A stretch of DNA of 49,389 nt from Candidatus Nanopelagicales bacterium (GTDB taxonomy: Bacteria; Actinomycetota; Actinomycetes; S36-B12; CAIYMF01). The number at the start of each line of letters is the position of its first letter. Position 1 is the first letter of the stretch. Shown here piece after piece: positions 1-49,389 of the stretch. The notes below the pieces were generated by a model. It saw nothing but the letters and a program-made list of their open reading frames with translations. It searched no databases and was not told the DNA's origin. The DNA is taken from positions 1-49,389 of the forward strand of contig JADGOZ010000046.1 in assembly GCA_017882705.1 (NCBI GenBank), written 5' to 3'. Both the position numbers and the translations under genes were made by a program.

Positions 1-26
1 ATCTGGTACGCCGTCGTCAAAGAGGC

Positions 27-647
27 CTAGACGCAGACACGCGGAGATACGGCAGCAAGCCGACGACTCCCGAGCCAGGATCCTGACCCGGACCCCACGC
101 GACGGCCAGTCCCGCCGCGCCGATCGCCCTCGTTGAGGCGCTGGTAGAGGACGTGGTCCTGCCACTGTCCGGCGATGCGCAGGAACTGCGGCGCGTAGCC
201 GATGCGCTCGAAGCCGTTGCGCGCGAGCACGATCTGGGACGCCGTGTTGTGCGGGAACGTCTCGCCCTGCACCCGGTGCAGGCCGAGCTCGGTGAAGCCC
301 ACCGCGACGATGCTCGACACGGCCGCGGTCGCGATGCCCCGGCCGTTGCGGTCCTGGGCCACCCAGTAGCCCACGCTCGCGCACTGCGCGGCGCCTCGGC
401 TGATGCTGTTGAGGTTGATCCGTCCGGCGATCGAGCCGTCCACGTCGAGGATCACGTGCGGCAGAATCAAGTCGTTCGCGTGCCGGGTCAGCGCCACCTC
501 GACGATGGCCTCCTGCCCGGCGGGGGTGTACGCCTGGTCCGGTGTCGCGGGGTTCGTCGGAGCGAGGAACTCCCGGTTGGCCACGGCCAACGCGGTCAGC
601 TCCGGCACGTCGGTCATGGACACCAGCCGTGTCGTCACTCCTGGCAT
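27..647 (-). CDS. GNAT N-acetyltransferase, RimJ/RimL-like
   Basis: A 206-aa protein of the GNAT fold, expected to transfer an acetyl group from acetyl-CoA to an amine; the RimJ/RimL subgroup acetylates protein N-termini. A beta-4/beta-5 region reading SVGYWVAQDRNGRGIATAAV (about residues 92-111) carries the R-N-G-R-G-I-A acetyl-CoA loop, and the following block GLHRVQGETFPHNTASQIVL and NGFERIGYA are typical of RimJ-type enzymes. The ATG at 647 has a GGGGGA Shine-Dalgarno-like stretch just upstream. The last 30 or so residues (after YQRLNE) are a basic, Gly/Arg/Ser-rich tail absent from usual family members, so the original stop may have been lost. The true substrate cannot be told from sequence. 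Confidence 0.85.
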   Translation of the reverse strand: MPGVTTRLVSMTDVPELTALAVANREFLAPTNPATPDQAYTPAGQEAIVEVALTRHANDLILPHVILDVDGSIAGRINLNSISRGAAQCASVGYWVAQDRNGRGIATAAVSSIVAVGFTELGLHRVQGETFPHNTASQIVLARNGFERIGYAPQFLRIAGQWQDHVLYQRLNEGDRRGGTGRRVGSGSGSWLGSRRLAAVSPRVCV

Positions 648-859
648 GTCGCGTCCCCCGTCATCGCCGATCGCGTCGTGCGAGCTCGATCCTAAGCAGG
701 ACGCGGGCAGCCGACCGCCCCCGGCGTACGCCGTCGGCACTGGACGCGCGGCGCAGCCGTCCCCGTCAGGAGCGCTCCAGGTCCCGGGGTCCCGGCCCGA
801 CGCGGGACCGCGCATCGCTAGCCTCGAGCGAGTCACCGGTCGACCACGAGGAGCCCACC

Positions 860-1447
860 GTGTCCGTGTCCGTCCCCGCCCCCGCCCCCGGCGTCATCGC
901 CGACAGCGTCGCCCGTTCGCGCGCCTTCGACGTCGCCCTCGTCGCGGCCGGTTCGCTGTTCATCGGCATCGCGGCCCAGGTGAGCATCCACCTGCCGAAC
1001 AACCCGGTGCCGATCACCGGCCAGACCTTCGCGGTGCTCCTCGTCGCGGCCGGCACGGGCCTGCTGCGCGGTGTCGCCGCGACACTGCTCTACGCGGTGC
1101 TCGGGCTCGTCGGCGTCCCGTGGTTCGCCGGTGCCTCGTCGGGCTACGTCTCCGCGACGTTCGGCTACATCCTCGGATTCGTCGCCGCGGCCGCGATCGT
1201 CGGCTGGCTCGCTCAGCGCGGCTGGACCCGCTCGCCGTGGCGCACCGCGGCGGCCATGGTGATCGGCGACCTGGCGATCTACGCGATCGGCGTCCCTTGG
1301 CTCAAGGCCACGCTCGGGGTCTCCTGGGCCAAGGCCGTCAGCCTCGGCCTGCAGCCGTTCCTCGTCGCAGACCTGCTCAAGGCGGCGCTCGCCGCCGGCC
1401 TCTTCACCGGGGCGTGGGCGCTCGTCGAGCGTCGCCGTCGGTCGTGA
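860..1447 (+). CDS. bioY: Biotin transporter BioY (S component)
   Basis: A 195-aa, almost wholly hydrophobic protein with about six membrane segments. It matches BioY, the substrate-binding membrane component of ECF-type biotin importers. The segment PVPITGQTFAVLLVAAGTG near residues 50-68 is the family hallmark, followed by GASSGYVSATFGYILGF. Start: GTG at 860 with GAGGAG at 848-853. No EcfA or EcfT genes are adjacent, so it either works alone or uses a shared ECF module encoded elsewhere (both known for BioY). Convergent with the WhiB gene. Confidence 0.9.
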   Translation: MSVSVPAPAPGVIADSVARSRAFDVALVAAGSLFIGIAAQVSIHLPNNPVPITGQTFAVLLVAAGTGLLRGVAATLLYAVLGLVGVPWFAGASSGYVSATFGYILGFVAAAAIVGWLAQRGWTRSPWRTAAAMVIGDLAIYAIGVPWLKATLGVSWAKAVSLGLQPFLVADLLKAALAAGLFTGAWALVERRRRS

Positions 1448-1483
1448 CCGGCGCGTGCGGGTCGGCGGCCTGAGGCACGAGCG

Positions 1484-1798
1484 TCAGGACGCCTCGGCGG
1501 CGTGCTCCGGCACGCAATCGGCGTCCATGCGCCGGAAGATGATCTCGCGCTCGTCCTCGGTGAGGCCGCCCCACACTCCGTGCGCCTCGCGCGCACGCAT
1601 GGCGTAGTCGCGGCACATGCCCACGACCGGGCAGCGCTCGCAGACGTAGAGGGCGGCACGGTCGCGGTTGTCGCGGCTGCGGCCACGCTCGTTGCGCGGG
1701 TGGAAGAACAGCGTGGGATCGGCGGTACGGCACGCGCCGTCGAGCTGCCAGTCCCAGCGTTCGTCGAGCGGCACCCTGGCGATGGGTAGCGGTGGCAT
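1484..1798 (-). CDS. WhiB-family iron-sulfur transcriptional regulator
   Basis: A 104-aa WhiB-like protein. Four cysteines (C23, C53, C56, C62) are spaced as in the family and would hold a [4Fe-4S] cluster; GVWGG at 74-78 is the signature turn before the basic C-terminus (RRMD). WhiB proteins act with the primary sigma factor and respond to redox state or nitric oxide. WDWQLDGACR and LFFHPRNERG resemble the WhiB3/WblA side of the family, but I cannot assign a subgroup. Start ATG 1798 with GAGGGGAC upstream. Encoded alone, with its promoter in 1799-2061. Confidence 0.93.
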   Translation of the reverse strand: MPPLPIARVPLDERWDWQLDGACRTADPTLFFHPRNERGRSRDNRDRAALYVCERCPVVGMCRDYAMRAREAHGVWGGLTEDEREIIFRRMDADCVPEHAAEAS

Positions 1799-2061
1799 GT
1801 CGTCCCCTCACGGCATCGGCGGGCGTCCACCGGCTGTCGCTCGTCGACGGCGTGGGGGTGGGCCACCACCGCTATCGGCACGGCGGGAACGCGGTCTTGA
1901 ACCCGCAGCGTGACCAGTTCGCCCCCGGATGGCGGGACTCGCTCAAGGGGCGGTCAAGGACCGCTCACTCCCGGCTCACGGCCCGCTGACCAGCTCCTCG
2001 AGAGCCGGGCGTGGATCGCGCTCGCGTGGATACCCGGTCCGCGGAGGGCAAGGATGGAGCC

Positions 2062-2538
2062 GTGGCTACGACGGGACGTTCGAGGCGCGTCGGGGCGACC
2101 CTCCTCACGGCGTTCGCCCTCGCCGGCTGCGCGTCGCAGGCGTGCACCACGATCGGCTGCCAGAGCTCGGTCTCCGTCGACGTCAGCGCGGTCCAGGGCC
2201 TCGGGTCGAGTCAGGCGGGCCGTGTCAAGGTGTGCGTGGGCTCGACGGACAACTGCGTGCTCGCACTCGCACCGAAGGGCCAGTCCGTCGTGCAGGCGGT
2301 CTTCGCCGCGGGGACCATCCCCGCGGCGGGGACGGCGATCGACAAGCCGGTCACGATCACGGTCAGCGTCATGAACCCCGGCCAGGCCCTCGTCGACGGC
2401 AGCGTCGATGCGACCTTCACCAAGCTCGCGCCGAACGGCGAGACGTGCGGACCCGTCTGCTACACCGCGGCCGTGGTCGCGACGAACCGAGGGATCACGG
2501 CCCTCCCGGTCGCCGCGACGCCCACGGCTTCCGGCTGA
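2062..2538 (+). CDS. Putative lipoprotein, function unknown
   Basis: A 158-aa exported protein. The N-terminus (RSRR, hydrophobic stretch, then ALAGC) is a lipoprotein signal with lipidated C23. Several further cysteines (in QACTT, IGCQS, KVCVG, DNCVL, ETCGPVC) suggest disulfides. The rest is beta-rich with no family I recognise. GTG at 2062 is chosen because it places the basic residues directly before the hydrophobic core and has AAGGATGGAG upstream; a GTG at 2011 in the same frame would add 17 residues and spoil the signal peptide. Confidence 0.75.
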   Translation: MATTGRSRRVGATLLTAFALAGCASQACTTIGCQSSVSVDVSAVQGLGSSQAGRVKVCVGSTDNCVLALAPKGQSVVQAVFAAGTIPAAGTAIDKPVTITVSVMNPGQALVDGSVDATFTKLAPNGETCGPVCYTAAVVATNRGITALPVAATPTASG

Positions 2539-2553
2539 GGCCCACCAGCACGG

Positions 2554-3918
2554 TCAGAGCCCCGCGACGAGCTCCTCGAGCCGTGCGTGGATCGACCCGA
2601 CGTAGGCCTCCGACTCCGGCTTCATCACCGTGCTGCGCAGGATCCGGGCGGTCGTGACGTCGATCACGGCGTCGTGACCCCGCGCGGCCATGGCCGCGGC
2701 GGTGACGGCGTAGGTCGCCAGGTGGATCTGCCCGGCCGGGTCGCCGGCGGCAGCGGCATGGAACAGCGCCTCGCTCGCCGAGTCGATCGCCGAGAGCGAG
2801 GCGCGCTGCGGGAAGTAGGCCACGATGTCGAGCTCCGGCGCCTGGTACGCCGCCAGCACGTCCGACTCGTCGAGCAGACGTGCCCACTCGAGCGCACCCC
2901 GACGGTCGGCGCGCAGCGCCTGCCCGAGACCGGCGTCGGTGAGCGGCACGACCTCGAGGGTGAGCCACAGCGCGGCCGCAGCCGCGCCCGCGCGGCTGCA
3001 CTCCAACGAGATCTCGCCCAGGTGCAGCTCGTCGGAGCTGAAGTAGGTGTAGGGCGAGTCGTGCACGTAGAAGCGACCGACCGCCGGGTCGCGGAAGAGC
3101 ACCGCGCCGCAGCCGTAGGGCTGCAGACCGTGCTTGTGGGGGTCGACCACCACGCTGTCCGCGTCCGCGATCGCGCGGAACGGAGCGCTCACGACGCCGT
3201 CGGGGGAGTCGTCGGCGATCAGCGCGAAGAACCCGCCGTACGCCGTGTCGACGTGCACCCTCGCGCCCGTGGCACGGGCGCGGGCGACGATGTCCGGCAG
3301 CGGGTCCAGGGCACCGAGCCCGGTCGTGCCGAGCGTGGCGACGACCGTGCCGACGCGACCCGTGGCCAGCACCTCGTCGAGGTGGTCGAGGTCCATCCGG
3401 CCGGCCGCGTCGGAGCGCACGGCGATGCCCTCGACGCCGAGGACGCCGCACATCCGGGCGTGCGTGTAGTGGGCGTCGGCACTGAACGCGATGGCCTTGC
3501 CCGGGAGCGACTCACGGGCGACCCAGAGCGCCTCGAGGTTGGCGATGGTGCCGCTCGACGTGAGATGCCCCAGGTGGTCGTCGTAGCCGAACATCGTGGC
3601 GATGCGGGCGACGACCTCCTTCTCCATCGCGGCGGTCGCGGGGCCGCCGTCGAGCGCGTGGTTGTTGGGGTTGATGAGCATCGCCGTGGTGTAGCCGAGC
3701 ACCGCCGCGGGGTGCGGCGGCTTGAGCATCTGGCCGACGTAGCGCGGGTTCCCGAAGGGGTAGTTGTCCTGCAGCCGCTCGACGAGACGGCCGAACGCCT
3801 CGCCGAGGACGTCGTCGGGCACGGCCAGGCTCGGGTGCGGCGAGACAGGTCCGTAGGCGGCGTTCCACGCCTCGATCGCGTCGACCCCGCGAGGGAGCCA
3901 CGCGCGCAGATCGGTCAT
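2554..3918 (-). CDS. PLP-dependent group II amino-acid decarboxylase family
   Basis: A 454-aa fold-type-I PLP enzyme of the group II decarboxylase family (glutamate, aromatic amino acid and tyrosine decarboxylases). HLTSSGTIANLEAL (118-131) binds the cofactor phosphate, DTAYGG (224-229) supplies the aspartate contacting the pyridine nitrogen, and VDPHKHG contains the Schiff-base lysine K262. Substrate is not readable from sequence. The ATG at 3918 has a CANNNT hexamer (CAGACT) six bases upstream, like other apparently leaderless starts here. It lies 14 bases after the stop of the upstream membrane-protein gene on the same strand, so read-through from the Ccm operon is possible, but a functional link is not evident. 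Confidence 0.88.
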   Translation of the reverse strand: MTDLRAWLPRGVDAIEAWNAAYGPVSPHPSLAVPDDVLGEAFGRLVERLQDNYPFGNPRYVGQMLKPPHPAAVLGYTTAMLINPNNHALDGGPATAAMEKEVVARIATMFGYDDHLGHLTSSGTIANLEALWVARESLPGKAIAFSADAHYTHARMCGVLGVEGIAVRSDAAGRMDLDHLDEVLATGRVGTVVATLGTTGLGALDPLPDIVARARATGARVHVDTAYGGFFALIADDSPDGVVSAPFRAIADADSVVVDPHKHGLQPYGCGAVLFRDPAVGRFYVHDSPYTYFSSDELHLGEISLECSRAGAAAAALWLTLEVVPLTDAGLGQALRADRRGALEWARLLDESDVLAAYQAPELDIVAYFPQRASLSAIDSASEALFHAAAAGDPAGQIHLATYAVTAAAMAARGHDAVIDVTTARILRSTVMKPESEAYVGSIHARLEELVAGL

Positions 3919-3932
3919 GCCCGAAGTCTGGC

Positions 3933-5276
3933 CTACGACAGGGAGGTCGGGTCGGTCGCCACCGCGTCGACGAGCTGCTGCACGAGCGACTCCCGGACCC
4001 GGCGGTAGGCGGCGTCGTCGGAGAACTCACCGTTCTCGTACTTCAGGTCGAGCTGCGCGAGCTGCTCGGCCAGCACCTCCGCCTGGCTGCGCGGCGTGGC
4101 GGTCGGCGACGTGGCGGTCTTCGCGGGCTTCGGAGCCGTGGCCTTCGCCGGCTTCGGGGCTGCGACGGGCTTGGCCGGTGCCGCCGCCTTGGCCACCTTC
4201 GCGCCCTTCGGCACCGCCGTCGGGTCCGCCGTGGACGCGGAACGGCGACGGCGCAGGAGCACCACGACGACCGCGGCGACGACCACGACGAGAAGGCCGA
4301 TCAGCCCGAAGAGCCACCACGGCGTCGAGGAGCTCTCGGCCGCGGCGGCCGACAGGGTCACCGTGATCGTGTCGCCGGCCTTGACCGCACCGGACTTGTA
4401 GACGTCGTAGGTCACGTTCTTGTCCGTGGTCGTGCCGCTGCTGGTCAGCTGCGGCGAGGACACCGCCGTCCCCTTCGGGGCGAGCAGGGTGATGCTGTCC
4501 GCGGGGAACTGGGCGAGGAACGCGAGGCTCGCGGGTCGCGGCGACTCGTAGCGCAGGGTGCCGCTGCTGCCGCCCGGGTTGAGCGGGCGGGTGTGGGCCC
4601 AGGCGCCGTTCGTGACGGCGCTGCAGCAGACGGCGAACTGGCCGAGGTACTGGAAGTTCGTGGCCCCGGTCGCGATGGAGAGCAGCGCTGCCGCCTTGGC
4701 ACCCGGGGTCGCGTCGGCCACCGGAGTCGTGCCGACGAAGGCGGTCGCGCCGGAGTTCGTGTAGGAGAGGTCCTGCTCGACCGCGACCTTGTCGCCGGTG
4801 ACGTCGAGCCACACGATCCACGACGAGGTCTTGATCTTCGCCGGGGAGTCCGTGGGGGCGAAGACGGGGAGCTTGAGCGTCAGTCCCTGCCCCGCGGGGA
4901 CGGTGACGAGGTCGGTCGAGAACGTGGCCCCCTTGTAGGGCGCCGTGATGGTGTAGTTCCAGTCGCCGCCGGCGAGGTCGCGGAAGGTGAAGGTCCCGTC
5001 GGCCTTGGTCACCGCGGTGCGGGTGATCGCGTCGCCGGACGTCGGGACACCGCTCAAGGTCACCGTCACGCCGGCCTCGGCCGTGGCCGGGCCGGGAACC
5101 GCGATGCGTCCGCTGATCTCCGCGGTGCCGCTGCCGGCGTCGGCGCTGCGCGCCGCTGTCGGGGTGAGAGCCGACGCGGGTGCCGTTGCCAGCAGCGCTC
5201 CGGAGAGAGTGACGGCCAGCATCGCCCCGGAGGTCCCGAGGAACCGTCGTACGCCGAACCCGTGCACCCACCCCAT
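3933..5276 (-). CDS. Membrane protein with carboxypeptidase-regulatory-like domain, last gene of the ccm operon
   Basis: A 447-aa exported, membrane-anchored protein. Residues 1-36 form a signal peptide ending ASA; residues about 50-118 are a carboxypeptidase-regulatory-like (transthyretin-like) beta sandwich (SGRIAVPGP to NYTITAPYKG). A second beta-rich extracytoplasmic region follows with an adjacent cysteine pair (C217, C218). One membrane helix lies at about 319-341, then a Lys/Ala/Pro-rich cytoplasmic linker and a C-terminal helical segment (AEQLAQLDLKYENGEFSD...) resembling the short helical pieces of CcmI/SHOCT-type proteins. ATG 5276 is chosen because AGGGAG precedes it; a longer frame start at 5333 lacks one and overlaps the preceding gene. 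Position directly after ccmF and the zinc-ribbon gene suggests a role in apocytochrome handling or haem delivery (inference). Confidence 0.75.
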   Translation of the reverse strand: MGWVHGFGVRRFLGTSGAMLAVTLSGALLATAPASALTPTAARSADAGSGTAEISGRIAVPGPATAEAGVTVTLSGVPTSGDAITRTAVTKADGTFTFRDLAGGDWNYTITAPYKGATFSTDLVTVPAGQGLTLKLPVFAPTDSPAKIKTSSWIVWLDVTGDKVAVEQDLSYTNSGATAFVGTTPVADATPGAKAAALLSIATGATNFQYLGQFAVCCSAVTNGAWAHTRPLNPGGSSGTLRYESPRPASLAFLAQFPADSITLLAPKGTAVSSPQLTSSGTTTDKNVTYDVYKSGAVKAGDTITVTLSAAAAESSSTPWWLFGLIGLLVVVVAAVVVVLLRRRRSASTADPTAVPKGAKVAKAAAPAKPVAAPKPAKATAPKPAKTATSPTATPRSQAEVLAEQLAQLDLKYENGEFSDDAAYRRVRESLVQQLVDAVATDPTSLS

Positions 5277-5289
5277 GGGGAACTCCCTG

Positions 5290-5727
5290 CTATGCGGTGA
5301 CCTTCGTGCCGCACGAGCGGCAGAAGGCGTCACCGTCCTCGAGCACAGCCTCGCAGGCCGCGCAGTGCTTGGCCTTGAGCGCCGCCTTGCGCGCCGCGAT
5401 GGCGGCTTCCACGGAGGCTCGGACGTCGTCCGACGACGTACCCATGACCGGCGGGGAGGCCGGAGCGGCGACCTTCTCGGCCACGGGCGCGGGGACCGGC
5501 TCGTCGTCGGGGGTGTCGGTGGTGGTCGTCGCCGCAGACGCGGCGGCTGTCGTCGCCGCCGGTCGGGCGACCCGCTCGACCCTGGCGACGGACCGGGCCT
5601 TCGCGGCCGGGTCGCTGAGGTCGACGGGACCGTCGAGCGTCGGCTCGGTGGCGTAGAGGAACGGGCGCAGGACGAGGGCGAGCATCGCGAGCAGCAGGAC
5701 GAAGGCTGCGATCAGGTAGACGTTCAT
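5290..5727 (-). CDS. Membrane-anchored zinc-ribbon protein of the ccm operon (CcmI-like position)
   Basis: A 145-aa protein: an N-terminal membrane helix (residues 3-22), a long Ala/Thr/Pro-rich linker, a short amphipathic helix (ASVEAAIAARKAALKAK) and a C-terminal zinc ribbon with paired cysteines C122/C125 and C136/C139. ATG 5727 has GGAGG upstream and starts one base after the ccmF stop, so it is translationally coupled to ccmF. It sits where CcmI/CcmH genes sit in other Ccm operons, but it lacks their domains. It may recruit or stabilise assembly factors; this is inference. Confidence 0.75.
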   Translation of the reverse strand: MNVYLIAAFVLLLAMLALVLRPFLYATEPTLDGPVDLSDPAAKARSVARVERVARPAATTAAASAATTTTDTPDDEPVPAPVAEKVAAPASPPVMGTSSDDVRASVEAAIAARKAALKAKHCAACEAVLEDGDAFCRSCGTKVTA

Positions 5728-5728
5728 G

Positions 5729-7732
5729 TCAGGCCTCCACCAGCTCCTGGTCGTGCTCGGGCTCGGGCTCGTCCTCGTCCTCGTCCTCGTGCAGCGTCTC
5801 GAGCGCCATCCGCGGAGCGCCGATGCGCTTCGGGAGGACGAACAGGAGGCCACCGATCGCCATGACCAGGCCGCCCATCCAGATCCAGAGGACCGCCGGG
5901 TTCGTGAAGACGTTGAGCGTGACCTCCTTGGTGCCGGTGTCGGCGGCCTCGAGGACGACGTAGATGTCCTCGGTCGGCCGGACATGGATGCCGACGTTCG
6001 CGTGCGTCTCACCCGTGGAGGTGAACTGGTCCTGCTCGGTGCTGATGACCGCCATCGTGCCGCCGTCGCGCCCGATGAGGGCGACCCGGGCGACGAACGC
6101 GGTGCTCTCCGCGAGCTGCGCGGCGTTGAGGTCGAGCACCTTCACGGTCTGGCCGGCCACGGTCGCCGTGTCGCCGACCTTGAGGGTCACGCGACCCTCC
6201 TGCTGGAGGCTGGCGTTGAGCGTCACGGCGGCGAGCATCACGATGAGGCCGACGTGCGCGACGTACGGGCCCGAGGCACGCAGCGCCGCGAGAACCCGGC
6301 TGTCGGCGGAGCTCGACCACGCCGAGCCGACCCGCTGCCAGAGCTTGCGCGCCACGCTCATGAGCGCGAGGAGCGAGATGGTGAGGACCAGGGCGACGCC
6401 CGGGTTCTGCCAGCTGCTCAGCGCGTAGAGACCGACGAAGGTCACGGCCGCGACGACGCCGCGCACGACGGCCTCGCGGCGCTGGTTCGCGACGGTCTGC
6501 CCCGGGAGGAACGGGGACACCGCGAAGATCGCCAGGACCGCGACGCCGAGCGGCGTGCAGACGGCGCGGAAGAACTCCGGGGTCACCGAGATCTCCTGGT
6601 TGCGCAGCACCCGCAGGAACAGCGGGTACATCGTGCCCCAGAGGACGGCGACGGTGAGGGCGATCATGAGGACCGCGAGGGCGCGCTGGCCCACCCAGCC
6701 GTGACCCTGCGCGTCGGACTTCGGGGCCCGCAGCATCGGCAGGCGCCACACGAGAAGGCCGCCCGACACGAGCAGGATGATGAAGATCGCGGCACCCATG
6801 ATCGGGCCGAGGCCGGACTCGCCGAAGGCGTGCACGGAGGAGATGACGCCGGAGCGGGTCAGGAACGTGCCGAACAGGCACAGGATGAACGTCGTGATCA
6901 CCATGACGAAGCCGAGCACGCGCAGGCGTCCGGTCTTCCAGTGCGTGAGCGTCGTGTGCAGGAGCGCGGTGCCGGTGAGCCAGGGGAGCAGGCTCGCGTT
7001 CTCGACCGGGTCCCAGCCCCAGTAGCCGCCCCAGCCGAGCTCGGCGTAGGCCCAGCGCGCGCCGAGGATGATGCCGGCGGTGAGCGCGATCCAGGAGTAG
7101 GCGTTCCACCGCGTCGCGACCTTGACCCACGGGCCCTTCGACGGGCCGGCGACCAGCGCCGAGATCGTCAGCGCGAACGGCACGGTGTAGAGGATGTAGC
7201 CGCCGTAGAGCGCGAGCGGGTGGATGATCTGCAGCGGGTTCTGCAGCAGCGGGTTGAGGCCCTGGCCGTCGGCCACCGGTGCCGGGAGCAGCTTGAAGGG
7301 GCTCTCGACGAAGAGGACGAGACCGACGAAGAGGCCGGTCACGACGGCGAACGTGGTGACGGCGTAGGGCGCGATCTCCCAGTTCTTGCGACGGTTCTGC
7401 ACCACGATGACCGCGGCGAGGATCGCGGAGAACCAGGCCCAGAGGAGCAGCGAGCCGCCCTGGCCGGCCCACATCGCGGCGATCCGGTAGGGGATCGCGA
7501 GCGACTTGCTGGTGTAGTCGGCGACGTAGGCGACGGAGAAGTCGCCGGTCATGAGCAGGGTGAGCAGCGAGCCGGCGGCGACGCAGACCGCGAGGGTCAT
7601 CGCGTAGACGGCCCCCTCCGCACTGCGCACGAAGTCGTCGCGCTTGCGCGTCGCGCCGATGATCGACGCGACCACCGCCCAGAGGGCCGCGGCCAGCGCC
7701 AGGGCGATGGCGTAGCTGCCGAGCTCAGACAT
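5729..7732 (-). CDS. ccmF: Cytochrome c haem lyase CcmF
   Basis: A 667-aa polytopic membrane protein of the CcmF/NrfE family, the subunit that ligates haem b to apocytochrome CXXCH cysteines on the outer face of the membrane. Diagnostic motifs: WAGQGGSLLLW (88-98), IIHPLALYGGY (169-179, conserved haem-ligand histidine) and the WWD domain WGGYWGWDPVENASLLPW (234-251). Length is normal. ATG 7732 has only a weak ribosome site (GGTGAC), suggesting coupling to ccmD. Third-last gene of the operon that begins with ccmE. Confidence 0.95.
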   Translation of the reverse strand: MSELGSYAIALALAAALWAVVASIIGATRKRDDFVRSAEGAVYAMTLAVCVAAGSLLTLLMTGDFSVAYVADYTSKSLAIPYRIAAMWAGQGGSLLLWAWFSAILAAVIVVQNRRKNWEIAPYAVTTFAVVTGLFVGLVLFVESPFKLLPAPVADGQGLNPLLQNPLQIIHPLALYGGYILYTVPFALTISALVAGPSKGPWVKVATRWNAYSWIALTAGIILGARWAYAELGWGGYWGWDPVENASLLPWLTGTALLHTTLTHWKTGRLRVLGFVMVITTFILCLFGTFLTRSGVISSVHAFGESGLGPIMGAAIFIILLVSGGLLVWRLPMLRAPKSDAQGHGWVGQRALAVLMIALTVAVLWGTMYPLFLRVLRNQEISVTPEFFRAVCTPLGVAVLAIFAVSPFLPGQTVANQRREAVVRGVVAAVTFVGLYALSSWQNPGVALVLTISLLALMSVARKLWQRVGSAWSSSADSRVLAALRASGPYVAHVGLIVMLAAVTLNASLQQEGRVTLKVGDTATVAGQTVKVLDLNAAQLAESTAFVARVALIGRDGGTMAVISTEQDQFTSTGETHANVGIHVRPTEDIYVVLEAADTGTKEVTLNVFTNPAVLWIWMGGLVMAIGGLLFVLPKRIGAPRMALETLHEDEDEDEPEPEHDQELVEA

Positions 7733-7768
7733 GGTGTGTCACCCGTTCTTGCTAGTTGGCGCTGAGGT

Positions 7769-7906
7769 CTAGTTCTGGAGGTCGGTCTGCGAGGCGATGG
7801 CTGCCTGCAGGTTACGGCGTCGCACGTGCAAGGAGACCGTGTATCCGATGTAGAGGACGCCCGCGAGGCCGTAGCCGACGAACAGGTTGATGTTGTTGCT
7901 GATCAT
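7769..7906 (-). CDS. ccmD: Small membrane protein CcmD
   Basis: A 45-aa protein, reading MISNNINLFVGYGLAGVLYI and then GYTVSLHVRRR. One membrane helix followed by an arginine cluster is the CcmD layout. CcmD tethers CcmC/CcmE to the CcmAB transporter and helps release holo-CcmE. Its ATG overlaps the ccmC stop as ATGA, and GAGGAGAT lies upstream. Position between ccmC and ccmF supports the call. Confidence 0.85.
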   Translation of the reverse strand: MISNNINLFVGYGLAGVLYIGYTVSLHVRRRNLQAAIASQTDLQN

Positions 7907-8637
7907 GACTCGATCTCCTCAAGCTGGGTCGCGAGGCGGGCCACGTCGAGACGCAGGCGCATCAGGTAGACGTAGACGAGGCTGAAGGTGGTGAGGCCGA
8001 CCATGAGGGCGATGACCATCGCGCCGGGCATGTGCGGGCCGTCGCCGGTGATGATGACCTGCTGCGGGTGCAGAGTGCGCCACCAGTTCACCGACAGGTA
8101 GATGATCGGGACGTCGATGAAGGCGATGATGCCGATCACGGCGGAGAACCGGGCGCGGCGCGCGGGGTCGGGCACGTAGGCGCGGACCGCGAGGTAGCCG
8201 AGGTACATCAGCCACAGGACGAGGAACGACGTGAGGCGCGGCTCCCAGGTCCAGTAGACGCCCCAGATCGCGTGGCCCCACATCATCCCGGTGGCCAGCA
8301 CGACGGTGGTGAACAGCGTCCCGATCTCGGCCGAGGAGGCGGCGATCGTGTCCCACTTCTCCTTGCGGCTGGAGAGGTAGGCGATGCTCGACAGGAACGT
8401 CACGCCGAAGCCCACGAAGCAGATCCAGGCCGAGGGCACGTGGATGTAGAAGATGCGCTGCATCGCGCCCTGCAGCTCGTCCTCAGGGGCGAAGACGAAT
8501 GCGAAGTACGCGAAGACGGCGAGCATCACGAGCACCACGATCGCCAGCGGCGACACGCGGGTCTTGTGCGCGGCGGCCGTGCCGTCGGTGACGACAGGTG
8601 CGCCGGTTCGTGCAGCGGGCTTGCTCTCGATGCTCAT
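7903..8637 (-). CDS. ccmC: Haem handling protein CcmC
   Basis: A 244-aa, six-helix membrane protein. It presents haem to CcmE through a WWD domain (WGHAIWGVYWTWEPRL, 120-135) flanked by two haem-ligating histidines, H66 in YIHVPSAW and H190 in WWRTLHPQ. ATG 8637 overlaps the ccmAB stop (ATGA) and has GGAGG eight bases upstream. The N-terminal 28 residues before the first helix are longer than in proteobacterial CcmC and look disordered. Confidence 0.95.
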   Translation of the reverse strand: MSIESKPAARTGAPVVTDGTAAAHKTRVSPLAIVVLVMLAVFAYFAFVFAPEDELQGAMQRIFYIHVPSAWICFVGFGVTFLSSIAYLSSRKEKWDTIAASSAEIGTLFTTVVLATGMMWGHAIWGVYWTWEPRLTSFLVLWLMYLGYLAVRAYVPDPARRARFSAVIGIIAFIDVPIIYLSVNWWRTLHPQQVIITGDGPHMPGAMVIALMVGLTTFSLVYVYLMRLRLDVARLATQLEEIES

Positions 8638-10175
8638 GAATCCTCCACTACGAACGAGAACGTCGCGATCGCGGCGAGTCCGACCACGAGGTCGAAGCCG
8701 GCGAGAAGTGCGTACCACTGGAACATGTTCACGCTGCCCGCGGTGTCTCCACCGAGGGCCTGCCGCGTCGTCTCGACGGCCGCGATCATGAGGGGGATGA
8801 CGACCGGCATGACGATCAGCGGCAGCAGGGACTCGCCCATGCGGCTGCCGACGGCGATGCCGGAGAACAGGGTGGCGACGATCGTGATGCCGATCGTGGC
8901 CAGGACGACGGCGAGGATGAGACCGCCGACGTCGAGCGAGCCCTGGGACTCGCCGGTCATGAGCACCAGGAACATCGGGACGATGAAGACCTCGATGAGG
9001 CCCATCGTGACGAGCCCGGCGGCCAGCTTGCCGAGGAAGATCGACTCGCGCGGGGCCGGCGAGAGGAGCAGGCCCTCGATCGCGCGGTCCTGGGACTCGC
9101 GGGCCATGCTGCGCCCGACGCCGAGGAGCACCGCGAACAGCAGGCTGATCCAGAGGATTCCGGTCGCCATGCTCCCGGTGTTGCCCGACTGCACCGTCGT
9201 GAAGCTCGCGGTGATGAGGACCGTGACGGCGAACAGGCCCGAGGACATGAGCACGTCGCGGCTGCGCAGCTCGACACGCATGTCTTTCGCGGTGATCATC
9301 CCGGCGGAGCGGAAGCGGCCCGGCGGCACGACGAGGGCGGGGCGCGCGGTGAGCGCGGCCAGGTGCGGCTCGTCGAGCGAGGGGCGCTCGGGGAGGTCGG
9401 GGCGCGAGATGGGGCCGCGGCCGCCGTGTCCGGCGCGCGAGACATGGTCGGAGACGACGCCGACGAGGACGTCCTCGCGCTCGTCGACCTCGAGGTCGGC
9501 CAGCGCCTCGATCGGCTCGTCGACGGCGATGCCGCCCTCGCCGATCACGATGAGGCGGGTGGGTCCCTCGAGGGCCCGCGACATCTCGTGGACGGTCATG
9601 ATGATCGTGCGGCCCTCGGCGTGCAGCGCGGTGAGCAGCTGCACGAGGCGTGCGGACGACTCCTCGTCGAGGCCGGTGAACGGCTCGTCGAGGAGCAGGA
9701 CGTCGGGACCGTGCATGAGCGCGCGGGCGAGGGTCAGGCGCTGCTTGTTGCCGCGGGAGAGGACGCCGGCGGGGCGGTCCAGGACCCGGCGCAGGTCGAG
9801 CACGTCGGCGAGCTCCTCGATGCGCGCCTCGGGGTCGGCGACGCCGAACAGCCGGGCGTGGAACATCAGGTTCTGCCGGCCCGTGAGGTCGCCGTAGAGC
9901 AGACCGTCGTGGGAGACGAAGCCGAGCATCCGGCGCAGTCCCGGGCCCGCCTTGCGGAGGTCGACGCCGGCCAGGGTGACGGCCCCGGTGGTCGGCGTCG
10001 CCAGTCCGGCGACGAGGCGGAGGAGGGTGGTCTTGCCCGCGCCGTTCGCGCCCATCAGGGCGACGAAGGAACCCGCCGGGATCTCGAGGTCGACGTGGCG
10101 CAGCACCTTGTGCCGGCCGAACGTCTTGCCGACGTCGACCAGGCTGAGGTCACTGGGACGAGGCACCGTTACCAC
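8634..10175 (-). CDS. ccmAB: CcmA-CcmB fusion: haem-maturation ABC transporter in one chain
   Basis: One open frame of 513 aa joins an ABC ATPase to an ABC membrane subunit. Residues about 10-205 are CcmA: Walker A GANGAGKT (42-49), signature LSRGNKQR (139-146), Walker B VLLLDEPF (159-166). After a Pro/Arg-rich linker of about 70 residues, residues about 280-513 are CcmB with about six membrane helices. CcmAB uses ATP to release holo-CcmE from CcmC. In nearly all known Ccm operons these are two genes; no stop or frameshift separates them here. An internal ATG at MITAKDMRVE could allow separate CcmB, but I see no good ribosome site for it. The start overlaps the end of ccmE by 26 bases; GTG 10175 and GTG 10166 are both possible. 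Confidence 0.9.
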   Translation of the reverse strand: MVTVPRPSDLSLVDVGKTFGRHKVLRHVDLEIPAGSFVALMGANGAGKTTLLRLVAGLATPTTGAVTLAGVDLRKAGPGLRRMLGFVSHDGLLYGDLTGRQNLMFHARLFGVADPEARIEELADVLDLRRVLDRPAGVLSRGNKQRLTLARALMHGPDVLLLDEPFTGLDEESSARLVQLLTALHAEGRTIIMTVHEMSRALEGPTRLIVIGEGGIAVDEPIEALADLEVDEREDVLVGVVSDHVSRAGHGGRGPISRPDLPERPSLDEPHLAALTARPALVVPPGRFRSAGMITAKDMRVELRSRDVLMSSGLFAVTVLITASFTTVQSGNTGSMATGILWISLLFAVLLGVGRSMARESQDRAIEGLLLSPAPRESIFLGKLAAGLVTMGLIEVFIVPMFLVLMTGESQGSLDVGGLILAVVLATIGITIVATLFSGIAVGSRMGESLLPLIVMPVVIPLMIAAVETTRQALGGDTAGSVNMFQWYALLAGFDLVVGLAAIATFSFVVEDS

Positions 10176-10614
10176 TGCTCCCGGCCTGGAACTTCGACGG
10201 GCACTTCGCCAGCAGGGTCGTCGCCGCGAAGATGCCGTCGGTGCCGAGCTGTCCCTCGGCGACCATCTGCGTGCCGGGCTGCGACGCGGTGGTGAGCGCG
10301 GTGGTCGCGGAGCCCTGGTAGACGACGTTGACCCGAGTGGTCCCGTCGGTGAGCGTGAACTTCGTGGTGCCCGGCGTCGTCTGGACGCTGTTGGCGACCA
10401 GGGTGCCGGCGAGGCGCACGTGCTGCCCGGGGGCGGCGGCCACCTCGGTCGGCGTCTTGTAGAAGACGACCGACTTGCCCATCATCGACGTCGCCGCGAA
10501 GGCGATGGCCGCGACGAGGACGACGCCGACGACGATCCACAGCCAGGTCCGGCTCTTGCGCTCGAGCGCAACGGGCGCCTCGTCGACCTGCGGGGTCGGG
10601 GTGAGCTGAGCCAT
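10150..10614 (-). CDS. ccmE: Haem chaperone CcmE, cysteine-type
   Basis: A 154-aa protein with one N-terminal membrane helix (24-41) and the OB-fold beta barrel of CcmE. CcmE carries haem covalently from CcmC to CcmF. In classical System I the haem is held by a histidine in an LLAKHDENY-type motif; here the equivalent reads LLAKCPSKF with C138 in place of the histidine and F142 in place of the tyrosine. A cysteine-type CcmE (CXXXY) is known from Desulfovibrio and archaea; CXXXF is a further variant. First gene of the ccm operon. ATG 10614 has AGGAGG upstream, and the shared promoter module lies at 10681-10765. Confidence 0.93.
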   Translation of the reverse strand: MAQLTPTPQVDEAPVALERKSRTWLWIVVGVVLVAAIAFAATSMMGKSVVFYKTPTEVAAAPGQHVRLAGTLVANSVQTTPGTTKFTLTDGTTRVNVVYQGSATTALTTASQPGTQMVAEGQLGTDGIFAATTLLAKCPSKFQAGSSGNGASSQ

Positions 10615-10680
10615 GAGGTCCTCCTGCAGTGCGGTCGTTCTCCGTCAGGTCAAATCCTCGCGGTCCGCAAGCCCGTCAAC

Positions 10681-10765
10681 CATCCGTCGGAGGGCACGTT
10701 TGCGGTAGAGAACAGGGGCTTCCAGGGTGTGCCGCATGCCGATCGGTATATGCCCCTCTGTACCC
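10681..10765 (-). promoter_or_regulatory. Shared promoter module, copy A (upstream of ccmE)
   Basis: Read on the minus strand this stretch opens with GGGTACA, then CATATACC thirteen bases in, and 56 bases from the start TCTACC, followed by ACGTGCC and CGACGGATG. All blocks recur at identical spacing in copy B (14141-14225), about two thirds identical by hand count. GGGTACA/TATACC form an imperfect inverted repeat of the TACC type favoured by NarL/LuxR response regulators. A TTGAC follows directly downstream and could be a -35 element. Confidence 0.65.
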
Positions 10766-10801
10766 AGCAGAGGACAGCCTGGGCTCACGGTCCGGTCGTG
10801 C

Positions 10802-10838
10802 GACGACCGGCGCCTCCTCAGGAGGGGCGCCGGTCGTC
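10802..10838 (-). terminator. Hairpin terminator after resA
   Basis: A perfect 13-bp stem (left arm 10802-10814, right arm 10826-10838) with an 11-base loop that can itself pair (TCCT/AGGA). It lies 18 bases after the resA stop. There is no T-run after it on the minus strand, so it would be a GC-rich, Rho-assisted or L-shaped actinobacterial terminator. It separates the decahaem operon from the ccm operon. Confidence 0.7.
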
Positions 10839-10855
10839 AGGTCGCGCGGGCGGGG

Positions 10856-11512
10856 TCAGCCTGCGGCGACAGCCTTCTGGATCATCGAGTCGAGGGTGAC
10901 CGGGTCGAACGCGGAGATGAACTTCTCGACGATCTTGCCCTTGCGATCGAGGAAGAAGGTCTCGGGCAGGCCCGTGACGTTGTACTGGGCACCGATGGTC
11001 TGGTCGGGGTCCTGCACGCTCTGGTAGCCGAGACCGTAGGTCTGGTAGTAGGTGTGGGCGCCGGCCGTCGTGTCGTGCGAGTCGACGCCGACGAACACGA
11101 CGCCCTTGGCGCGCCACTTCTTCTCGATGTCGGAGACGATCTGCGCCTCCGCCTTGCACGTGCTGCACCACGAGGCCCAGAAGTTCACGACGACGGTCTT
11201 GCCGCGCAGGCTCGACAGCGTCAGGGACGCGCCGTTGCCGTCGACCAGGGCCCCGGTGAACTCAGGGGCCATCTGGCCGACGGGGTCGGCGCTGAGCTGC
11301 TGTCCGACGACGGACGCCGGCGCCGACTGGTAGCGGGGTGCGAGCGCGAACCCGAACAGCACGACGACGGCCAGGACGACCACGCCGAGGCCGATGAGGG
11401 CGCCCTTGCGACTGGTCGGGACGGCCTCCTCGGCCGGCTCGAGGGTCTCCACGGGCTCCTGGACATCCATGGTCGTCATGGTCTGGCCTTCCTGGTCGAG
11501 GTCGTCGTTCAT
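10856..11512 (-). CDS. resA: ResA/TlpA-family membrane-anchored thioredoxin
   Basis: A 218-aa protein with a cytoplasmic N-terminus, one membrane helix (38-57) and an extracytoplasmic thioredoxin domain with WCSTC (C116, C119) and the cis-proline loop GLPETFFLD. ResA/CcmG proteins reduce the CXXCH disulfide of apocytochromes before haem attachment, which fits its place after a decahaem cytochrome gene. Its first ATG overlaps the cytochrome stop (ATGA); a second in-frame ATG at 11479 has a better AGGAAGG site, so either could be used. Confidence 0.9.
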   Translation of the reverse strand: MNDDLDQEGQTMTTMDVQEPVETLEPAEEAVPTSRKGALIGLGVVVLAVVVLFGFALAPRYQSAPASVVGQQLSADPVGQMAPEFTGALVDGNGASLTLSSLRGKTVVVNFWASWCSTCKAEAQIVSDIEKKWRAKGVVFVGVDSHDTTAGAHTYYQTYGLGYQSVQDPDQTIGAQYNVTGLPETFFLDRKGKIVEKFISAFDPVTLDSMIQKAVAAG

Positions 11513-13185
11513 GACGTCGCCGTCACCGTCGTCTTGTCCGCGGGAGTGTCCAGCGGGTTGCCCGAGTGGCAGGTCGCGCAGAAGACCGGCTGGTGGCAGT
11601 AGGCGCAGGCCTTGCCACCCGAGACCCGGATCGACTTCGCGTGGTTGTAGAGCATCTCGTCGTGCGTGACCTTGATGGCGCCGGTGGTGTGGCAGTCCTC
11701 GCAGTACTGGCGCTGGTGGCAGGTGCCGCAGTCGGTGCCCTTGGGCTCCACGGACCCGGCCGGCAGGTGGGCGATCCGTGCGTTGCGCTCACTGGCGACG
11801 GCCGCAGCGGCGTCCTTGTGGTTGAACACCCACAGCTTCTCCTTGTGGGAGTCAGGTTCGCCGCCGAGGAGGAGCCCCGTGATCGACGGGCCGGACTGGG
11901 GGAACGTGTGACAGGTGGAGCAGGACGACGGGATCGTCTCCGTCCCCACCTTGCCGTCCACGACCTTGAAGTGCGCTCCGTCGTGGCATCGGAAGCAGCC
12001 AGGCCCGGCCTGGTGCCCGAGGTTGTTCGGGTACGTAGCCGCCTGGACCTTCATCTCGGGCGTGGCGAGCGAGGCGTAGATCTTCTGGATCTGGGTGATC
12101 GCCTCGTCGATCTTCGCCGAGTGGGTCTTCGACAGGACCGGGTAGGAGGTCTCGTACGTCGTGCGCAGGCCCTCGATCGCCGTGTTGGCTGCGTCGATCG
12201 AGGCGTAGTCGGCCTCGAGGAGTGTGACGGCGTTCTTCTTGATGTAGGGCAGCTGCGGGCTGATCGTGCCCGCCGACATCTCGATGTCCACGGCTTGGGC
12301 CGGCGTCGGTGTCCCGTGCCCAGCCCGGTTGTGGCAGGTCAGGCAGTCCATGGTGCGCACCAGCTCGGTCGACTCCAGGGCTGTGAGGTCGGGGGCGACG
12401 TCGGACGACATTCCGATCTTGGCGGCGGAGATGTAGTCCGTGGTGCTGCCGTCGGCGTTCGTGACCTTGACCGAGTCGATGGTCTGGGCGCGCGGGTCCT
12501 CGCTGGTGTACGACACGTTCTGCTGCACGTGCCAGTGCACGCCGCGCGGGTTCGCGGACTCGGCCGTACCGGGCTCGGCGGAGCCGTCAGCGCTGGTGAG
12601 ACCGACCGGGCGCAGCACGACGGCCACCACGGCGCGAGTGTTGCCCTTGTCCTGCGCGTAGGTGGGGCGCAGCACGAGCTTGACGGGACCGCCGTTGGCA
12701 GTGATCGACTCCAGGGAGTGGCACCGCAGGCACGTGTCGGTGACCGGCGGGAGGTCCTCGTGGTCGGGCGGGGGGATCGGCCGCGGGTAGGTGTTGGTCA
12801 CGAGCTGGAAGAGCTGCTTGGACCCGGCCGCCTTGGCCTCGACCCAGCCCAGCGCACCCGGCTTCACATGGCACTCGGCGCAGGCGAGCTCGGAGTGCGA
12901 CGAGGTCTTGTAGGCCTTCATCTCCGGGTTCATCGTGTGGCAGAGGCCGCAGAACGTCGCCGTCTCGGTGAACCCGATGCCCATGACACCGACGATGGTG
13001 ATGACCGATCCGAAGCCCGCCACCAGGAAGAACGTCAGCAGCATGCCGCGCTTGCTGCGCAGCGGCGGGTAGGGGATCCGTGCGAGGAGCCGGCCGATGC
13101 GCTCGACGAGACGGCGGATACGAGGGAACCGAACCCGAGGAGCTGGCTCCGCGGGCTCGGTCTGCTCGGTGACCTGGTCGGACAT
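11509..13185 (-). CDS. Decahaem NapC/NirT-type membrane cytochrome c
   Basis: A 558-aa membrane-anchored cytochrome. One helix (48-70) is followed by ten CXXCH motifs at 79, 102, 152, 281, 397, 422, 486, 495, 527 and 536. The first part (FCGLCHTMNPEMKAYKTSSH, ACAECHVKPG) is the NapC/NrfH/CymA quinol-dehydrogenase domain; the C-terminal two thirds is an additional multihaem domain with two closely paired motif sets (486/495 and 527/536). Tetrahaem NapC proteins pass electrons from menaquinol to periplasmic partners; a decahaem fusion could be both quinol oxidase and wire. The gap to the upstream TPR gene is 9 bases and the stop overlaps resA, so the three form one operon. No standard terminal-reductase active-site motif seen. 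Confidence 0.92.
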   Translation of the reverse strand: MSDQVTEQTEPAEPAPRVRFPRIRRLVERIGRLLARIPYPPLRSKRGMLLTFFLVAGFGSVITIVGVMGIGFTETATFCGLCHTMNPEMKAYKTSSHSELACAECHVKPGALGWVEAKAAGSKQLFQLVTNTYPRPIPPPDHEDLPPVTDTCLRCHSLESITANGGPVKLVLRPTYAQDKGNTRAVVAVVLRPVGLTSADGSAEPGTAESANPRGVHWHVQQNVSYTSEDPRAQTIDSVKVTNADGSTTDYISAAKIGMSSDVAPDLTALESTELVRTMDCLTCHNRAGHGTPTPAQAVDIEMSAGTISPQLPYIKKNAVTLLEADYASIDAANTAIEGLRTTYETSYPVLSKTHSAKIDEAITQIQKIYASLATPEMKVQAATYPNNLGHQAGPGCFRCHDGAHFKVVDGKVGTETIPSSCSTCHTFPQSGPSITGLLLGGEPDSHKEKLWVFNHKDAAAAVASERNARIAHLPAGSVEPKGTDCGTCHQRQYCEDCHTTGAIKVTHDEMLYNHAKSIRVSGGKACAYCHQPVFCATCHSGNPLDTPADKTTVTATS

Positions 13186-13194
13186 GGTTCGCGG

Positions 13195-14067
13195 TCAGCT
13201 CCCGCTGGAGGCTGAGGGCGCCGGGCTGGCGCTGTTGAGACTGGCGAGGTGGGTCTGGACGGTCTTGGCGAGATCGGACTTCGGGTCGATGGCCACGACC
13301 GTGGCCCACTCCTTCTTCGCCGCCGCAGCGTCGGGCTTGTCGGAGCTGAGGTAGAGGAACCCGAGGTCGTAGTGGGCTTCGGCGTTCTTCGGGTTGATCG
13401 CGATCGCCTTGAGCCAGGAGGCCTTGGCTCCGGCCTGGTCGGTCTGGTTGAACTGCGCCGCCCCGAGGGCGACCCAGGCGCCGTCGATCTTGGGGTTGAT
13501 CGCGACGACCTTCTGGCTGAACAGCGCGGAGTTCTTGTAGTCGCCGCCCTGGAAGTAGATGTTGGCGAGCTCGCCGAGCGCCGCGGTGTCCTTCGGGTTC
13601 GCGGTGATCTTCTGCATGAGCGCGCCGACCTTGGCCTGGTCGATAGCCGGGGCGCTGCTGGTCGACGTGTCGGGAGTGCCGGTGATTCCGGGCACCGAGG
13701 ACGAGGACATGCTGTGGATCCCGAACGCCGCGCCGGCGACGAGCACGACGCCCGCCACCACCCAGACGACCTTCGAAGGACGGCGACGGAGCGTCGGGGT
13801 CCCGGCGGCGGCGGTTGACACGGTCGTGGTGCCCGCCGGCTCCAGGTCCGCCAGCAGCGACGTGATGGCCTCGACGTCGGCCAGCTGCGCCTCGGCCCAC
13901 TCGCGCTGTGCCTCAGGAGCGTGGTCGAGGAGGTTCTTCGCCGCGCTGTGGGCTGCGGCGACGTCAGCGGCCGATGCGTCGGCGGGCAGTCCCAGCCGGC
14001 CGAGCAGCTCGGCCCGGAGGTCGGCGCCCTCGATGGTGGTCGTTCCCGAACCTTGACGAGGCTCCAT
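13195..14067 (-). CDS. Membrane-anchored TPR protein, first gene of the decahaem operon
   Basis: A 290-aa protein. The N-terminal ~75 residues are helical and cytoplasmic (LRAELLGRLGLPADASAADVAAAHSAAK, reminiscent of a degenerate J-type or sigma-anchor helix bundle, unproven). One membrane helix at 99-116 and a C-terminal extracytoplasmic TPR domain (about 145-280; NPKDTAALGELANIYFQGGD, NPKIDGAWVALGAAQFN, NPKNAEAHYDLGFLY). TPR domains of CcmI/CycH/NrfG type bind apocytochrome C-termini, so a chaperone role in cytochrome maturation is plausible. Preceded by promoter module copy B. Confidence 0.8.
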   Translation of the reverse strand: MEPRQGSGTTTIEGADLRAELLGRLGLPADASAADVAAAHSAAKNLLDHAPEAQREWAEAQLADVEAITSLLADLEPAGTTTVSTAAAGTPTLRRRPSKVVWVVAGVVLVAGAAFGIHSMSSSSVPGITGTPDTSTSSAPAIDQAKVGALMQKITANPKDTAALGELANIYFQGGDYKNSALFSQKVVAINPKIDGAWVALGAAQFNQTDQAGAKASWLKAIAINPKNAEAHYDLGFLYLSSDKPDAAAAKKEWATVVAIDPKSDLAKTVQTHLASLNSASPAPSASSGS

Positions 14068-14140
14068 GGTGGCCCCCAGCTCCTTCTGCTTCTGACGTCA
14101 TCCGTCACTAGTGATTCTCGATCCGGCGCCGGCGCCAATC

Positions 14141-14225
14141 CATCCGTCGCTCGGCACGTATGAGGTAGATCCCCCCGGCCGGGGATCTGTACCGGGAGCC
14201 GATGGGTACATGCCGGCCTGTACCC
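14141..14225 (-). promoter_or_regulatory. Shared promoter module, copy B (upstream of TPR-decahaem operon)
   Basis: On the minus strand: GGGTACA, CATGTACCC, then 56 bases from the start TCTACC, ACGTGCC and CGACGGATG, all at the same spacing as copy A. GGGTACA-N8-TGTACCC (14204-14225) is a perfect 7-bp inverted repeat, the clearest candidate operator in the window. A second perfect inverted repeat, AGATCCCC-N6-GGGGATCT (14167-14188), lies inside and is not shared with copy A. Confidence 0.68.
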
Positions 14226-14257
14226 ACCGAACGACCTCGCCGCTCCTGCAGGTCCGA

Positions 14258-15634
14258 TCAGGGGTAGGACAACGCATTGTGCGTCTTGCCGTGGCACTTG
14301 AGCGTGCAGGTGTCGCCGCTGCCGGCGCCGGGGGACGTCCAGCTGAGCACGCCGTTGACCGCTTCCACGTCGGGGGCGAAGGCCACGAGCCCCCTGTACT
14401 GGTCGGTCGTCGTGGCGGTGGAGTGGGTGCGGAAGTGGCACTCGGAGCAGATCGCGTTGCCCTGCCCGTCGCCGATCGTGTCGATGGACAGGCCGCCGCT
14501 GCCCGTGGTGGCGATCTGGTTCAGGTGCTTGAAGTGCCCGCCGAAGTTCGTGGCCGTGGTGCTCGACGTCGCGAACGGCTCGTTCGTGTGACAGAGGTAG
14601 CACAGCGCGAAGTCGGCATCGGCGTACACCTCGCCGTTCGGCTTCAGGCCGCGGTCGCGGTAGTTGCGCAGCAGGATGCCGCGGTTGGTCGAGGCGTGCG
14701 GCGCCAGGTCGTCGCCGGCCGCGGGCGTCGCGCCGGTCGCGAGCCCGTTCGCGTGGCAGTTGGTGCAGCGCACCGTGCTCGAGGTCGTGAGGTTCCAGAG
14801 CTTGTACGGCGACGCTCCGGAGAGGCTCAGCGCCATCTTCGGCGAGGCGTTCGTGCCCGCGGCCTCGACCGGGTGGAACGACGTGCCCGTGGGGTTGAAC
14901 TCCGCGCCGGCGTCGAGGCTGTCGCGGGACGGGTGGGCCGGGTCCTTCGGCAAGAGCTTCGTGTACCCCGAGTGGCACTTGAGGCAGAGCTGGTACTCCG
15001 CGGTGATGGGCTGCTTCGTGCCGTCGAGGAAGGTGTAGGCCTGCGTGCCCGAACCGTTCGTGACGGCCAGGCCGGAGGTTCCTGTGTTCGGTCCCGCCGG
15101 TGTCCACGGGGTCCCGTCGGGCGAGCTGGTGCTCAGCACCATCGATCCCTCGTGCGGGTCGTGGCAGTCGCTGCACTCCGTGTGCCGGTTCGTCACGCCG
15201 CCGAACTCGTCGCTGCTCGCGAGGATGTGCACGGTGGGCTTGGTCGCATCGTGGGTGTAGTAGCTCGCGGTGGTGGGGTCGTTCGGGGGAAGGTCAGGGT
15301 TGGAGTACTGGGTCGCGACGTTGAGGGTCGAGCCGAGGCCGTTGTGGCAGCTGAAGCAGAGCTTGCTCTGCGGCGCCGAGTCGACGAGCAGCGCTGAGGA
15401 CTTCGTCGTGTGCGCGCGGTGGCAGGAGGCGCACTGGTCCGAGGTCGTCGAGTACGGGCCATGCGGGCTGACGAAGTTCGCTGCGGGCAGCACGACCGCG
15501 CTGGGTGCGCCGCTCGCCGCCGAGGCGGCCGCCGCCGGAGCGACGAGACCTGCCGCGGCGAGGGCAGCGACGGAGAACAGGCGCACGGCGGCGGCCCGGG
15601 CCGGACTCACCGTCTGCCTGCTCTGCCGGGTCAC
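14258..15634 (-). CDS. Secreted multihaem cytochrome c, seven CXXCH plus one CX3CH
   Basis: A 458-aa protein with a Sec signal peptide (cleavage near ASAASG, residue 41) and no membrane anchor, LPXTG or surface-layer motif. CXXCH motifs start at 68, 93, 154, 217, 290, 345 and 396; an eighth site at 443-448 reads CTLKCH, i.e. CX3CH. The N-terminus (HGPYS...CASCHRAHT...LCFSCHNGLGS) is paralogous to the hexahaem protein encoded upstream, of the doubled-CXXCH type. GTG 15634 has GGAG six bases before it. Probably an extracytoplasmic electron carrier; no catalytic motif of nitrite, tetrathionate or hydroxylamine enzymes recognised. A strong hairpin lies in the 117-base gap before it. Confidence 0.9.
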   Translation of the reverse strand: MTRQSRQTVSPARAAAVRLFSVAALAAAGLVAPAAAASAASGAPSAVVLPAANFVSPHGPYSTTSDQCASCHRAHTTKSSALLVDSAPQSKLCFSCHNGLGSTLNVATQYSNPDLPPNDPTTASYYTHDATKPTVHILASSDEFGGVTNRHTECSDCHDPHEGSMVLSTSSPDGTPWTPAGPNTGTSGLAVTNGSGTQAYTFLDGTKQPITAEYQLCLKCHSGYTKLLPKDPAHPSRDSLDAGAEFNPTGTSFHPVEAAGTNASPKMALSLSGASPYKLWNLTTSSTVRCTNCHANGLATGATPAAGDDLAPHASTNRGILLRNYRDRGLKPNGEVYADADFALCYLCHTNEPFATSSTTATNFGGHFKHLNQIATTGSGGLSIDTIGDGQGNAICSECHFRTHSTATTTDQYRGLVAFAPDVEAVNGVLSWTSPGAGSGDTCTLKCHGKTHNALSYP

Positions 15635-15689
15635 TGCGCGCTCCGTCGGTGGTGGGTGGCGGGTCCGTGGACCCGGGTGTGCGGACCGA

Positions 15690-15730
15690 GGGCCTCGTGA
15701 CAGCTGGAGGATCTGGCTGCCACGAGGCCC
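15690..15730 (-). terminator. Intercistronic hairpin between the two secreted cytochrome genes
   Basis: A 15-bp stem with one mismatch (arms 15690-15704 and 15716-15730) and an 11-base loop, just after the hexahaem stop (15752) and 56 bases before the next start. It could be a partial terminator lowering expression of the downstream cytochrome, or a 3' stabiliser of the upstream message. No T-run follows. Confidence 0.6.
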
Positions 15731-15751
15731 CGGTTCATGCTGTCGAGCTGC

Positions 15752-17212
15752 TTACAGGTTGTGGCACATGTTGCAGGTACCGCGGCTGTCGACCCGGAGG
15801 AGGAAGGAGTCGCCGGCCGTGCCGGTGATCTCGGTCCCGACCGCGCTGGACAAGCCACCCATGGCCGCGTTCGTGCCGTGCGCGACGTGGCACTGAATAC
15901 AGTTCGGGCTGTACTCCTTGCCGTTCTGCGAACGGTGCTTGAACTTGAACGTGGCGTCGCCCGAGTTGACGTTCCACGCGCCGCTCCCCGCCATGACGCG
16001 GGTGTGACAGGTGGAGCACCACTGCGAGATGTTCGCGATGAACGCCGTCGGCGCGATCGCGACGGACGTGACGACACCCGTCGAGCTGGTGGCGGTCGTC
16101 ACAGGGACGTTGGCACCGGTGTAGTTGTGATCGTCCACGGCCCAGTAGTTCGTGGTCGTGTAGATCCGCTGGAGGTCACCCACTCCGCCGGCGACAGGGA
16201 GAGCGTCCGCGATGCCGGAGAGCTTTCCTCCGGTCGTCGAGGTACCTGCCGTCGTGTTCGCCACAGTGAACGTGGTGGGGGACGTGACCGAGATAACCGC
16301 AGCCGTGACGTTCAGCCCAGCCGGTGTAAGCCCGGTGATGGTCACCTTCTGACCAGTCGTGAGGCCGTGCAGGTTGAGCGTCGTGTACGTGACGTTCACG
16401 CCGCCCCCAACCGCACTGGCGATCGCCAGCGGGTCGGCATACCCGACGACACCGCCCGTGACCGACGCGAAGTTGATGCTCTTCGCGCTCACGGTGAAGT
16501 GGGTCGAGTCGGTCACGGTGCCGACGGTGGCCCCGATAATGGCGTCAGCCGCACCCGAGCCGACGAACGAGACCGGATCGGTGACCTTGAAGGTGTTCGC
16601 TGCCGCAGTGACGACGGCGTACGTGTACGTCGTGCCACTGACGGCTGTCTGGGTCACCGAGGTGACCCCGACGGTTGCCGGCAGGACAAGCGCAGCGCCG
16701 TCGGTCGGAACCGGACGGAGGATGCGGTAGTTGCCGTTGCCGTGCGGATCGTGGCAGGACCCGCACTGCAGGGTGATGTTGGTTCCAGCACCGGTCGCGC
16801 CACCGCCCCAGGCCCACCCCGCCACGCCCACGTCGTGCTTGGACGTCACGGCCTGGCTGGGACCTACGGCGATCGACAGCTTGTTGATGCCGCTGGTGGT
16901 GTTGATGGTGGCTTTCATGAACCCGCCGCCACGAAGCGCACCGGCGCCCGTCGCGGTGCTGACACCGTCGACGACGTCCGTAGACGCCCCGAGGCCGGTG
17001 TGACAGGTCTGACACAGCAGCGTCTGGTCCTGCTTCAGCAGGTACGACGCTTGTGCGGTGTGAGCCCGGTGGCAACCTGCGCACCGGTCCACTGTGGTGT
17101 TGCCGGCCGACGCAACGTGCGGGCCGTTGTCGGCGAACGCCGGCGTAGCTCCCATCACTCCGAGTCCCAGAATGACCGCGCTCCCCACTCCGAGGAAGGC
17201 TAGTCGCCTCAC
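15752..17212 (-). CDS. Secreted hexahaem cytochrome c with tandem beta-repeat insertion
   Basis: A 486-aa exported protein; the signal peptide ends ATPAFA (residue 27). CXXCH motifs start at 44, 67, 150, 399, 438 and 480. Between motifs 3 and 4, residues about 180-338 form a Thr/Val/Gly-rich beta insertion of two related units (about 185-261 and 264-337), each ending in a TxFTV strand and a TGG...ADP/ADA turn, like repeats found in surface and adhesive proteins. The C-terminus ends two residues after the last haem motif. GTG 17212 is chosen because GGAGG precedes it by 8 bases. Third gene of the TPR-NHL-cytochrome operon, likely an extracellular electron carrier. Confidence 0.9.
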   Translation of the reverse strand: MRRLAFLGVGSAVILGLGVMGATPAFADNGPHVASAGNTTVDRCAGCHRAHTAQASYLLKQDQTLLCQTCHTGLGASTDVVDGVSTATGAGALRGGGFMKATINTTSGINKLSIAVGPSQAVTSKHDVGVAGWAWGGGATGAGTNITLQCGSCHDPHGNGNYRILRPVPTDGAALVLPATVGVTSVTQTAVSGTTYTYAVVTAAANTFKVTDPVSFVGSGAADAIIGATVGTVTDSTHFTVSAKSINFASVTGGVVGYADPLAIASAVGGGVNVTYTTLNLHGLTTGQKVTITGLTPAGLNVTAAVISVTSPTTFTVANTTAGTSTTGGKLSGIADALPVAGGVGDLQRIYTTTNYWAVDDHNYTGANVPVTTATSSTGVVTSVAIAPTAFIANISQWCSTCHTRVMAGSGAWNVNSGDATFKFKHRSQNGKEYSPNCIQCHVAHGTNAAMGGLSSAVGTEITGTAGDSFLLRVDSRGTCNMCHNL

Positions 17213-17316
17213 CGTCGTCACCTCCTTCCATGTGATCTGGCGCGATGGCCAGTCGAATACTTCTGAAACCTGCAGAGAGCGATGGCTCGCTCCCGGCTCA
17301 CCCCTCCTCCCGCCGC

Positions 17317-18378
17317 TCAGCTCCACACCTGGACGCGGCCGTTCTCCCGGTCGGTGACATAGATGGTCGACCGGCTGTCGATGGCGATCCCGTTCGGATA
17401 CTCGAACTGACCGTCCGCGATCCCTTCGTCGCCGAAGGCGCCGACGTAGGAGACCTTGTTGGCCCCGTCGTTGCTCAGCGTGTACGCCTTGATCGTGTGG
17501 TTCACGGTGTCGACGACGTAGACGCGGTCGCCGCTGTCGGCAGCGACGCCTCGCGGGAGCCCCAGGTCGCCCGCGCCGATGCCCCGCTCGGCAGCCCCGA
17601 CGACGGTGCCGTCGGCGTTGAAGGCCAGCAGCCGCCCGTTGTTGCCATCGGACACGAACACGTGGCCTGCATTGTCGACCGCGACCCCGTTCGGGAAGGA
17701 CAGCTGGGTGCCGGTGGGCACGATGGTGCGGGTGACCTTGTCGAACTGGTCGAGGACCAGCACGCGATGGACCTTCCCGCCGACCTCGGTGACCAGGAGG
17801 TCACCCTGCGGCGTGAAGGCGACCCCGAGCGGGACCCAGGTGCCGGTGAGGCCCGCCGGCTTCACCGTGCGCAGGTAGTTGCCCTCGCCGTCATAGACGT
17901 AGACGGCCTTGGCGAGCTCGTCGGTGACGACGACATCACCGTTCGTGGGGTCGACCGCCACGTAGGCGGGCAGGTGGCCGGTGGCCACGACGCCCTTGGG
18001 GTCCGCCGGAACGGCCAGAGTCTTGAGCAGGTTGCCGTCGTGGTCGAACATGAGCGTCGTGCGCTTCGCGCCGCTCTGCGTGACGTAGATGCGGCTGCCG
18101 TCGGCCGACACGGCCACGCCGATGGGCTTGTCGACGCCGTAGATCGAGCTCTGGTAGGTCGGCATCGTGTTGCTGCTCAGGATCGGCAGCGAGCTCAGCG
18201 GCTTGTGCGTGATGAGGTACCACGCGAGCAGGGACGCGACCAGCAGGAGCAGCGCGAGGATGACCCCGAGCCAGATGAGCAGCTTCTTGCGCTTGTTGCC
18301 CTCCTCCGGCGTCGGAGCGGGGTCAACGGGACCGTCCAGGACGGCCAGGCCGCCGGATCCACCGTCGATGGTGCTCAT
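17317..18378 (-). CDS. Membrane-anchored NHL-repeat beta-propeller protein
   Basis: A 353-aa protein: a short cytoplasmic N-terminus, one membrane helix (33-55) and an extracytoplasmic six-bladed propeller built from NHL-type repeats (for example PNGVAVDNAGHVFVSDGNNGRLLAF, described here in part; LPRGVAADSGDRVYVVD; YPNGIAIDSRSTIYVTD). It starts one base after the stop of the upstream TPR gene. NHL proteins recur in multihaem cytochrome loci of other bacteria, probably as binding scaffolds; enzymatic activity cannot be excluded. Confidence 0.88.
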   Translation of the reverse strand: MSTIDGGSGGLAVLDGPVDPAPTPEEGNKRKKLLIWLGVILALLLLVASLLAWYLITHKPLSSLPILSSNTMPTYQSSIYGVDKPIGVAVSADGSRIYVTQSGAKRTTLMFDHDGNLLKTLAVPADPKGVVATGHLPAYVAVDPTNGDVVVTDELAKAVYVYDGEGNYLRTVKPAGLTGTWVPLGVAFTPQGDLLVTEVGGKVHRVLVLDQFDKVTRTIVPTGTQLSFPNGVAVDNAGHVFVSDGNNGRLLAFNADGTVVGAAERGIGAGDLGLPRGVAADSGDRVYVVDTVNHTIKAYTLSNDGANKVSYVGAFGDEGIADGQFEYPNGIAIDSRSTIYVTDRENGRVQVWS

Positions 18379-18379
18379 G

Positions 18380-19411
18380 TCAGCTCGCCTTCCCCTGGGT
18401 GCCGGTGCTCTGCTTGGCGCCGTTGGACGCCGGATCGGGCTTCACGTTGAGGCGAGCGAGCGCCGTGAGCGCCGTGGCGTTGCCGGGCTCGGCCTTGAGG
18501 ACCTTCTGGTACCAGTCGGCGGCTGCGGTGCGGTCCGAGGTCGACTCGGCGACGAGGCCGAGGCCGAGCAGGGCGCTGACGGCTGCCGGGCCGGTGGTGA
18601 GCGCCTTGAGCCGGTTCGTCGCAGCGTCGGTCTTCTTGTCGCAGAAGTCGAGCATCGCGCCGGCATACTCGGCCATCTCGGCCTGCGAGAGCTTGCTGTA
18701 GGAGGCCGAGAGCGCTCCGTACGGCTCGCACCAGCCGGTCGGCACGAACATCAACGCCCGCTTCAGGCTCTCGACAGCGACCTTGTCCTGGCCCTTCTTG
18801 CTCTGCGCCGTGCCGAGGAGGAACCAGGCGTCCGCGTCGGAGTTGTCGATCCCGAGCGCCGCGGTGAGCTCCTTGATGGCTGCATCCGGGTCGTTCTGCT
18901 TCATCGCGATCGATCCGAGCCAGTAGTGCGCGGCCTCGGCCTCCGGGTCGACGTTGGCGAACTCGACCTTCTTGGTCGTCGACACGATCTTGGTGAACGC
19001 TGCCTTCGCTGCGTCGAGCTCGCCCTGGGCGATCTTCACGCTGCCCAGCCCCAGCAGTGCGGTGCTGTTGGTCGGCACGGCCTTGAGGATCTCGTTGAAC
19101 TGCGCGATCGCGTCGTCGTAGCGCTCGACGGTCTGGTAGGTCGCCGCGAGCTTGAGCCGGTTCTGCACGTTCTGCGGGTCCTTCTTGACCAGCTCCTCGG
19201 CGGAGGAGACCTGGCGCTCGGCCAGTGTCGGTGCGCCGCTGCCGCGCTGCCCCAGGAAGTAGAGCGTCCCGAACGCGACCAGGAGGAGGGCCAGCAGGGC
19301 CGCTCCCCACTTCACCAGTCGCGACAGCGTGCGCTCGGAGATCCCGTCCGGCTTCTGTGCCGGCTTCGTCTCTGGCTGCGTCAGCGTCGTCATGGGCTGT
19401 CTCGCCCCCAT
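18380..19411 (-). CDS. Membrane-anchored TPR protein, first gene of the NHL-cytochrome operon
   Basis: A 343-aa protein with one membrane helix (about 34-53) and an extracytoplasmic TPR solenoid from about residue 65 to 325 (NRLKLAATYQTVERYDDAIAQF, NSTALLGLGSVKIAQGELDAA, DADAWFLLGTAQSKKGQ and others). Two cysteines (in TGWCEPYG and LDFCDKK) may bond. By analogy with CcmI/NrfG it could escort apocytochromes. ATG 19411 or ATG 19393 are both possible starts and neither has a clear ribosome site. The shortened promoter module C lies just upstream. Confidence 0.82.
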   Translation of the reverse strand: MGARQPMTTLTQPETKPAQKPDGISERTLSRLVKWGAALLALLLVAFGTLYFLGQRGSGAPTLAERQVSSAEELVKKDPQNVQNRLKLAATYQTVERYDDAIAQFNEILKAVPTNSTALLGLGSVKIAQGELDAAKAAFTKIVSTTKKVEFANVDPEAEAAHYWLGSIAMKQNDPDAAIKELTAALGIDNSDADAWFLLGTAQSKKGQDKVAVESLKRALMFVPTGWCEPYGALSASYSKLSQAEMAEYAGAMLDFCDKKTDAATNRLKALTTGPAAVSALLGLGLVAESTSDRTAAADWYQKVLKAEPGNATALTALARLNVKPDPASNGAKQSTGTQGKAS

Positions 19412-19499
19412 CCTCGTCGTGGAGCCCCGGGCAGGTGCGCTCGGCTTCGCGTGGAGGTCTCCCTCCGCGTCGATCGTCGTCCCGGGGGGACCCGGTGCC

Positions 19500-19558
19500 C
19501 ATCCGTCGTGCGGTAGAGAGGGGATACATCTCTGTGCACGGGGTACATGTCCCGGTCG
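19500..19558 (-). promoter_or_regulatory. Shared promoter module, shortened copy C
   Basis: Minus strand: CATGTACCCC, GATGTATCCCC, then TCTCTACCGCA directly followed by CGACGGATGG. The same blocks as in A and B occur in the same order, but each of the two gaps is 11 bases shorter (32 rather than 43, and 18 rather than 29), about one helical turn. It sits upstream of the TPR-NHL-cytochrome operon. Confidence 0.55.
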
Positions 19559-19580
19559 GGCGCGGGATGTGACCTGGGTC

Positions 19581-19937
19581 TCAGGAGGCGTGCGGGTGCG
19601 CGACGCCGGAGCCGGCGACCGCGTGCACGATGGACTCGACGGCCGGGGCCTGACCCTGCTCGGGGATCGGCGTACCGGACATCACGGCGGCGCTCACGTC
19701 GATGAGGAGCGCGCCGGGGGCCTGGTAGGTGAGGTCGGCGAGATCGACGCCGGCCGCCCGCTCGAAGATGACCACCCGCGGCCTGGCCGAGAGGGCGGTG
19801 CTGACGGCAGCGTGGTCCAGCGCCGAGACGGCCTGTACCGGCACTCCGGTCTCCGCGGTGACGTAGGCCGCGATCCCCTCGCCGAGGATCGGGTGCACGT
19901 ACAGGAGCACGACGGGGTGGTTCTGGTCACCAGGCAC
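19581..19937 (-). CDS. Stand-alone receiver-like protein
   Basis: A 118-aa soluble protein, MPGDQNHPVVLLYVHPILGE onward, with the alternating beta/alpha layout of a CheY-like receiver. It lacks the acidic pair and phospho-acceptor aspartate in the usual places (VVIFERAAG where VLxD is expected), so it would be a pseudo-receiver. GTG 19937 has GGGAGGAG seven bases upstream. It lies between the two-component pair and the cytochrome operons, so it may tune the response regulator; this is inference and the fold call itself is moderate. Confidence 0.6.
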   Translation of the reverse strand: MPGDQNHPVVLLYVHPILGEGIAAYVTAETGVPVQAVSALDHAAVSTALSARPRVVIFERAAGVDLADLTYQAPGALLIDVSAAVMSGTPIPEQGQAPAVESIVHAVAGSGVAHPHAS

Positions 19938-20091
19938 CGGGCCGCTCCTCCCGTGGTGTCGACGTCTGTTGCGGACGGCTCCACGGTAGGACCCAGATCA
20001 CATGGCCTGATATCCGCGCAACGGCACAACTTTCGCCGGCGGAGGCGTATACCCACCCGTACCGAAGGGTCCGGGGGCGGTACGGCGGGGA

Positions 20092-20775
20092 TCAGGACGG
20101 GTCGGGCGAGTGCCCGAGCCCCTGACGGACGATGTACGACGCGGCCTGGATGCGGTTGTCGAGGTGCAGCTTCTCGAGAGCGTTGTGCACGTGGTTCTTC
20201 ACGGTGCCCTCGGTGATGGAGAGGCGTCGCCCGATCTGCTTGTTGCTCAAGCCTTCTGCGACGAGCTGCAGGATCTCCAGCTCGCGCGCGGTGATCGGCG
20301 GACCCGTCGTGGCCGACGGCGCCTCGACGGCCGTCCAGTTGCCGCTGCGCACCTCGGAGATGAGGAGTCCGGCGACCGCGGGGGAGATAGGGGTCTCCCC
20401 GCGCATGACGGACCGCAGCATGTCGTAGAGCTGGTCGGGGCGGAGGTCCTTGAGGAGGTAGCCGCTGGCGCCGTTGCGCACGGCGTCGAACAGGTGCTCC
20501 TCGGAGTCGGACACCGTGAGCATCACGATGCGGATCGCGGGCATCTGCTCGGTGAGCAGGCGGGTGGCCTCGACGCCGTCCATGACGGGCATCTCGACGT
20601 CCATCACGATGAGGTCCGGCTTGAGCTCGTGCGCCCGCTCGACCGCGATCAGCCCGTTCTCCGCCTCGCCGACGACGGTGAAGTCGTCCTGGGCGTTGAT
20701 GAGCGACGCGATCGCGGTGCGGAAGAGCGGCTGGTCGTCGACGAGCAGCACTCGCACCACGTCACCCTGCGGCAT
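20092..20775 (-). CDS. NarL/LuxR-type response regulator
   Basis: A 227-aa regulator. Receiver domain residues about 7-125 with acidic D13/D14, phospho-acceptor D59 (LIVMDVEMP), T in VMLTVSD and K in GYLLKDL; C-terminal LuxR helix-turn-helix (TARELEILQLVAEGLSNKQI, then TEGTVKNHVHNALEKL). ATG 20775 overlaps the end of the kinase gene and has GGAGG six bases upstream. NarL-type proteins bind TACC-like heptamers; such sequences lie in the promoters of the cytochrome operons, so it is the best candidate for their activator. Confidence 0.95.
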   Translation of the reverse strand: MPQGDVVRVLLVDDQPLFRTAIASLINAQDDFTVVGEAENGLIAVERAHELKPDLIVMDVEMPVMDGVEATRLLTEQMPAIRIVMLTVSDSEEHLFDAVRNGASGYLLKDLRPDQLYDMLRSVMRGETPISPAVAGLLISEVRSGNWTAVEAPSATTGPPITARELEILQLVAEGLSNKQIGRRLSITEGTVKNHVHNALEKLHLDNRIQAASYIVRQGLGHSPDPS

Positions 20776-22579
20776 GCATGGCCTCCGTGGTCGGACGGTT
20801 GTGGGACGGACTCGGGACAGCGGCGACCACCCGGGTGCCGCGACCCGGTTCCGAGTCGATCGTGAGGGTACCCCCGAGCAGCTCCATGCGTTCACGCATG
20901 GAGTGCAGGCCGAAGCCGTCGCGGGTGAACGGCTGAGTCGTGACGTCGAAGCCGTGACCGTCGTCCTCGATCACGAACGTGGTGAGGACCTCGTCGTCGC
21001 GCACCCGGACGACGGCCTTCGAGGCGCCGGAGTGCTTGCGCACGTTGGTGAGCGCCTCCTGCACCACCCGCAGGATCTGCACCTGGTAGCGCTGGGAGAG
21101 CACGACGTGCTCGGCGCCCTCGATGTCGAGGCTGGTGGGGATGCCACTCTGTCGCTCGTACTTCTCGAGGTAGGCCCGCAGGCTCTCGATGAGCGCGCGG
21201 TCGACCCGGCTGGACTCGCGGAGCCCGAGGATGTTCTCCCGCACGTCGCTGTAGGCCTCGCTGCTCAGGTCGGCGAGGTCGGCGATCTCGTCGTGGACCT
21301 CGGCCAGCGCGCGGACGCCCGGCTGGGCCTCGAGGGCGCGCAGCCGCAGGTGGGTGACGCCGAGGACCTGGGCCATTCCGTCGTGCATCTCGCGGGCGAT
21401 GCGCTCGCGCTCGGCGATGGTGGCCGACTGCCGGAGCTGCTCGAACAGCTGGGCGTTGACGATGGCGATCGACGCCAGCTCGGACAGGGTGGCGAGGAAC
21501 TGTCGGTCCCCCTCGCTGAAGCGGGGATCGCCGTGCCGGCCGAGCCACATGTCGCCGAACGAGCCCTCGGAACCGCGGATGGCCACCGTCATCGAGTGGC
21601 TGACGTGGCTGCTGGAGCGGACCGGGCAGACCAGCGAGCTGCCGTGCGCCTCCCGCATGTGCTCGGGGTCCGGCGTGATGCACATCGACCCGTCGCCGAG
21701 CGCCGTCGCCCCGGCGAGCTCGCCGTCGCTCTGAAGGGACCGCGCGGTGGCCACGTTGAGGGTCAGGACCGCCTCGTCGCTGGACAGCAGGGTGCGGGCG
21801 TGGTGCATGACCGCGGCCAGGGTGTCGGGGAGCGGGTTCTGGTTGGAGACCTGCAGCAGCGTGTCGTAGAACGCGTGCCCCTCGCGCATCCCGCGCTTGA
21901 GGTCCTCGAGCAGCTGGGCCGACTGGATGGCGCCCGCGAGCTGCTGGCCGATCGTCTCGAGGGTCTGATGGGCGACCGCGTCGCGAGGGTCGATGCGCGG
22001 CCCGAACCGCAGCCGCATCGTGCCGAGCATGCTCGCCCCGGTGGTCAGCGGGACCTCGATGGTGTCGCCGCTGGATCCCGTCGCGCCCATGCCCTCGAGG
22101 CTGGTGCGGCGTCGGATGATCTCCCGCTCGGAGGGCCATCGGCTGTCGCGCTTGGTGGTGACGATGCTCGCCTCGACGGCGCCGCTCGCGCTGATCACGC
22201 TGTCGAGCGCGGCGTCGAGCATCTCGTCGAGGTCCATCGTGCTGCGCACGGCGCTCGAGACGGCGTTGGCCGCGGCGAGCTCGCGGTTGCGGCGGCGCAG
22301 CTGGCGCTGGGTGCGGTCGACCAGCGTGAGGATCCACGTCGAGAAGACGATGATGCTGACGACCGCGACGACGACCAGCACGAGGCCGAGCCCGCGGGCG
22401 CGGCTGTCCTGGTCGACCGCGATCTGCCGGACGACCTCCGACGCGACGATGAACAGCACCGGGAGCGCGATCGTGAGCCAGCGCAGCCCGCGGAAGTCCG
22501 GGGTGTCCTTCGACGCCCGGTCCATGAGGCGCGCCGCCGTGGAGCGCTGCGCGTCGGCAGGGCGAGGACGGTCCTCCAC
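20762..22579 (-). CDS. GAF-domain sensor histidine kinase, NarX/DevS-like
   Basis: A 605-aa membrane kinase. Two helices (about 33-52 and 63-86) with only a short loop between, a coiled coil, two GAF-like sensor domains (about 115-245 and 255-385), a HisKA_3 dimerisation helix with phospho-acceptor H399 (AREMHDGMAQVLG) and an ATPase domain with N box (QEALTNVRKHS), DDGHGFD and GFGLHSMRERM. The small outside loop suggests sensing within the membrane or cytoplasm (quinone state, redox or gas), not an external ligand. GTG 22579 has GAGGAGG seven bases before it. Confidence 0.93.
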   Translation of the reverse strand: MEDRPRPADAQRSTAARLMDRASKDTPDFRGLRWLTIALPVLFIVASEVVRQIAVDQDSRARGLGLVLVVVAVVSIIVFSTWILTLVDRTQRQLRRRNRELAAANAVSSAVRSTMDLDEMLDAALDSVISASGAVEASIVTTKRDSRWPSEREIIRRRTSLEGMGATGSSGDTIEVPLTTGASMLGTMRLRFGPRIDPRDAVAHQTLETIGQQLAGAIQSAQLLEDLKRGMREGHAFYDTLLQVSNQNPLPDTLAAVMHHARTLLSSDEAVLTLNVATARSLQSDGELAGATALGDGSMCITPDPEHMREAHGSSLVCPVRSSSHVSHSMTVAIRGSEGSFGDMWLGRHGDPRFSEGDRQFLATLSELASIAIVNAQLFEQLRQSATIAERERIAREMHDGMAQVLGVTHLRLRALEAQPGVRALAEVHDEIADLADLSSEAYSDVRENILGLRESSRVDRALIESLRAYLEKYERQSGIPTSLDIEGAEHVVLSQRYQVQILRVVQEALTNVRKHSGASKAVVRVRDDEVLTTFVIEDDGHGFDVTTQPFTRDGFGLHSMRERMELLGGTLTIDSEPGRGTRVVAAVPSPSHNRPTTEAMHAAG

Positions 22580-22779
22580 GGCAACACCTCCTCGTCGACG
22601 TCTTACGAAGACCGCGCTGCGGGCCCAGAGCAGCATAGATCCCCGCACTTCGGACGGACCGTGAAGGCCCGGCGCAGTTCTGGGACGACTTTCACGCCGC
22701 CCGGGTGGACACCGGGCGGCGCGCGATGCTGCACGCGGCAGGTGCCGCCGTGCCTCCCGTGAGGGGCCGGGCTACGCCG

Positions 22780-22785
22780 TAGGCT
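22780..22785 (+). promoter_or_regulatory. -10 hexamer of an apparently leaderless gene
   Basis: TAGGCT with a six-base spacer to GTG 22792; no Shine-Dalgarno sequence. Confidence 0.55.
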
Positions 22786-22791
22786 GCGGGC

Positions 22792-24024
22792 GTGACGTCG
22801 CCGTCGGACCTGGGGGTCGTGCCCGACCCCCGCGTCGACGCCCTCGTCCGCGCCGACGAGCGGCTGCTCGTCGAGATGCGTCGCCACCTGCACGCGCACC
22901 CCGAGCTCAGCGGGCAGGAGACCTCGACCACCGCGTGGATCGGTCAGCACCTGCGCGACCTGGGGCTGTCGCCGAAACGCCTCGACATCGGCACCGGCCT
23001 CGTGTGCGACATCCCGCTCGGGCGCGTCGGTCCCACGTCGCCCGTGGTGGCCCTGCGCGCCGACATCGACGCCCTCGCGATGCGCGACGAGAAGGACGTG
23101 GGCTACCGCTCGCAGGTCGAGGGCGTCGCGCACGCCTGCGGCCACGACGTGCACACCACCGTGGTCCTCGGAGCCGCCCGCGTGCTCGCGGCGCTCGGGC
23201 CCGAGGCGGCGGTCGACGGGACCGTGCGGCTCGTGTTCGAGCCGGCCGAGGAGTCGGTGCCGGGCGGTGCGGTCGACGTGATCGCCGAGGGATGGCTCGA
23301 CGGCGTCGCCGCCATCTTCGGTGTGCACTGCGACCCGAAGCTCGACGTCGGCACCGTCGGCGCCCGGGTGGGCGCGCTCACCTCGGCCGCCGACATGGTC
23401 GAGGTCCGGCTCCGCGGCCCCGGCGGGCACACCGCTCGCCCGGAGCTCACCGTCGACCTCGTCGACCAGCTGGCCCGGCTCGTGCGCGGTCTGCAGCCCG
23501 CCCTCGACACCCTCACCGCGGTGCCGGGCGAGCTGCGCGCGGTCTTCGGGTCGGTCCACGCCGGGGACGCGGCCAACGTGATCCCGTCCTACGCCGTGCT
23601 CCGCGGCACTCTCCGCACCCGCGACCACGACGTGTGGCTCGCCTCGCCCGGCCTGGTGGAACGCGCCCTTGCCACCGTGCTGGACGGGACCTCCGCGACC
23701 TGGGATCTGGCCTACCGGCGCGGGGTACCGCCGGTCGTCAACGAGCCGCGTGCGACCGCGCTGCTCGAGCGGTCCGTGCGCGCCGCGCTCGGCGACGACG
23801 CTCTCGTGAGCACCGAGCAGTCGCTCGGGGGCGACTCCTTCGCCTGGTACCTCGAGAAGGTGCCGGGCTCCTACGCCCGCCTCGGGACGCACGACCCGGC
23901 GTCGTCGTCCGCGCGGCTCGACCTGCACGCCAGCACGTTCGACGTCGACGAGCGGGCGATCGGCGCGGGCGTGCGCGTCCTGGTGTCCGCGGCGCTGGAC
24001 TCGCTGGCGGGCACCGGGCACTGA
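22792..24024 (+). CDS. M20-family amidohydrolase/peptidase
   Basis: A 410-aa metallohydrolase of the M20D family (hippurate hydrolase, IAA-amino acid hydrolase, N-acyl amino acid deacetylase). Metal-binding residues are visible: HACGHDVHT (C116, H118), EPAEES (E153/E154) and FGVHCDP (H179); the dimerisation domain contains RGPGGHTARP and the last ligand region is LGGDSFAWYLEKVPG. It hydrolyses an N-acyl amino acid or similar amide; the substrate cannot be read. Transcribed away from the histidine kinase. Confidence 0.9.
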   Translation: MTSPSDLGVVPDPRVDALVRADERLLVEMRRHLHAHPELSGQETSTTAWIGQHLRDLGLSPKRLDIGTGLVCDIPLGRVGPTSPVVALRADIDALAMRDEKDVGYRSQVEGVAHACGHDVHTTVVLGAARVLAALGPEAAVDGTVRLVFEPAEESVPGGAVDVIAEGWLDGVAAIFGVHCDPKLDVGTVGARVGALTSAADMVEVRLRGPGGHTARPELTVDLVDQLARLVRGLQPALDTLTAVPGELRAVFGSVHAGDAANVIPSYAVLRGTLRTRDHDVWLASPGLVERALATVLDGTSATWDLAYRRGVPPVVNEPRATALLERSVRAALGDDALVSTEQSLGGDSFAWYLEKVPGSYARLGTHDPASSSARLDLHASTFDVDERAIGAGVRVLVSAALDSLAGTGH

Positions 24025-24052
24025 CCCCGGCTGGCCCCGCGCGACCGGAGGC

Positions 24053-25531
24053 TCAGACCTCGTCCCAGAGGTGCACCGGCACGTTGGAGTGCATGCGGTC
24101 GACGTACTCCTGGGTCATACGGCGCAGCGCCTCCTCGCGCGACATCCCGGACGCCTCGAACCGGCGTACGGCGTCGACCTGCCAGGTGGCGCCGTTGCGG
24201 CCCGTCGTGCACCGGCCTTCGATGATGCCGAGGAGCCGCTCGCGGATGTCGTGGTCGACCCCCCACTCGCGCAGGCCCTCGTGAGCGAGCGGCAGGAGCC
24301 GTCGCAGCACGAGCTCGGTCACGGGCACCTCGCCGACGCCGGGCCAGAAGACCGACGCGTCGATGCCGAGCATCGCCCCGGCGTCGAAGTTCTCCTCCGC
24401 CGTCGCGAACTGCATCTGGGTCCACACCGGACGCTCCTGCGCCGCGAGCATCTTCAGGGCGCCGAAGTACAGCGCGCCGTTGGCCAGCATGTCGACGACG
24501 GTGGGCCCCGCGGGCAGCACACGGTTCTCCACGCGCAGGTGCGGTCGACCCGACGAGATGTCGTAGACCGGACGGTTCCAGCGCCACACCGTTCCGTTGT
24601 GCAGGCGGAGCTCGTGCAACGCGGGGACACCACCGGCCTCGAACACCGCGACCGGGTCCTCGGGGTCGAGCACCGGGAGCAGGGCGGGGAAGTAGTTCGT
24701 GTTCTCCTCGAAGAGGTCGAAGACGCTGGTGATCCAGCGCTCGCCGAACCACACCCGCGGCCGCACGCCCTGCGCCTTGAGCTCGGCGGGCCTCGTGTCG
24801 GCTGCCTGGGTGAACAGCGCGATGCGCGTCTCGCTCCAGAGGTGGCGGCCCAGGAAGTAGGGCGAGTTCGCGCCCAGGCCCACCTGCACGGCCGCCAGGC
24901 ACTGCGCGGCGTTCCAGTGCTGGGCGAACTCGTCCGGGCTGACCTGCAGGTGGAACTGCAGGCTCGTGCACGCGGCCTCGGGGATGATCGAGTCCGACGT
25001 CCGCTCGAGCTGCTCCGGCCCGCCGCGGATGTCGATCTGCAGGTCCTCGCCGCGGGCCAGCAGCAGCTGCTGGTCGAGCATGGCGTAGCGCGGGTTGCTG
25101 CTCAACGACTCCGGCGTCATGTGGTCGTCGAAGAGCGTGGGCAGGATGCCGATCATCACCATGTGCGCGCCGAGCTCGTTCGCGACCTTCTCCGCCGCGT
25201 TGAGCTGGTCGCGGACCTCGTGCTCGTAGCGCGCGACGCCGTCGCCCGCGAGGTTGCGCGGCGGCACGTTGATCTCGAGGTTGAACCGGCCGAGCTCCTG
25301 CACGAACGCCGGGTCGTCGAGCTCGGCGAGGACCTCGCTGTTGCGCATCGTGGGACGACCCGTGTCGTCGACGAGGTTGAGCTCGACCTCCATGCCGGTC
25401 AGCGGCGTCTCGAAGTCGAAGTGCGACTCCGCGAGCATGCGCGCGAGCACGTCGAGGCAGCGGTGCACCTTCTCGCGGTACCGCTGTCGGTCCTCCCGCG
25501 TGAAGACTCTCGCGCCGACGTCCTCGCCCAT
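24053..25531 (-). CDS. Glutamate-cysteine ligase family (GCS2) protein
   Basis: A 490-aa ATP-dependent carboxylate-amine ligase of the GCS2 family. TGMEVELNLVD near residue 45 (the glutamate-rich nucleotide/metal site) and the HLQVSPDEFAQHWNAAQ and WRWNRPVYD blocks are typical. Actinomycetes of this kind make mycothiol rather than glutathione, so the product may be a different gamma-glutamyl compound; no ergothioneine genes lie nearby. ATG 25531 has a GAGGG stretch close upstream; an upstream start would give an unconserved extension. Confidence 0.82.
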   Translation of the reverse strand: MGEDVGARVFTREDRQRYREKVHRCLDVLARMLAESHFDFETPLTGMEVELNLVDDTGRPTMRNSEVLAELDDPAFVQELGRFNLEINVPPRNLAGDGVARYEHEVRDQLNAAEKVANELGAHMVMIGILPTLFDDHMTPESLSSNPRYAMLDQQLLLARGEDLQIDIRGGPEQLERTSDSIIPEAACTSLQFHLQVSPDEFAQHWNAAQCLAAVQVGLGANSPYFLGRHLWSETRIALFTQAADTRPAELKAQGVRPRVWFGERWITSVFDLFEENTNYFPALLPVLDPEDPVAVFEAGGVPALHELRLHNGTVWRWNRPVYDISSGRPHLRVENRVLPAGPTVVDMLANGALYFGALKMLAAQERPVWTQMQFATAEENFDAGAMLGIDASVFWPGVGEVPVTELVLRRLLPLAHEGLREWGVDHDIRERLLGIIEGRCTTGRNGATWQVDAVRRFEASGMSREEALRRMTQEYVDRMHSNVPVHLWDEV

Positions 25532-25680
25532 GCCCTCAGCGTGGCGGATGCCCGCGGCCCCTGTCCGGAGTACGCCGAGACACCCCGTGGTCGCCGAGTG
25601 TCCTCTGCCACAACGCATCCGGTGAGGGTGACCTTCCCTCCGGACGCGTCCGGGGCGCGGCTCGGTGGCAGAGTGGTGCC

Positions 25681-26625
25681 GTGGACGAGCCGCGCACCCC
25701 GGTCGAGATCATCACCCCGCGCGAGGTGCCGCTCGGCGGCCCTCGTGCCATGACCGTCCGGCGCAGCCTGCCGCAGAAGGCCCGCTCGCTGATCGGTGCG
25801 TGGTGCTTCGTGGACCACTACGGCCCCGACGACGTCGACGAGACCGGCGGCATGGTCGTGCCGCCGCACCCGCACACCGGGCTGCAGACCGTGAGCTGGC
25901 TGTTCGCCGGCGAGGTCGAGCACCGCGACAGCGGCGGCGTCCACGCGATGGTGCGCCCCGGCGAGGTCAATCTCATGACGGCCGGCCACGGGATCGCGCA
26001 CTCCGAGGTGTCGACCGCGGGCACGACGTCGCTGCACGGCGTGCAGCTGTGGGTCGCGCTGCCCGACGGGTCCCGTGACGTGCCGCGGCACTTCGAGCAC
26101 CACGTGCCCGAGCCGCTCGGCGTGCCGGGCGGGATGCTGCGGGTGCTCCTCGGCTCGCTCGGCGGCGTGACCTCGCCCGTGCGCACGTACTCGCCGCTCG
26201 TGGGCGCCGAGGTGGTGCTCGAGCCGGGGGGCCGCCTCGAGCTCGACGTGGACCCGGCGTACGAGCACGGGCTGCTCGTGGACACCGGGTCGGTCGCGCT
26301 GGAGGGTACCGTGCTCGTGCGCGGCGAGCTGGGCTACACCGGCGTCGGGGCCGAGCGTCTCGCGCTCGAGGACCTCGACGGCACGGGCTCGCGGGCGTTG
26401 CTCATCGGCGGCGCCCCGTTCGGCGAGGACATCGTGATGTGGTGGAACTTCGTCGCGCGCACGCACGACGAGATCGTCGGGATGCGCGAGCAGTGGAACG
26501 CCCGCGCCGAGCGGTTCGGCGAGGTCGAGGGCTACGACGGGACCCCGACGTGGCTCCCCGCACCCGTGCTCCCGCACGTGGTGCTGCGCCCGCGGGTCAA
26601 CGCACCCAACGCCGTTTCCTCATGA
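25681..26625 (+). CDS. Pirin family protein
   Basis: A 314-aa bicupin. The metal ligands of pirin are present: H63 and H65 (PPHPHTGLQT), H107 and E109 (GHGIAHSEV). Bacterial pirins include quercetinases and redox-linked regulators; the role here is open. GTG 25681 has CAGAGT six bases upstream (leaderless pattern). Followed by a bidirectional terminator. Confidence 0.92.
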   Translation: MDEPRTPVEIITPREVPLGGPRAMTVRRSLPQKARSLIGAWCFVDHYGPDDVDETGGMVVPPHPHTGLQTVSWLFAGEVEHRDSGGVHAMVRPGEVNLMTAGHGIAHSEVSTAGTTSLHGVQLWVALPDGSRDVPRHFEHHVPEPLGVPGGMLRVLLGSLGGVTSPVRTYSPLVGAEVVLEPGGRLELDVDPAYEHGLLVDTGSVALEGTVLVRGELGYTGVGAERLALEDLDGTGSRALLIGGAPFGEDIVMWWNFVARTHDEIVGMREQWNARAERFGEVEGYDGTPTWLPAPVLPHVVLRPRVNAPNAVSS

Positions 26626-26656
26626 GCCACGGTCGATTCCGGGTCCGGACATGAAT

Positions 26657-26692
26657 GGGCCCGGCCGGTTCCTGAGAGAACCGACCGGGCCC
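26657..26692. terminator. Bidirectional hairpin terminator
   Basis: A 15-bp stem with one mismatch (26657-26671 and 26678-26692) and a six-base loop, between the convergent pirin and cytochrome-complex genes. Confidence 0.8.
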
Positions 26693-26736
26693 CTTGCACC
26701 GACGCGACGGGGGTCACGTCGCGCCAGACCTGTGCG

Positions 26737-27741
26737 CTACGACGTCTGGCGGCCGTGCTTCTTGTAGTAGTCCTTCCACACCAGGCGGTGCAGCGGGATC
26801 CAGCGCGGGAGATCACGCAGGCCGGGGATGAACGGCGTGAACGTGAACGTCACGAGCAGCAGCACGAGGATCGCCGCGATGATGACGTCGGCGTTGTCGG
26901 TCAGCGTGCGCGTGATGCCCGTCGCGTCGTCGGCGGCGTTGAACCAGGGCAGCTGGTACCAGACCGACGTGAACGCGAGCCACTGCTGACCGGGCCAGCT
27001 GCCCGCCTCGTTCATCATTCCCCAGGTGTTGCCCTGGAGGTTGAGCTCGGTAGCCCTGTCGTCCATGTACGACCCGTCGCCCATGAGCAGCAGCTGCTTG
27101 GTCTGGTCGGTCTGGAAGAACTGGCCCTGACCCGTCAGCGCGTTGTCGTACGCGCCCGAGGTGCCCATCGCGAGGGCACCCTTGGCGAGATCCGGCACCG
27201 GGCCGTAGTCGCCCGTGGCGACGGCGTCGAGGTGCAGGTCGCCGTTGTCGTCGGCCGTCGCCTGGACCGCGGCGTCGTAGTCGCCGGCCCACTTCAGCTG
27301 CTGGTCGGCGCTGGCGGCGTTCCATGTCTTGAGCGCCGCGGAGACGTCGTTGGGCTCGACCTGGCTCGACAGCGGCGTGATGACGAAGTCGTTCGCCGAG
27401 TCGACCGGGTGCGTGACCCCGCCCCACTTCTGGAGCGTGAGCGGGCCGAGCGAGACGCCGTCGCCCTCGTTGTAGGGCGGCCCGTAGGTGGCGGTGCCGC
27501 TCGTGCCGGCCAGCTCCGACACCATCACCGAGTAGAAGTTGTCCGGTGCGTCGGCCGCCCAGCCCTTGAAGGTCAGCGCAGGGTCGTCCGGCGAGCTGAA
27601 GAGCGCCGACAGCGCCACGACCAGGATGGTCACGACGCCGAGGGCGATGGCGCCCTCCTTGAGGATGTCGTAGTGCCGGTTCGGGCCGGTCCAGGGACGG
27701 GCGTAGAACGCGTTGCGGGCCTTGCGCGACTCGCGGCTCAT
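26737..27741 (-). CDS. Subunit-IV-like membrane protein with large extracytoplasmic insertion
   Basis: A 334-aa protein co-translated with cytochrome b (ATGA overlap). The N-terminus (GPNRHYDILKEGAIALG, helix about 31-49, then PDDP) resembles cytochrome b6f subunit IV, and PDNFY (66-70) sits where the quinol-site PEWY motif is expected. Then come about 210 hydrophilic residues with no CXXCH, and a C-terminal helix (about 286-305) followed by FIPGLRDLPRWIPLHR. Probably the C-terminal cytochrome b half of a modified quinol-oxidising complex, with the insertion outside the membrane. The family assignment is inferred from context and short matches. Confidence 0.65.
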   Translation of the reverse strand: MSRESRKARNAFYARPWTGPNRHYDILKEGAIALGVVTILVVALSALFSSPDDPALTFKGWAADAPDNFYSVMVSELAGTSGTATYGPPYNEGDGVSLGPLTLQKWGGVTHPVDSANDFVITPLSSQVEPNDVSAALKTWNAASADQQLKWAGDYDAAVQATADDNGDLHLDAVATGDYGPVPDLAKGALAMGTSGAYDNALTGQGQFFQTDQTKQLLLMGDGSYMDDRATELNLQGNTWGMMNEAGSWPGQQWLAFTSVWYQLPWFNAADDATGITRTLTDNADVIIAAILVLLLVTFTFTPFIPGLRDLPRWIPLHRLVWKDYYKKHGRQTS

Positions 27742-28430
27742 GACACCACCTCGGAGGTCTCGGTCTCAGCGGCGGCAGGTGCGACGGCGTCGTGGTCGAT
27801 CGCGTCGATCGGCGGGACCACACCGTGCTTGCGGACGAGCAGGACGTGCGCGGCCACGATGAGCACGAGGGCGATCGGCAGCGGGGCGACGTGGAACGTC
27901 ACCATCTGACCGAGGTTCGTGACGCTGAAGACCGAGCCGACGCCGATGGCGTTCATGACGTCCTTGGCCTCGAACGCGATCCACTGGGCGTTGAAGTTCG
28001 TCGTGATGACGTAGCCGGTGAAGCCGACGCCGACGGCGGTGAGGAACGCCAGCACCCCCGTTGCCCAGGTGAGCGCGCGCTTGCCGCGCCAGGCGGCCAT
28101 CCAGTACTTGCCCCAGAGGTGCACGACCATGAACAGGAAGAACAGCTGCACGCTCCAGTAGTGGAGGCTGTTCATGAACTTGCCGATCGACGACTCGTGG
28201 AACCACTGCACGCCGCCGAGCGTGATGACCACGCCCGAGACGATCGCGATGATCATCGCGACGATCGTCAGCATCCCGAAGACGTAGATCCAGGACGCGA
28301 CGTAGGACGGCTGGGACTCAGGGAGCATCTTCTCCGGGGGGAGGGTGCTCATCCACTTCTTGCGTGCGGAGCCGGTCCAGGTGGTCGGCTCGAAGTCGGC
28401 GCCGGGAGGCGCCTCGGTGCCATGGCTCAT
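27738..28430 (-). CDS. Cytochrome b N-terminal domain, b6 type
   Basis: A 230-aa protein with four membrane helices and four haem-ligating histidines: H90 and H104 (HX13H) and H180 and H195 (HX14H). The HX14H spacing is that of b6 proteins, unlike the HX13H of mitochondrial-type cytochrome b. It should bind two b haems and move electrons across the membrane from a quinol. ATG 28430 overlaps the stop of the small upstream gene and has GGAAGG upstream. No Rieske protein or dedicated cytochrome c1 is next to it, unlike the usual qcrCAB cluster. Confidence 0.92.
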   Translation of the reverse strand: MSHGTEAPPGADFEPTTWTGSARKKWMSTLPPEKMLPESQPSYVASWIYVFGMLTIVAMIIAIVSGVVITLGGVQWFHESSIGKFMNSLHYWSVQLFFLFMVVHLWGKYWMAAWRGKRALTWATGVLAFLTAVGVGFTGYVITTNFNAQWIAFEAKDVMNAIGVGSVFSVTNLGQMVTFHVAPLPIALVLIVAAHVLLVRKHGVVPPIDAIDHDAVAPAAAETETSEVVS

Positions 28431-28597
28431 GACTCGTCCTTCCCGCCGGGGAACGGGAGCACGAGGGCGAGCACGAACAGGACGAGCATGATCACGATCA
28501 TGATCAGGTTCGGGTAGCTGACGAAGAACCAGCTGTCAGGTCCGAACGGCCTCCAGTAGGACGCCGGATCGGACAGCGAGATGGCAAACAGTTCCAT
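28427..28597 (-). CDS. 56-aa single-helix membrane protein, first gene of the cytochrome b operon
   Basis: A short protein beginning MELFAISLSDPASYWRPFGP, with one strong membrane helix (about 30-48) and an acidic/basic tail. Its stop overlaps the cytochrome b start (ATGA). It is too small for homology by eye; position suggests a small structural subunit of the cytochrome b complex. Confidence 0.75.
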   Translation of the reverse strand: MELFAISLSDPASYWRPFGPDSWFFVSYPNLIMIVIMLVLFVLALVLPFPGGKDES

Positions 28598-28816
28598 GAC
28601 CCCTCCAGTGCGACGCGCTCGCGCGCGTCCTCAGACCGGACACTTCGCTACTCCGGGCTCCAAGTCACGCGTGGCTGGTAAAGCGATGGTCTGGCTGTTC
28701 TGAGCATTCACTGAGTAAGGCGATCCTGCCCTTGCCTTGGGGCCTCGGATGTGGGACACGTCACGGCGACTCCGCCAGATCGGCGCGCGATGCCTCTGGA
28801 CAACGGCGCGACGGGG

Positions 28817-29293
28817 TCACTCAGGTTCGGTGACGTCGGCGATCGTGGCGGCGACCGCCTCGAGCAACGCCGTGGCGTCGACGCCGATGGCGACGTCGTG
28901 CACACCGCTGCCGAGCGTCACCTCGCCGCGCGACGCCAGGACGAGATCGGCCACCACGGGCCAGGAACGGCTCGATCCCAGCGGCGTGATGGTGCCCCGC
29001 TCGAGGCCGGTCGCCGCGAAGGCCTCGTCGGCCGGCGGCATCGACATCCGCGACACGGCGAGCAGGGCACGCAGCTTCGGCCACGAGATCTGACGACCGC
29101 CGGGCACGAGGACGAAGAGGTAGTCGTCCTCGCCACGGCGTACGACGAGCGTCTTGACGACGTCCACGACCTCGACGCCTCGTGCGACGGCCGCCTCGGC
29201 GAGCGAGCGCACCGGCGCGGTGTGCTCGATGACGCGGTAGTCGAGCCCGAGGCCCTCGAGCGCAGCGACGACGGACGGTGCGGGAGCGCTCAT
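28817..29293 (-). CDS. YbaK/EbsC-type aminoacyl-tRNA deacylase
   Basis: A 158-aa protein of the YbaK/ProX family, which clears mischarged aminoacyl-tRNA (typically Cys-tRNA-Pro). LDYRVIEHTAPVRSLAEAA, VVKTLVVRRGEDDYLFVLVPGG (in part) and ITPLGSS carry the conserved lysine and glycine loops. ATG 29293 is preferred over an in-frame TTG at 29305. It lies 21 bases after the exchanger gene, probably the same operon. Confidence 0.85.
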   Translation of the reverse strand: MSAPAPSVVAALEGLGLDYRVIEHTAPVRSLAEAAVARGVEVVDVVKTLVVRRGEDDYLFVLVPGGRQISWPKLRALLAVSRMSMPPADEAFAATGLERGTITPLGSSRSWPVVADLVLASRGEVTLGSGVHDVAIGVDATALLEAVAATIADVTEPE

Positions 29294-29314
29294 GCCGAGA
29301 TCCAACCAGACCCG

Positions 29315-30424
29315 TCAGCCCCACCAGAAGGACGCGGCTATCGCGCAGTAGAGGGCGATGAGGGCGCAACCCTCGAACCAGGTGGACTCGCCGTCGTTGA
29401 CGACCAGCACGGCGACGAGCGCCGACATGAGCAGCGTCGCGATGAGCATCGGCGAGAGCACGAGGGTGAACGACGCCGCGCCGAGGAGGGGTGCGAGCAG
29501 GGTGATGACCGGGGCGATCGTGAGCGCGACCTGCACGGGTGACTGCAGCACGACCTGGACGGCGTAGTCCGGCTGGTTCTTCGCCATGAGCTGGATGCCG
29601 ACGACGTTCTCGACCGCGTTGCCCGCGATAGCCACGATCACGAGACCGGCGAACGTCTGGTTGATGCCGAGGGTCTCGATCGCCGGCTCGAGCGCCGCCA
29701 CGAACCATTCCGAGACGAACGCCGCGCCCACCCCGGCTGCGGCCAGCATCCCGATCGCGACGCCGAGCGGCCACTCCCCGTGCGACGTCGCGACCTTGAT
29801 CGCGTCGTTCGTGCCCGCGTCGCGGGCGAGGGGGGAGACGGAGACCGACTCGCTCGCGTGACGCTTCGCGAGGGCGGCGGGGAGCGACAGCGCGAACAGC
29901 GCGAGCATGACGATCGACACGAGCACCGAGAGCTCGCGCTCGTGCCCGTGGGCGGGGGTGTGCAGCGACGAGGTCAGCGCCGGGATCGCCAGGATCAGCA
30001 CGGCCAGCGTGAGCATGAGGCTGAGGTTGCGACCGTGCTCCGCGCTGAACCGCTGCTTCCCGTGCTTGAGGCCGCCGACGACGAACGCCATGCCGAGGAT
30101 GAGCAGGACGTTCGCGAGGATCGAGCCGACGATCGTCGCCTTCACGACGTCGTCGAGACCGGCCTTGAGGCTGAACGCGATGACGAACAGCTCGGGGAGG
30201 TTGCCCAGGGCGCTCTGCAGGATGCCCGTCGGGGCCGGACCGAGCCGGTCGCCGAGCGCGTCGACGCTTCGGCCGACGAGCGAGGCGAGCACGGCGAGCG
30301 CGGCTCCCGCCACGACGAAGCTGAGGACGGCCGTGTCGGTCGCGTAGTGCAGGACGCCGGCGAGCAGCGTCGTGACCACGGTCAGGCCGAGGAGCATCCG
30401 GTCGCGCCGGGAGAGCATCGCCAC
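29315..30424 (-). CDS. Calcium/cation-proton exchanger (CaCA family)
   Basis: A 369-aa antiporter with about eleven helices. The two inverted alpha repeats are visible as GNLPELFVIAFSLKAG (about 74-89) and GNAVENVVGIQLMAKNQ (about 271-287), each with the ion-binding Glu (E77 region and the second repeat). A cytoplasmic His/acidic loop lies in the middle. It probably exports Ca2+ in exchange for protons. GTG 30424 has CAGGGT six bases upstream (leaderless pattern). Confidence 0.9.
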   Translation of the reverse strand: MAMLSRRDRMLLGLTVVTTLLAGVLHYATDTAVLSFVVAGAALAVLASLVGRSVDALGDRLGPAPTGILQSALGNLPELFVIAFSLKAGLDDVVKATIVGSILANVLLILGMAFVVGGLKHGKQRFSAEHGRNLSLMLTLAVLILAIPALTSSLHTPAHGHERELSVLVSIVMLALFALSLPAALAKRHASESVSVSPLARDAGTNDAIKVATSHGEWPLGVAIGMLAAAGVGAAFVSEWFVAALEPAIETLGINQTFAGLVIVAIAGNAVENVVGIQLMAKNQPDYAVQVVLQSPVQVALTIAPVITLLAPLLGAASFTLVLSPMLIATLLMSALVAVLVVNDGESTWFEGCALIALYCAIAASFWWG

Positions 30425-30436
30425 CGGCCAACCCTG

Positions 30437-31345
30437 TCAGGCGGAGGCGTCGACCGCTGTCAATCCGGCGAGCAGCGCTCCCGCGACCCGCCGGCGCAGG
30501 GGCGCCGCCCTCTCGATGAGGGCCCTCTGGCGACGGACGTACTCGGCGCGGCCCTCGGGAGTCTCGAGGCGGATCGGCTCGTAGCCGAGCGCGTGCAGGT
30601 CGTACGGCGCGGCCTCCATGTCGAGTCCGCGCGCCTCGCGCGCGAGCCCGAACGTGTCGGCGACGAGGTCGCTGCCGACGAGCGCGGCGTACTTCGAGGT
30701 CCACTTGTAGAGGTCCATCGTCGCGTGCAGGCACCCCGGCTGGTCGAGGTCCGGCTGCGTGGCGCGGGTCGGTGCGACCTCATTGAGCGGAACCGCCTCG
30801 GGCGTGAAGAACCGGAATGCGTCGTAGTGGGTGCAGTGCACTCCCTGCTCGTCGACGACGTCGCGGATCTCTTGCGGCGCAAGGCGGAGCGGCCACGACT
30901 CATGACGCACGCCCTCCTGCTCGAGGCCGTAGACCATCGCCCACTCGTGCAGCCCGAAGCACCCGAGTCGCGGCGCGCGCTCCGACGTACGCCGGACGAG
31001 CCCCTCGATCCACGCGAGCCCGTCGCGTCGTCGCGCGAAGTGCGCCGGGTCGACCGTCACGACGCCGTCGGACACCACGCGGTACGCCGGATCCTGGGCC
31101 AGCTCGGTCGCGCCCGACACCGCGACCCCGAGACCGGGATGCCATCGCCGCAGCTGGCCGGCGCGGGTGGGGTAGTACTCGAAGAGGAAGTCGTCGACCG
31201 GGTGCCGACGGCCGCGCGCGGCCCGCTCGAGGCGTCCTGCCGTCCACGCATCGACGCGACTCGCGTGCGCCTCGGCACGTGGGCGCCACTGCTCCTCGTC
31301 GAGGATGACCGGACCGTCGAGGTCGACGGGCGCCACGGCTGACAT
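30437..31345 (-). CDS. Conserved protein, annotated in actinobacteria as 3-methyladenine DNA glycosylase
   Basis: A 302-aa protein with an N-terminal EEQWRPRAEAHASRVDAWT and conserved FEYYPTRAGQLRRWHPG, LGCFGLHEWAMVY and TQPDLDQPGCLHATMDLYKW blocks. I recognise it as the actinobacterial family usually labelled 3-methyladenine DNA glycosylase, but it has no helix-hairpin-helix glycosylase motif that I can see, so the label is weak. ATG 31345 is followed by SAVAPVDLDGPVI; ATG 31363 is an alternative. Confidence 0.7.
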   Translation of the reverse strand: MSAVAPVDLDGPVILDEEQWRPRAEAHASRVDAWTAGRLERAARGRRHPVDDFLFEYYPTRAGQLRRWHPGLGVAVSGATELAQDPAYRVVSDGVVTVDPAHFARRRDGLAWIEGLVRRTSERAPRLGCFGLHEWAMVYGLEQEGVRHESWPLRLAPQEIRDVVDEQGVHCTHYDAFRFFTPEAVPLNEVAPTRATQPDLDQPGCLHATMDLYKWTSKYAALVGSDLVADTFGLAREARGLDMEAAPYDLHALGYEPIRLETPEGRAEYVRRQRALIERAAPLRRRVAGALLAGLTAVDASA

Positions 31346-31386
31346 GTCCTCATTCTCGGGCATCGTCGCGGCGCGCGGCACCTGCG

Positions 31387-32052
31387 TCAGGTCGTGCGCC
31401 TCGACGACCCCCGCGTGCGGCGCGCGGGGCCCATGACGTCCTCGACGCTCAGCCCGAGCTCGGCCGCCGCGGCCTCGAGCCACAGACCGGTGAGCCGGGC
31501 CTCGGGCACGTCCGGGTCGTGCAGCGAGACCTGCACCGCCAGGCCGTCCATGAGCGCGGCGAGGCGCACGGCGGTGGCCTGCGGGTCGGCGCAGGTGAAC
31601 GTGCCCTCGGCGATGCCGGCGTCGATGACCTCGCGCAGCGTCTGGCGCCAGCGGGCGTCGAGCGCGCGGCGCAGCGCGCGGGCCTGGCTGTCGCGCAGCG
31701 CTCGGACCCAGACCTCCATCCAGAGCGTCCAGTTGCCGACCGCCGGGCCGGTGTCGGCCCCGAGCTCGCCGATGAGCCGGAGGCGCTCGAGCGCGGTGGC
31801 CCGCGGCGGGAGCAGCCGCGTCAGGTCGTCGTAGAAGTCGTCCTCGACCGAGCCGACCGCCTCGGCGAGGGCGCCGTCGAGGGTCTTGAAGTGGTAGACG
31901 ACCAGTGCCGGGGAGGTGCCCGCCGCGGCGGCGACGTCGGCGATCCGCGCTCCCGCGAAGCCCTTCTCCTTGAGCACCTCGACGGCCGCCGCGAGGATGC
32001 GGCGGCGCCGCTCCTCGGGGTCCTTGGCGGCGAGCGACGAGCGTGGGGTCAT
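31387..32052 (-). CDS. TetR-family transcriptional regulator
   Basis: A 221-aa repressor. N-terminal helix-turn-helix: ILAAAVEVLKEKGFAGARIA then AAAAGTSPALVVYHFKT; C-terminal ligand domain of the BetI-like type (LTRLLPP, LWMEVWVRALRD, ARLAALMDGLAVQ). ATG 32052 has GAGAGGA six bases upstream. It is divergent from the 61-aa gene and may control it or itself through 32053-32172. Confidence 0.92.
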   Translation of the reverse strand: MTPRSSLAAKDPEERRRRILAAAVEVLKEKGFAGARIADVAAAAGTSPALVVYHFKTLDGALAEAVGSVEDDFYDDLTRLLPPRATALERLRLIGELGADTGPAVGNWTLWMEVWVRALRDSQARALRRALDARWRQTLREVIDAGIAEGTFTCADPQATAVRLAALMDGLAVQVSLHDPDVPEARLTGLWLEAAAAELGLSVEDVMGPARRTRGSSRRTT

Positions 32053-32172
32053 CGGGCGTCCTCTCGAGCCACGGGCGGATACGCCGTACCCGCGCATCCT
32101 CGCGCAGCCGCCACCCGCTCGCCGCGCGGGGCGCGGTTGGCCAGCGCGCGTCGCGCGCGCGACGATGGCGTC

Positions 32173-32358
32173 ATGACCGAGCCGACGCCCACGCCGTCTC
32201 CGCGGCCGAAGCCGCTCGACCTCGACGTCGACCTCGTGCCGGAGCAGACGACCGACGACACCGACGCAGGCTGGGGTGCGGAGCCGCGCGCCGAGAAGGA
32301 CCCGGCCGCGGTGCTGCGCCGCTACCTCGACGAGACGCCCCCGCACCACGGCGACTGA
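32173..32358 (+). CDS. Small acidic Pro-rich protein, unknown
   Basis: A 61-aa hydrophilic protein (MTEPTPTPSPRPKPLDLDVD onward) ending ALRRYLDET-like (VLRRYLDETPPHHGD). Strong third-position GC supports coding. No recognisable domain and no good ribosome site; the transcript may be leaderless. Confidence 0.6.
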   Translation: MTEPTPTPSPRPKPLDLDVDLVPEQTTDDTDAGWGAEPRAEKDPAAVLRRYLDETPPHHGD

Positions 32359-32455
32359 GCGCGGCGGTGCGAGGGCGTCCCGTGAGCGGGTCGCCGCGCG
32401 ATGAAGGCGGAGTTTGTTGCCTTCTATGCGATGCAGGCGTCCTTCAGTGGCTACG

Positions 32456-32887
32456 TCAGGCGTTGCCGGCCTTGAGGGAGTCGCGGATCTCGCGGAGGAG
32501 GGTGATGTCCTCGGGCTCCGGCTCGGCGGCCTCCTCGACGGCGGTGCGCTCGCGGTACTTGTTCATCGGGACGACGAAGACGAAGTAGACGACGAGCGCG
32601 GTGAGCAGGAACGTGATGATCGCCGAGAGCATCGCGCCCCAGCCGAGGCCGACTCCGGTGATGGCCCCGGTCTTCAGGTCCACGACGCAGGGGCCGCCGC
32701 CGTCGGGTCCCTTCATGCACCAGACGTAGGCGTTGAGGCTCTTCGTGCCGAAGATGCCGAGCAGCGGGTTGATGAAGTTGACGACGAACGCGTTGACCAG
32801 CGAGGTGAACGCGGCGCCGATGACGATGCCGACGGCGAGGTCGATGACGTTGCCGTTCGCGATGAACTCGCGGAATCCCTTGAGCAT
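32456..32887 (-). CDS. mscL: Large-conductance mechanosensitive channel MscL
   Basis: A 143-aa channel that opens under osmotic downshock. MLKGFREFIANGNVIDLAVG IVIGAAF is the conserved N-terminal and TM1 gate; a loop with two cysteines (YVWCMKGPDGGGPC) joins TM1 to TM2, and the C-terminus EDITLLREIRDSL is the cytoplasmic bundle. The loop cysteine pair is less common and may form a disulfide. Confidence 0.95.
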   Translation of the reverse strand: MLKGFREFIANGNVIDLAVGIVIGAAFTSLVNAFVVNFINPLLGIFGTKSLNAYVWCMKGPDGGGPCVVDLKTGAITGVGLGWGAMLSAIITFLLTALVVYFVFVVPMNKYRERTAVEEAAEPEPEDITLLREIRDSLKAGNA

Positions 32888-33027
32888 GCGTGACCTCCCG
32901 GTCGTCCGGCGAGCGGCGACTCGGGGGGCGCGCGCCGGCTCTCGCAGTCACGGACTGTAGCCAACGCTCCAGGGCCGCGGCGGCGATTCGGCCCGATTCC
33001 TGCACAAAGGGCCGCCGCGCGTCCGGG

Positions 33028-33762
33028 TCAGCGAGCGCGCAGAGTGACGGAGAGCCGTGAGCCGACGACGGCCGCCGCGATGTCGAGGCTCTGCTCCGGC
33101 GTCGTCGCGAGCAGCAGGACGGGACTCGACCCCGCCCCCGACGTCGACGCGCCCAGCAGTCCGGCGCCGCCGGACCCGGCCGGGGCGCCGACCGTGAGCA
33201 CGCGCACCCGCGAGGCCACGACCTCCGCGCGCGCCGGGTTCGACCCGTCGCTCGCGCGCGCGGCCACCACGTCGACGAGGTCGCCGGGACGCACGCTCGC
33301 GAGCGTGGCGTCGTCGGAGAGCCGCACCGGTGTGGCGACGACGTCCGGGCCGAGGGAGTCGAGCAGAGCCCGCGCGACGACGTCGCGGTCGCGCACCGCC
33401 TCGCCGCTGTGCACCGGGAACGCGACCACGCGCCCGGTCACGGCGTCGACCGCGGCGACGGAGTCGGCGGCGAGGGCGTCGACCGGGCGCGCGACCACGA
33501 CGAGGTCGTCGGCCGTCAGGGTGCTGCCGGGCACGAGGTCGTGCCGCGCCGTCGCGACCGGCCGCGTCTCGGGTGCGGGCGGGCGCAGGTCGGTCGCGAG
33601 CGCCCACACGACGACCCCTGCGAGGACGGCTGCGAGCGCGCGACGGTGTCGGCGCCAGCGGCGTTGCCACGCCGGCGGACGACCCGGCACCGGAGGACGG
33701 CGTACGCCGTGCCCTGACGCGGGTCGGGACGGGGAGCGGCTCGGGCGGGGGAGGAGGCGCAC
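33028..33762 (-). CDS. SAF-domain membrane protein (CpaB/RcpC-like)
   Basis: A 244-aa protein with a basic N-terminus, one membrane helix (about 41-57) and an extracytoplasmic SAF domain (VATARHDLVPGSTLTADDLVVV onward, about 69-130), followed by a beta region ending LSVTLRAR. Such proteins assemble Flp pili, but no pilus genes are near, so the function is open. GTG 33762 has a perfect leaderless arrangement on the minus strand. Confidence 0.82.
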   Translation of the reverse strand: MRLLPRPSRSPSRPASGHGVRRPPVPGRPPAWQRRWRRHRRALAAVLAGVVVWALATDLRPPAPETRPVATARHDLVPGSTLTADDLVVVARPVDALAADSVAAVDAVTGRVVAFPVHSGEAVRDRDVVARALLDSLGPDVVATPVRLSDDATLASVRPGDLVDVVAARASDGSNPARAEVVASRVRVLTVGAPAGSGGAGLLGASTSGAGSSPVLLLATTPEQSLDIAAAVVGSRLSVTLRAR

Positions 33763-33768
33763 CCGCGC

Positions 33769-33774
33769 ACGCTA
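33769..33774 (-). promoter_or_regulatory. -10 hexamer of an apparently leaderless gene
   Basis: TAGCGT (minus strand) with a six-base spacer to GTG 33762. Confidence 0.5.
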
Positions 33775-33820
33775 GGCGCGCGGTGCGGCGCGACGGGCGT
33801 GCCGTCCACAGCCGCCAGGG

Positions 33821-34180
33821 TCAGGCGGCGGAGCCGGACGTGCCCGAGCCACCGGAGCCGGACGAACCCGACGACTCACCGGACGAGCCCGACGAGGAGG
33901 AGCCGGAGGACGAGGAGCCGGACTTCGACCCTGAGTCGGACTTCGCGGACGACGAGTCGTCGGAGGAGGACGAGCTCGACGCGGGCACGGTCGAGGACGA
34001 GCCCGAGCGGCTGTCGGTGCGGTAGAAGCCCGAGCCCTTGAAGACGATGCCGACGGCGTTGTAGAGCTTGCGCAGCTTGCCGCCGCACGCCGGGCACTCG
34101 GTCAGGGCGTCGTCGGTGAACGACTGCACGACCTCCAGCGGCTCGCCGCAGGCGGTGCACGAGTACTGGTAGGTGGGCAC
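33821..34180 (-). CDS. FmdB-family zinc-ribbon protein with Ser/Gly-rich tail
   Basis: A 119-aa protein. The first 60 residues are the FmdB/CxxC_CXXC_SSSS domain: MPTYQYSCTACGE with C8/C11 and C29/C32, then VGIVFKGSGFYRTDSR. The last 55 or so residues are almost only Ser, Gly, Asp and Lys. GTG 34180 has GAGGAG upstream. A CIRCE element lies 29 bases upstream, which puts this gene under heat-shock (HrcA-type) control. Confidence 0.88.
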   Translation of the reverse strand: MPTYQYSCTACGEPLEVVQSFTDDALTECPACGGKLRKLYNAVGIVFKGSGFYRTDSRSGSSSTVPASSSSSSDDSSSAKSDSGSKSGSSSSGSSSSGSSGESSGSSGSGGSGTSGSAA

Positions 34181-34208
34181 GGCGTACTCCTCGCGCGGGC
34201 GGATCTCG

Positions 34209-34235
34209 TTGGCACTCGGGGTGGTGGAGTGCCAA
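34209..34235 (-). promoter_or_regulatory. CIRCE operator (HrcA binding site)
   Basis: TTGGCACTC-N9-GAGTGCCAA, a perfect 9-9-9 inverted repeat, differing from the consensus TTAGCACTC-N9-GAGTGCTAA at one position per arm. It lies directly upstream of the FmdB-like gene. Confidence 0.9.
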
Positions 34236-34309
34236 TGATGCCAAAGCGCGGGCGCCGCGGCCAACTGCCGACCCCGCCGGCCGGCGCTCGCGCTCGCTCG
34301 GGGCCACGG

Positions 34310-35185
34310 TCAGGCGTGCGCGAGGCGCCCGAGCTCCTGGCCGTCCTTGTCGACCAGCACGAGGAAGGCGCCGTCGAAGCCGACCGTGGTGGCCTTGGTC
34401 AGCCAGCCGGGCACGTCGACGTTGTCGCAGCCGACGAGCGTGCTGAACCCGGCCGTGACGACCAGCCCGGAGGAGTCGGCGGCCCAGCGACCTGCCGTCC
34501 CGTTGCAGCCGTCGGTGGCCGAGTAGCTGCCGTCTTCGCGGAAGGTGACGCCTGCCGCCGCGTGCACGAGCCCGCTCGTCGACGGCCCCGCCCCGGCCGC
34601 GACCCAGGAGCCGACGAGCTGTGCGCGGGTGGCGGGCGTGAGCGTGGCGGGCAGAGGCGCCGGCGGGGCGAGCGTCGCCTTCAGGGCCGGCGTCAGCGTG
34701 GGCGGGTCGGCCAGCGCCGGGAGCAGGTTCGGGCCGGGCGTGGGTCGGCCACCCCGGCGCAGGCGCGCCACCACCGTGCCGTCGCGCGAGAGCAGCGTCA
34801 CGCCGCTGGTGTCCACCGCGTAGTCGGAGGCTGCGGCCAGCCAGGGCGGGGTGAGGTCGCGGCCCGAGGAGATGCAGGCTCCGTCGCCGCCCTGGAGCGA
34901 CGCGGTGAACAGCGACACCCCGCCGGCGCGCCAGCTGCCCATGAGGTAGCCGCACCGCTGCCACAGCGAGAGGTCCTCGCCGATGCGGAGCACCGTGCCC
35001 GACTCGACGCCGGCCGCATCGACGACCAGCCACGACCCGACGAGCGTCGACGGGTCCTCGGTCGCTGCGCGCGACGCGAGGGGCGACCCTGTCACCGACG
35101 ACCCGGGAGCGGCCGTGAGCCCGCAGGCGGCGAGCAGCAGCGCGGAGCAGCCGAGGACGACACCGCGGAACCCCATGGCGCTCAT
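34310..35185 (-). CDS. META-domain (HslJ-like) lipoprotein
   Basis: A 291-aa lipoprotein: signal peptide with lipobox LLAAC (C21), a first domain of about 120 residues (LVGSWLVVDAAGVESGTVLR) and a C-terminal META domain (LVGSWVAAGAG, TFREDGSYSATDGCNG, LVGCDN). The two halves both start with LVGSW, so the protein is probably two META-like domains in tandem. ATG 35185 has GGAGG close upstream; ATG 35176 is an alternative. Confidence 0.82.
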   Translation of the reverse strand: MSAMGFRGVVLGCSALLLAACGLTAAPGSSVTGSPLASRAATEDPSTLVGSWLVVDAAGVESGTVLRIGEDLSLWQRCGYLMGSWRAGGVSLFTASLQGGDGACISSGRDLTPPWLAAASDYAVDTSGVTLLSRDGTVVARLRRGGRPTPGPNLLPALADPPTLTPALKATLAPPAPLPATLTPATRAQLVGSWVAAGAGPSTSGLVHAAAGVTFREDGSYSATDGCNGTAGRWAADSSGLVVTAGFSTLVGCDNVDVPGWLTKATTVGFDGAFLVLVDKDGQELGRLAHA

Positions 35186-35309
35186 GCTCCTCCGACGTGA
35201 CGCGGCCCACAGCCGTTCCGCGTGATGTTCACCTCGTCGCAAACGCCGCGGAACCGGATGGAGACGGCCGACCCGGATGTTGAGACCGACGACGAAGGAG
35301 GTGATCGAC

Positions 35310-35444
35310 ATGACGGCAACGACGGAGTTCTCCCCCGAGATGGTGGAGGACGTGTATGCGCTGTGGGACCGACTGCGTGCAGAGGCGATCAGCGAGAGAG
35401 ACCGCCACGAGATCGACGACATCTTCGCGCGGCAGCTCCCCTGA
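35310..35444 (+). CDS. 44-aa acidic protein, unknown
   Basis: MTATTEFSPEMVEDVYALWD and then RLRAEAISERDRHEIDDIFARQLP. An amphipathic, probably helical microprotein. The ATG is preceded at seven bases by AAGGAGGTGATC, an almost perfect anti-16S complement, so strong translation is expected. No family recognised. Confidence 0.65.
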   Translation: MTATTEFSPEMVEDVYALWDRLRAEAISERDRHEIDDIFARQLP

Positions 35445-35503
35445 CGGGATCACCCTCGCGTGACGAGCGCGCGACACGACGACGGCGCGGGTGCGCAGTC
35501 CCC

Positions 35504-35509
35504 TAGGGT
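35504..35509 (+). promoter_or_regulatory. -10 hexamer before the ABC exporter operon
   Basis: TAGGGT, 24 bases before ATG 35534; here a leader with GAGGAGG follows, so this gene is not leaderless. Confidence 0.45.
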
Positions 35510-35533
35510 CGGGACCTCCACGAGGAGGCGACG

Positions 35534-36445
35534 ATGACGGTCGAGGCCATCGGGCTCGGCAAGACCTACGGGAGCACCCGCGCCGTCGACGCGCTGTCCT
35601 TCGAGCTCCGGCCCGGGATGGTGACGGGTTTCCTCGGGCCCAACGGCGCCGGCAAGTCCACGACCATGCGGCTCATGCTCGGTCTCGACGGCGGCGAGGG
35701 CAGGACGCTGTGGGACGGCAAGCGGCTCGTCGAGCACGACCATGTGACGCGCGTGGTCGGGGCCCATCTCGACGCGAAGTTCTTCCACCCCTCGCGCAGT
35801 GCCCGCAACCACTTGCGGATGCTCGCGACCGAGGCGTCGATCCCCTCGTCGCGCATCGACGAGGTGATCCGGCTCGTCGGGCTCGACGAGGTCGCGACCA
35901 AGCGGCCGTCGGGCTTCTCCCTCGGCATGGGGCAGCGGCTGGGACTGGCCGGAGCGATCCTCGCTGCGCCGAAGGTGCTGCTCCTCGACGAGCCGGCCAA
36001 CGGCCTCGACCCGCAGTCCATCCAGTGGCTTCGCGACTTCCTCCGGCACTACGCCGGGCAGGGCAACACCGTCTTCGTCTCGAGCCACCTGCTCTCCGAG
36101 ATGTCGCTCATGGCCGACCACCTCGTCGTGATCGCCGCCGGGAGGCTGATCGCCGACGAGTCGATCGTCGACTTCGTCGCGCGCAGCACGCGCAACGACG
36201 TGCTGGTGCGGTGCTCGGACCCCGCGGCGCTGGCGGCCGCGCTGACCGCCGAGGGCGTCGTCGCCGTGGCCGAGGGACCGGACGGGCTTGCCGTGCAGTC
36301 CGCGGACACCGACCGCGTCGGCGACGTCGCGTTCCGGGCCGGTGTCTCGGTGCGCGAGCTGACGCGACGCACGGCGTCGCTCGAGGATGCGTTCCTCGAG
36401 CTGACGAACGACCAGCAGCAGTTCCGGACCGGGGACGTCGCGTGA
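35534..36445 (+). CDS. ABC transporter ATP-binding protein
   Basis: A 303-aa ATPase: Walker A GPNGAGKST (35-43), signature region FSLGMGQRLGLA, Walker B VLLLDEPANGLDP, switch SSHLLSEM. The C-terminal extension (after residue 210) is typical of drug or bacteriocin exporters of the DrrA/BcrA kind. Its stop overlaps the permease start (GTGA). Confidence 0.93.
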   Translation: MTVEAIGLGKTYGSTRAVDALSFELRPGMVTGFLGPNGAGKSTTMRLMLGLDGGEGRTLWDGKRLVEHDHVTRVVGAHLDAKFFHPSRSARNHLRMLATEASIPSSRIDEVIRLVGLDEVATKRPSGFSLGMGQRLGLAGAILAAPKVLLLDEPANGLDPQSIQWLRDFLRHYAGQGNTVFVSSHLLSEMSLMADHLVVIAAGRLIADESIVDFVARSTRNDVLVRCSDPAALAAALTAEGVVAVAEGPDGLAVQSADTDRVGDVAFRAGVSVRELTRRTASLEDAFLELTNDQQQFRTGDVA

Positions 36446-37227
36446 TCGCCGCCCTGCGCTACGAGTGGGTCCGCGTCACGACCGTCCGCTCGACGAGACT
36501 GCTGCTCGGCTTCGTCCTCGTGCTCTCGACGCTGCTCGCCTGGCTCTTCGCGAATCAGCAGCCCGCCTTCGACGACCAGGGCAACGAGGTCGGGCTCTCG
36601 CCCGTGGACTGGTGGGGTGCCTTCGGCGGGCCGCTCCCGCTCACCGCCGTCCTCGCGTCGGTCGTCGCGGCGCAGGCGATCGGACAGGAGTACCGCTTCG
36701 GCCTGATCCGCCTGACCCTCACGGCCTTTCCCGACCGCGTGCAGATCCTCGTCGCCAAGCTCGTGGTGGTCGTCGGCGCGGGAGCGGCCCTCACCCTCGT
36801 CTCGTTCCTCGGCAGCGCGCTGGGCGTGACGCTGCGGGGCCACCCGCTGCCGCCGGCGGACAGCCCGACACCGGACGGGACCTTCCTGCTGCGCGGCACG
36901 GTGTTCGTCGTGCTCTGGGCGTTGTCGTCCTTCGCTCTCGCCGGCGTCACACGGCAGACAGGGATCGGCATCGCCGTCCCGATCGTCTCCGGGCTCGTCG
37001 TGGAGCAGCTGCTCACGGCGCTGCTCGCCGACCGCGTCGGATGGCTCGTGCGCAACCTGCCGTGGAGCTCGGCCGGCCGATGGGGCGAGGACGTCAGGAC
37101 CGCTGGTCGTGGCGCCCTGTTCGGCCAGGACGTGAGCGTCGGCTGGGCTGCGGTCGGAGTGTTCGCCGTGTGGGTCGTGGCGTTCCTCGCGGTCGAGGTC
37201 GTGGCGTTCCTGCGGCGAGACGCCTGA
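36442..37227 (+). CDS. ABC-2 type transporter permease
   Basis: A 261-aa membrane protein with six helices (FVLVLSTLLAWLFA, PLTAVLASVVAAQAIGQEYR and others). IGQEYRFGLIRLTLTAFPDR is the characteristic cytoplasmic elbow of ABC-2 exporters of the BcrB/GldF kind. Partner of the preceding ATPase; export substrate unknown. Confidence 0.85.
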   Translation: MIAALRYEWVRVTTVRSTRLLLGFVLVLSTLLAWLFANQQPAFDDQGNEVGLSPVDWWGAFGGPLPLTAVLASVVAAQAIGQEYRFGLIRLTLTAFPDRVQILVAKLVVVVGAGAALTLVSFLGSALGVTLRGHPLPPADSPTPDGTFLLRGTVFVVLWALSSFALAGVTRQTGIGIAVPIVSGLVVEQLLTALLADRVGWLVRNLPWSSAGRWGEDVRTAGRGALFGQDVSVGWAAVGVFAVWVVAFLAVEVVAFLRRDA

Positions 37228-37231
37228 TCGT

Positions 37232-37237
37232 TAGGCT
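37232..37237 (+). promoter_or_regulatory. -10 hexamer of an apparently leaderless gene
   Basis: TAGGCT with a seven-base spacer to GTG 37245. Confidence 0.5.
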
Positions 37238-37244
37238 CGCGGGC

Positions 37245-37700
37245 GTGAGCGCAGCCCGAGGTGACGAGGTCGTCGCCGTCGCGCTCGGTGGAGTCGTCGG
37301 TGCTCTGGCTCGTGCAGCGATCTCGACCGCGGTCCCGCACACGGACCGCGCGGCGTGGCCGTGGGCGACGTTCGTCACGAACCTGCTCGGCTGCCTCGTG
37401 CTCGGTGTCCTGCTCGACTGGGTCGACCACCGTCAGCCGGAGTGGAAGCGGATCCACCCGCGACGTGCGCGTCTCGCCCGACCGCTCCTCGCGAGCGGAG
37501 TGCTCGGCGGTTTCACCACGTTCTCGACCTTCTCGGTGGAGGCCTACGGCCTGCTCGCCACGGGGCGCGGCGCCGCCGCGCTGGCCTACGCGATCGGCAG
37601 CGTGCTCCTCGGCGTCACGATGGTCGTGGTGGGGCGTGCGCTCGGGGCCGCCGCCTTCGGTGCGGCTCCGCTCGACCTCCGCGAGGACGAGGCGCTGTGA
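37245..37700 (+). CDS. crcB: Fluoride channel subunit CrcB, first copy
   Basis: A 151-aa four-helix protein. FVTNLLGCLVLGVL and GFTTFSTFSVE carry the fluoride pore Asn and Phe-box residues. Its stop overlaps the next gene's start (GTGA). Fluc channels are dual-topology dimers; tandem pairs form heterodimers of opposite orientation. Confidence 0.92.
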   Translation: MSAARGDEVVAVALGGVVGALARAAISTAVPHTDRAAWPWATFVTNLLGCLVLGVLLDWVDHRQPEWKRIHPRRARLARPLLASGVLGGFTTFSTFSVEAYGLLATGRGAAALAYAIGSVLLGVTMVVVGRALGAAAFGAAPLDLREDEAL

Positions 37701-38089
37701 CTCCGCTGACGGTCATGCTCGTCGCCCTCGGTGCGGCGGTCGGTGCACCCGCGCGCTACCTCGTCGAGAAGCGCCTCGCGGGCGCCTATCCCTGGGGCAC
37801 GTGGGTCGTGAACGTCGTCGGCTCCGCCGTGCTCGGAGCCACCGCCGGCTACGTCGTCGGCCCGGGCGCCTCGGGGTCCACGGCCGCGCTCGTCGCCCTC
37901 GTGGGCACCGGCTTCTGCGGGTCGCTCACGACGTTCGGCGGGTTCGCCGCGCAGGTCCTCGACCTCGCCGCGTCACCCACGGGGACGCCGCTGTCATCGC
38001 GGTCCTGGCGCGCTTTCGGTTACGGGACGATCTCGGTCGTCGCCTGCGTGGCGATCGCCGCCGCCTGCTACGCCGCCACCTCGCGATGA
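37697..38089 (+). CDS. crcB: Fluoride channel subunit CrcB, second copy
   Basis: A 130-aa four-helix protein, paralogue of the previous gene: ARYLVEKRL, WVVNVVGSAVLGA and GFCGSLTTFGGFAAQ. The usual TTFSTF is TTFGGF here. Expected to pair with the first copy as an antiparallel heterodimer that lets fluoride out. Confidence 0.92.
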   Translation: MTPLTVMLVALGAAVGAPARYLVEKRLAGAYPWGTWVVNVVGSAVLGATAGYVVGPGASGSTAALVALVGTGFCGSLTTFGGFAAQVLDLAASPTGTPLSSRSWRAFGYGTISVVACVAIAAACYAATSR

Positions 38090-38115
38090 CGGGCTGATCG
38101 CGGGGTCAGGACACC

Positions 38116-38121
38116 TACTCT
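38116..38121 (+). promoter_or_regulatory. -10 hexamer of an apparently leaderless gene
   Basis: TACTCT with a six-base spacer to GTG 38128. This decides for 38128 over the in-frame GTG at 38122. Confidence 0.5.
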
Positions 38122-38127
38122 GTGGCC

Positions 38128-40683
38128 GTGCGCAGACTCGGCAAGGTCCTCGGGATCATCGGCATCGTCCTCCTCCTGCTCGTCGTGGTGGTGGCGTCCT
38201 ACGGCGCCTGGACGGTCCGCCGGTCCTTCCCGCAGACGGCCGGCGAGATCACGCTGCAGGGGCTCACGGGCACGGTCGACGTGCTCCGCGACGACCGCGG
38301 CGTCCCGCACGTCTACGCCGACACCCCTGAGGACCTCTTCTTCGCCCAGGGCTACGTGCACGCGCAGGACCGCTTCTACGAGATGGACTTCCGCCGGCAC
38401 ATCACGAGCGGACGGCTGTCGGAGATGTTCGGGAAGTCGCAGGTCGACACCGACAAGTTCCTGCGCGTGTCCGGCTGGTACCGCGTGGCCGAGAGGGAGA
38501 TCCCGCTGCTCTCGGCCGAGACCCGGCGCAACCTCGACAGCTACACCCAGGGCGTCAACGCCTATCTCGCCGACCACTCCGGCGCGACCGTCTCCCTCGA
38601 GTACGCCGTGCTCTCGCTCACCAACAAGTCCTACACGATCGAGCCGTGGACGCCAGTCGACTCCGTCGCGTGGCTCAAGGCCATGGCGTGGGACCTCCGC
38701 GGCAACATGCAGGCGGAGATCGAGCGGTCCATCGAGAGCTCCATCGTGGGCACGGCTCGCACCGCGCAGCTGTTCCCGCCTTACCCCTACTCGCGGCACC
38801 GCGCGATCGTCGAGCAGGGCGCGGTCGTGGACGGCACGTGGGACCAGGGGGCCGCCGCCGGGCAGCAGGCTGTCGCGTCGAAGATGCCGGCGACTCCGGC
38901 TGAGGCCGTGCCCGCCCTGCTGCGCACCGGCGCCGCCGTCGCCGGTGTCGACGCCGTGCTCGGCCCGAACGGGTCCGGGATCGGCTCGAACTCGTGGGTG
39001 ATCAGCGGCGACAAGACCGACACCGGCAAGCCGCTGCTCGCCAACGACCCGCACCTCGCGCCGATGATGCCGAGCATCTGGTACCAGATGGGCCTGCACT
39101 GCCGGGTCGTGTCGGCGCAGTGCCCCTACGACATGGCCGGCTACACGTTCTCGGGCACGCCGGGCGTGATCATCGGACACAACCAGACCGTCGGCTGGGG
39201 CTTCACGAACCTCGGTCCCGACGTCACCGACCTCTACCTCGAGAAGGTCGTCGGAGACACGTACGTCGTCGGCACCACGACGAAGCCGATCACGAAGCGC
39301 ACCGAGGTCATCAAGGTCGCGGGCGGCGACGACGTCAGCATCACGGTCCGCGAGACCGAGCACGGTCCGATCGTGTCCGACGTCTCCGACGAGCTCACGA
39401 CCGTGGGCAAGGACGCGCCGAACGGGCTGGTCGCACCCCCGCAGGGCGACGGCTACGCCGTGGCCCTGCGCTGGACGGCGCTCACGCCGGCCCGCACCGC
39501 GGACGCCATCAACGACCTCGACACGGCACAGACGTGGGACCAGTTCCGCACGGCGGCGTCGGAGTTCACCGTGCCGGCGCAGAACATGGTCTTCGCGTCG
39601 ACCGACGGCACGATCGGCTACCAGACGCCGGGTCAGATCCCGATCCGCGAGGGCTACGACGGGAAGTACCCGGCCCAGGGCTGGGACCCGAAGCAGAGGT
39701 GGGCCGGCTACATCCCGTTCGACGCGCTGCCGAACGTCAAGAACCCCGACGACGGCTGGGTCGTCACCGCCAACAACGCGTCGGTCTACCAGGACTACCC
39801 GTACTTCATCACCGACGACTGGTCCTACGGCGCGCGAAGCCAGCGCATCACCGACCTCGTCAAGCTCGCGACGTCGGGCACGGCGAAGATGACGGCCGAC
39901 ACGATGCGCACGATCCAGTTCGACACGTGGAACGAGAACGCATCGTTCCTCGTCCCGCGCATCACGGGCGCGAAGGTCTCGGGCGCCACGGCAGATGCCG
40001 TGAAGACCCTCTCGGCTTGGGACTTCACGCAGCCTGCGGACTCCGCGCCGGCGGCGTACTTCAACGTGTTCTGGAAGAACCTGCTGCTCGACACGTTCGG
40101 CGACGAGCTCCCCGCCGACTACCTGCCGGACGGCGGGGACCGCTGGTTCACGGTGGTCCGCACGCTGTGGGACAACCCCCGGGACCCGTGGTGGGACGAC
40201 GTCACGACCAAGGACAAGGTCGAGACCCGTGACGACGCCGTCGTGCGTGCGCTGGACGAGGCCACCACCGAGCTCGGCGGGCTTCAGGGCTCCGACCCGT
40301 CCGGGTGGAGCTGGGGGAAGCTCCACACGCTGACCGTGCAGAACCAGACGCTGGGCAAGTCCGGCATCGGCCCGGTCGAGAAGCTGTTCAACCGTGGACC
40401 GATCACCACGAGCGGTGGTGGCTCGATCGTGAACGCCACCGGGTGGGCTCCGGCCAAGGGCTACGCCGTCACCTGGATCCCGTCGATGCGGATGGTGCTC
40501 GACTTCTCGAACCTCGATGCCAGCACCTGGGTCAACCTCACCGGCGCCAGCGGTCACGCCTTCAACTCTCACTACGTCGACCAGCTCGACGCGTGGCAGA
40601 ACGGAACGACCTACCCGTTCGCGTTCAGCGCAGCCGCGGTCCAGGCCGCGGCGAAGGACCACCTGGTGCTGAAGCCGGCCTGA
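38128..40683 (+). CDS. Penicillin acylase family protein (Ntn hydrolase)
   Basis: An 851-aa exported/membrane-anchored Ntn hydrolase. One helix at about 7-27; a chain before the cleavage point with RDDRGVPHVYADTPEDLFFAQGY; then GSNSW, where autocleavage would free S287 as N-terminal nucleophile; the large subunit follows with ANDPHLAPMMPSIWYQ, FSGTPGVIIGHNQTVGWGFT and the Asn-containing TANNAS block. It hydrolyses an amide such as an acyl-homoserine lactone, beta-lactam side chain or N-acyl amino acid; the substrate is unknown. Its stop codon abuts the stop of a convergent small gene. Confidence 0.92.
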   Translation: MRRLGKVLGIIGIVLLLLVVVVASYGAWTVRRSFPQTAGEITLQGLTGTVDVLRDDRGVPHVYADTPEDLFFAQGYVHAQDRFYEMDFRRHITSGRLSEMFGKSQVDTDKFLRVSGWYRVAEREIPLLSAETRRNLDSYTQGVNAYLADHSGATVSLEYAVLSLTNKSYTIEPWTPVDSVAWLKAMAWDLRGNMQAEIERSIESSIVGTARTAQLFPPYPYSRHRAIVEQGAVVDGTWDQGAAAGQQAVASKMPATPAEAVPALLRTGAAVAGVDAVLGPNGSGIGSNSWVISGDKTDTGKPLLANDPHLAPMMPSIWYQMGLHCRVVSAQCPYDMAGYTFSGTPGVIIGHNQTVGWGFTNLGPDVTDLYLEKVVGDTYVVGTTTKPITKRTEVIKVAGGDDVSITVRETEHGPIVSDVSDELTTVGKDAPNGLVAPPQGDGYAVALRWTALTPARTADAINDLDTAQTWDQFRTAASEFTVPAQNMVFASTDGTIGYQTPGQIPIREGYDGKYPAQGWDPKQRWAGYIPFDALPNVKNPDDGWVVTANNASVYQDYPYFITDDWSYGARSQRITDLVKLATSGTAKMTADTMRTIQFDTWNENASFLVPRITGAKVSGATADAVKTLSAWDFTQPADSAPAAYFNVFWKNLLLDTFGDELPADYLPDGGDRWFTVVRTLWDNPRDPWWDDVTTKDKVETRDDAVVRALDEATTELGGLQGSDPSGWSWGKLHTLTVQNQTLGKSGIGPVEKLFNRGPITTSGGGSIVNATGWAPAKGYAVTWIPSMRMVLDFSNLDASTWVNLTGASGHAFNSHYVDQLDAWQNGTTYPFAFSAAAVQAAAKDHLVLKPA

Positions 40684-40863
40684 TCAGGCGGGGAGGAGCT
40701 GCGGCCGGACCGCGGCGCGTCCGATCGACGCGGCGACCGGCACCGACCGGCGGTAGAGGTGACCCCAGGCGACGGCGTGGGTCGGGCACGCCATGTCCAT
40801 CCCGCTGCGCCCGTCCGGGATGAGGTACGTCGTAGCAGCGTGGTCGCACCAGCAGCAGAGCAC
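40684..40863 (-). CDS. 59-aa cysteine-containing protein, unknown
   Basis: VLCCWCDHAATTYLIPDGRS, then GMDMACPTHAVAWGHLYRR and a short basic tail. The CXXC at the N-terminus with a later CPTH could bind a metal. GTG 40863 has GAAGGAGG eight bases upstream, and its stop is directly adjacent to the convergent penicillin-acylase stop. No family recognised. Confidence 0.55.
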   Translation of the reverse strand: MLCCWCDHAATTYLIPDGRSGMDMACPTHAVAWGHLYRRSVPVAASIGRAAVRPQLLPA

Positions 40864-41019
40864 GGGGTGCGCCTCCTTCGGTCGTGGTCCTCGCTCCCAG
40901 GGGACCACCACGACGTGCCCGAATCCACCAGCACGGCACAACGTGAGCAACACGTGAGCGACGGCGGGCGACGCGGGCGTGGGTACCCTCGGCGTGACGG
41001 TGACGGGAGGCGGGGGGCG

Positions 41020-41943
41020 ATGGGTCACGACCACGGGCACGACCACGGCCTCGGTGCCGCCGCGGTGACGCACCGCGGACCGCTGGCGTGGGTGCTCGCG
41101 ATCTCCTCGACCATCCTGGTGGTCGAGGTGGTCGGGGCGTTCCTGTCCGGCAGCCTCGCGCTCCTCGCCGACGCCGGGCACATGCTCACCGACGTCGCCG
41201 GGCTGTCGATGGCGCTCGTCGCGGCGACGCTCTCGCTGCGGCCCGCGACGCCCGAGCGCACCTGGGGCTACCACCGCGCGGAGGTGCTCGCCGCCGCCGC
41301 GCAGGCCTCGCTGCTGCTGGCCGTCGGCGTCTTCGTCATCGTCGAGGGCGTACGTCGCCTCCTGGAGCCGCCCGAGGTGCAGTCCGGCCTCATGGCGGTG
41401 TTCGCGGTGGTCGCGCTCCTCGGCAACGCCGTGTCGATCCTGTTGCTGAGCCGGATCCAGAGCGGCAACCTCAACACCCGCGCGGCGTTCCTCGAGGTCG
41501 TCAACGATGCGCTGGGTGCGCTCGCCGTCCTCGTCGCGGCGCTGCTCATCACGTGGGTCGGGTGGCTGCGCGCCGACGCCGTCACGTCGATCGCCATCGG
41601 CCTGCTCATCGTCCCCCGTACCCTGCGGCTCCTGCGCGAGACGGTCGACGTGCTGCTCGAGGCGACCCCGCGCGACGTCGACCTCACGGAGGTGCGCGAG
41701 CACATCCTCGGCGCGTCGCACGTCATCGCGGTGCACGACCTGCACGCGTCGCGGGTCTCGAGCGACCTGCCGATCGTCACGGCCCACGTCGTCGTCGAGG
41801 ACGACTGCTTCCACGACGGCCACATCCCGCCGCTGCTCGACGAGCTGCAGTCGTGCCTCGCCGACCACTTCGACGTCGCGCACTCGACGTTCCAGTTCGA
41901 GCCGGCCGGGCACGGCGACCACGAGTCCGGCCGTCACGACTGA
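41020..41943 (+). CDS. Cation diffusion facilitator transporter (CzcD/ZitB-like)
   Basis: A 307-aa zinc/cobalt/cadmium exporter. It has a His-rich N-terminus (MGHDHGHDHG), six helices, the membrane metal site LLADAGHMLTDVAG plus EVVNDALGAL, and a C-terminal ferredoxin-like domain ending in a second His-rich tail (GHGDHESGRHD). ATG 41020 has GGGAGG upstream. Confidence 0.93.
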   Translation: MGHDHGHDHGLGAAAVTHRGPLAWVLAISSTILVVEVVGAFLSGSLALLADAGHMLTDVAGLSMALVAATLSLRPATPERTWGYHRAEVLAAAAQASLLLAVGVFVIVEGVRRLLEPPEVQSGLMAVFAVVALLGNAVSILLLSRIQSGNLNTRAAFLEVVNDALGALAVLVAALLITWVGWLRADAVTSIAIGLLIVPRTLRLLRETVDVLLEATPRDVDLTEVREHILGASHVIAVHDLHASRVSSDLPIVTAHVVVEDDCFHDGHIPPLLDELQSCLADHFDVAHSTFQFEPAGHGDHESGRHD

Positions 41944-41962
41944 GCACGCTCGCGCGACGGCA

Positions 41963-41968
41963 TAGCCT
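41963..41968 (+). promoter_or_regulatory. -10 hexamer of an apparently leaderless gene
   Basis: TAGCCT with a six-base spacer to ATG 41975. Confidence 0.55.
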
Positions 41969-41974
41969 GCGGGC

Positions 41975-42352
41975 ATGACGCATCCCGTTCGAGCCGCCAT
42001 CGAGGCACGTGACATCGACGCGTTGAAGGCGCAGTTCGCCGACGACATCGTCTTCAACTCCCCTGTGGCCTTCCACCCGTTCACCGGGCGTGAGACCGTC
42101 GCCGAGGTGCTGACGCAGGTGATGGAGGTCTTCACCGACTTCGCCTACGTCGACGAGCTCGCCGGTGACGGCACGCACGCGCTCGTCTTCTCGGCGGGCG
42201 TCGCCGGTCGCACCGTGCTCGGTCTCGACCACCTGCGCTACGACGCCGACGGGCTCGTGTCCGAGTTCACCGTGATGGTCCGCCCGCTGTCCGGTCTCAT
42301 CGCGCTCGCCGAGGCGATGGGGCCGCGCGTCGCCCACCTCGCGAAGGGCTGA
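41975..42352 (+). CDS. SnoaL/NTF2-like protein
   Basis: A 125-aa alpha+beta-barrel protein: AAIEARDIDALKAQFADDIVF then PFTGRETVAEVLTQVMEVF and the strands FTVMVRPLSGL. Many members are isomerases or ligand-binding proteins; the role here is unknown. Overlaps the reading frame of the following methyltransferase. Confidence 0.8.
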   Translation: MTHPVRAAIEARDIDALKAQFADDIVFNSPVAFHPFTGRETVAEVLTQVMEVFTDFAYVDELAGDGTHALVFSAGVAGRTVLGLDHLRYDADGLVSEFTVMVRPLSGLIALAEAMGPRVAHLAKG

Positions 42353-43143
42353 GGCCCACGTCCCTCCGTCAGCGGCAGGTCGCGGAGCTCGCCGAACGGC
42401 TGCGCGCCGCGGGGTGCGTCTACGCCGAGGACGAGGCGGTCCTGCTGCTCCGGGAGACGGCCGATCCTGACCGTCTCGAGGGCATGACGCTGAAACGGAT
42501 CGAGGGCTGGCCGCTCGAGCAGGTGCTCGGACGCGCCGAGCTGTGCGGAGTCCGGGTCCCTGTCTGCGACGGGGTGTTCGTGCCTCGCCGGCGCAGCGAG
42601 CTGCTCGTGCGCGAGGCGGTAGCAGCGGCATCGGAGTGCCCTCGGCGTCCCGTCGTCCTCGACCTGTGCTGCGGCAGCGGCGCCGTGGGCGTCACCGTCG
42701 CGACGCTGCACGGCGGCGTGGAGCTGCACGCCTCCGATCTGGATCCCGCTGCCGTGAGCTGTGCGCGCCGCTACGTCGAGGGTGTCGGCGGTGCGGTCTA
42801 CCTGGGGGACCTCTTCGACCCGCTCCCCGACTCGTTGCGCGGGCGCGTGGACGTGCTCGTGGCCAACGCGCCCTATGTACCGACGGACGAGCTCGCGTTC
42901 ATGCCCGTCGAGGCCCGCGAGCACGAGCCGCGCATCGCGCTCGACGGCGGGGCGGACGGCGTGGAGATCCAGCGCCGCGTCGTTGCCGGCGCGCGCGAGT
43001 GGCTCGCCCCGGGCGGCCACCTCCTCGTCGAGACGAGCTCGCGCCAGGTGCCGCTGACGGTCGCGGCTTTCGGAGCCGCGGGACTCGTCACGCGCGTCGC
43101 GACCGACGACGACCTCGAGGCAACGGTCGTGATCGGTTCCTAG
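42349..43143 (+). CDS. PrmC/HemK-like N5-glutamine methyltransferase paralogue
   Basis: A SAM-dependent methyltransferase of the PrmC superfamily. VLDLCCGSGAVGVTVA is the SAM loop and ANAPYVPTDE is the catalytic NPPY-equivalent (NAPY). From ATG 42484 the protein is 219 aa, but the frame is open back to CTG 42349 and that stretch encodes a PrmC-like helical N-domain (QVAELAERLRAAGCVYAEDE then AVLLLRE). No ATG, GTG or TTG lies in between, so either CTG is used (it overlaps the preceding stop as CTGA) or a shorter protein is made. Unlike true PrmC there is no adjacent prfA. Confidence 0.8.
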   Translation: MRPTSLRQRQVAELAERLRAAGCVYAEDEAVLLLRETADPDRLEGMTLKRIEGWPLEQVLGRAELCGVRVPVCDGVFVPRRRSELLVREAVAAASECPRRPVVLDLCCGSGAVGVTVATLHGGVELHASDLDPAAVSCARRYVEGVGGAVYLGDLFDPLPDSLRGRVDVLVANAPYVPTDELAFMPVEAREHEPRIALDGGADGVEIQRRVVAGAREWLAPGGHLLVETSSRQVPLTVAAFGAAGLVTRVATDDDLEATVVIGS

Positions 43144-43473
43144 CCTGCTGCGTCGTGCCGCCGGTCGGTCCGATCGTCACGAGTCTTCGTCCGTTCTCGG
43201 ACGGCTGAAAGATGCTGTGGATGAACGGTCTTCGGAGGGGTGCACTGTCAGAGGTCGTCCCTGGAGTTCGACCCATGAGCTCGATCGTCGACTTCCCGCC
43301 CGCGCCGTCGGTGACGGCTGCGGTGCGCGCTCGGCGAGCCGCATCACCTTCGTCGCCCCGGCCCGCCGCCCTTGAACCCCTCGCACTCCAGAGAAAGGAC
43401 CGGCAAGATGCGCGGGTGAGCACTCCAGCCGACGACGGATCAGAGGATCCGACCTTGGTCGTCCCCGGAGGCT
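43144..43473 (+). other. Non-coding stretch, no gene recognised
   Basis: About 330 bases between the methyltransferase and the arr remnant. Codon bias is poor in all frames and I see no conserved RNA, repeat or clear promoter. It may be debris of a deletion linked to the truncated arr gene. Confidence 0.5.
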
Positions 43474-43674
43474 GTGGCGGTGAGCGACGTGCTGGATGAG
43501 GGGCCGTTCTTCCACGGCACGAAAGCCGAACTGCGGGTGGGCGATCTCCTCGCCGCGGGCTTCCGGTCGAACTACGGGCCCGATGTCCTGATGAACCACA
43601 TCTACTTCACCGCGCTGCCTGACGGTGCCGGGCTGGCTGCGGAGCTCGGGGCAGGCGACGCTGCTCCGCGCTGA
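43474..43674 (+). pseudogene. arr: Truncated rifampin ADP-ribosyltransferase (arr) remnant
   Basis: 66 codons matching only the N-terminal part of Arr, which inactivates rifamycins by ADP-ribosylation: GPFFHGTKAELRVGDLLAAG, then FRSNYGPDVLMNHIYFTALPDGAGLAAEL. Normal Arr is about 140 residues; the match stops after AAELGAGDAAPR at a TGA, and the rest (YIVEPTG, NPTxSYR, GxVxDW blocks) is absent from the following 150 bases in every frame. The downstream sequence does not resemble Arr, so this is a deletion rather than a simple frameshift. Confidence 0.75.
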
Positions 43675-43830
43675 TGAGCGTGGCGAGATCACCAACTAGC
43701 CGACGCCGACCTCGCGCTCGAGCTCGAGGGCCGGCGGGCCAGGCTCCGTCAGACCCTCGGAGCTGACCGAGGGCAGCCGCAGGGCCCATCTCGACGGCAC
43801 GATCAAGGACGTGGCGGCCTGCGTCGATGA

Positions 43831-44484
43831 GTGGGCATGGGGATCCGCACGGTGGCCGTGGTCGCCCTGGCCGGGTGGGTCGGGTGGCTGCTGTTCCACG
43901 GCGTCGTGCGCCGGAAGGTGCCCTGGGTCGGGATCGCCGTCATCAGCGTTCCTCTCGTGCTGCTGTTCTGGACCGAGCGGCAGTGGATCTCGGCCGAGCG
44001 GGAGTTCTCCGCCGTGGCGCGCTCCATCGCCCCGGGCAGCGCGGGCGTGCACTGCCAGCGGATGGGCGAGGCCTTCGTCTACGCGAGCGGTGACCTCGGG
44101 CGGGTGCAGTTCGACGAGAACGGCCGCCCGGACGGCCCCGCGATGATCACCTACGAGACCTGCCAGCGGCTCACCGAGTACGCCCACGAGAGCACGTTCG
44201 ACCGGATGAGCCCGTCGCTCGACCTCGTGATCGCCGTGCACGTGCTGAGCCACGAGTCGTGGCACCTGACCGGCGACGGATCCGAGGCCGACACGGAGTG
44301 CCGCGCCATGCAGAGCGACGCCGCGGTCGCCGAGCGGCTCGGCGCCACGCCGCAGCAGGCGCGTGGTCTCGCGGAGACGTATGCCGCGGCCGTCTACCCG
44401 GAGATGTCGTCGGACTACCGCACCAGCGACTGCGTCAAGGGTGGCCGGCTCGACCTGACCCCGGACGACGGTCGCTGGCCCTGA
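43831..44484 (+). CDS. Membrane protein with HEXXH zinc-protease motif
   Basis: A 217-aa protein with two N-terminal helices (about 5-22 and 34-47) and a soluble domain containing HESWH (H141, E142, H145), which fits the zincin HEXXH motif, followed by EADTEC as a possible third ligand. Four cysteines (in VHCQR, ETCQR, TECRA, SDCVK) suggest an exported disulfide-bonded domain. GTG 43831 or ATG 43837. I do not recognise a named family. Confidence 0.7.
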   Translation: MGMGIRTVAVVALAGWVGWLLFHGVVRRKVPWVGIAVISVPLVLLFWTERQWISAEREFSAVARSIAPGSAGVHCQRMGEAFVYASGDLGRVQFDENGRPDGPAMITYETCQRLTEYAHESTFDRMSPSLDLVIAVHVLSHESWHLTGDGSEADTECRAMQSDAAVAERLGATPQQARGLAETYAAAVYPEMSSDYRTSDCVKGGRLDLTPDDGRWP

Positions 44485-44524
44485 GCCACGGAGGCGTAGC
44501 GCGTCCAACCCTGCGCGCACCCCG

Positions 44525-44530
44525 TAGGGT
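44525..44530 (+). promoter_or_regulatory. -10 hexamer of the moeA operon (leaderless)
   Basis: TAGGGT with a six-base spacer to GTG 44537. Confidence 0.55.
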
Positions 44531-44536
44531 CGGCTC

Positions 44537-45754
44537 GTGCGCAGCGTCGAGGAACACCTGCAGTCCGTCCTGGCCGACGTCGAGCCGCTCTCGCCGCTCG
44601 ACGTCACGCTGGTCGACGCCCGCGCCTGCGTGCTCGCGGAGGACGTCGCGGCACCATGGCCCCTGCCGCCCTTCGACAACGCCGCCACCGACGGCTACGC
44701 CGTGAAGGCCGCCGACCTGCTCGCCGCGAGCGACGGGAAGCCGGTCGTCCTGCGCGTCATCGACGACGTGCCCGCGGGCTACCGCGCGAGCACGGAGCTG
44801 CGCGAGAGCACGGCCATCCGGATCATGACGGGCGCGCCGCTGCCCGAGGGCGCCGAGGCCGTCGTGCCGCTCGAGTGGACCGACTGCGGGATGCCCGAGG
44901 TGCGCATCACGCGCAGCGTGGCGCGCGGGGCCAACGTCCGTCGGCGCGGCGAGGACGTCGGGCTCGGCGACGTCGTGGCGACGGCCGGCACGGTGCTCGG
45001 CCCGCGCGACATCGCGCTGCTCGCCGCCGTCGGGCGCGGTCGCGTCCTGGTGCACCCGCAGCCGCGCGTCGTCATCATCTCCACGGGCAGCGAGCTGGTG
45101 GAGCCCGGCTCGCCGCTCGCCCCCGGGCTGATCGCCGACTCCAACGGCGTCACGATCGCCGCCGCGGTCCAGGAGGCCGGGGCCATCGCCTACCGCGTCG
45201 GCCCGCTGCCCGACGACGCGAGCACGCTGCTCGCCGCGCTCGAGGACCAGCTCGTCCGCGCCGACCTCGTCGTCACCACCGGCGGCGTCAGCGCCGGCGC
45301 CTACGACACCGTGAAGGCCGTGCTGTCGCGGCTGGGCACGGTTGAGTTCACGACGGTCGCGATGCAGCCGGGGATGCCGCAGGGCCACGGGGTGATGGGA
45401 CCGGAGAGCACGCCGATCTTCACCCTGCCCGGCAACCCGGTGTCGGCCTACGTCTCGTTCGAGGTCTTCGTGCGTCCGGTCATCCGGCGCATGCTCGGGC
45501 ACCAGCAGATCTACCGCCCCGTCGTCCGCGCCGTGCTCGTCGACACCCTCCTGTCGCCGGCGGGCAAGCGGCAGTTCGCCCGCGGTCACCTCGCCGTCGA
45601 GGACGGTCGCTACGTCGTGCGCCCGGCCGGCGGCCAGGGGTCGCACATGCTCGGCGCGCTCGCGAAGGCCAACGCGCTCGTGGTCATCCCCGAGGACGTC
45701 ACCGAGGTCAAGCCCGGCACCGCCGTGGCCGTCCTGCGACTCGACGAGGTCTGA
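44537..45754 (+). CDS. glp: MoeA/Glp molybdopterin molybdenumtransferase family
   Basis: A 405-aa gephyrin-like protein. DNAATDGYAV (48-57), the MPT-binding TTGGVSAGAYD and PGNPVSAYVSFEVF are complete, so molybdenum insertion into molybdopterin is possible. In corynebacteria a MoeA paralogue (Glp) with the same chain binds the division receptor GlpR; a GlpR/SepX gene lies 2.4 kb downstream, so this copy is a good Glp candidate. First gene of the operon with moaC, mog and rimJ. Confidence 0.9.
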   Translation: MRSVEEHLQSVLADVEPLSPLDVTLVDARACVLAEDVAAPWPLPPFDNAATDGYAVKAADLLAASDGKPVVLRVIDDVPAGYRASTELRESTAIRIMTGAPLPEGAEAVVPLEWTDCGMPEVRITRSVARGANVRRRGEDVGLGDVVATAGTVLGPRDIALLAAVGRGRVLVHPQPRVVIISTGSELVEPGSPLAPGLIADSNGVTIAAAVQEAGAIAYRVGPLPDDASTLLAALEDQLVRADLVVTTGGVSAGAYDTVKAVLSRLGTVEFTTVAMQPGMPQGHGVMGPESTPIFTLPGNPVSAYVSFEVFVRPVIRRMLGHQQIYRPVVRAVLVDTLLSPAGKRQFARGHLAVEDGRYVVRPAGGQGSHMLGALAKANALVVIPEDVTEVKPGTAVAVLRLDEV

Positions 45755-45759
45755 TCGCC

Positions 45760-46260
45760 ATGAACGACAAGGGATCTCCCGCTCAGGGGTTCACGCACGT
45801 CGACGCGTCCGGTGCGGCGCGGATGGTCGACGTCAGCGGCAAGGACGTCTCGGTCCGCACGGCCACGGCGACCGGTCGGGTGCTCGTGTCGGCCGACGTC
45901 GTCGCGCTGCTGCGCGGGTCCGGCGTACCGAAGGGGGACGCGATCGCGGTCGCGCGGATCGCGGGGATCCAGGCCGCGAAGCGCACGCCCGACCTCGTGC
46001 CGCTGTGCCACCCGATCGCGATCCACGGTGTGACGGTCGACCTCGAGGTGCTCGACGACGCGGTGGCGATCACGGCCACGGTACGCACGGCGGACCGGAC
46101 GGGTGTCGAGATGGAGGCGCTCACGTGCGTCGCCGTCGCCGGGCTCGCGATGGTCGACATGGTGAAGGCCGTCGACGCGGGTGCCACGATCACCGACGTG
46201 CGCGTCGAGGAGAAGACCGGCGGCAAGACCGGGCTGTGGCGCCGGGTCGGTGACGCCTGA
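45760..46260 (+). CDS. moaC: Cyclic pyranopterin monophosphate synthase MoaC
   Basis: A 166-aa enzyme of molybdenum cofactor synthesis. Signature blocks: FTHVDASGAARMVDVSGKDV, PLCHPIAIHGV and MEALTCVAVAGLAMVDMVKA, with the catalytic Lys/Asp region. Five-base gap after moeA; its stop shares a base with the mog start. Confidence 0.96.
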   Translation: MNDKGSPAQGFTHVDASGAARMVDVSGKDVSVRTATATGRVLVSADVVALLRGSGVPKGDAIAVARIAGIQAAKRTPDLVPLCHPIAIHGVTVDLEVLDDAVAITATVRTADRTGVEMEALTCVAVAGLAMVDMVKAVDAGATITDVRVEEKTGGKTGLWRRVGDA

Positions 46261-46745
46261 TGCGCGCCCTCGTCGTCGCTGTCTCCACCCGCGCCGCCGC
46301 CGGTGTCTACGCCGACCGCACGGGTCCCGTCATCGTGGAGGCGCTGGCGGGCCTGGGCTTCCACGTCGACGGCCCGACCGTGGTGCCCGACGGCCCGGAG
46401 ATCGAGAGCATCCTGTCGTCGGCCGTGCACGACGACTACGACGTCGTGGTCACGACCGGCGGCACCGGCCTGTCCCCGACCGACGTGACGCCCGAGCACA
46501 CCCGGGCCATCGTGCGCCGTGACGTGCCGGGCCTCGCCGAGGCGATCCGGTTCGCCGGGCTCAACGCCGGGATCCCGACGGCCGCGCTCTCGCGCGGCAT
46601 CGCCGGGACCGCGGGGAACACACTGATCGTCAACCTCCCGGGCTCGCCGGGGGGCGTGAAGGACGGGCTGGCCGTCCTCGCGCCGGTGCTGGTCCACGCC
46701 GTGGAGCAACTGCGCGGCGGTGGGGACCACGGGGTGACGTCATGA
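46260..46745 (+). CDS. mog: MogA/MoaB-family molybdopterin adenylyltransferase
   Basis: A 161-aa protein that adenylates molybdopterin before metal insertion. VVTTGGTGLSPTDVTPEHTR and the LPGSPGGVKDGL loop are diagnostic. ATG at 46260 overlaps the moaC TGA (TGATG). Confidence 0.95.
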   Translation: MRALVVAVSTRAAAGVYADRTGPVIVEALAGLGFHVDGPTVVPDGPEIESILSSAVHDDYDVVVTTGGTGLSPTDVTPEHTRAIVRRDVPGLAEAIRFAGLNAGIPTAALSRGIAGTAGNTLIVNLPGSPGGVKDGLAVLAPVLVHAVEQLRGGGDHGVTS

Positions 46746-47344
46746 CCGAGGGCTGGCCGACCAACCTCACCGAGGGCGCGATCACCCTGCGTCCGCTGCG
46801 GCAGCGCGACGCGCGCGAGTGGCGCTCGGTCCGGGCGCGCAACGCCGAGTGGCTGCGGCCGTGGGAGGCCACGAGCCCGGAGCCGGCGGCCGAGGCGCCG
46901 CCGACCTACTCCGCGATGGTCCGTCGGCTCAAGGCGGAGGCGCGCGAGGGACGCACGATGCCGTTCGTCATCGCCTTCGGCGAGGTCCTCGTCGGGCAGC
47001 TCACCGTGGGGGGCATCTCCTGGGGCTCGCTCCGGTCCGCGCACATCGGCTACTGGGTCGACCAGCGGGTGGCCGGTCGCGGGATCATGCCGACGGCGGT
47101 CGCCATGGCCACCGACCACTGCTTCGCCGTCGGGCTGCACCGCATCGAGATCAACATCCGGCCGGAGAACCTCGCCTCACGACGCGTCGTCGAGAAGCTC
47201 GGGTTCCGGCCTGAGGGTCAGCGACCGCGCTACCTCCACATCGATGGCGACTGGCGCGACCACCTCTCGTTCGCGCTCACCGTCGACGAGGTGCCCGGCG
47301 GCCTCGTCGCCCGCTGGAAGGCCTCCCAGACGCGCATCGTCTGA
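46742..47344 (+). CDS. rimJ: GNAT acetyltransferase, RimJ-like
   Basis: A 200-aa protein, ITLRPLRQRDAREWRSVRAR, AHIGYWVDQRVAGRGIMPTA (acetyl-CoA loop) and LHRIEINIRPENLASRRVVE KLGFR. Its ATG overlaps the mog stop (ATGA). This gene follows moaC/mog in many actinomycetes. Paralogous to the protein at 27-647. Confidence 0.92.
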   Translation: MTEGWPTNLTEGAITLRPLRQRDAREWRSVRARNAEWLRPWEATSPEPAAEAPPTYSAMVRRLKAEAREGRTMPFVIAFGEVLVGQLTVGGISWGSLRSAHIGYWVDQRVAGRGIMPTAVAMATDHCFAVGLHRIEINIRPENLASRRVVEKLGFRPEGQRPRYLHIDGDWRDHLSFALTVDEVPGGLVARWKASQTRIV

Positions 47345-47385
47345 CCGGGGCGGGCGCACCCCTCACGGCTGTCGGAGGGTGGGCG

Positions 47386-47391
47386 TAAACT
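47386..47391 (+). promoter_or_regulatory. -10 hexamer of an apparently leaderless gene
   Basis: TAAACT with a six-base spacer to ATG 47398. Confidence 0.55.
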
Positions 47392-47397
47392 CGTTGC

Positions 47398-48033
47398 ATG
47401 CTCAACGACCTGCACTCGCACGCCGACGCCGACTTCTGGTTCGACCCGCTGTGCCCCTGGGCCTGGGTGACCTCCCGCTGGATGCTCGAGGTGGAGAAGG
47501 TCCGCGACGTCCAGGTCCGCTGGCACGTGATGTCGCTGGCCGTGCTCAACGAGGGCAAGGAGATCCCGGAGGAGTACCGCGACTGGCTGGCCACCGCCTA
47601 CGGTCCGGTGCGCGTCGTCACGGCGGCGCGGCTCGCCCACGGCGAGGACGTCGTGCTCCCGCTCTACACCGCGCTCGGGACGCAGCTCCACCTCGAGAAG
47701 AACGAGGACCGTGCCGACGCCATCGCGAAGGCCCTCGCCGAGGTCGGCCTGCCCGCGGATCTCGCCGCCGCCGCCGACTCGACCGACTACGACGAGGCGC
47801 TCAAGACGAGCCACTACGCCGGGATGAACCCGGTGGGCATGGACGTCGGAACTCCGGTGATCCATGTCGCCGGTGAGGATGGCGGCCGCGTCGCGTTCTT
47901 CGGGCCCGTCGTGACCCCCGCGCCGAAGGGCGAGGCGGCCGGCCGGCTCTGGGACGGCACCCTGCTCGTGGCGGGGACGCCGGGCTTCTACGAGATCAAG
48001 CGCACCCGCACCGAGGGCCCCCGATTCGACTGA
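47398..48033 (+). CDS. DsbA-family oxidoreductase, Rv2466c-like (mycothiol-dependent)
   Basis: A 211-aa thioredoxin-fold protein closely resembling the Mycobacterium tuberculosis mycothiol-dependent reductase Rv2466c (FWFDPLCPWAWVTSRW, VMSLAVLNEGKEIPEEYRD, MDVGTPVIHV, FFGPVVTPAPKGEAAGRLWD). The active site is CPWA, not CPWC: C19 is kept but the second cysteine is replaced by A22. A monothiol mechanism with mycothiol is expected. Expressed from its own leaderless promoter. Confidence 0.9.
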   Translation: MLNDLHSHADADFWFDPLCPWAWVTSRWMLEVEKVRDVQVRWHVMSLAVLNEGKEIPEEYRDWLATAYGPVRVVTAARLAHGEDVVLPLYTALGTQLHLEKNEDRADAIAKALAEVGLPADLAAAADSTDYDEALKTSHYAGMNPVGMDVGTPVIHVAGEDGGRVAFFGPVVTPAPKGEAAGRLWDGTLLVAGTPGFYEIKRTRTEGPRFD

Positions 48034-48169
48034 GGCACCGGCACTTCCTCCGGTAGTCGGTGACGCGCGTCGGGCGAGCCGGAGTCATCCGTACGCCGTT
48101 GTGCTGTGAGTCGCGACACGCCCACGGCGCGTGACGAGCTCGGTGCGCACCGAACGCGCGCGCGGCATC

Positions 48170-48175
48170 TAGCCT
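48170..48175 (+). promoter_or_regulatory. -10 hexamer of an apparently leaderless gene
   Basis: TAGCCT with a six-base spacer to GTG 48182. Confidence 0.55.
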
Positions 48176-48181
48176 CGGACC

Positions 48182-49183
48182 GTGCCCTCCGGTTCCGGTC
48201 TCCTCTACGCGGCGATCATCGGCATGTGGGCGCTCGTGCTGGTCCCGATGTGGCTGCGTCGTCACGACGAGGCTCAGGAGTCCAAGTCGGCCGACCGCTT
48301 CGCTCGGGCGATGGGCACCCTGCGCCGCGGCGACGCCGGGTCGATCGGCGGCGGTGCCGCCCGCGAGGTCCTGATGCCGGGTCGGCCGCGGTCGGTCCGC
48401 GAGACGCAGGTCCTCGTCACCAACGCCGGGGCGGAGCTCAGCCCCGCGGCCGCGGCGGCCGGCCGTCGTCGTCGGGTCCTCGGTGTCCTCGGCGTCCTGC
48501 TCGTCGGCTGGCTCGTCCTCGCGCTCCTGCACACCGTGCCGCGCTGGACCGTGACCATCCCGGTCCTGCTCGTCGGGGGCTTCCTCGTCGTCGCCCGTCG
48601 GCAGGTGGCGCTGGCGGCCGACCTGCGCCGCCGCCAGGCCCGCCGGGTCACCCTCGCCGAGGCCGCACGAGCGGCCGAGGCTCGCTACGGCGCCGGTGAG
48701 GGCCGAGCCCGCCGTGGTGGCCGTGTCGTGGCTCCGGCCCCGGTCGCCTCGACGATGGCCGCCGTCTCGCACATCGACGTCCCGGTCGAGCGCGTCGCCG
48801 TGACCGACTCCTGGCACGCGGTCCCCACGACGCTGCCCACCTACGTCACCGCACCTCGCGCCACCACGATGCCGCGGGTCATCGACCTGACCACGCCGGG
48901 GTCGTGGAGCGGCGCCGCGATGGTCGAGCAGGCCCGCGAGACCCTGGCGACCGAGCAGGTGGCCGAGGGGCAGATGCGGGTCGAGACGTTCGAGATCGCC
49001 GTGCCGCGTGACCCGGCGATCCGGGCCGGCGTCATGGTCGAGCCTGCGACGTACTCCGACCGTTTCGTCGAGGACGACCTCGAGGTCGCGGCGCTCGCAG
49101 CCGAGGACGACCTCGACGAGCTGCTCGGCGACCCGCGCACGGGCGTGCACGGCCCCACGTGGCGCCGCGCGGCCAACGGCTGA
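48182..49183 (+). CDS. sepX: SepX/GlpR-type divisome membrane protein
   Basis: A 333-aa protein. The N-terminal LLYAAIIGMWALVLVPMWLR (7-26) then RHDEAQESKSADRF matches the GlpR/SepX family of actinobacterial cell-division proteins; two further helices lie at about 99-117 and 122-138, followed by a long disordered, partly conserved cytoplasmic tail (AVPTTLPTYVTAPRATTMPRV and DLDELLGD). In corynebacteria GlpR is the receptor for Glp; in Streptomyces SepX helps sporulation septation. Confidence 0.85.
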   Translation: MPSGSGLLYAAIIGMWALVLVPMWLRRHDEAQESKSADRFARAMGTLRRGDAGSIGGGAAREVLMPGRPRSVRETQVLVTNAGAELSPAAAAAGRRRRVLGVLGVLLVGWLVLALLHTVPRWTVTIPVLLVGGFLVVARRQVALAADLRRRQARRVTLAEAARAAEARYGAGEGRARRGGRVVAPAPVASTMAAVSHIDVPVERVAVTDSWHAVPTTLPTYVTAPRATTMPRVIDLTTPGSWSGAAMVEQARETLATEQVAEGQMRVETFEIAVPRDPAIRAGVMVEPATYSDRFVEDDLEVAALAAEDDLDELLGDPRTGVHGPTWRRAANG

Positions 49184-49198
49184 CACCGACACACGACG

Positions 49199-49225
49199 AG
49201 GACCCGGGGATCAACCCCGGGTCCT
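49199..49225. terminator. Hairpin terminator, first copy
   Basis: Perfect 11-bp stem (49199-49209 and 49215-49225) with a five-base loop and a T-rich stretch after it. It ends sepX and, read from the other side, is a second terminator for the tRNA. Confidence 0.85.
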
Positions 49226-49248
49226 TGTTCCTTGTGGAGCTGAGGGGA
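49199..49248. repeat. Direct repeat copy 1: terminator plus tRNA 3' end
   Basis: 50 bases nearly identical (one extra base and one substitution) to 49311-49361. The last 16 bases, TGGAGCTGAGGGGA region, are the acceptor and T-stem 3' strand of the tRNA-Ala. The two copies are separated by 62 bases. Confidence 0.85.
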
Positions 49249-49310
49249 GCCGTCGGTCGCCTGTCGGCGACCTCCTCCCGAGTCCCCACGCGTCACCAGT
49301 ACAAGGAACA

Positions 49311-49338
49311 AGGACCCGGGGGATCAACCCCGGGTCCT
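49311..49338 (-). terminator. Hairpin terminator of tRNA-Ala, second copy
   Basis: Perfect 11-bp stem (49311-49321 and 49328-49338), loop of six, about 10 bases after the tRNA 3' end on the minus strand, followed by a CCTTGTTCCTTGT T-rich run. Confidence 0.85.
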
Positions 49339-49361
49339 TGTTCTTTGTGGAGCTGAGGGGA
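49311..49361. repeat. Direct repeat copy 2: terminator plus authentic tRNA 3' end
   Basis: 51 bases, matching 49199-49248; here the tRNA sequence continues into the complete T-arm. Confidence 0.85.
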
Positions 49362-49389
49362 CTCGAACCCCTGACCCCCTCGATGCGAA
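49348..49389 (-). tRNA. tRNA-Ala (anticodon CGC), 3' half, cut by the window end
   Basis: Reading the minus strand from the window end: anticodon loop TTCGCAT (anticodon CGC, reads GCG alanine codons), stem CGAGG, short variable region, T-arm AGGGG-TTCGAGT-CCCCT, acceptor strand CAGCTCC and discriminator A. CCA is not encoded. The 5' half lies outside the window. Confidence 0.9.

Follow-up and report, generated by a model that had tools for sequence, protein, structure and literature searches.

Among four related hexahaem proteins of Geobacter, wires are known for OmcS only, according to the available part of one study, whose authors caution that, in other genera, profiles cannot tell which proteins are true OmcS wires (PMC12977616). 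The role of OmcS is itself disputed, Fe(III) oxide reduction having been reported to continue without it (PMC11077965, in part). Its companions in the Geobacter osc operon have been put forward as factors for its folding and secretion (Shen et al., 2025, as reported in the accessible parts of PMC13194489 and PMC12977616). Extracellular electron transfer clusters of Dethiobacter alkaliphilus bring together multihaem cytochromes, likened to OmhA/OcwA and MtoA, with a CymA-like protein, NHL and TPR proteins (PMC10376724, in part). A 2020 study counted a Coriobacteriales bin as only the second neutrophilic actinobacterium in which multihaem cytochrome genes had been demonstrated; from an order other than that studied here, it carries a six-CXXCH OmcS homologue with 28% identity (PMC7399161, in part). 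Two cultured Anaerosomatales with 17–18 multihaem cytochrome genes were described in 2022 (PMC9686372, in part). The Coriobacteriales bin and the Anaerosomatales both belong to the class Coriobacteriia.

Here, we analysed a 49,389-nucleotide stretch of DNA from a Candidatus Nanopelagicales bacterium (assembly GCA_017882705.1, contig JADGOZ010000046.1), referred to as the window, in which genes for three multihaem cytochromes form a single minus-strand block with genes for TPR, NHL, ResA, Ccm and two-component proteins (all coordinates below refer to features on that strand). The source is a metagenome-type assembly and we know of no culture of the organism. Our searches of the openly licensed literature turned up no description of a cluster of this kind from the class Actinomycetes. 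Like the osc operon (PMC13194489, PMC12977616, in part), the window has an OmcS-family gene beside candidate assembly genes, but it has no cytochrome of the size of the 26-haem GSU2495; as in Dethiobacter alkaliphilus, cytochromes, a NapC-type protein, NHL and TPR occur together. Judged by its sequence, the block is reasonably likely to be a co-regulated gene set dedicated to extracellular electron transfer, and an electron conduit ending outside the cell, as proposed in the initial annotation, is still the best reading.

Among all stop-to-stop frames of at least 60 amino acids on both strands, CXXCH is present in just three, all on the minus strand, with ten, seven and six copies (23 in total), and a single CX3CH lies in the middle one, encoding the octahaem cytochrome; recounting thus gave the totals originally reported for three exported or membrane cytochromes. 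Residue shuffling of each cytochrome (1,000 shuffles each) yielded means of 0.008–0.032 CXXCH and a maximum of 2. The cysteine totals of 20, 16 and 12 equal two per haem motif (10, 7 + 1 and 6), so no cysteine is left over, and these haem sites are identical among the homologues aligned from the order (5, 5 and 4 rows). Pfam searches of the cluster recovered CcmF, CcmC, CcmA and CcmB in one ORF, CcmE, a ResA-type thioredoxin, a NapC/NirT N-terminus, Paired_CXXCH in two proteins, NHL, two TPR proteins, a LuxR-type response regulator and a histidine kinase, confirming the positions first assigned to the TPR, NHL, ResA, Ccm and two-component genes. Genome-wide, matches to NapC (PF03264, E 0.001) and Paired_CXXCH (PF09699, E 0.01) were confined to the cluster, in an assembly that is 91% complete. 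Among the cluster genes scanned, Pfam found no porin family, such as would supply the outer-membrane porin of a porin–cytochrome conduit (MtrCAB/Pcc).

The decahaem membrane cytochrome (11509..13185; motif count, Pfam, transmembrane (TM) scan and homologue alignment) has one TM helix and a NapC/NrfH-like part with three CXXCH, followed by seven more. It passed the PF03264 (NapC/NirT) cut-off (39.0 versus 24.1 bits) and its best solved relative is NrfH (E 3.6e-9 as a single sequence, 2.6e-10 as a profile; next match 0.017); it is plausibly a menaquinol dehydrogenase. ImcH, NrfH and CymA share with it a NapC/NirT-type part adjoining a TM helix, and its ten sites fall inside the range of 6–10 carried by ImcH homologues; the single actinobacterial ImcH homologue in a 2018 survey, from Intrasporangium calvum, also has one TM helix (PMC6295460, in part). 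Assignment to NrfH or ImcH was rejected: the protein scored 53.5 bits against an equivalog cut-off of 134.2 for NrfH (NCBIfam TIGR03153), and it has one TM helix and a first site of CXXCH type, in contrast to the three TM helices and adjacent CX3CH of ImcH.

The exported octahaem cytochrome (14258..15634; motif count, Pfam, TM scan and alignment) carries seven CXXCH and a C-terminal CX3CH, which is probably a real eighth haem site because it is retained in all four homologues aligned. Searched against the PDB, its profile found nothing convincing, the best match being a local one to OmcE (E 0.0086). The catalytic haem site of NrfA is of CXXCK type; such a site is excluded here because all cysteines are taken by CXXCH or CX3CH.

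By its sequence, the exported six-haem cytochrome (15752..17212; motif count, TM scan, alignments and profile searches) falls in the sequence family of OmcS from Geobacter sulfurreducens (PDB 6ef8, 6nef), to which it is distantly related; its six CXXCH follow one another as in OmcS over almost the full length of the chain. Translation probably begins at the GTG at 17212, behind GGAGGTG, rather than at 17326. A family profile of 23 rows found OmcS as its best match in the PDB (E 1.6e-18), aligning positions 46–344 of 349 with OmcS 8–405 of 407 in a single collinear stretch, nearly end to end, with all six CXXCH in register; the alignment behind this match (A4) included L083 and L087, which were dropped from A5 and A6 as poor fits. 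A profile built without those two, from 21 relatives that do not belong to the order, gave the window protein 169.7 bits (E 9e-49) and OmcS 52.7 bits; among 500 shuffles of each that preserved CXXCH, the highest scores were 25.5 and 19.8 bits. An order-only profile gave OmcS 25.9 bits (shuffles ≤11.2), and a four-row order profile placed the multihaem chain 6r2q (0.00017) ahead of OmcS (0.0018) in the PDB. Part of the likeness is general to paired CXXCH: with the 21-row and order-only profiles, the octahaem of the window, too, reaches 46.9 and 40.1 bits.

Beyond the motifs, six columns have histidine in 24 to 26 of the 26 rows, OmcS being one row, and four of these columns coincide with OmcS His16, 110, 147 and 335. 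Four of the five checkable second histidine ligands of OmcS fall in family columns and the other, His257, lies ten residues from a column that holds Ala267 in OmcS; the N-terminal ligand is outside the chain stretch compared. Histidine at the His16 position is invariant (26/26 rows), CXXCHxxH itself being common. According to the part of the structural account available, one of the twelve haem ligands in OmcS, at heme505, comes from the neighbouring subunit, and we take His16 to be a ligand donated in this way. The window protein differs from OmcS in bearing an insert of ~200 amino acids, absent from its homologue in G026 (a relative that also carries the cluster), and in having a NapC-type decahaem and haem-maturation genes among its neighbours; it possibly forms an OmcS-like filament. 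AlphaFold models of the family were unusable (mean pLDDT 31.3 with 4 rows and 41.9 with 26 rows, G026 protein first).

Upstream of the six-haem gene lie an NHL beta-propeller protein with an N-terminal TM helix (17317..18378; Pfam, TM scan, family alignment and profile search) and TPR-A (18380..19411; Pfam, TM scan and family alignment), with an N-terminal TM helix followed by TPR repeats that, from the charge pattern, would sit outside the cytoplasmic membrane. TPR-B (13195..14067; TM scan and Pfam, with TPR_CcmH_CycH below cut-off) has one TM helix within the chain and its TPR behind it; a relative is fused to CcmF in G003.

Outside the class, OmcS-family genes often have related NHL and TPR genes close by. 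The best NHL match lay ≤6 kb from the OmcS-family gene, a limit chosen after the distances were seen, in nine of the ten genomes outside the order whose six-haem rows had entered the family alignment. Four of the ten (G521, G536, G552, G823) had supplied rows to the NHL profile; the remaining six gave 5/6, with G550 a same-genus relative of G536. Across every phylum genome that matched the six-haem profile, the same rule held in ten of 17. Among the seven left out of the set of ten, the best NHL match was ~3.5 kb away in G843 and on a different contig from the six-haem match in five (G522, G637, G646, G724, G763), and G733 had no NHL match. No NHL or TPR relative was found within 20 kb of the decahaem relative in G559. 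The class and phylum searches scored at most three candidates per genome, so absences in these samples are soft. By gene neighbourhood, TPR, NHL and OmcS-family genes are a recurring module outside the class. Dethiobacter alkaliphilus belongs to a phylum other than the window's. The initial annotation mentioned neither the OmcS likeness nor this module.

The maturation genes comprise a CcmF/NrfE haem lyase (5729..7732; Pfam, with TIGR03145 and TIGR00353 below cut-off), CcmC (7903..8718; Pfam, with TIGR01191 below cut-off), a fused CcmA–CcmB haem ABC transporter (8634..10175; Pfam) with full-length relatives in G003 and G009, the haem chaperone CcmE (10150..10614; Pfam) and a ResA-type membrane thioredoxin (10856..11512; Pfam, with the NCBIfam ResA model below its cut-off). 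A 45-amino-acid membrane peptide (7769..7906), whose start overlaps the ccmC stop, is CcmD-like by size, place and look only. CcmA, B, C, E and F all exceed their Pfam cut-offs, as expected of System I (Ccm), CcmA being assigned by a general ABC model and its fusion to CcmB. The 'full Ccm-type maturation set' of the initial annotation stands for these five; no CXXC-type CcmH was seen, and in its stead there is a membrane zinc-ribbon protein (5290..5727; zinc-ribbon matches below cut-off, TM scan), CcmI/CcmH-like by place only. For this gene and that of a membrane protein of uncertain membership with a CarboxypepD_reg-like domain (3933..5333; Pfam match below cut-off), tblastn (1e-4) against six related stretches gave no homologue; at least two of these stretches are on contigs that stop short of the place, and both genes are tentative members of the cluster. 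Among carriers in the order, the haem-maturation genes differ and the haem sites are fixed. The description 'complete, self-contained' goes further than the sequence can show as regards export route, wall passage and acceptor.

The histidine kinase (20762..22648, start codon uncertain; Pfam, TM scan) has two TM helices, GAF, HisKA_3 and HATPase_c, its best NCBIfam matches being MctS and NarQ, far under cut-off. The LuxR/NarL-type response regulator (20092..20895; Pfam; NCBIfam NarL E 4.7e-61, below its cut-off) perhaps starts, by eye, at an ATG near 20775. A homologue with 67% identity adjoins the G026 cluster, beside which there is also a homologue (41% identity) of a 118-amino-acid protein (19581..19937) that has no family assigned (no Pfam match at 0.01) and appears receiver-like by eye.

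A promoter-like element occurs upstream of ccmE (10680..10765, core 10680–10699) and TPR-B (14140..14225, core 14140–14159), with a diverged copy upstream of TPR-A (19499..19551, limits approximate). Its core is exact at two sites in the 3.56 Mb genome, both ahead of cluster genes, and recurs in relatives with 0–1 changes (G009) or two (G001); two more genome sites with two mismatches are, by eye, without the adjoining CTACC part. Such a shared element favours joint control of the cluster and, with it, the earlier term 'regulon'. A −10-like stretch follows at similar distance (by eye), and we prefer to see the element as acting at the DNA level rather than as RNA. A riboswitch was rejected: there was no Rfam match at the element, and the predicted folds of four copies were no better than those of shuffled sequences (z 1.99, −0.58, −1.26, −0.94) and differed in shape.

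The decahaem was found in five of 166 genomes of the order and in two of 11 of the genus, the source genome included in both, and this patchiness would suit a decayed or contaminant island without function. We regard that as very improbable, given that none of the five decahaem matches has an internal stop, that the haem sites are fixed in the order and the promoter-like element conserved, and that the contig looks native to its genus: the best relatives of the two flanking genes within the genus are 61–84% identical and the M20–gcs adjacency is repeated in G007, G008 and G011. BioY adjoins M20 in G012 in a different orientation. A plasmid search with the decahaem gave no match. When an empty site was sought across 11 genomes of the genus by means of this flanking pair, no clean insertion point could be defined; the two genes are on separate contigs in G007, G011 and G012.

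In the outward conduit that we favour, electrons taken from menaquinol by the decahaem would move first to the octahaem and then to the six-haem protein. The latter, perhaps polymerised, would extend through or past the wall and deliver them to an acceptor outside the cell, for instance Fe(III) oxide, humics or a partner cell. Export or assembly of the six-haem protein would be aided by TPR-A and NHL; TPR-B, ResA and Ccm would mature the haems; and the two-component pair would switch the promoters on an anaerobic or acceptor signal. A respiratory chain to a soluble acceptor (nitrite, a sulfur oxyanion or the like), in which the octahaem would serve as a new reductase and the six-haem protein would act as a shuttle, would account for an NrfH-like part in the decahaem, for regulators nearest NarL and NarQ/MctS and for a CcmF nearest NrfE, and yet seems unlikely to us: no NrfA was found in the genome (E 0.01), the octahaem has no NrfA-like CXXCK site (other catalytic haem types remaining compatible) and OmcS carries electrons and is not known to be an enzyme. 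The initial statement that no known terminal reductase is present holds, on this evidence, for the NrfA type only. Electrons might also flow inward, the menaquinone pool being fed by reduced humics, a partner cell or Fe(II) outside the cell, since nothing in the sequence fixes the direction and NHL/TPR/CymA-like clusters occur in a bacterium both reducing Fe(III) and oxidising Fe(II) (PMC10376724, in part); we think this improbable, as ImcH relatives had by 2018 been reported, in the accessible part of the survey, only from Fe(III) reducers (PMC6295460), the window decahaem itself not being filed as ImcH.

A wider version of the outward conduit, which we put forward as tentative and somewhat doubtful, is that Actinomycetes, presumed monoderm, produce OmcS-type cytochrome filaments that cross their thick wall, with TPR–NHL as a conserved, outer-membrane-independent assembly pair and with exchangeable quinol dehydrogenase and maturation parts. 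If the gene set works, an OmcS-type carrier would operate without an outer membrane, which would help to separate assembly companions from genes for outer-membrane passage, and actinomycetes would join the organisms possibly exchanging electrons with minerals, humics or partners.

The window is contig C104 in its entirety, from a 3.56-Mb assembly of 194 contigs with 90.9% completeness. A scan of frames of at least 60 aa found CXXCH in only three, all on the minus strand, which bears out the multihaem cytochrome count of the initial annotation: a decahaem protein (11509–13185, 10 CXXCH), an octahaem protein (14258–15634, 7 CXXCH and one CX3CH) and a six-haem protein (15752–17212, 6 CXXCH). Their cysteine totals (20, 16 and 12, respectively) amount to two per haem motif, and residue-shuffled versions of the three carried a mean of 0.008–0.032 motifs. 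The other genes named in that annotation were confirmed, except that CcmA and CcmB form a single ORF and a zinc-ribbon membrane protein stands at the possible place of CcmH. The two-component system is also present, with a kinase nearest MctS/NarQ and a regulator nearest NarL, all below the cut-offs for those families.

The decahaem protein begins with one transmembrane helix, followed by an NrfH-like part and then seven more haem sites, the final four forming two close pairs. NrfH was its best solved relative in both single-sequence and profile searches, and the CHxM of the first NrfH site is conserved (Met85, 5/5 rows); in NrfH the methionine of this motif ligates haem 1. Assignment as NrfH was rejected on a score under the NrfH cut-off, and assignment as ImcH on the lack of two features reported for ImcH (PMC6295460). 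Because neither assignment stood, we file the decahaem as a NapC-type protein of its own kind.

The decahaem occurs in 5/166 genomes of the order, its own included (4/40 genera). Of 394 genomes sampled from the class, three have it, every one a member of this order; no record in a plasmid collection matched it at E 1e-10. A decahaem profile matched 30/396 genomes of a phylum sample, over most of its length only in its own genome, G690, G559 and G797; matches in the remaining 26 were confined to the NapC part. Scoring in the class and phylum samples was capped at three candidates per genome. The G797 relative adjoins a frame with two CXXCH, cytochrome-b-like by eye (L064 9344–12383, minus strand), with ResA and CcmF relatives nearby. 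Opposite the G690 relative (L065 1–4208) stands a six-haem gene with an NHL gene behind it, but the OmcS-family profile does not match this six-haem product, which is closer to the window's octahaem.

The initial annotation had proposed looking for the same gene order elsewhere, and it recurs, at least in part, in four relatives from the order: G009, G026, G003 and G001. G009 keeps TPR-A (18380–19411 in the window), NHL (17317–18378), six-haem, octahaem, TPR-B (13195–14067), decahaem, ResA (10856–11512), CcmE and CcmAB up to its contig end. G026 retains TPR-A through decahaem, as well as the two-component genes (kinase and regulator) and a relative of the 118-aa gene (19581–19937); between TPR-B and ResA (L030 4977–8198, minus strand) it has genes that we named CcdA-, ResB- and CcsA-like from their translations, where the window genome has Ccm, and Ccm relatives at this locus are limited to weak CcmF/CcmC matches to the CcsA-like gene. 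In G003 the set, Ccm included, is split into two divergent pieces, and TPR-B and CcmF are fused in one 944-aa ORF (L028 7259–10093, minus strand); this fusion suggests that TPR-B acts in haem attachment. The 5.4-kb contig of G001 carries octahaem, TPR-B and decahaem, with ResA on the opposite strand. Haem sites are invariant across the aligned rows: 10 in the decahaem (five rows), 7 + 1 in the octahaem (five) and 6 in the six-haem protein (four).

Searched against the PDB, a profile of the four six-haem sequences from the order placed 6r2q (E 0.00017) ahead of OmcS (E 0.0018); the file for 6r2q, a multihaem chain from what we take to be an Mtr complex, names it cystathionine beta-synthase. The same profile matched 18/396 phylum-sample genomes, its own included, and 21 of the 32 ORFs with at least three CXXCH at the matched loci had exactly six (the 32 include the window's own two, and some are truncated by a locus edge). 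With a 23-row family profile, OmcS came first (E 1.6e-18, nearly the entire chain covered), followed by 6r2q (7.7e-9) and OmcE (2.8e-7). A profile built without order members gave the window's six-haem protein 169.7 bits, OmcS 52.7 and the window's octahaem 46.9; given this last score, part of the likeness is therefore the common paired-motif portion. Six additional histidine columns are nearly invariant in the family, four of them matching OmcS His16, 110, 147 and 335. Tandem OmcS-family six-haem genes were seen in G536 (three) and G521 (two) (L127 8147–11459, minus strand; L128 10378–12634, plus strand).

All 12 haem ligands of OmcS are histidines, one donated by a neighbouring molecule (PMC6584659), and OmcE likewise has a neighbour-donated histidine (PMC9473688). 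Sequence can suggest, not establish, that the six-haem protein forms filaments. We are cautious about mechanism because authors judge it unsafe to identify wires among OmcS relatives from sequence (PMC12977616) and because Fe(III) oxide reduction is reported to continue without OmcS (PMC11077965).

Outside the class, four of five regions around OmcS-family genes (L128, L129, L130, L131) carry related NHL and TPR genes; in the fifth, L127, relatives of the window's NHL/TPR genes are absent. An NHL profile was searched against 28 chosen genomes. In 9/10 genomes contributing six-haem rows to the family alignment, its best match was no more than 6 kb away from a gene of the OmcS family, a limit set after the distances were seen and a count in which four of the ten had given rows to the NHL profile (five of the other six satisfy the limit); the exception, G868, had its best match on a separate contig. 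Over every phylum genome with a six-haem profile match, the figure was 10/17. Three cluster-less genomes of the genus and four other class genomes gave no NHL match at E 1e-25. Proximity of NHL and TPR genes to multihaem genes has already been reported for Dethiobacter (PMC10376724).

A promoter-like element with the exact core ACGTGCCnnnCGACGGATGG occurs at two genome sites, upstream of ccmE and of TPR-B; when up to three mismatches are allowed, the genome holds 48 matches to the core and 21 to its reversed pattern. G009 keeps both copies, together with an upstream block GGGTACAnnnnGGCATRT, its TPR-B core having one change; the core is present in G001 with two changes, and diverged forms precede TPR-A in the window and TPR-A and TPR-B in G026. 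We infer that the NarL-type regulator may bind this element. In G003 the element was not seen in the stretches read by eye, and tblastn found no kinase/regulator relative beside the cluster. The G003 divergent region between ccmE and TPR-A (L028 ~12950–13010) holds another repeated element, GGCAAARGTCC, seen twice by eye and perhaps the site of another regulator.

Elsewhere on the contig, a cytochrome b6-like protein (Pfam Cytochrom_B_N_2; 27738–28430, minus strand) and a 334-aa membrane protein with no Pfam or NCBIfam match (26737–27741, minus strand) have genes that overlap by a few bases. Lying a few kilobases from the cluster, the two may be another quinol-linked pair. A candidate Guanidine-II riboswitch (49066–49115, plus strand; 39.2 bits against an Rfam gathering score of 32), possibly a chance match, sits within the end of ORF 48182–49183, near the contig end.

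We found no description of this cluster in our searches of openly licensed literature, as covered by titles, starts of abstracts and passages of cited papers. We place the source among the actinomycetes by kinship, a group generally taken to be monoderm. The parts are observed, and from them we infer path, direction and acceptor: electrons would pass from menaquinol to the decahaem, on to the octahaem and the six-haem protein, and likely from there to an acceptor outside the cell.
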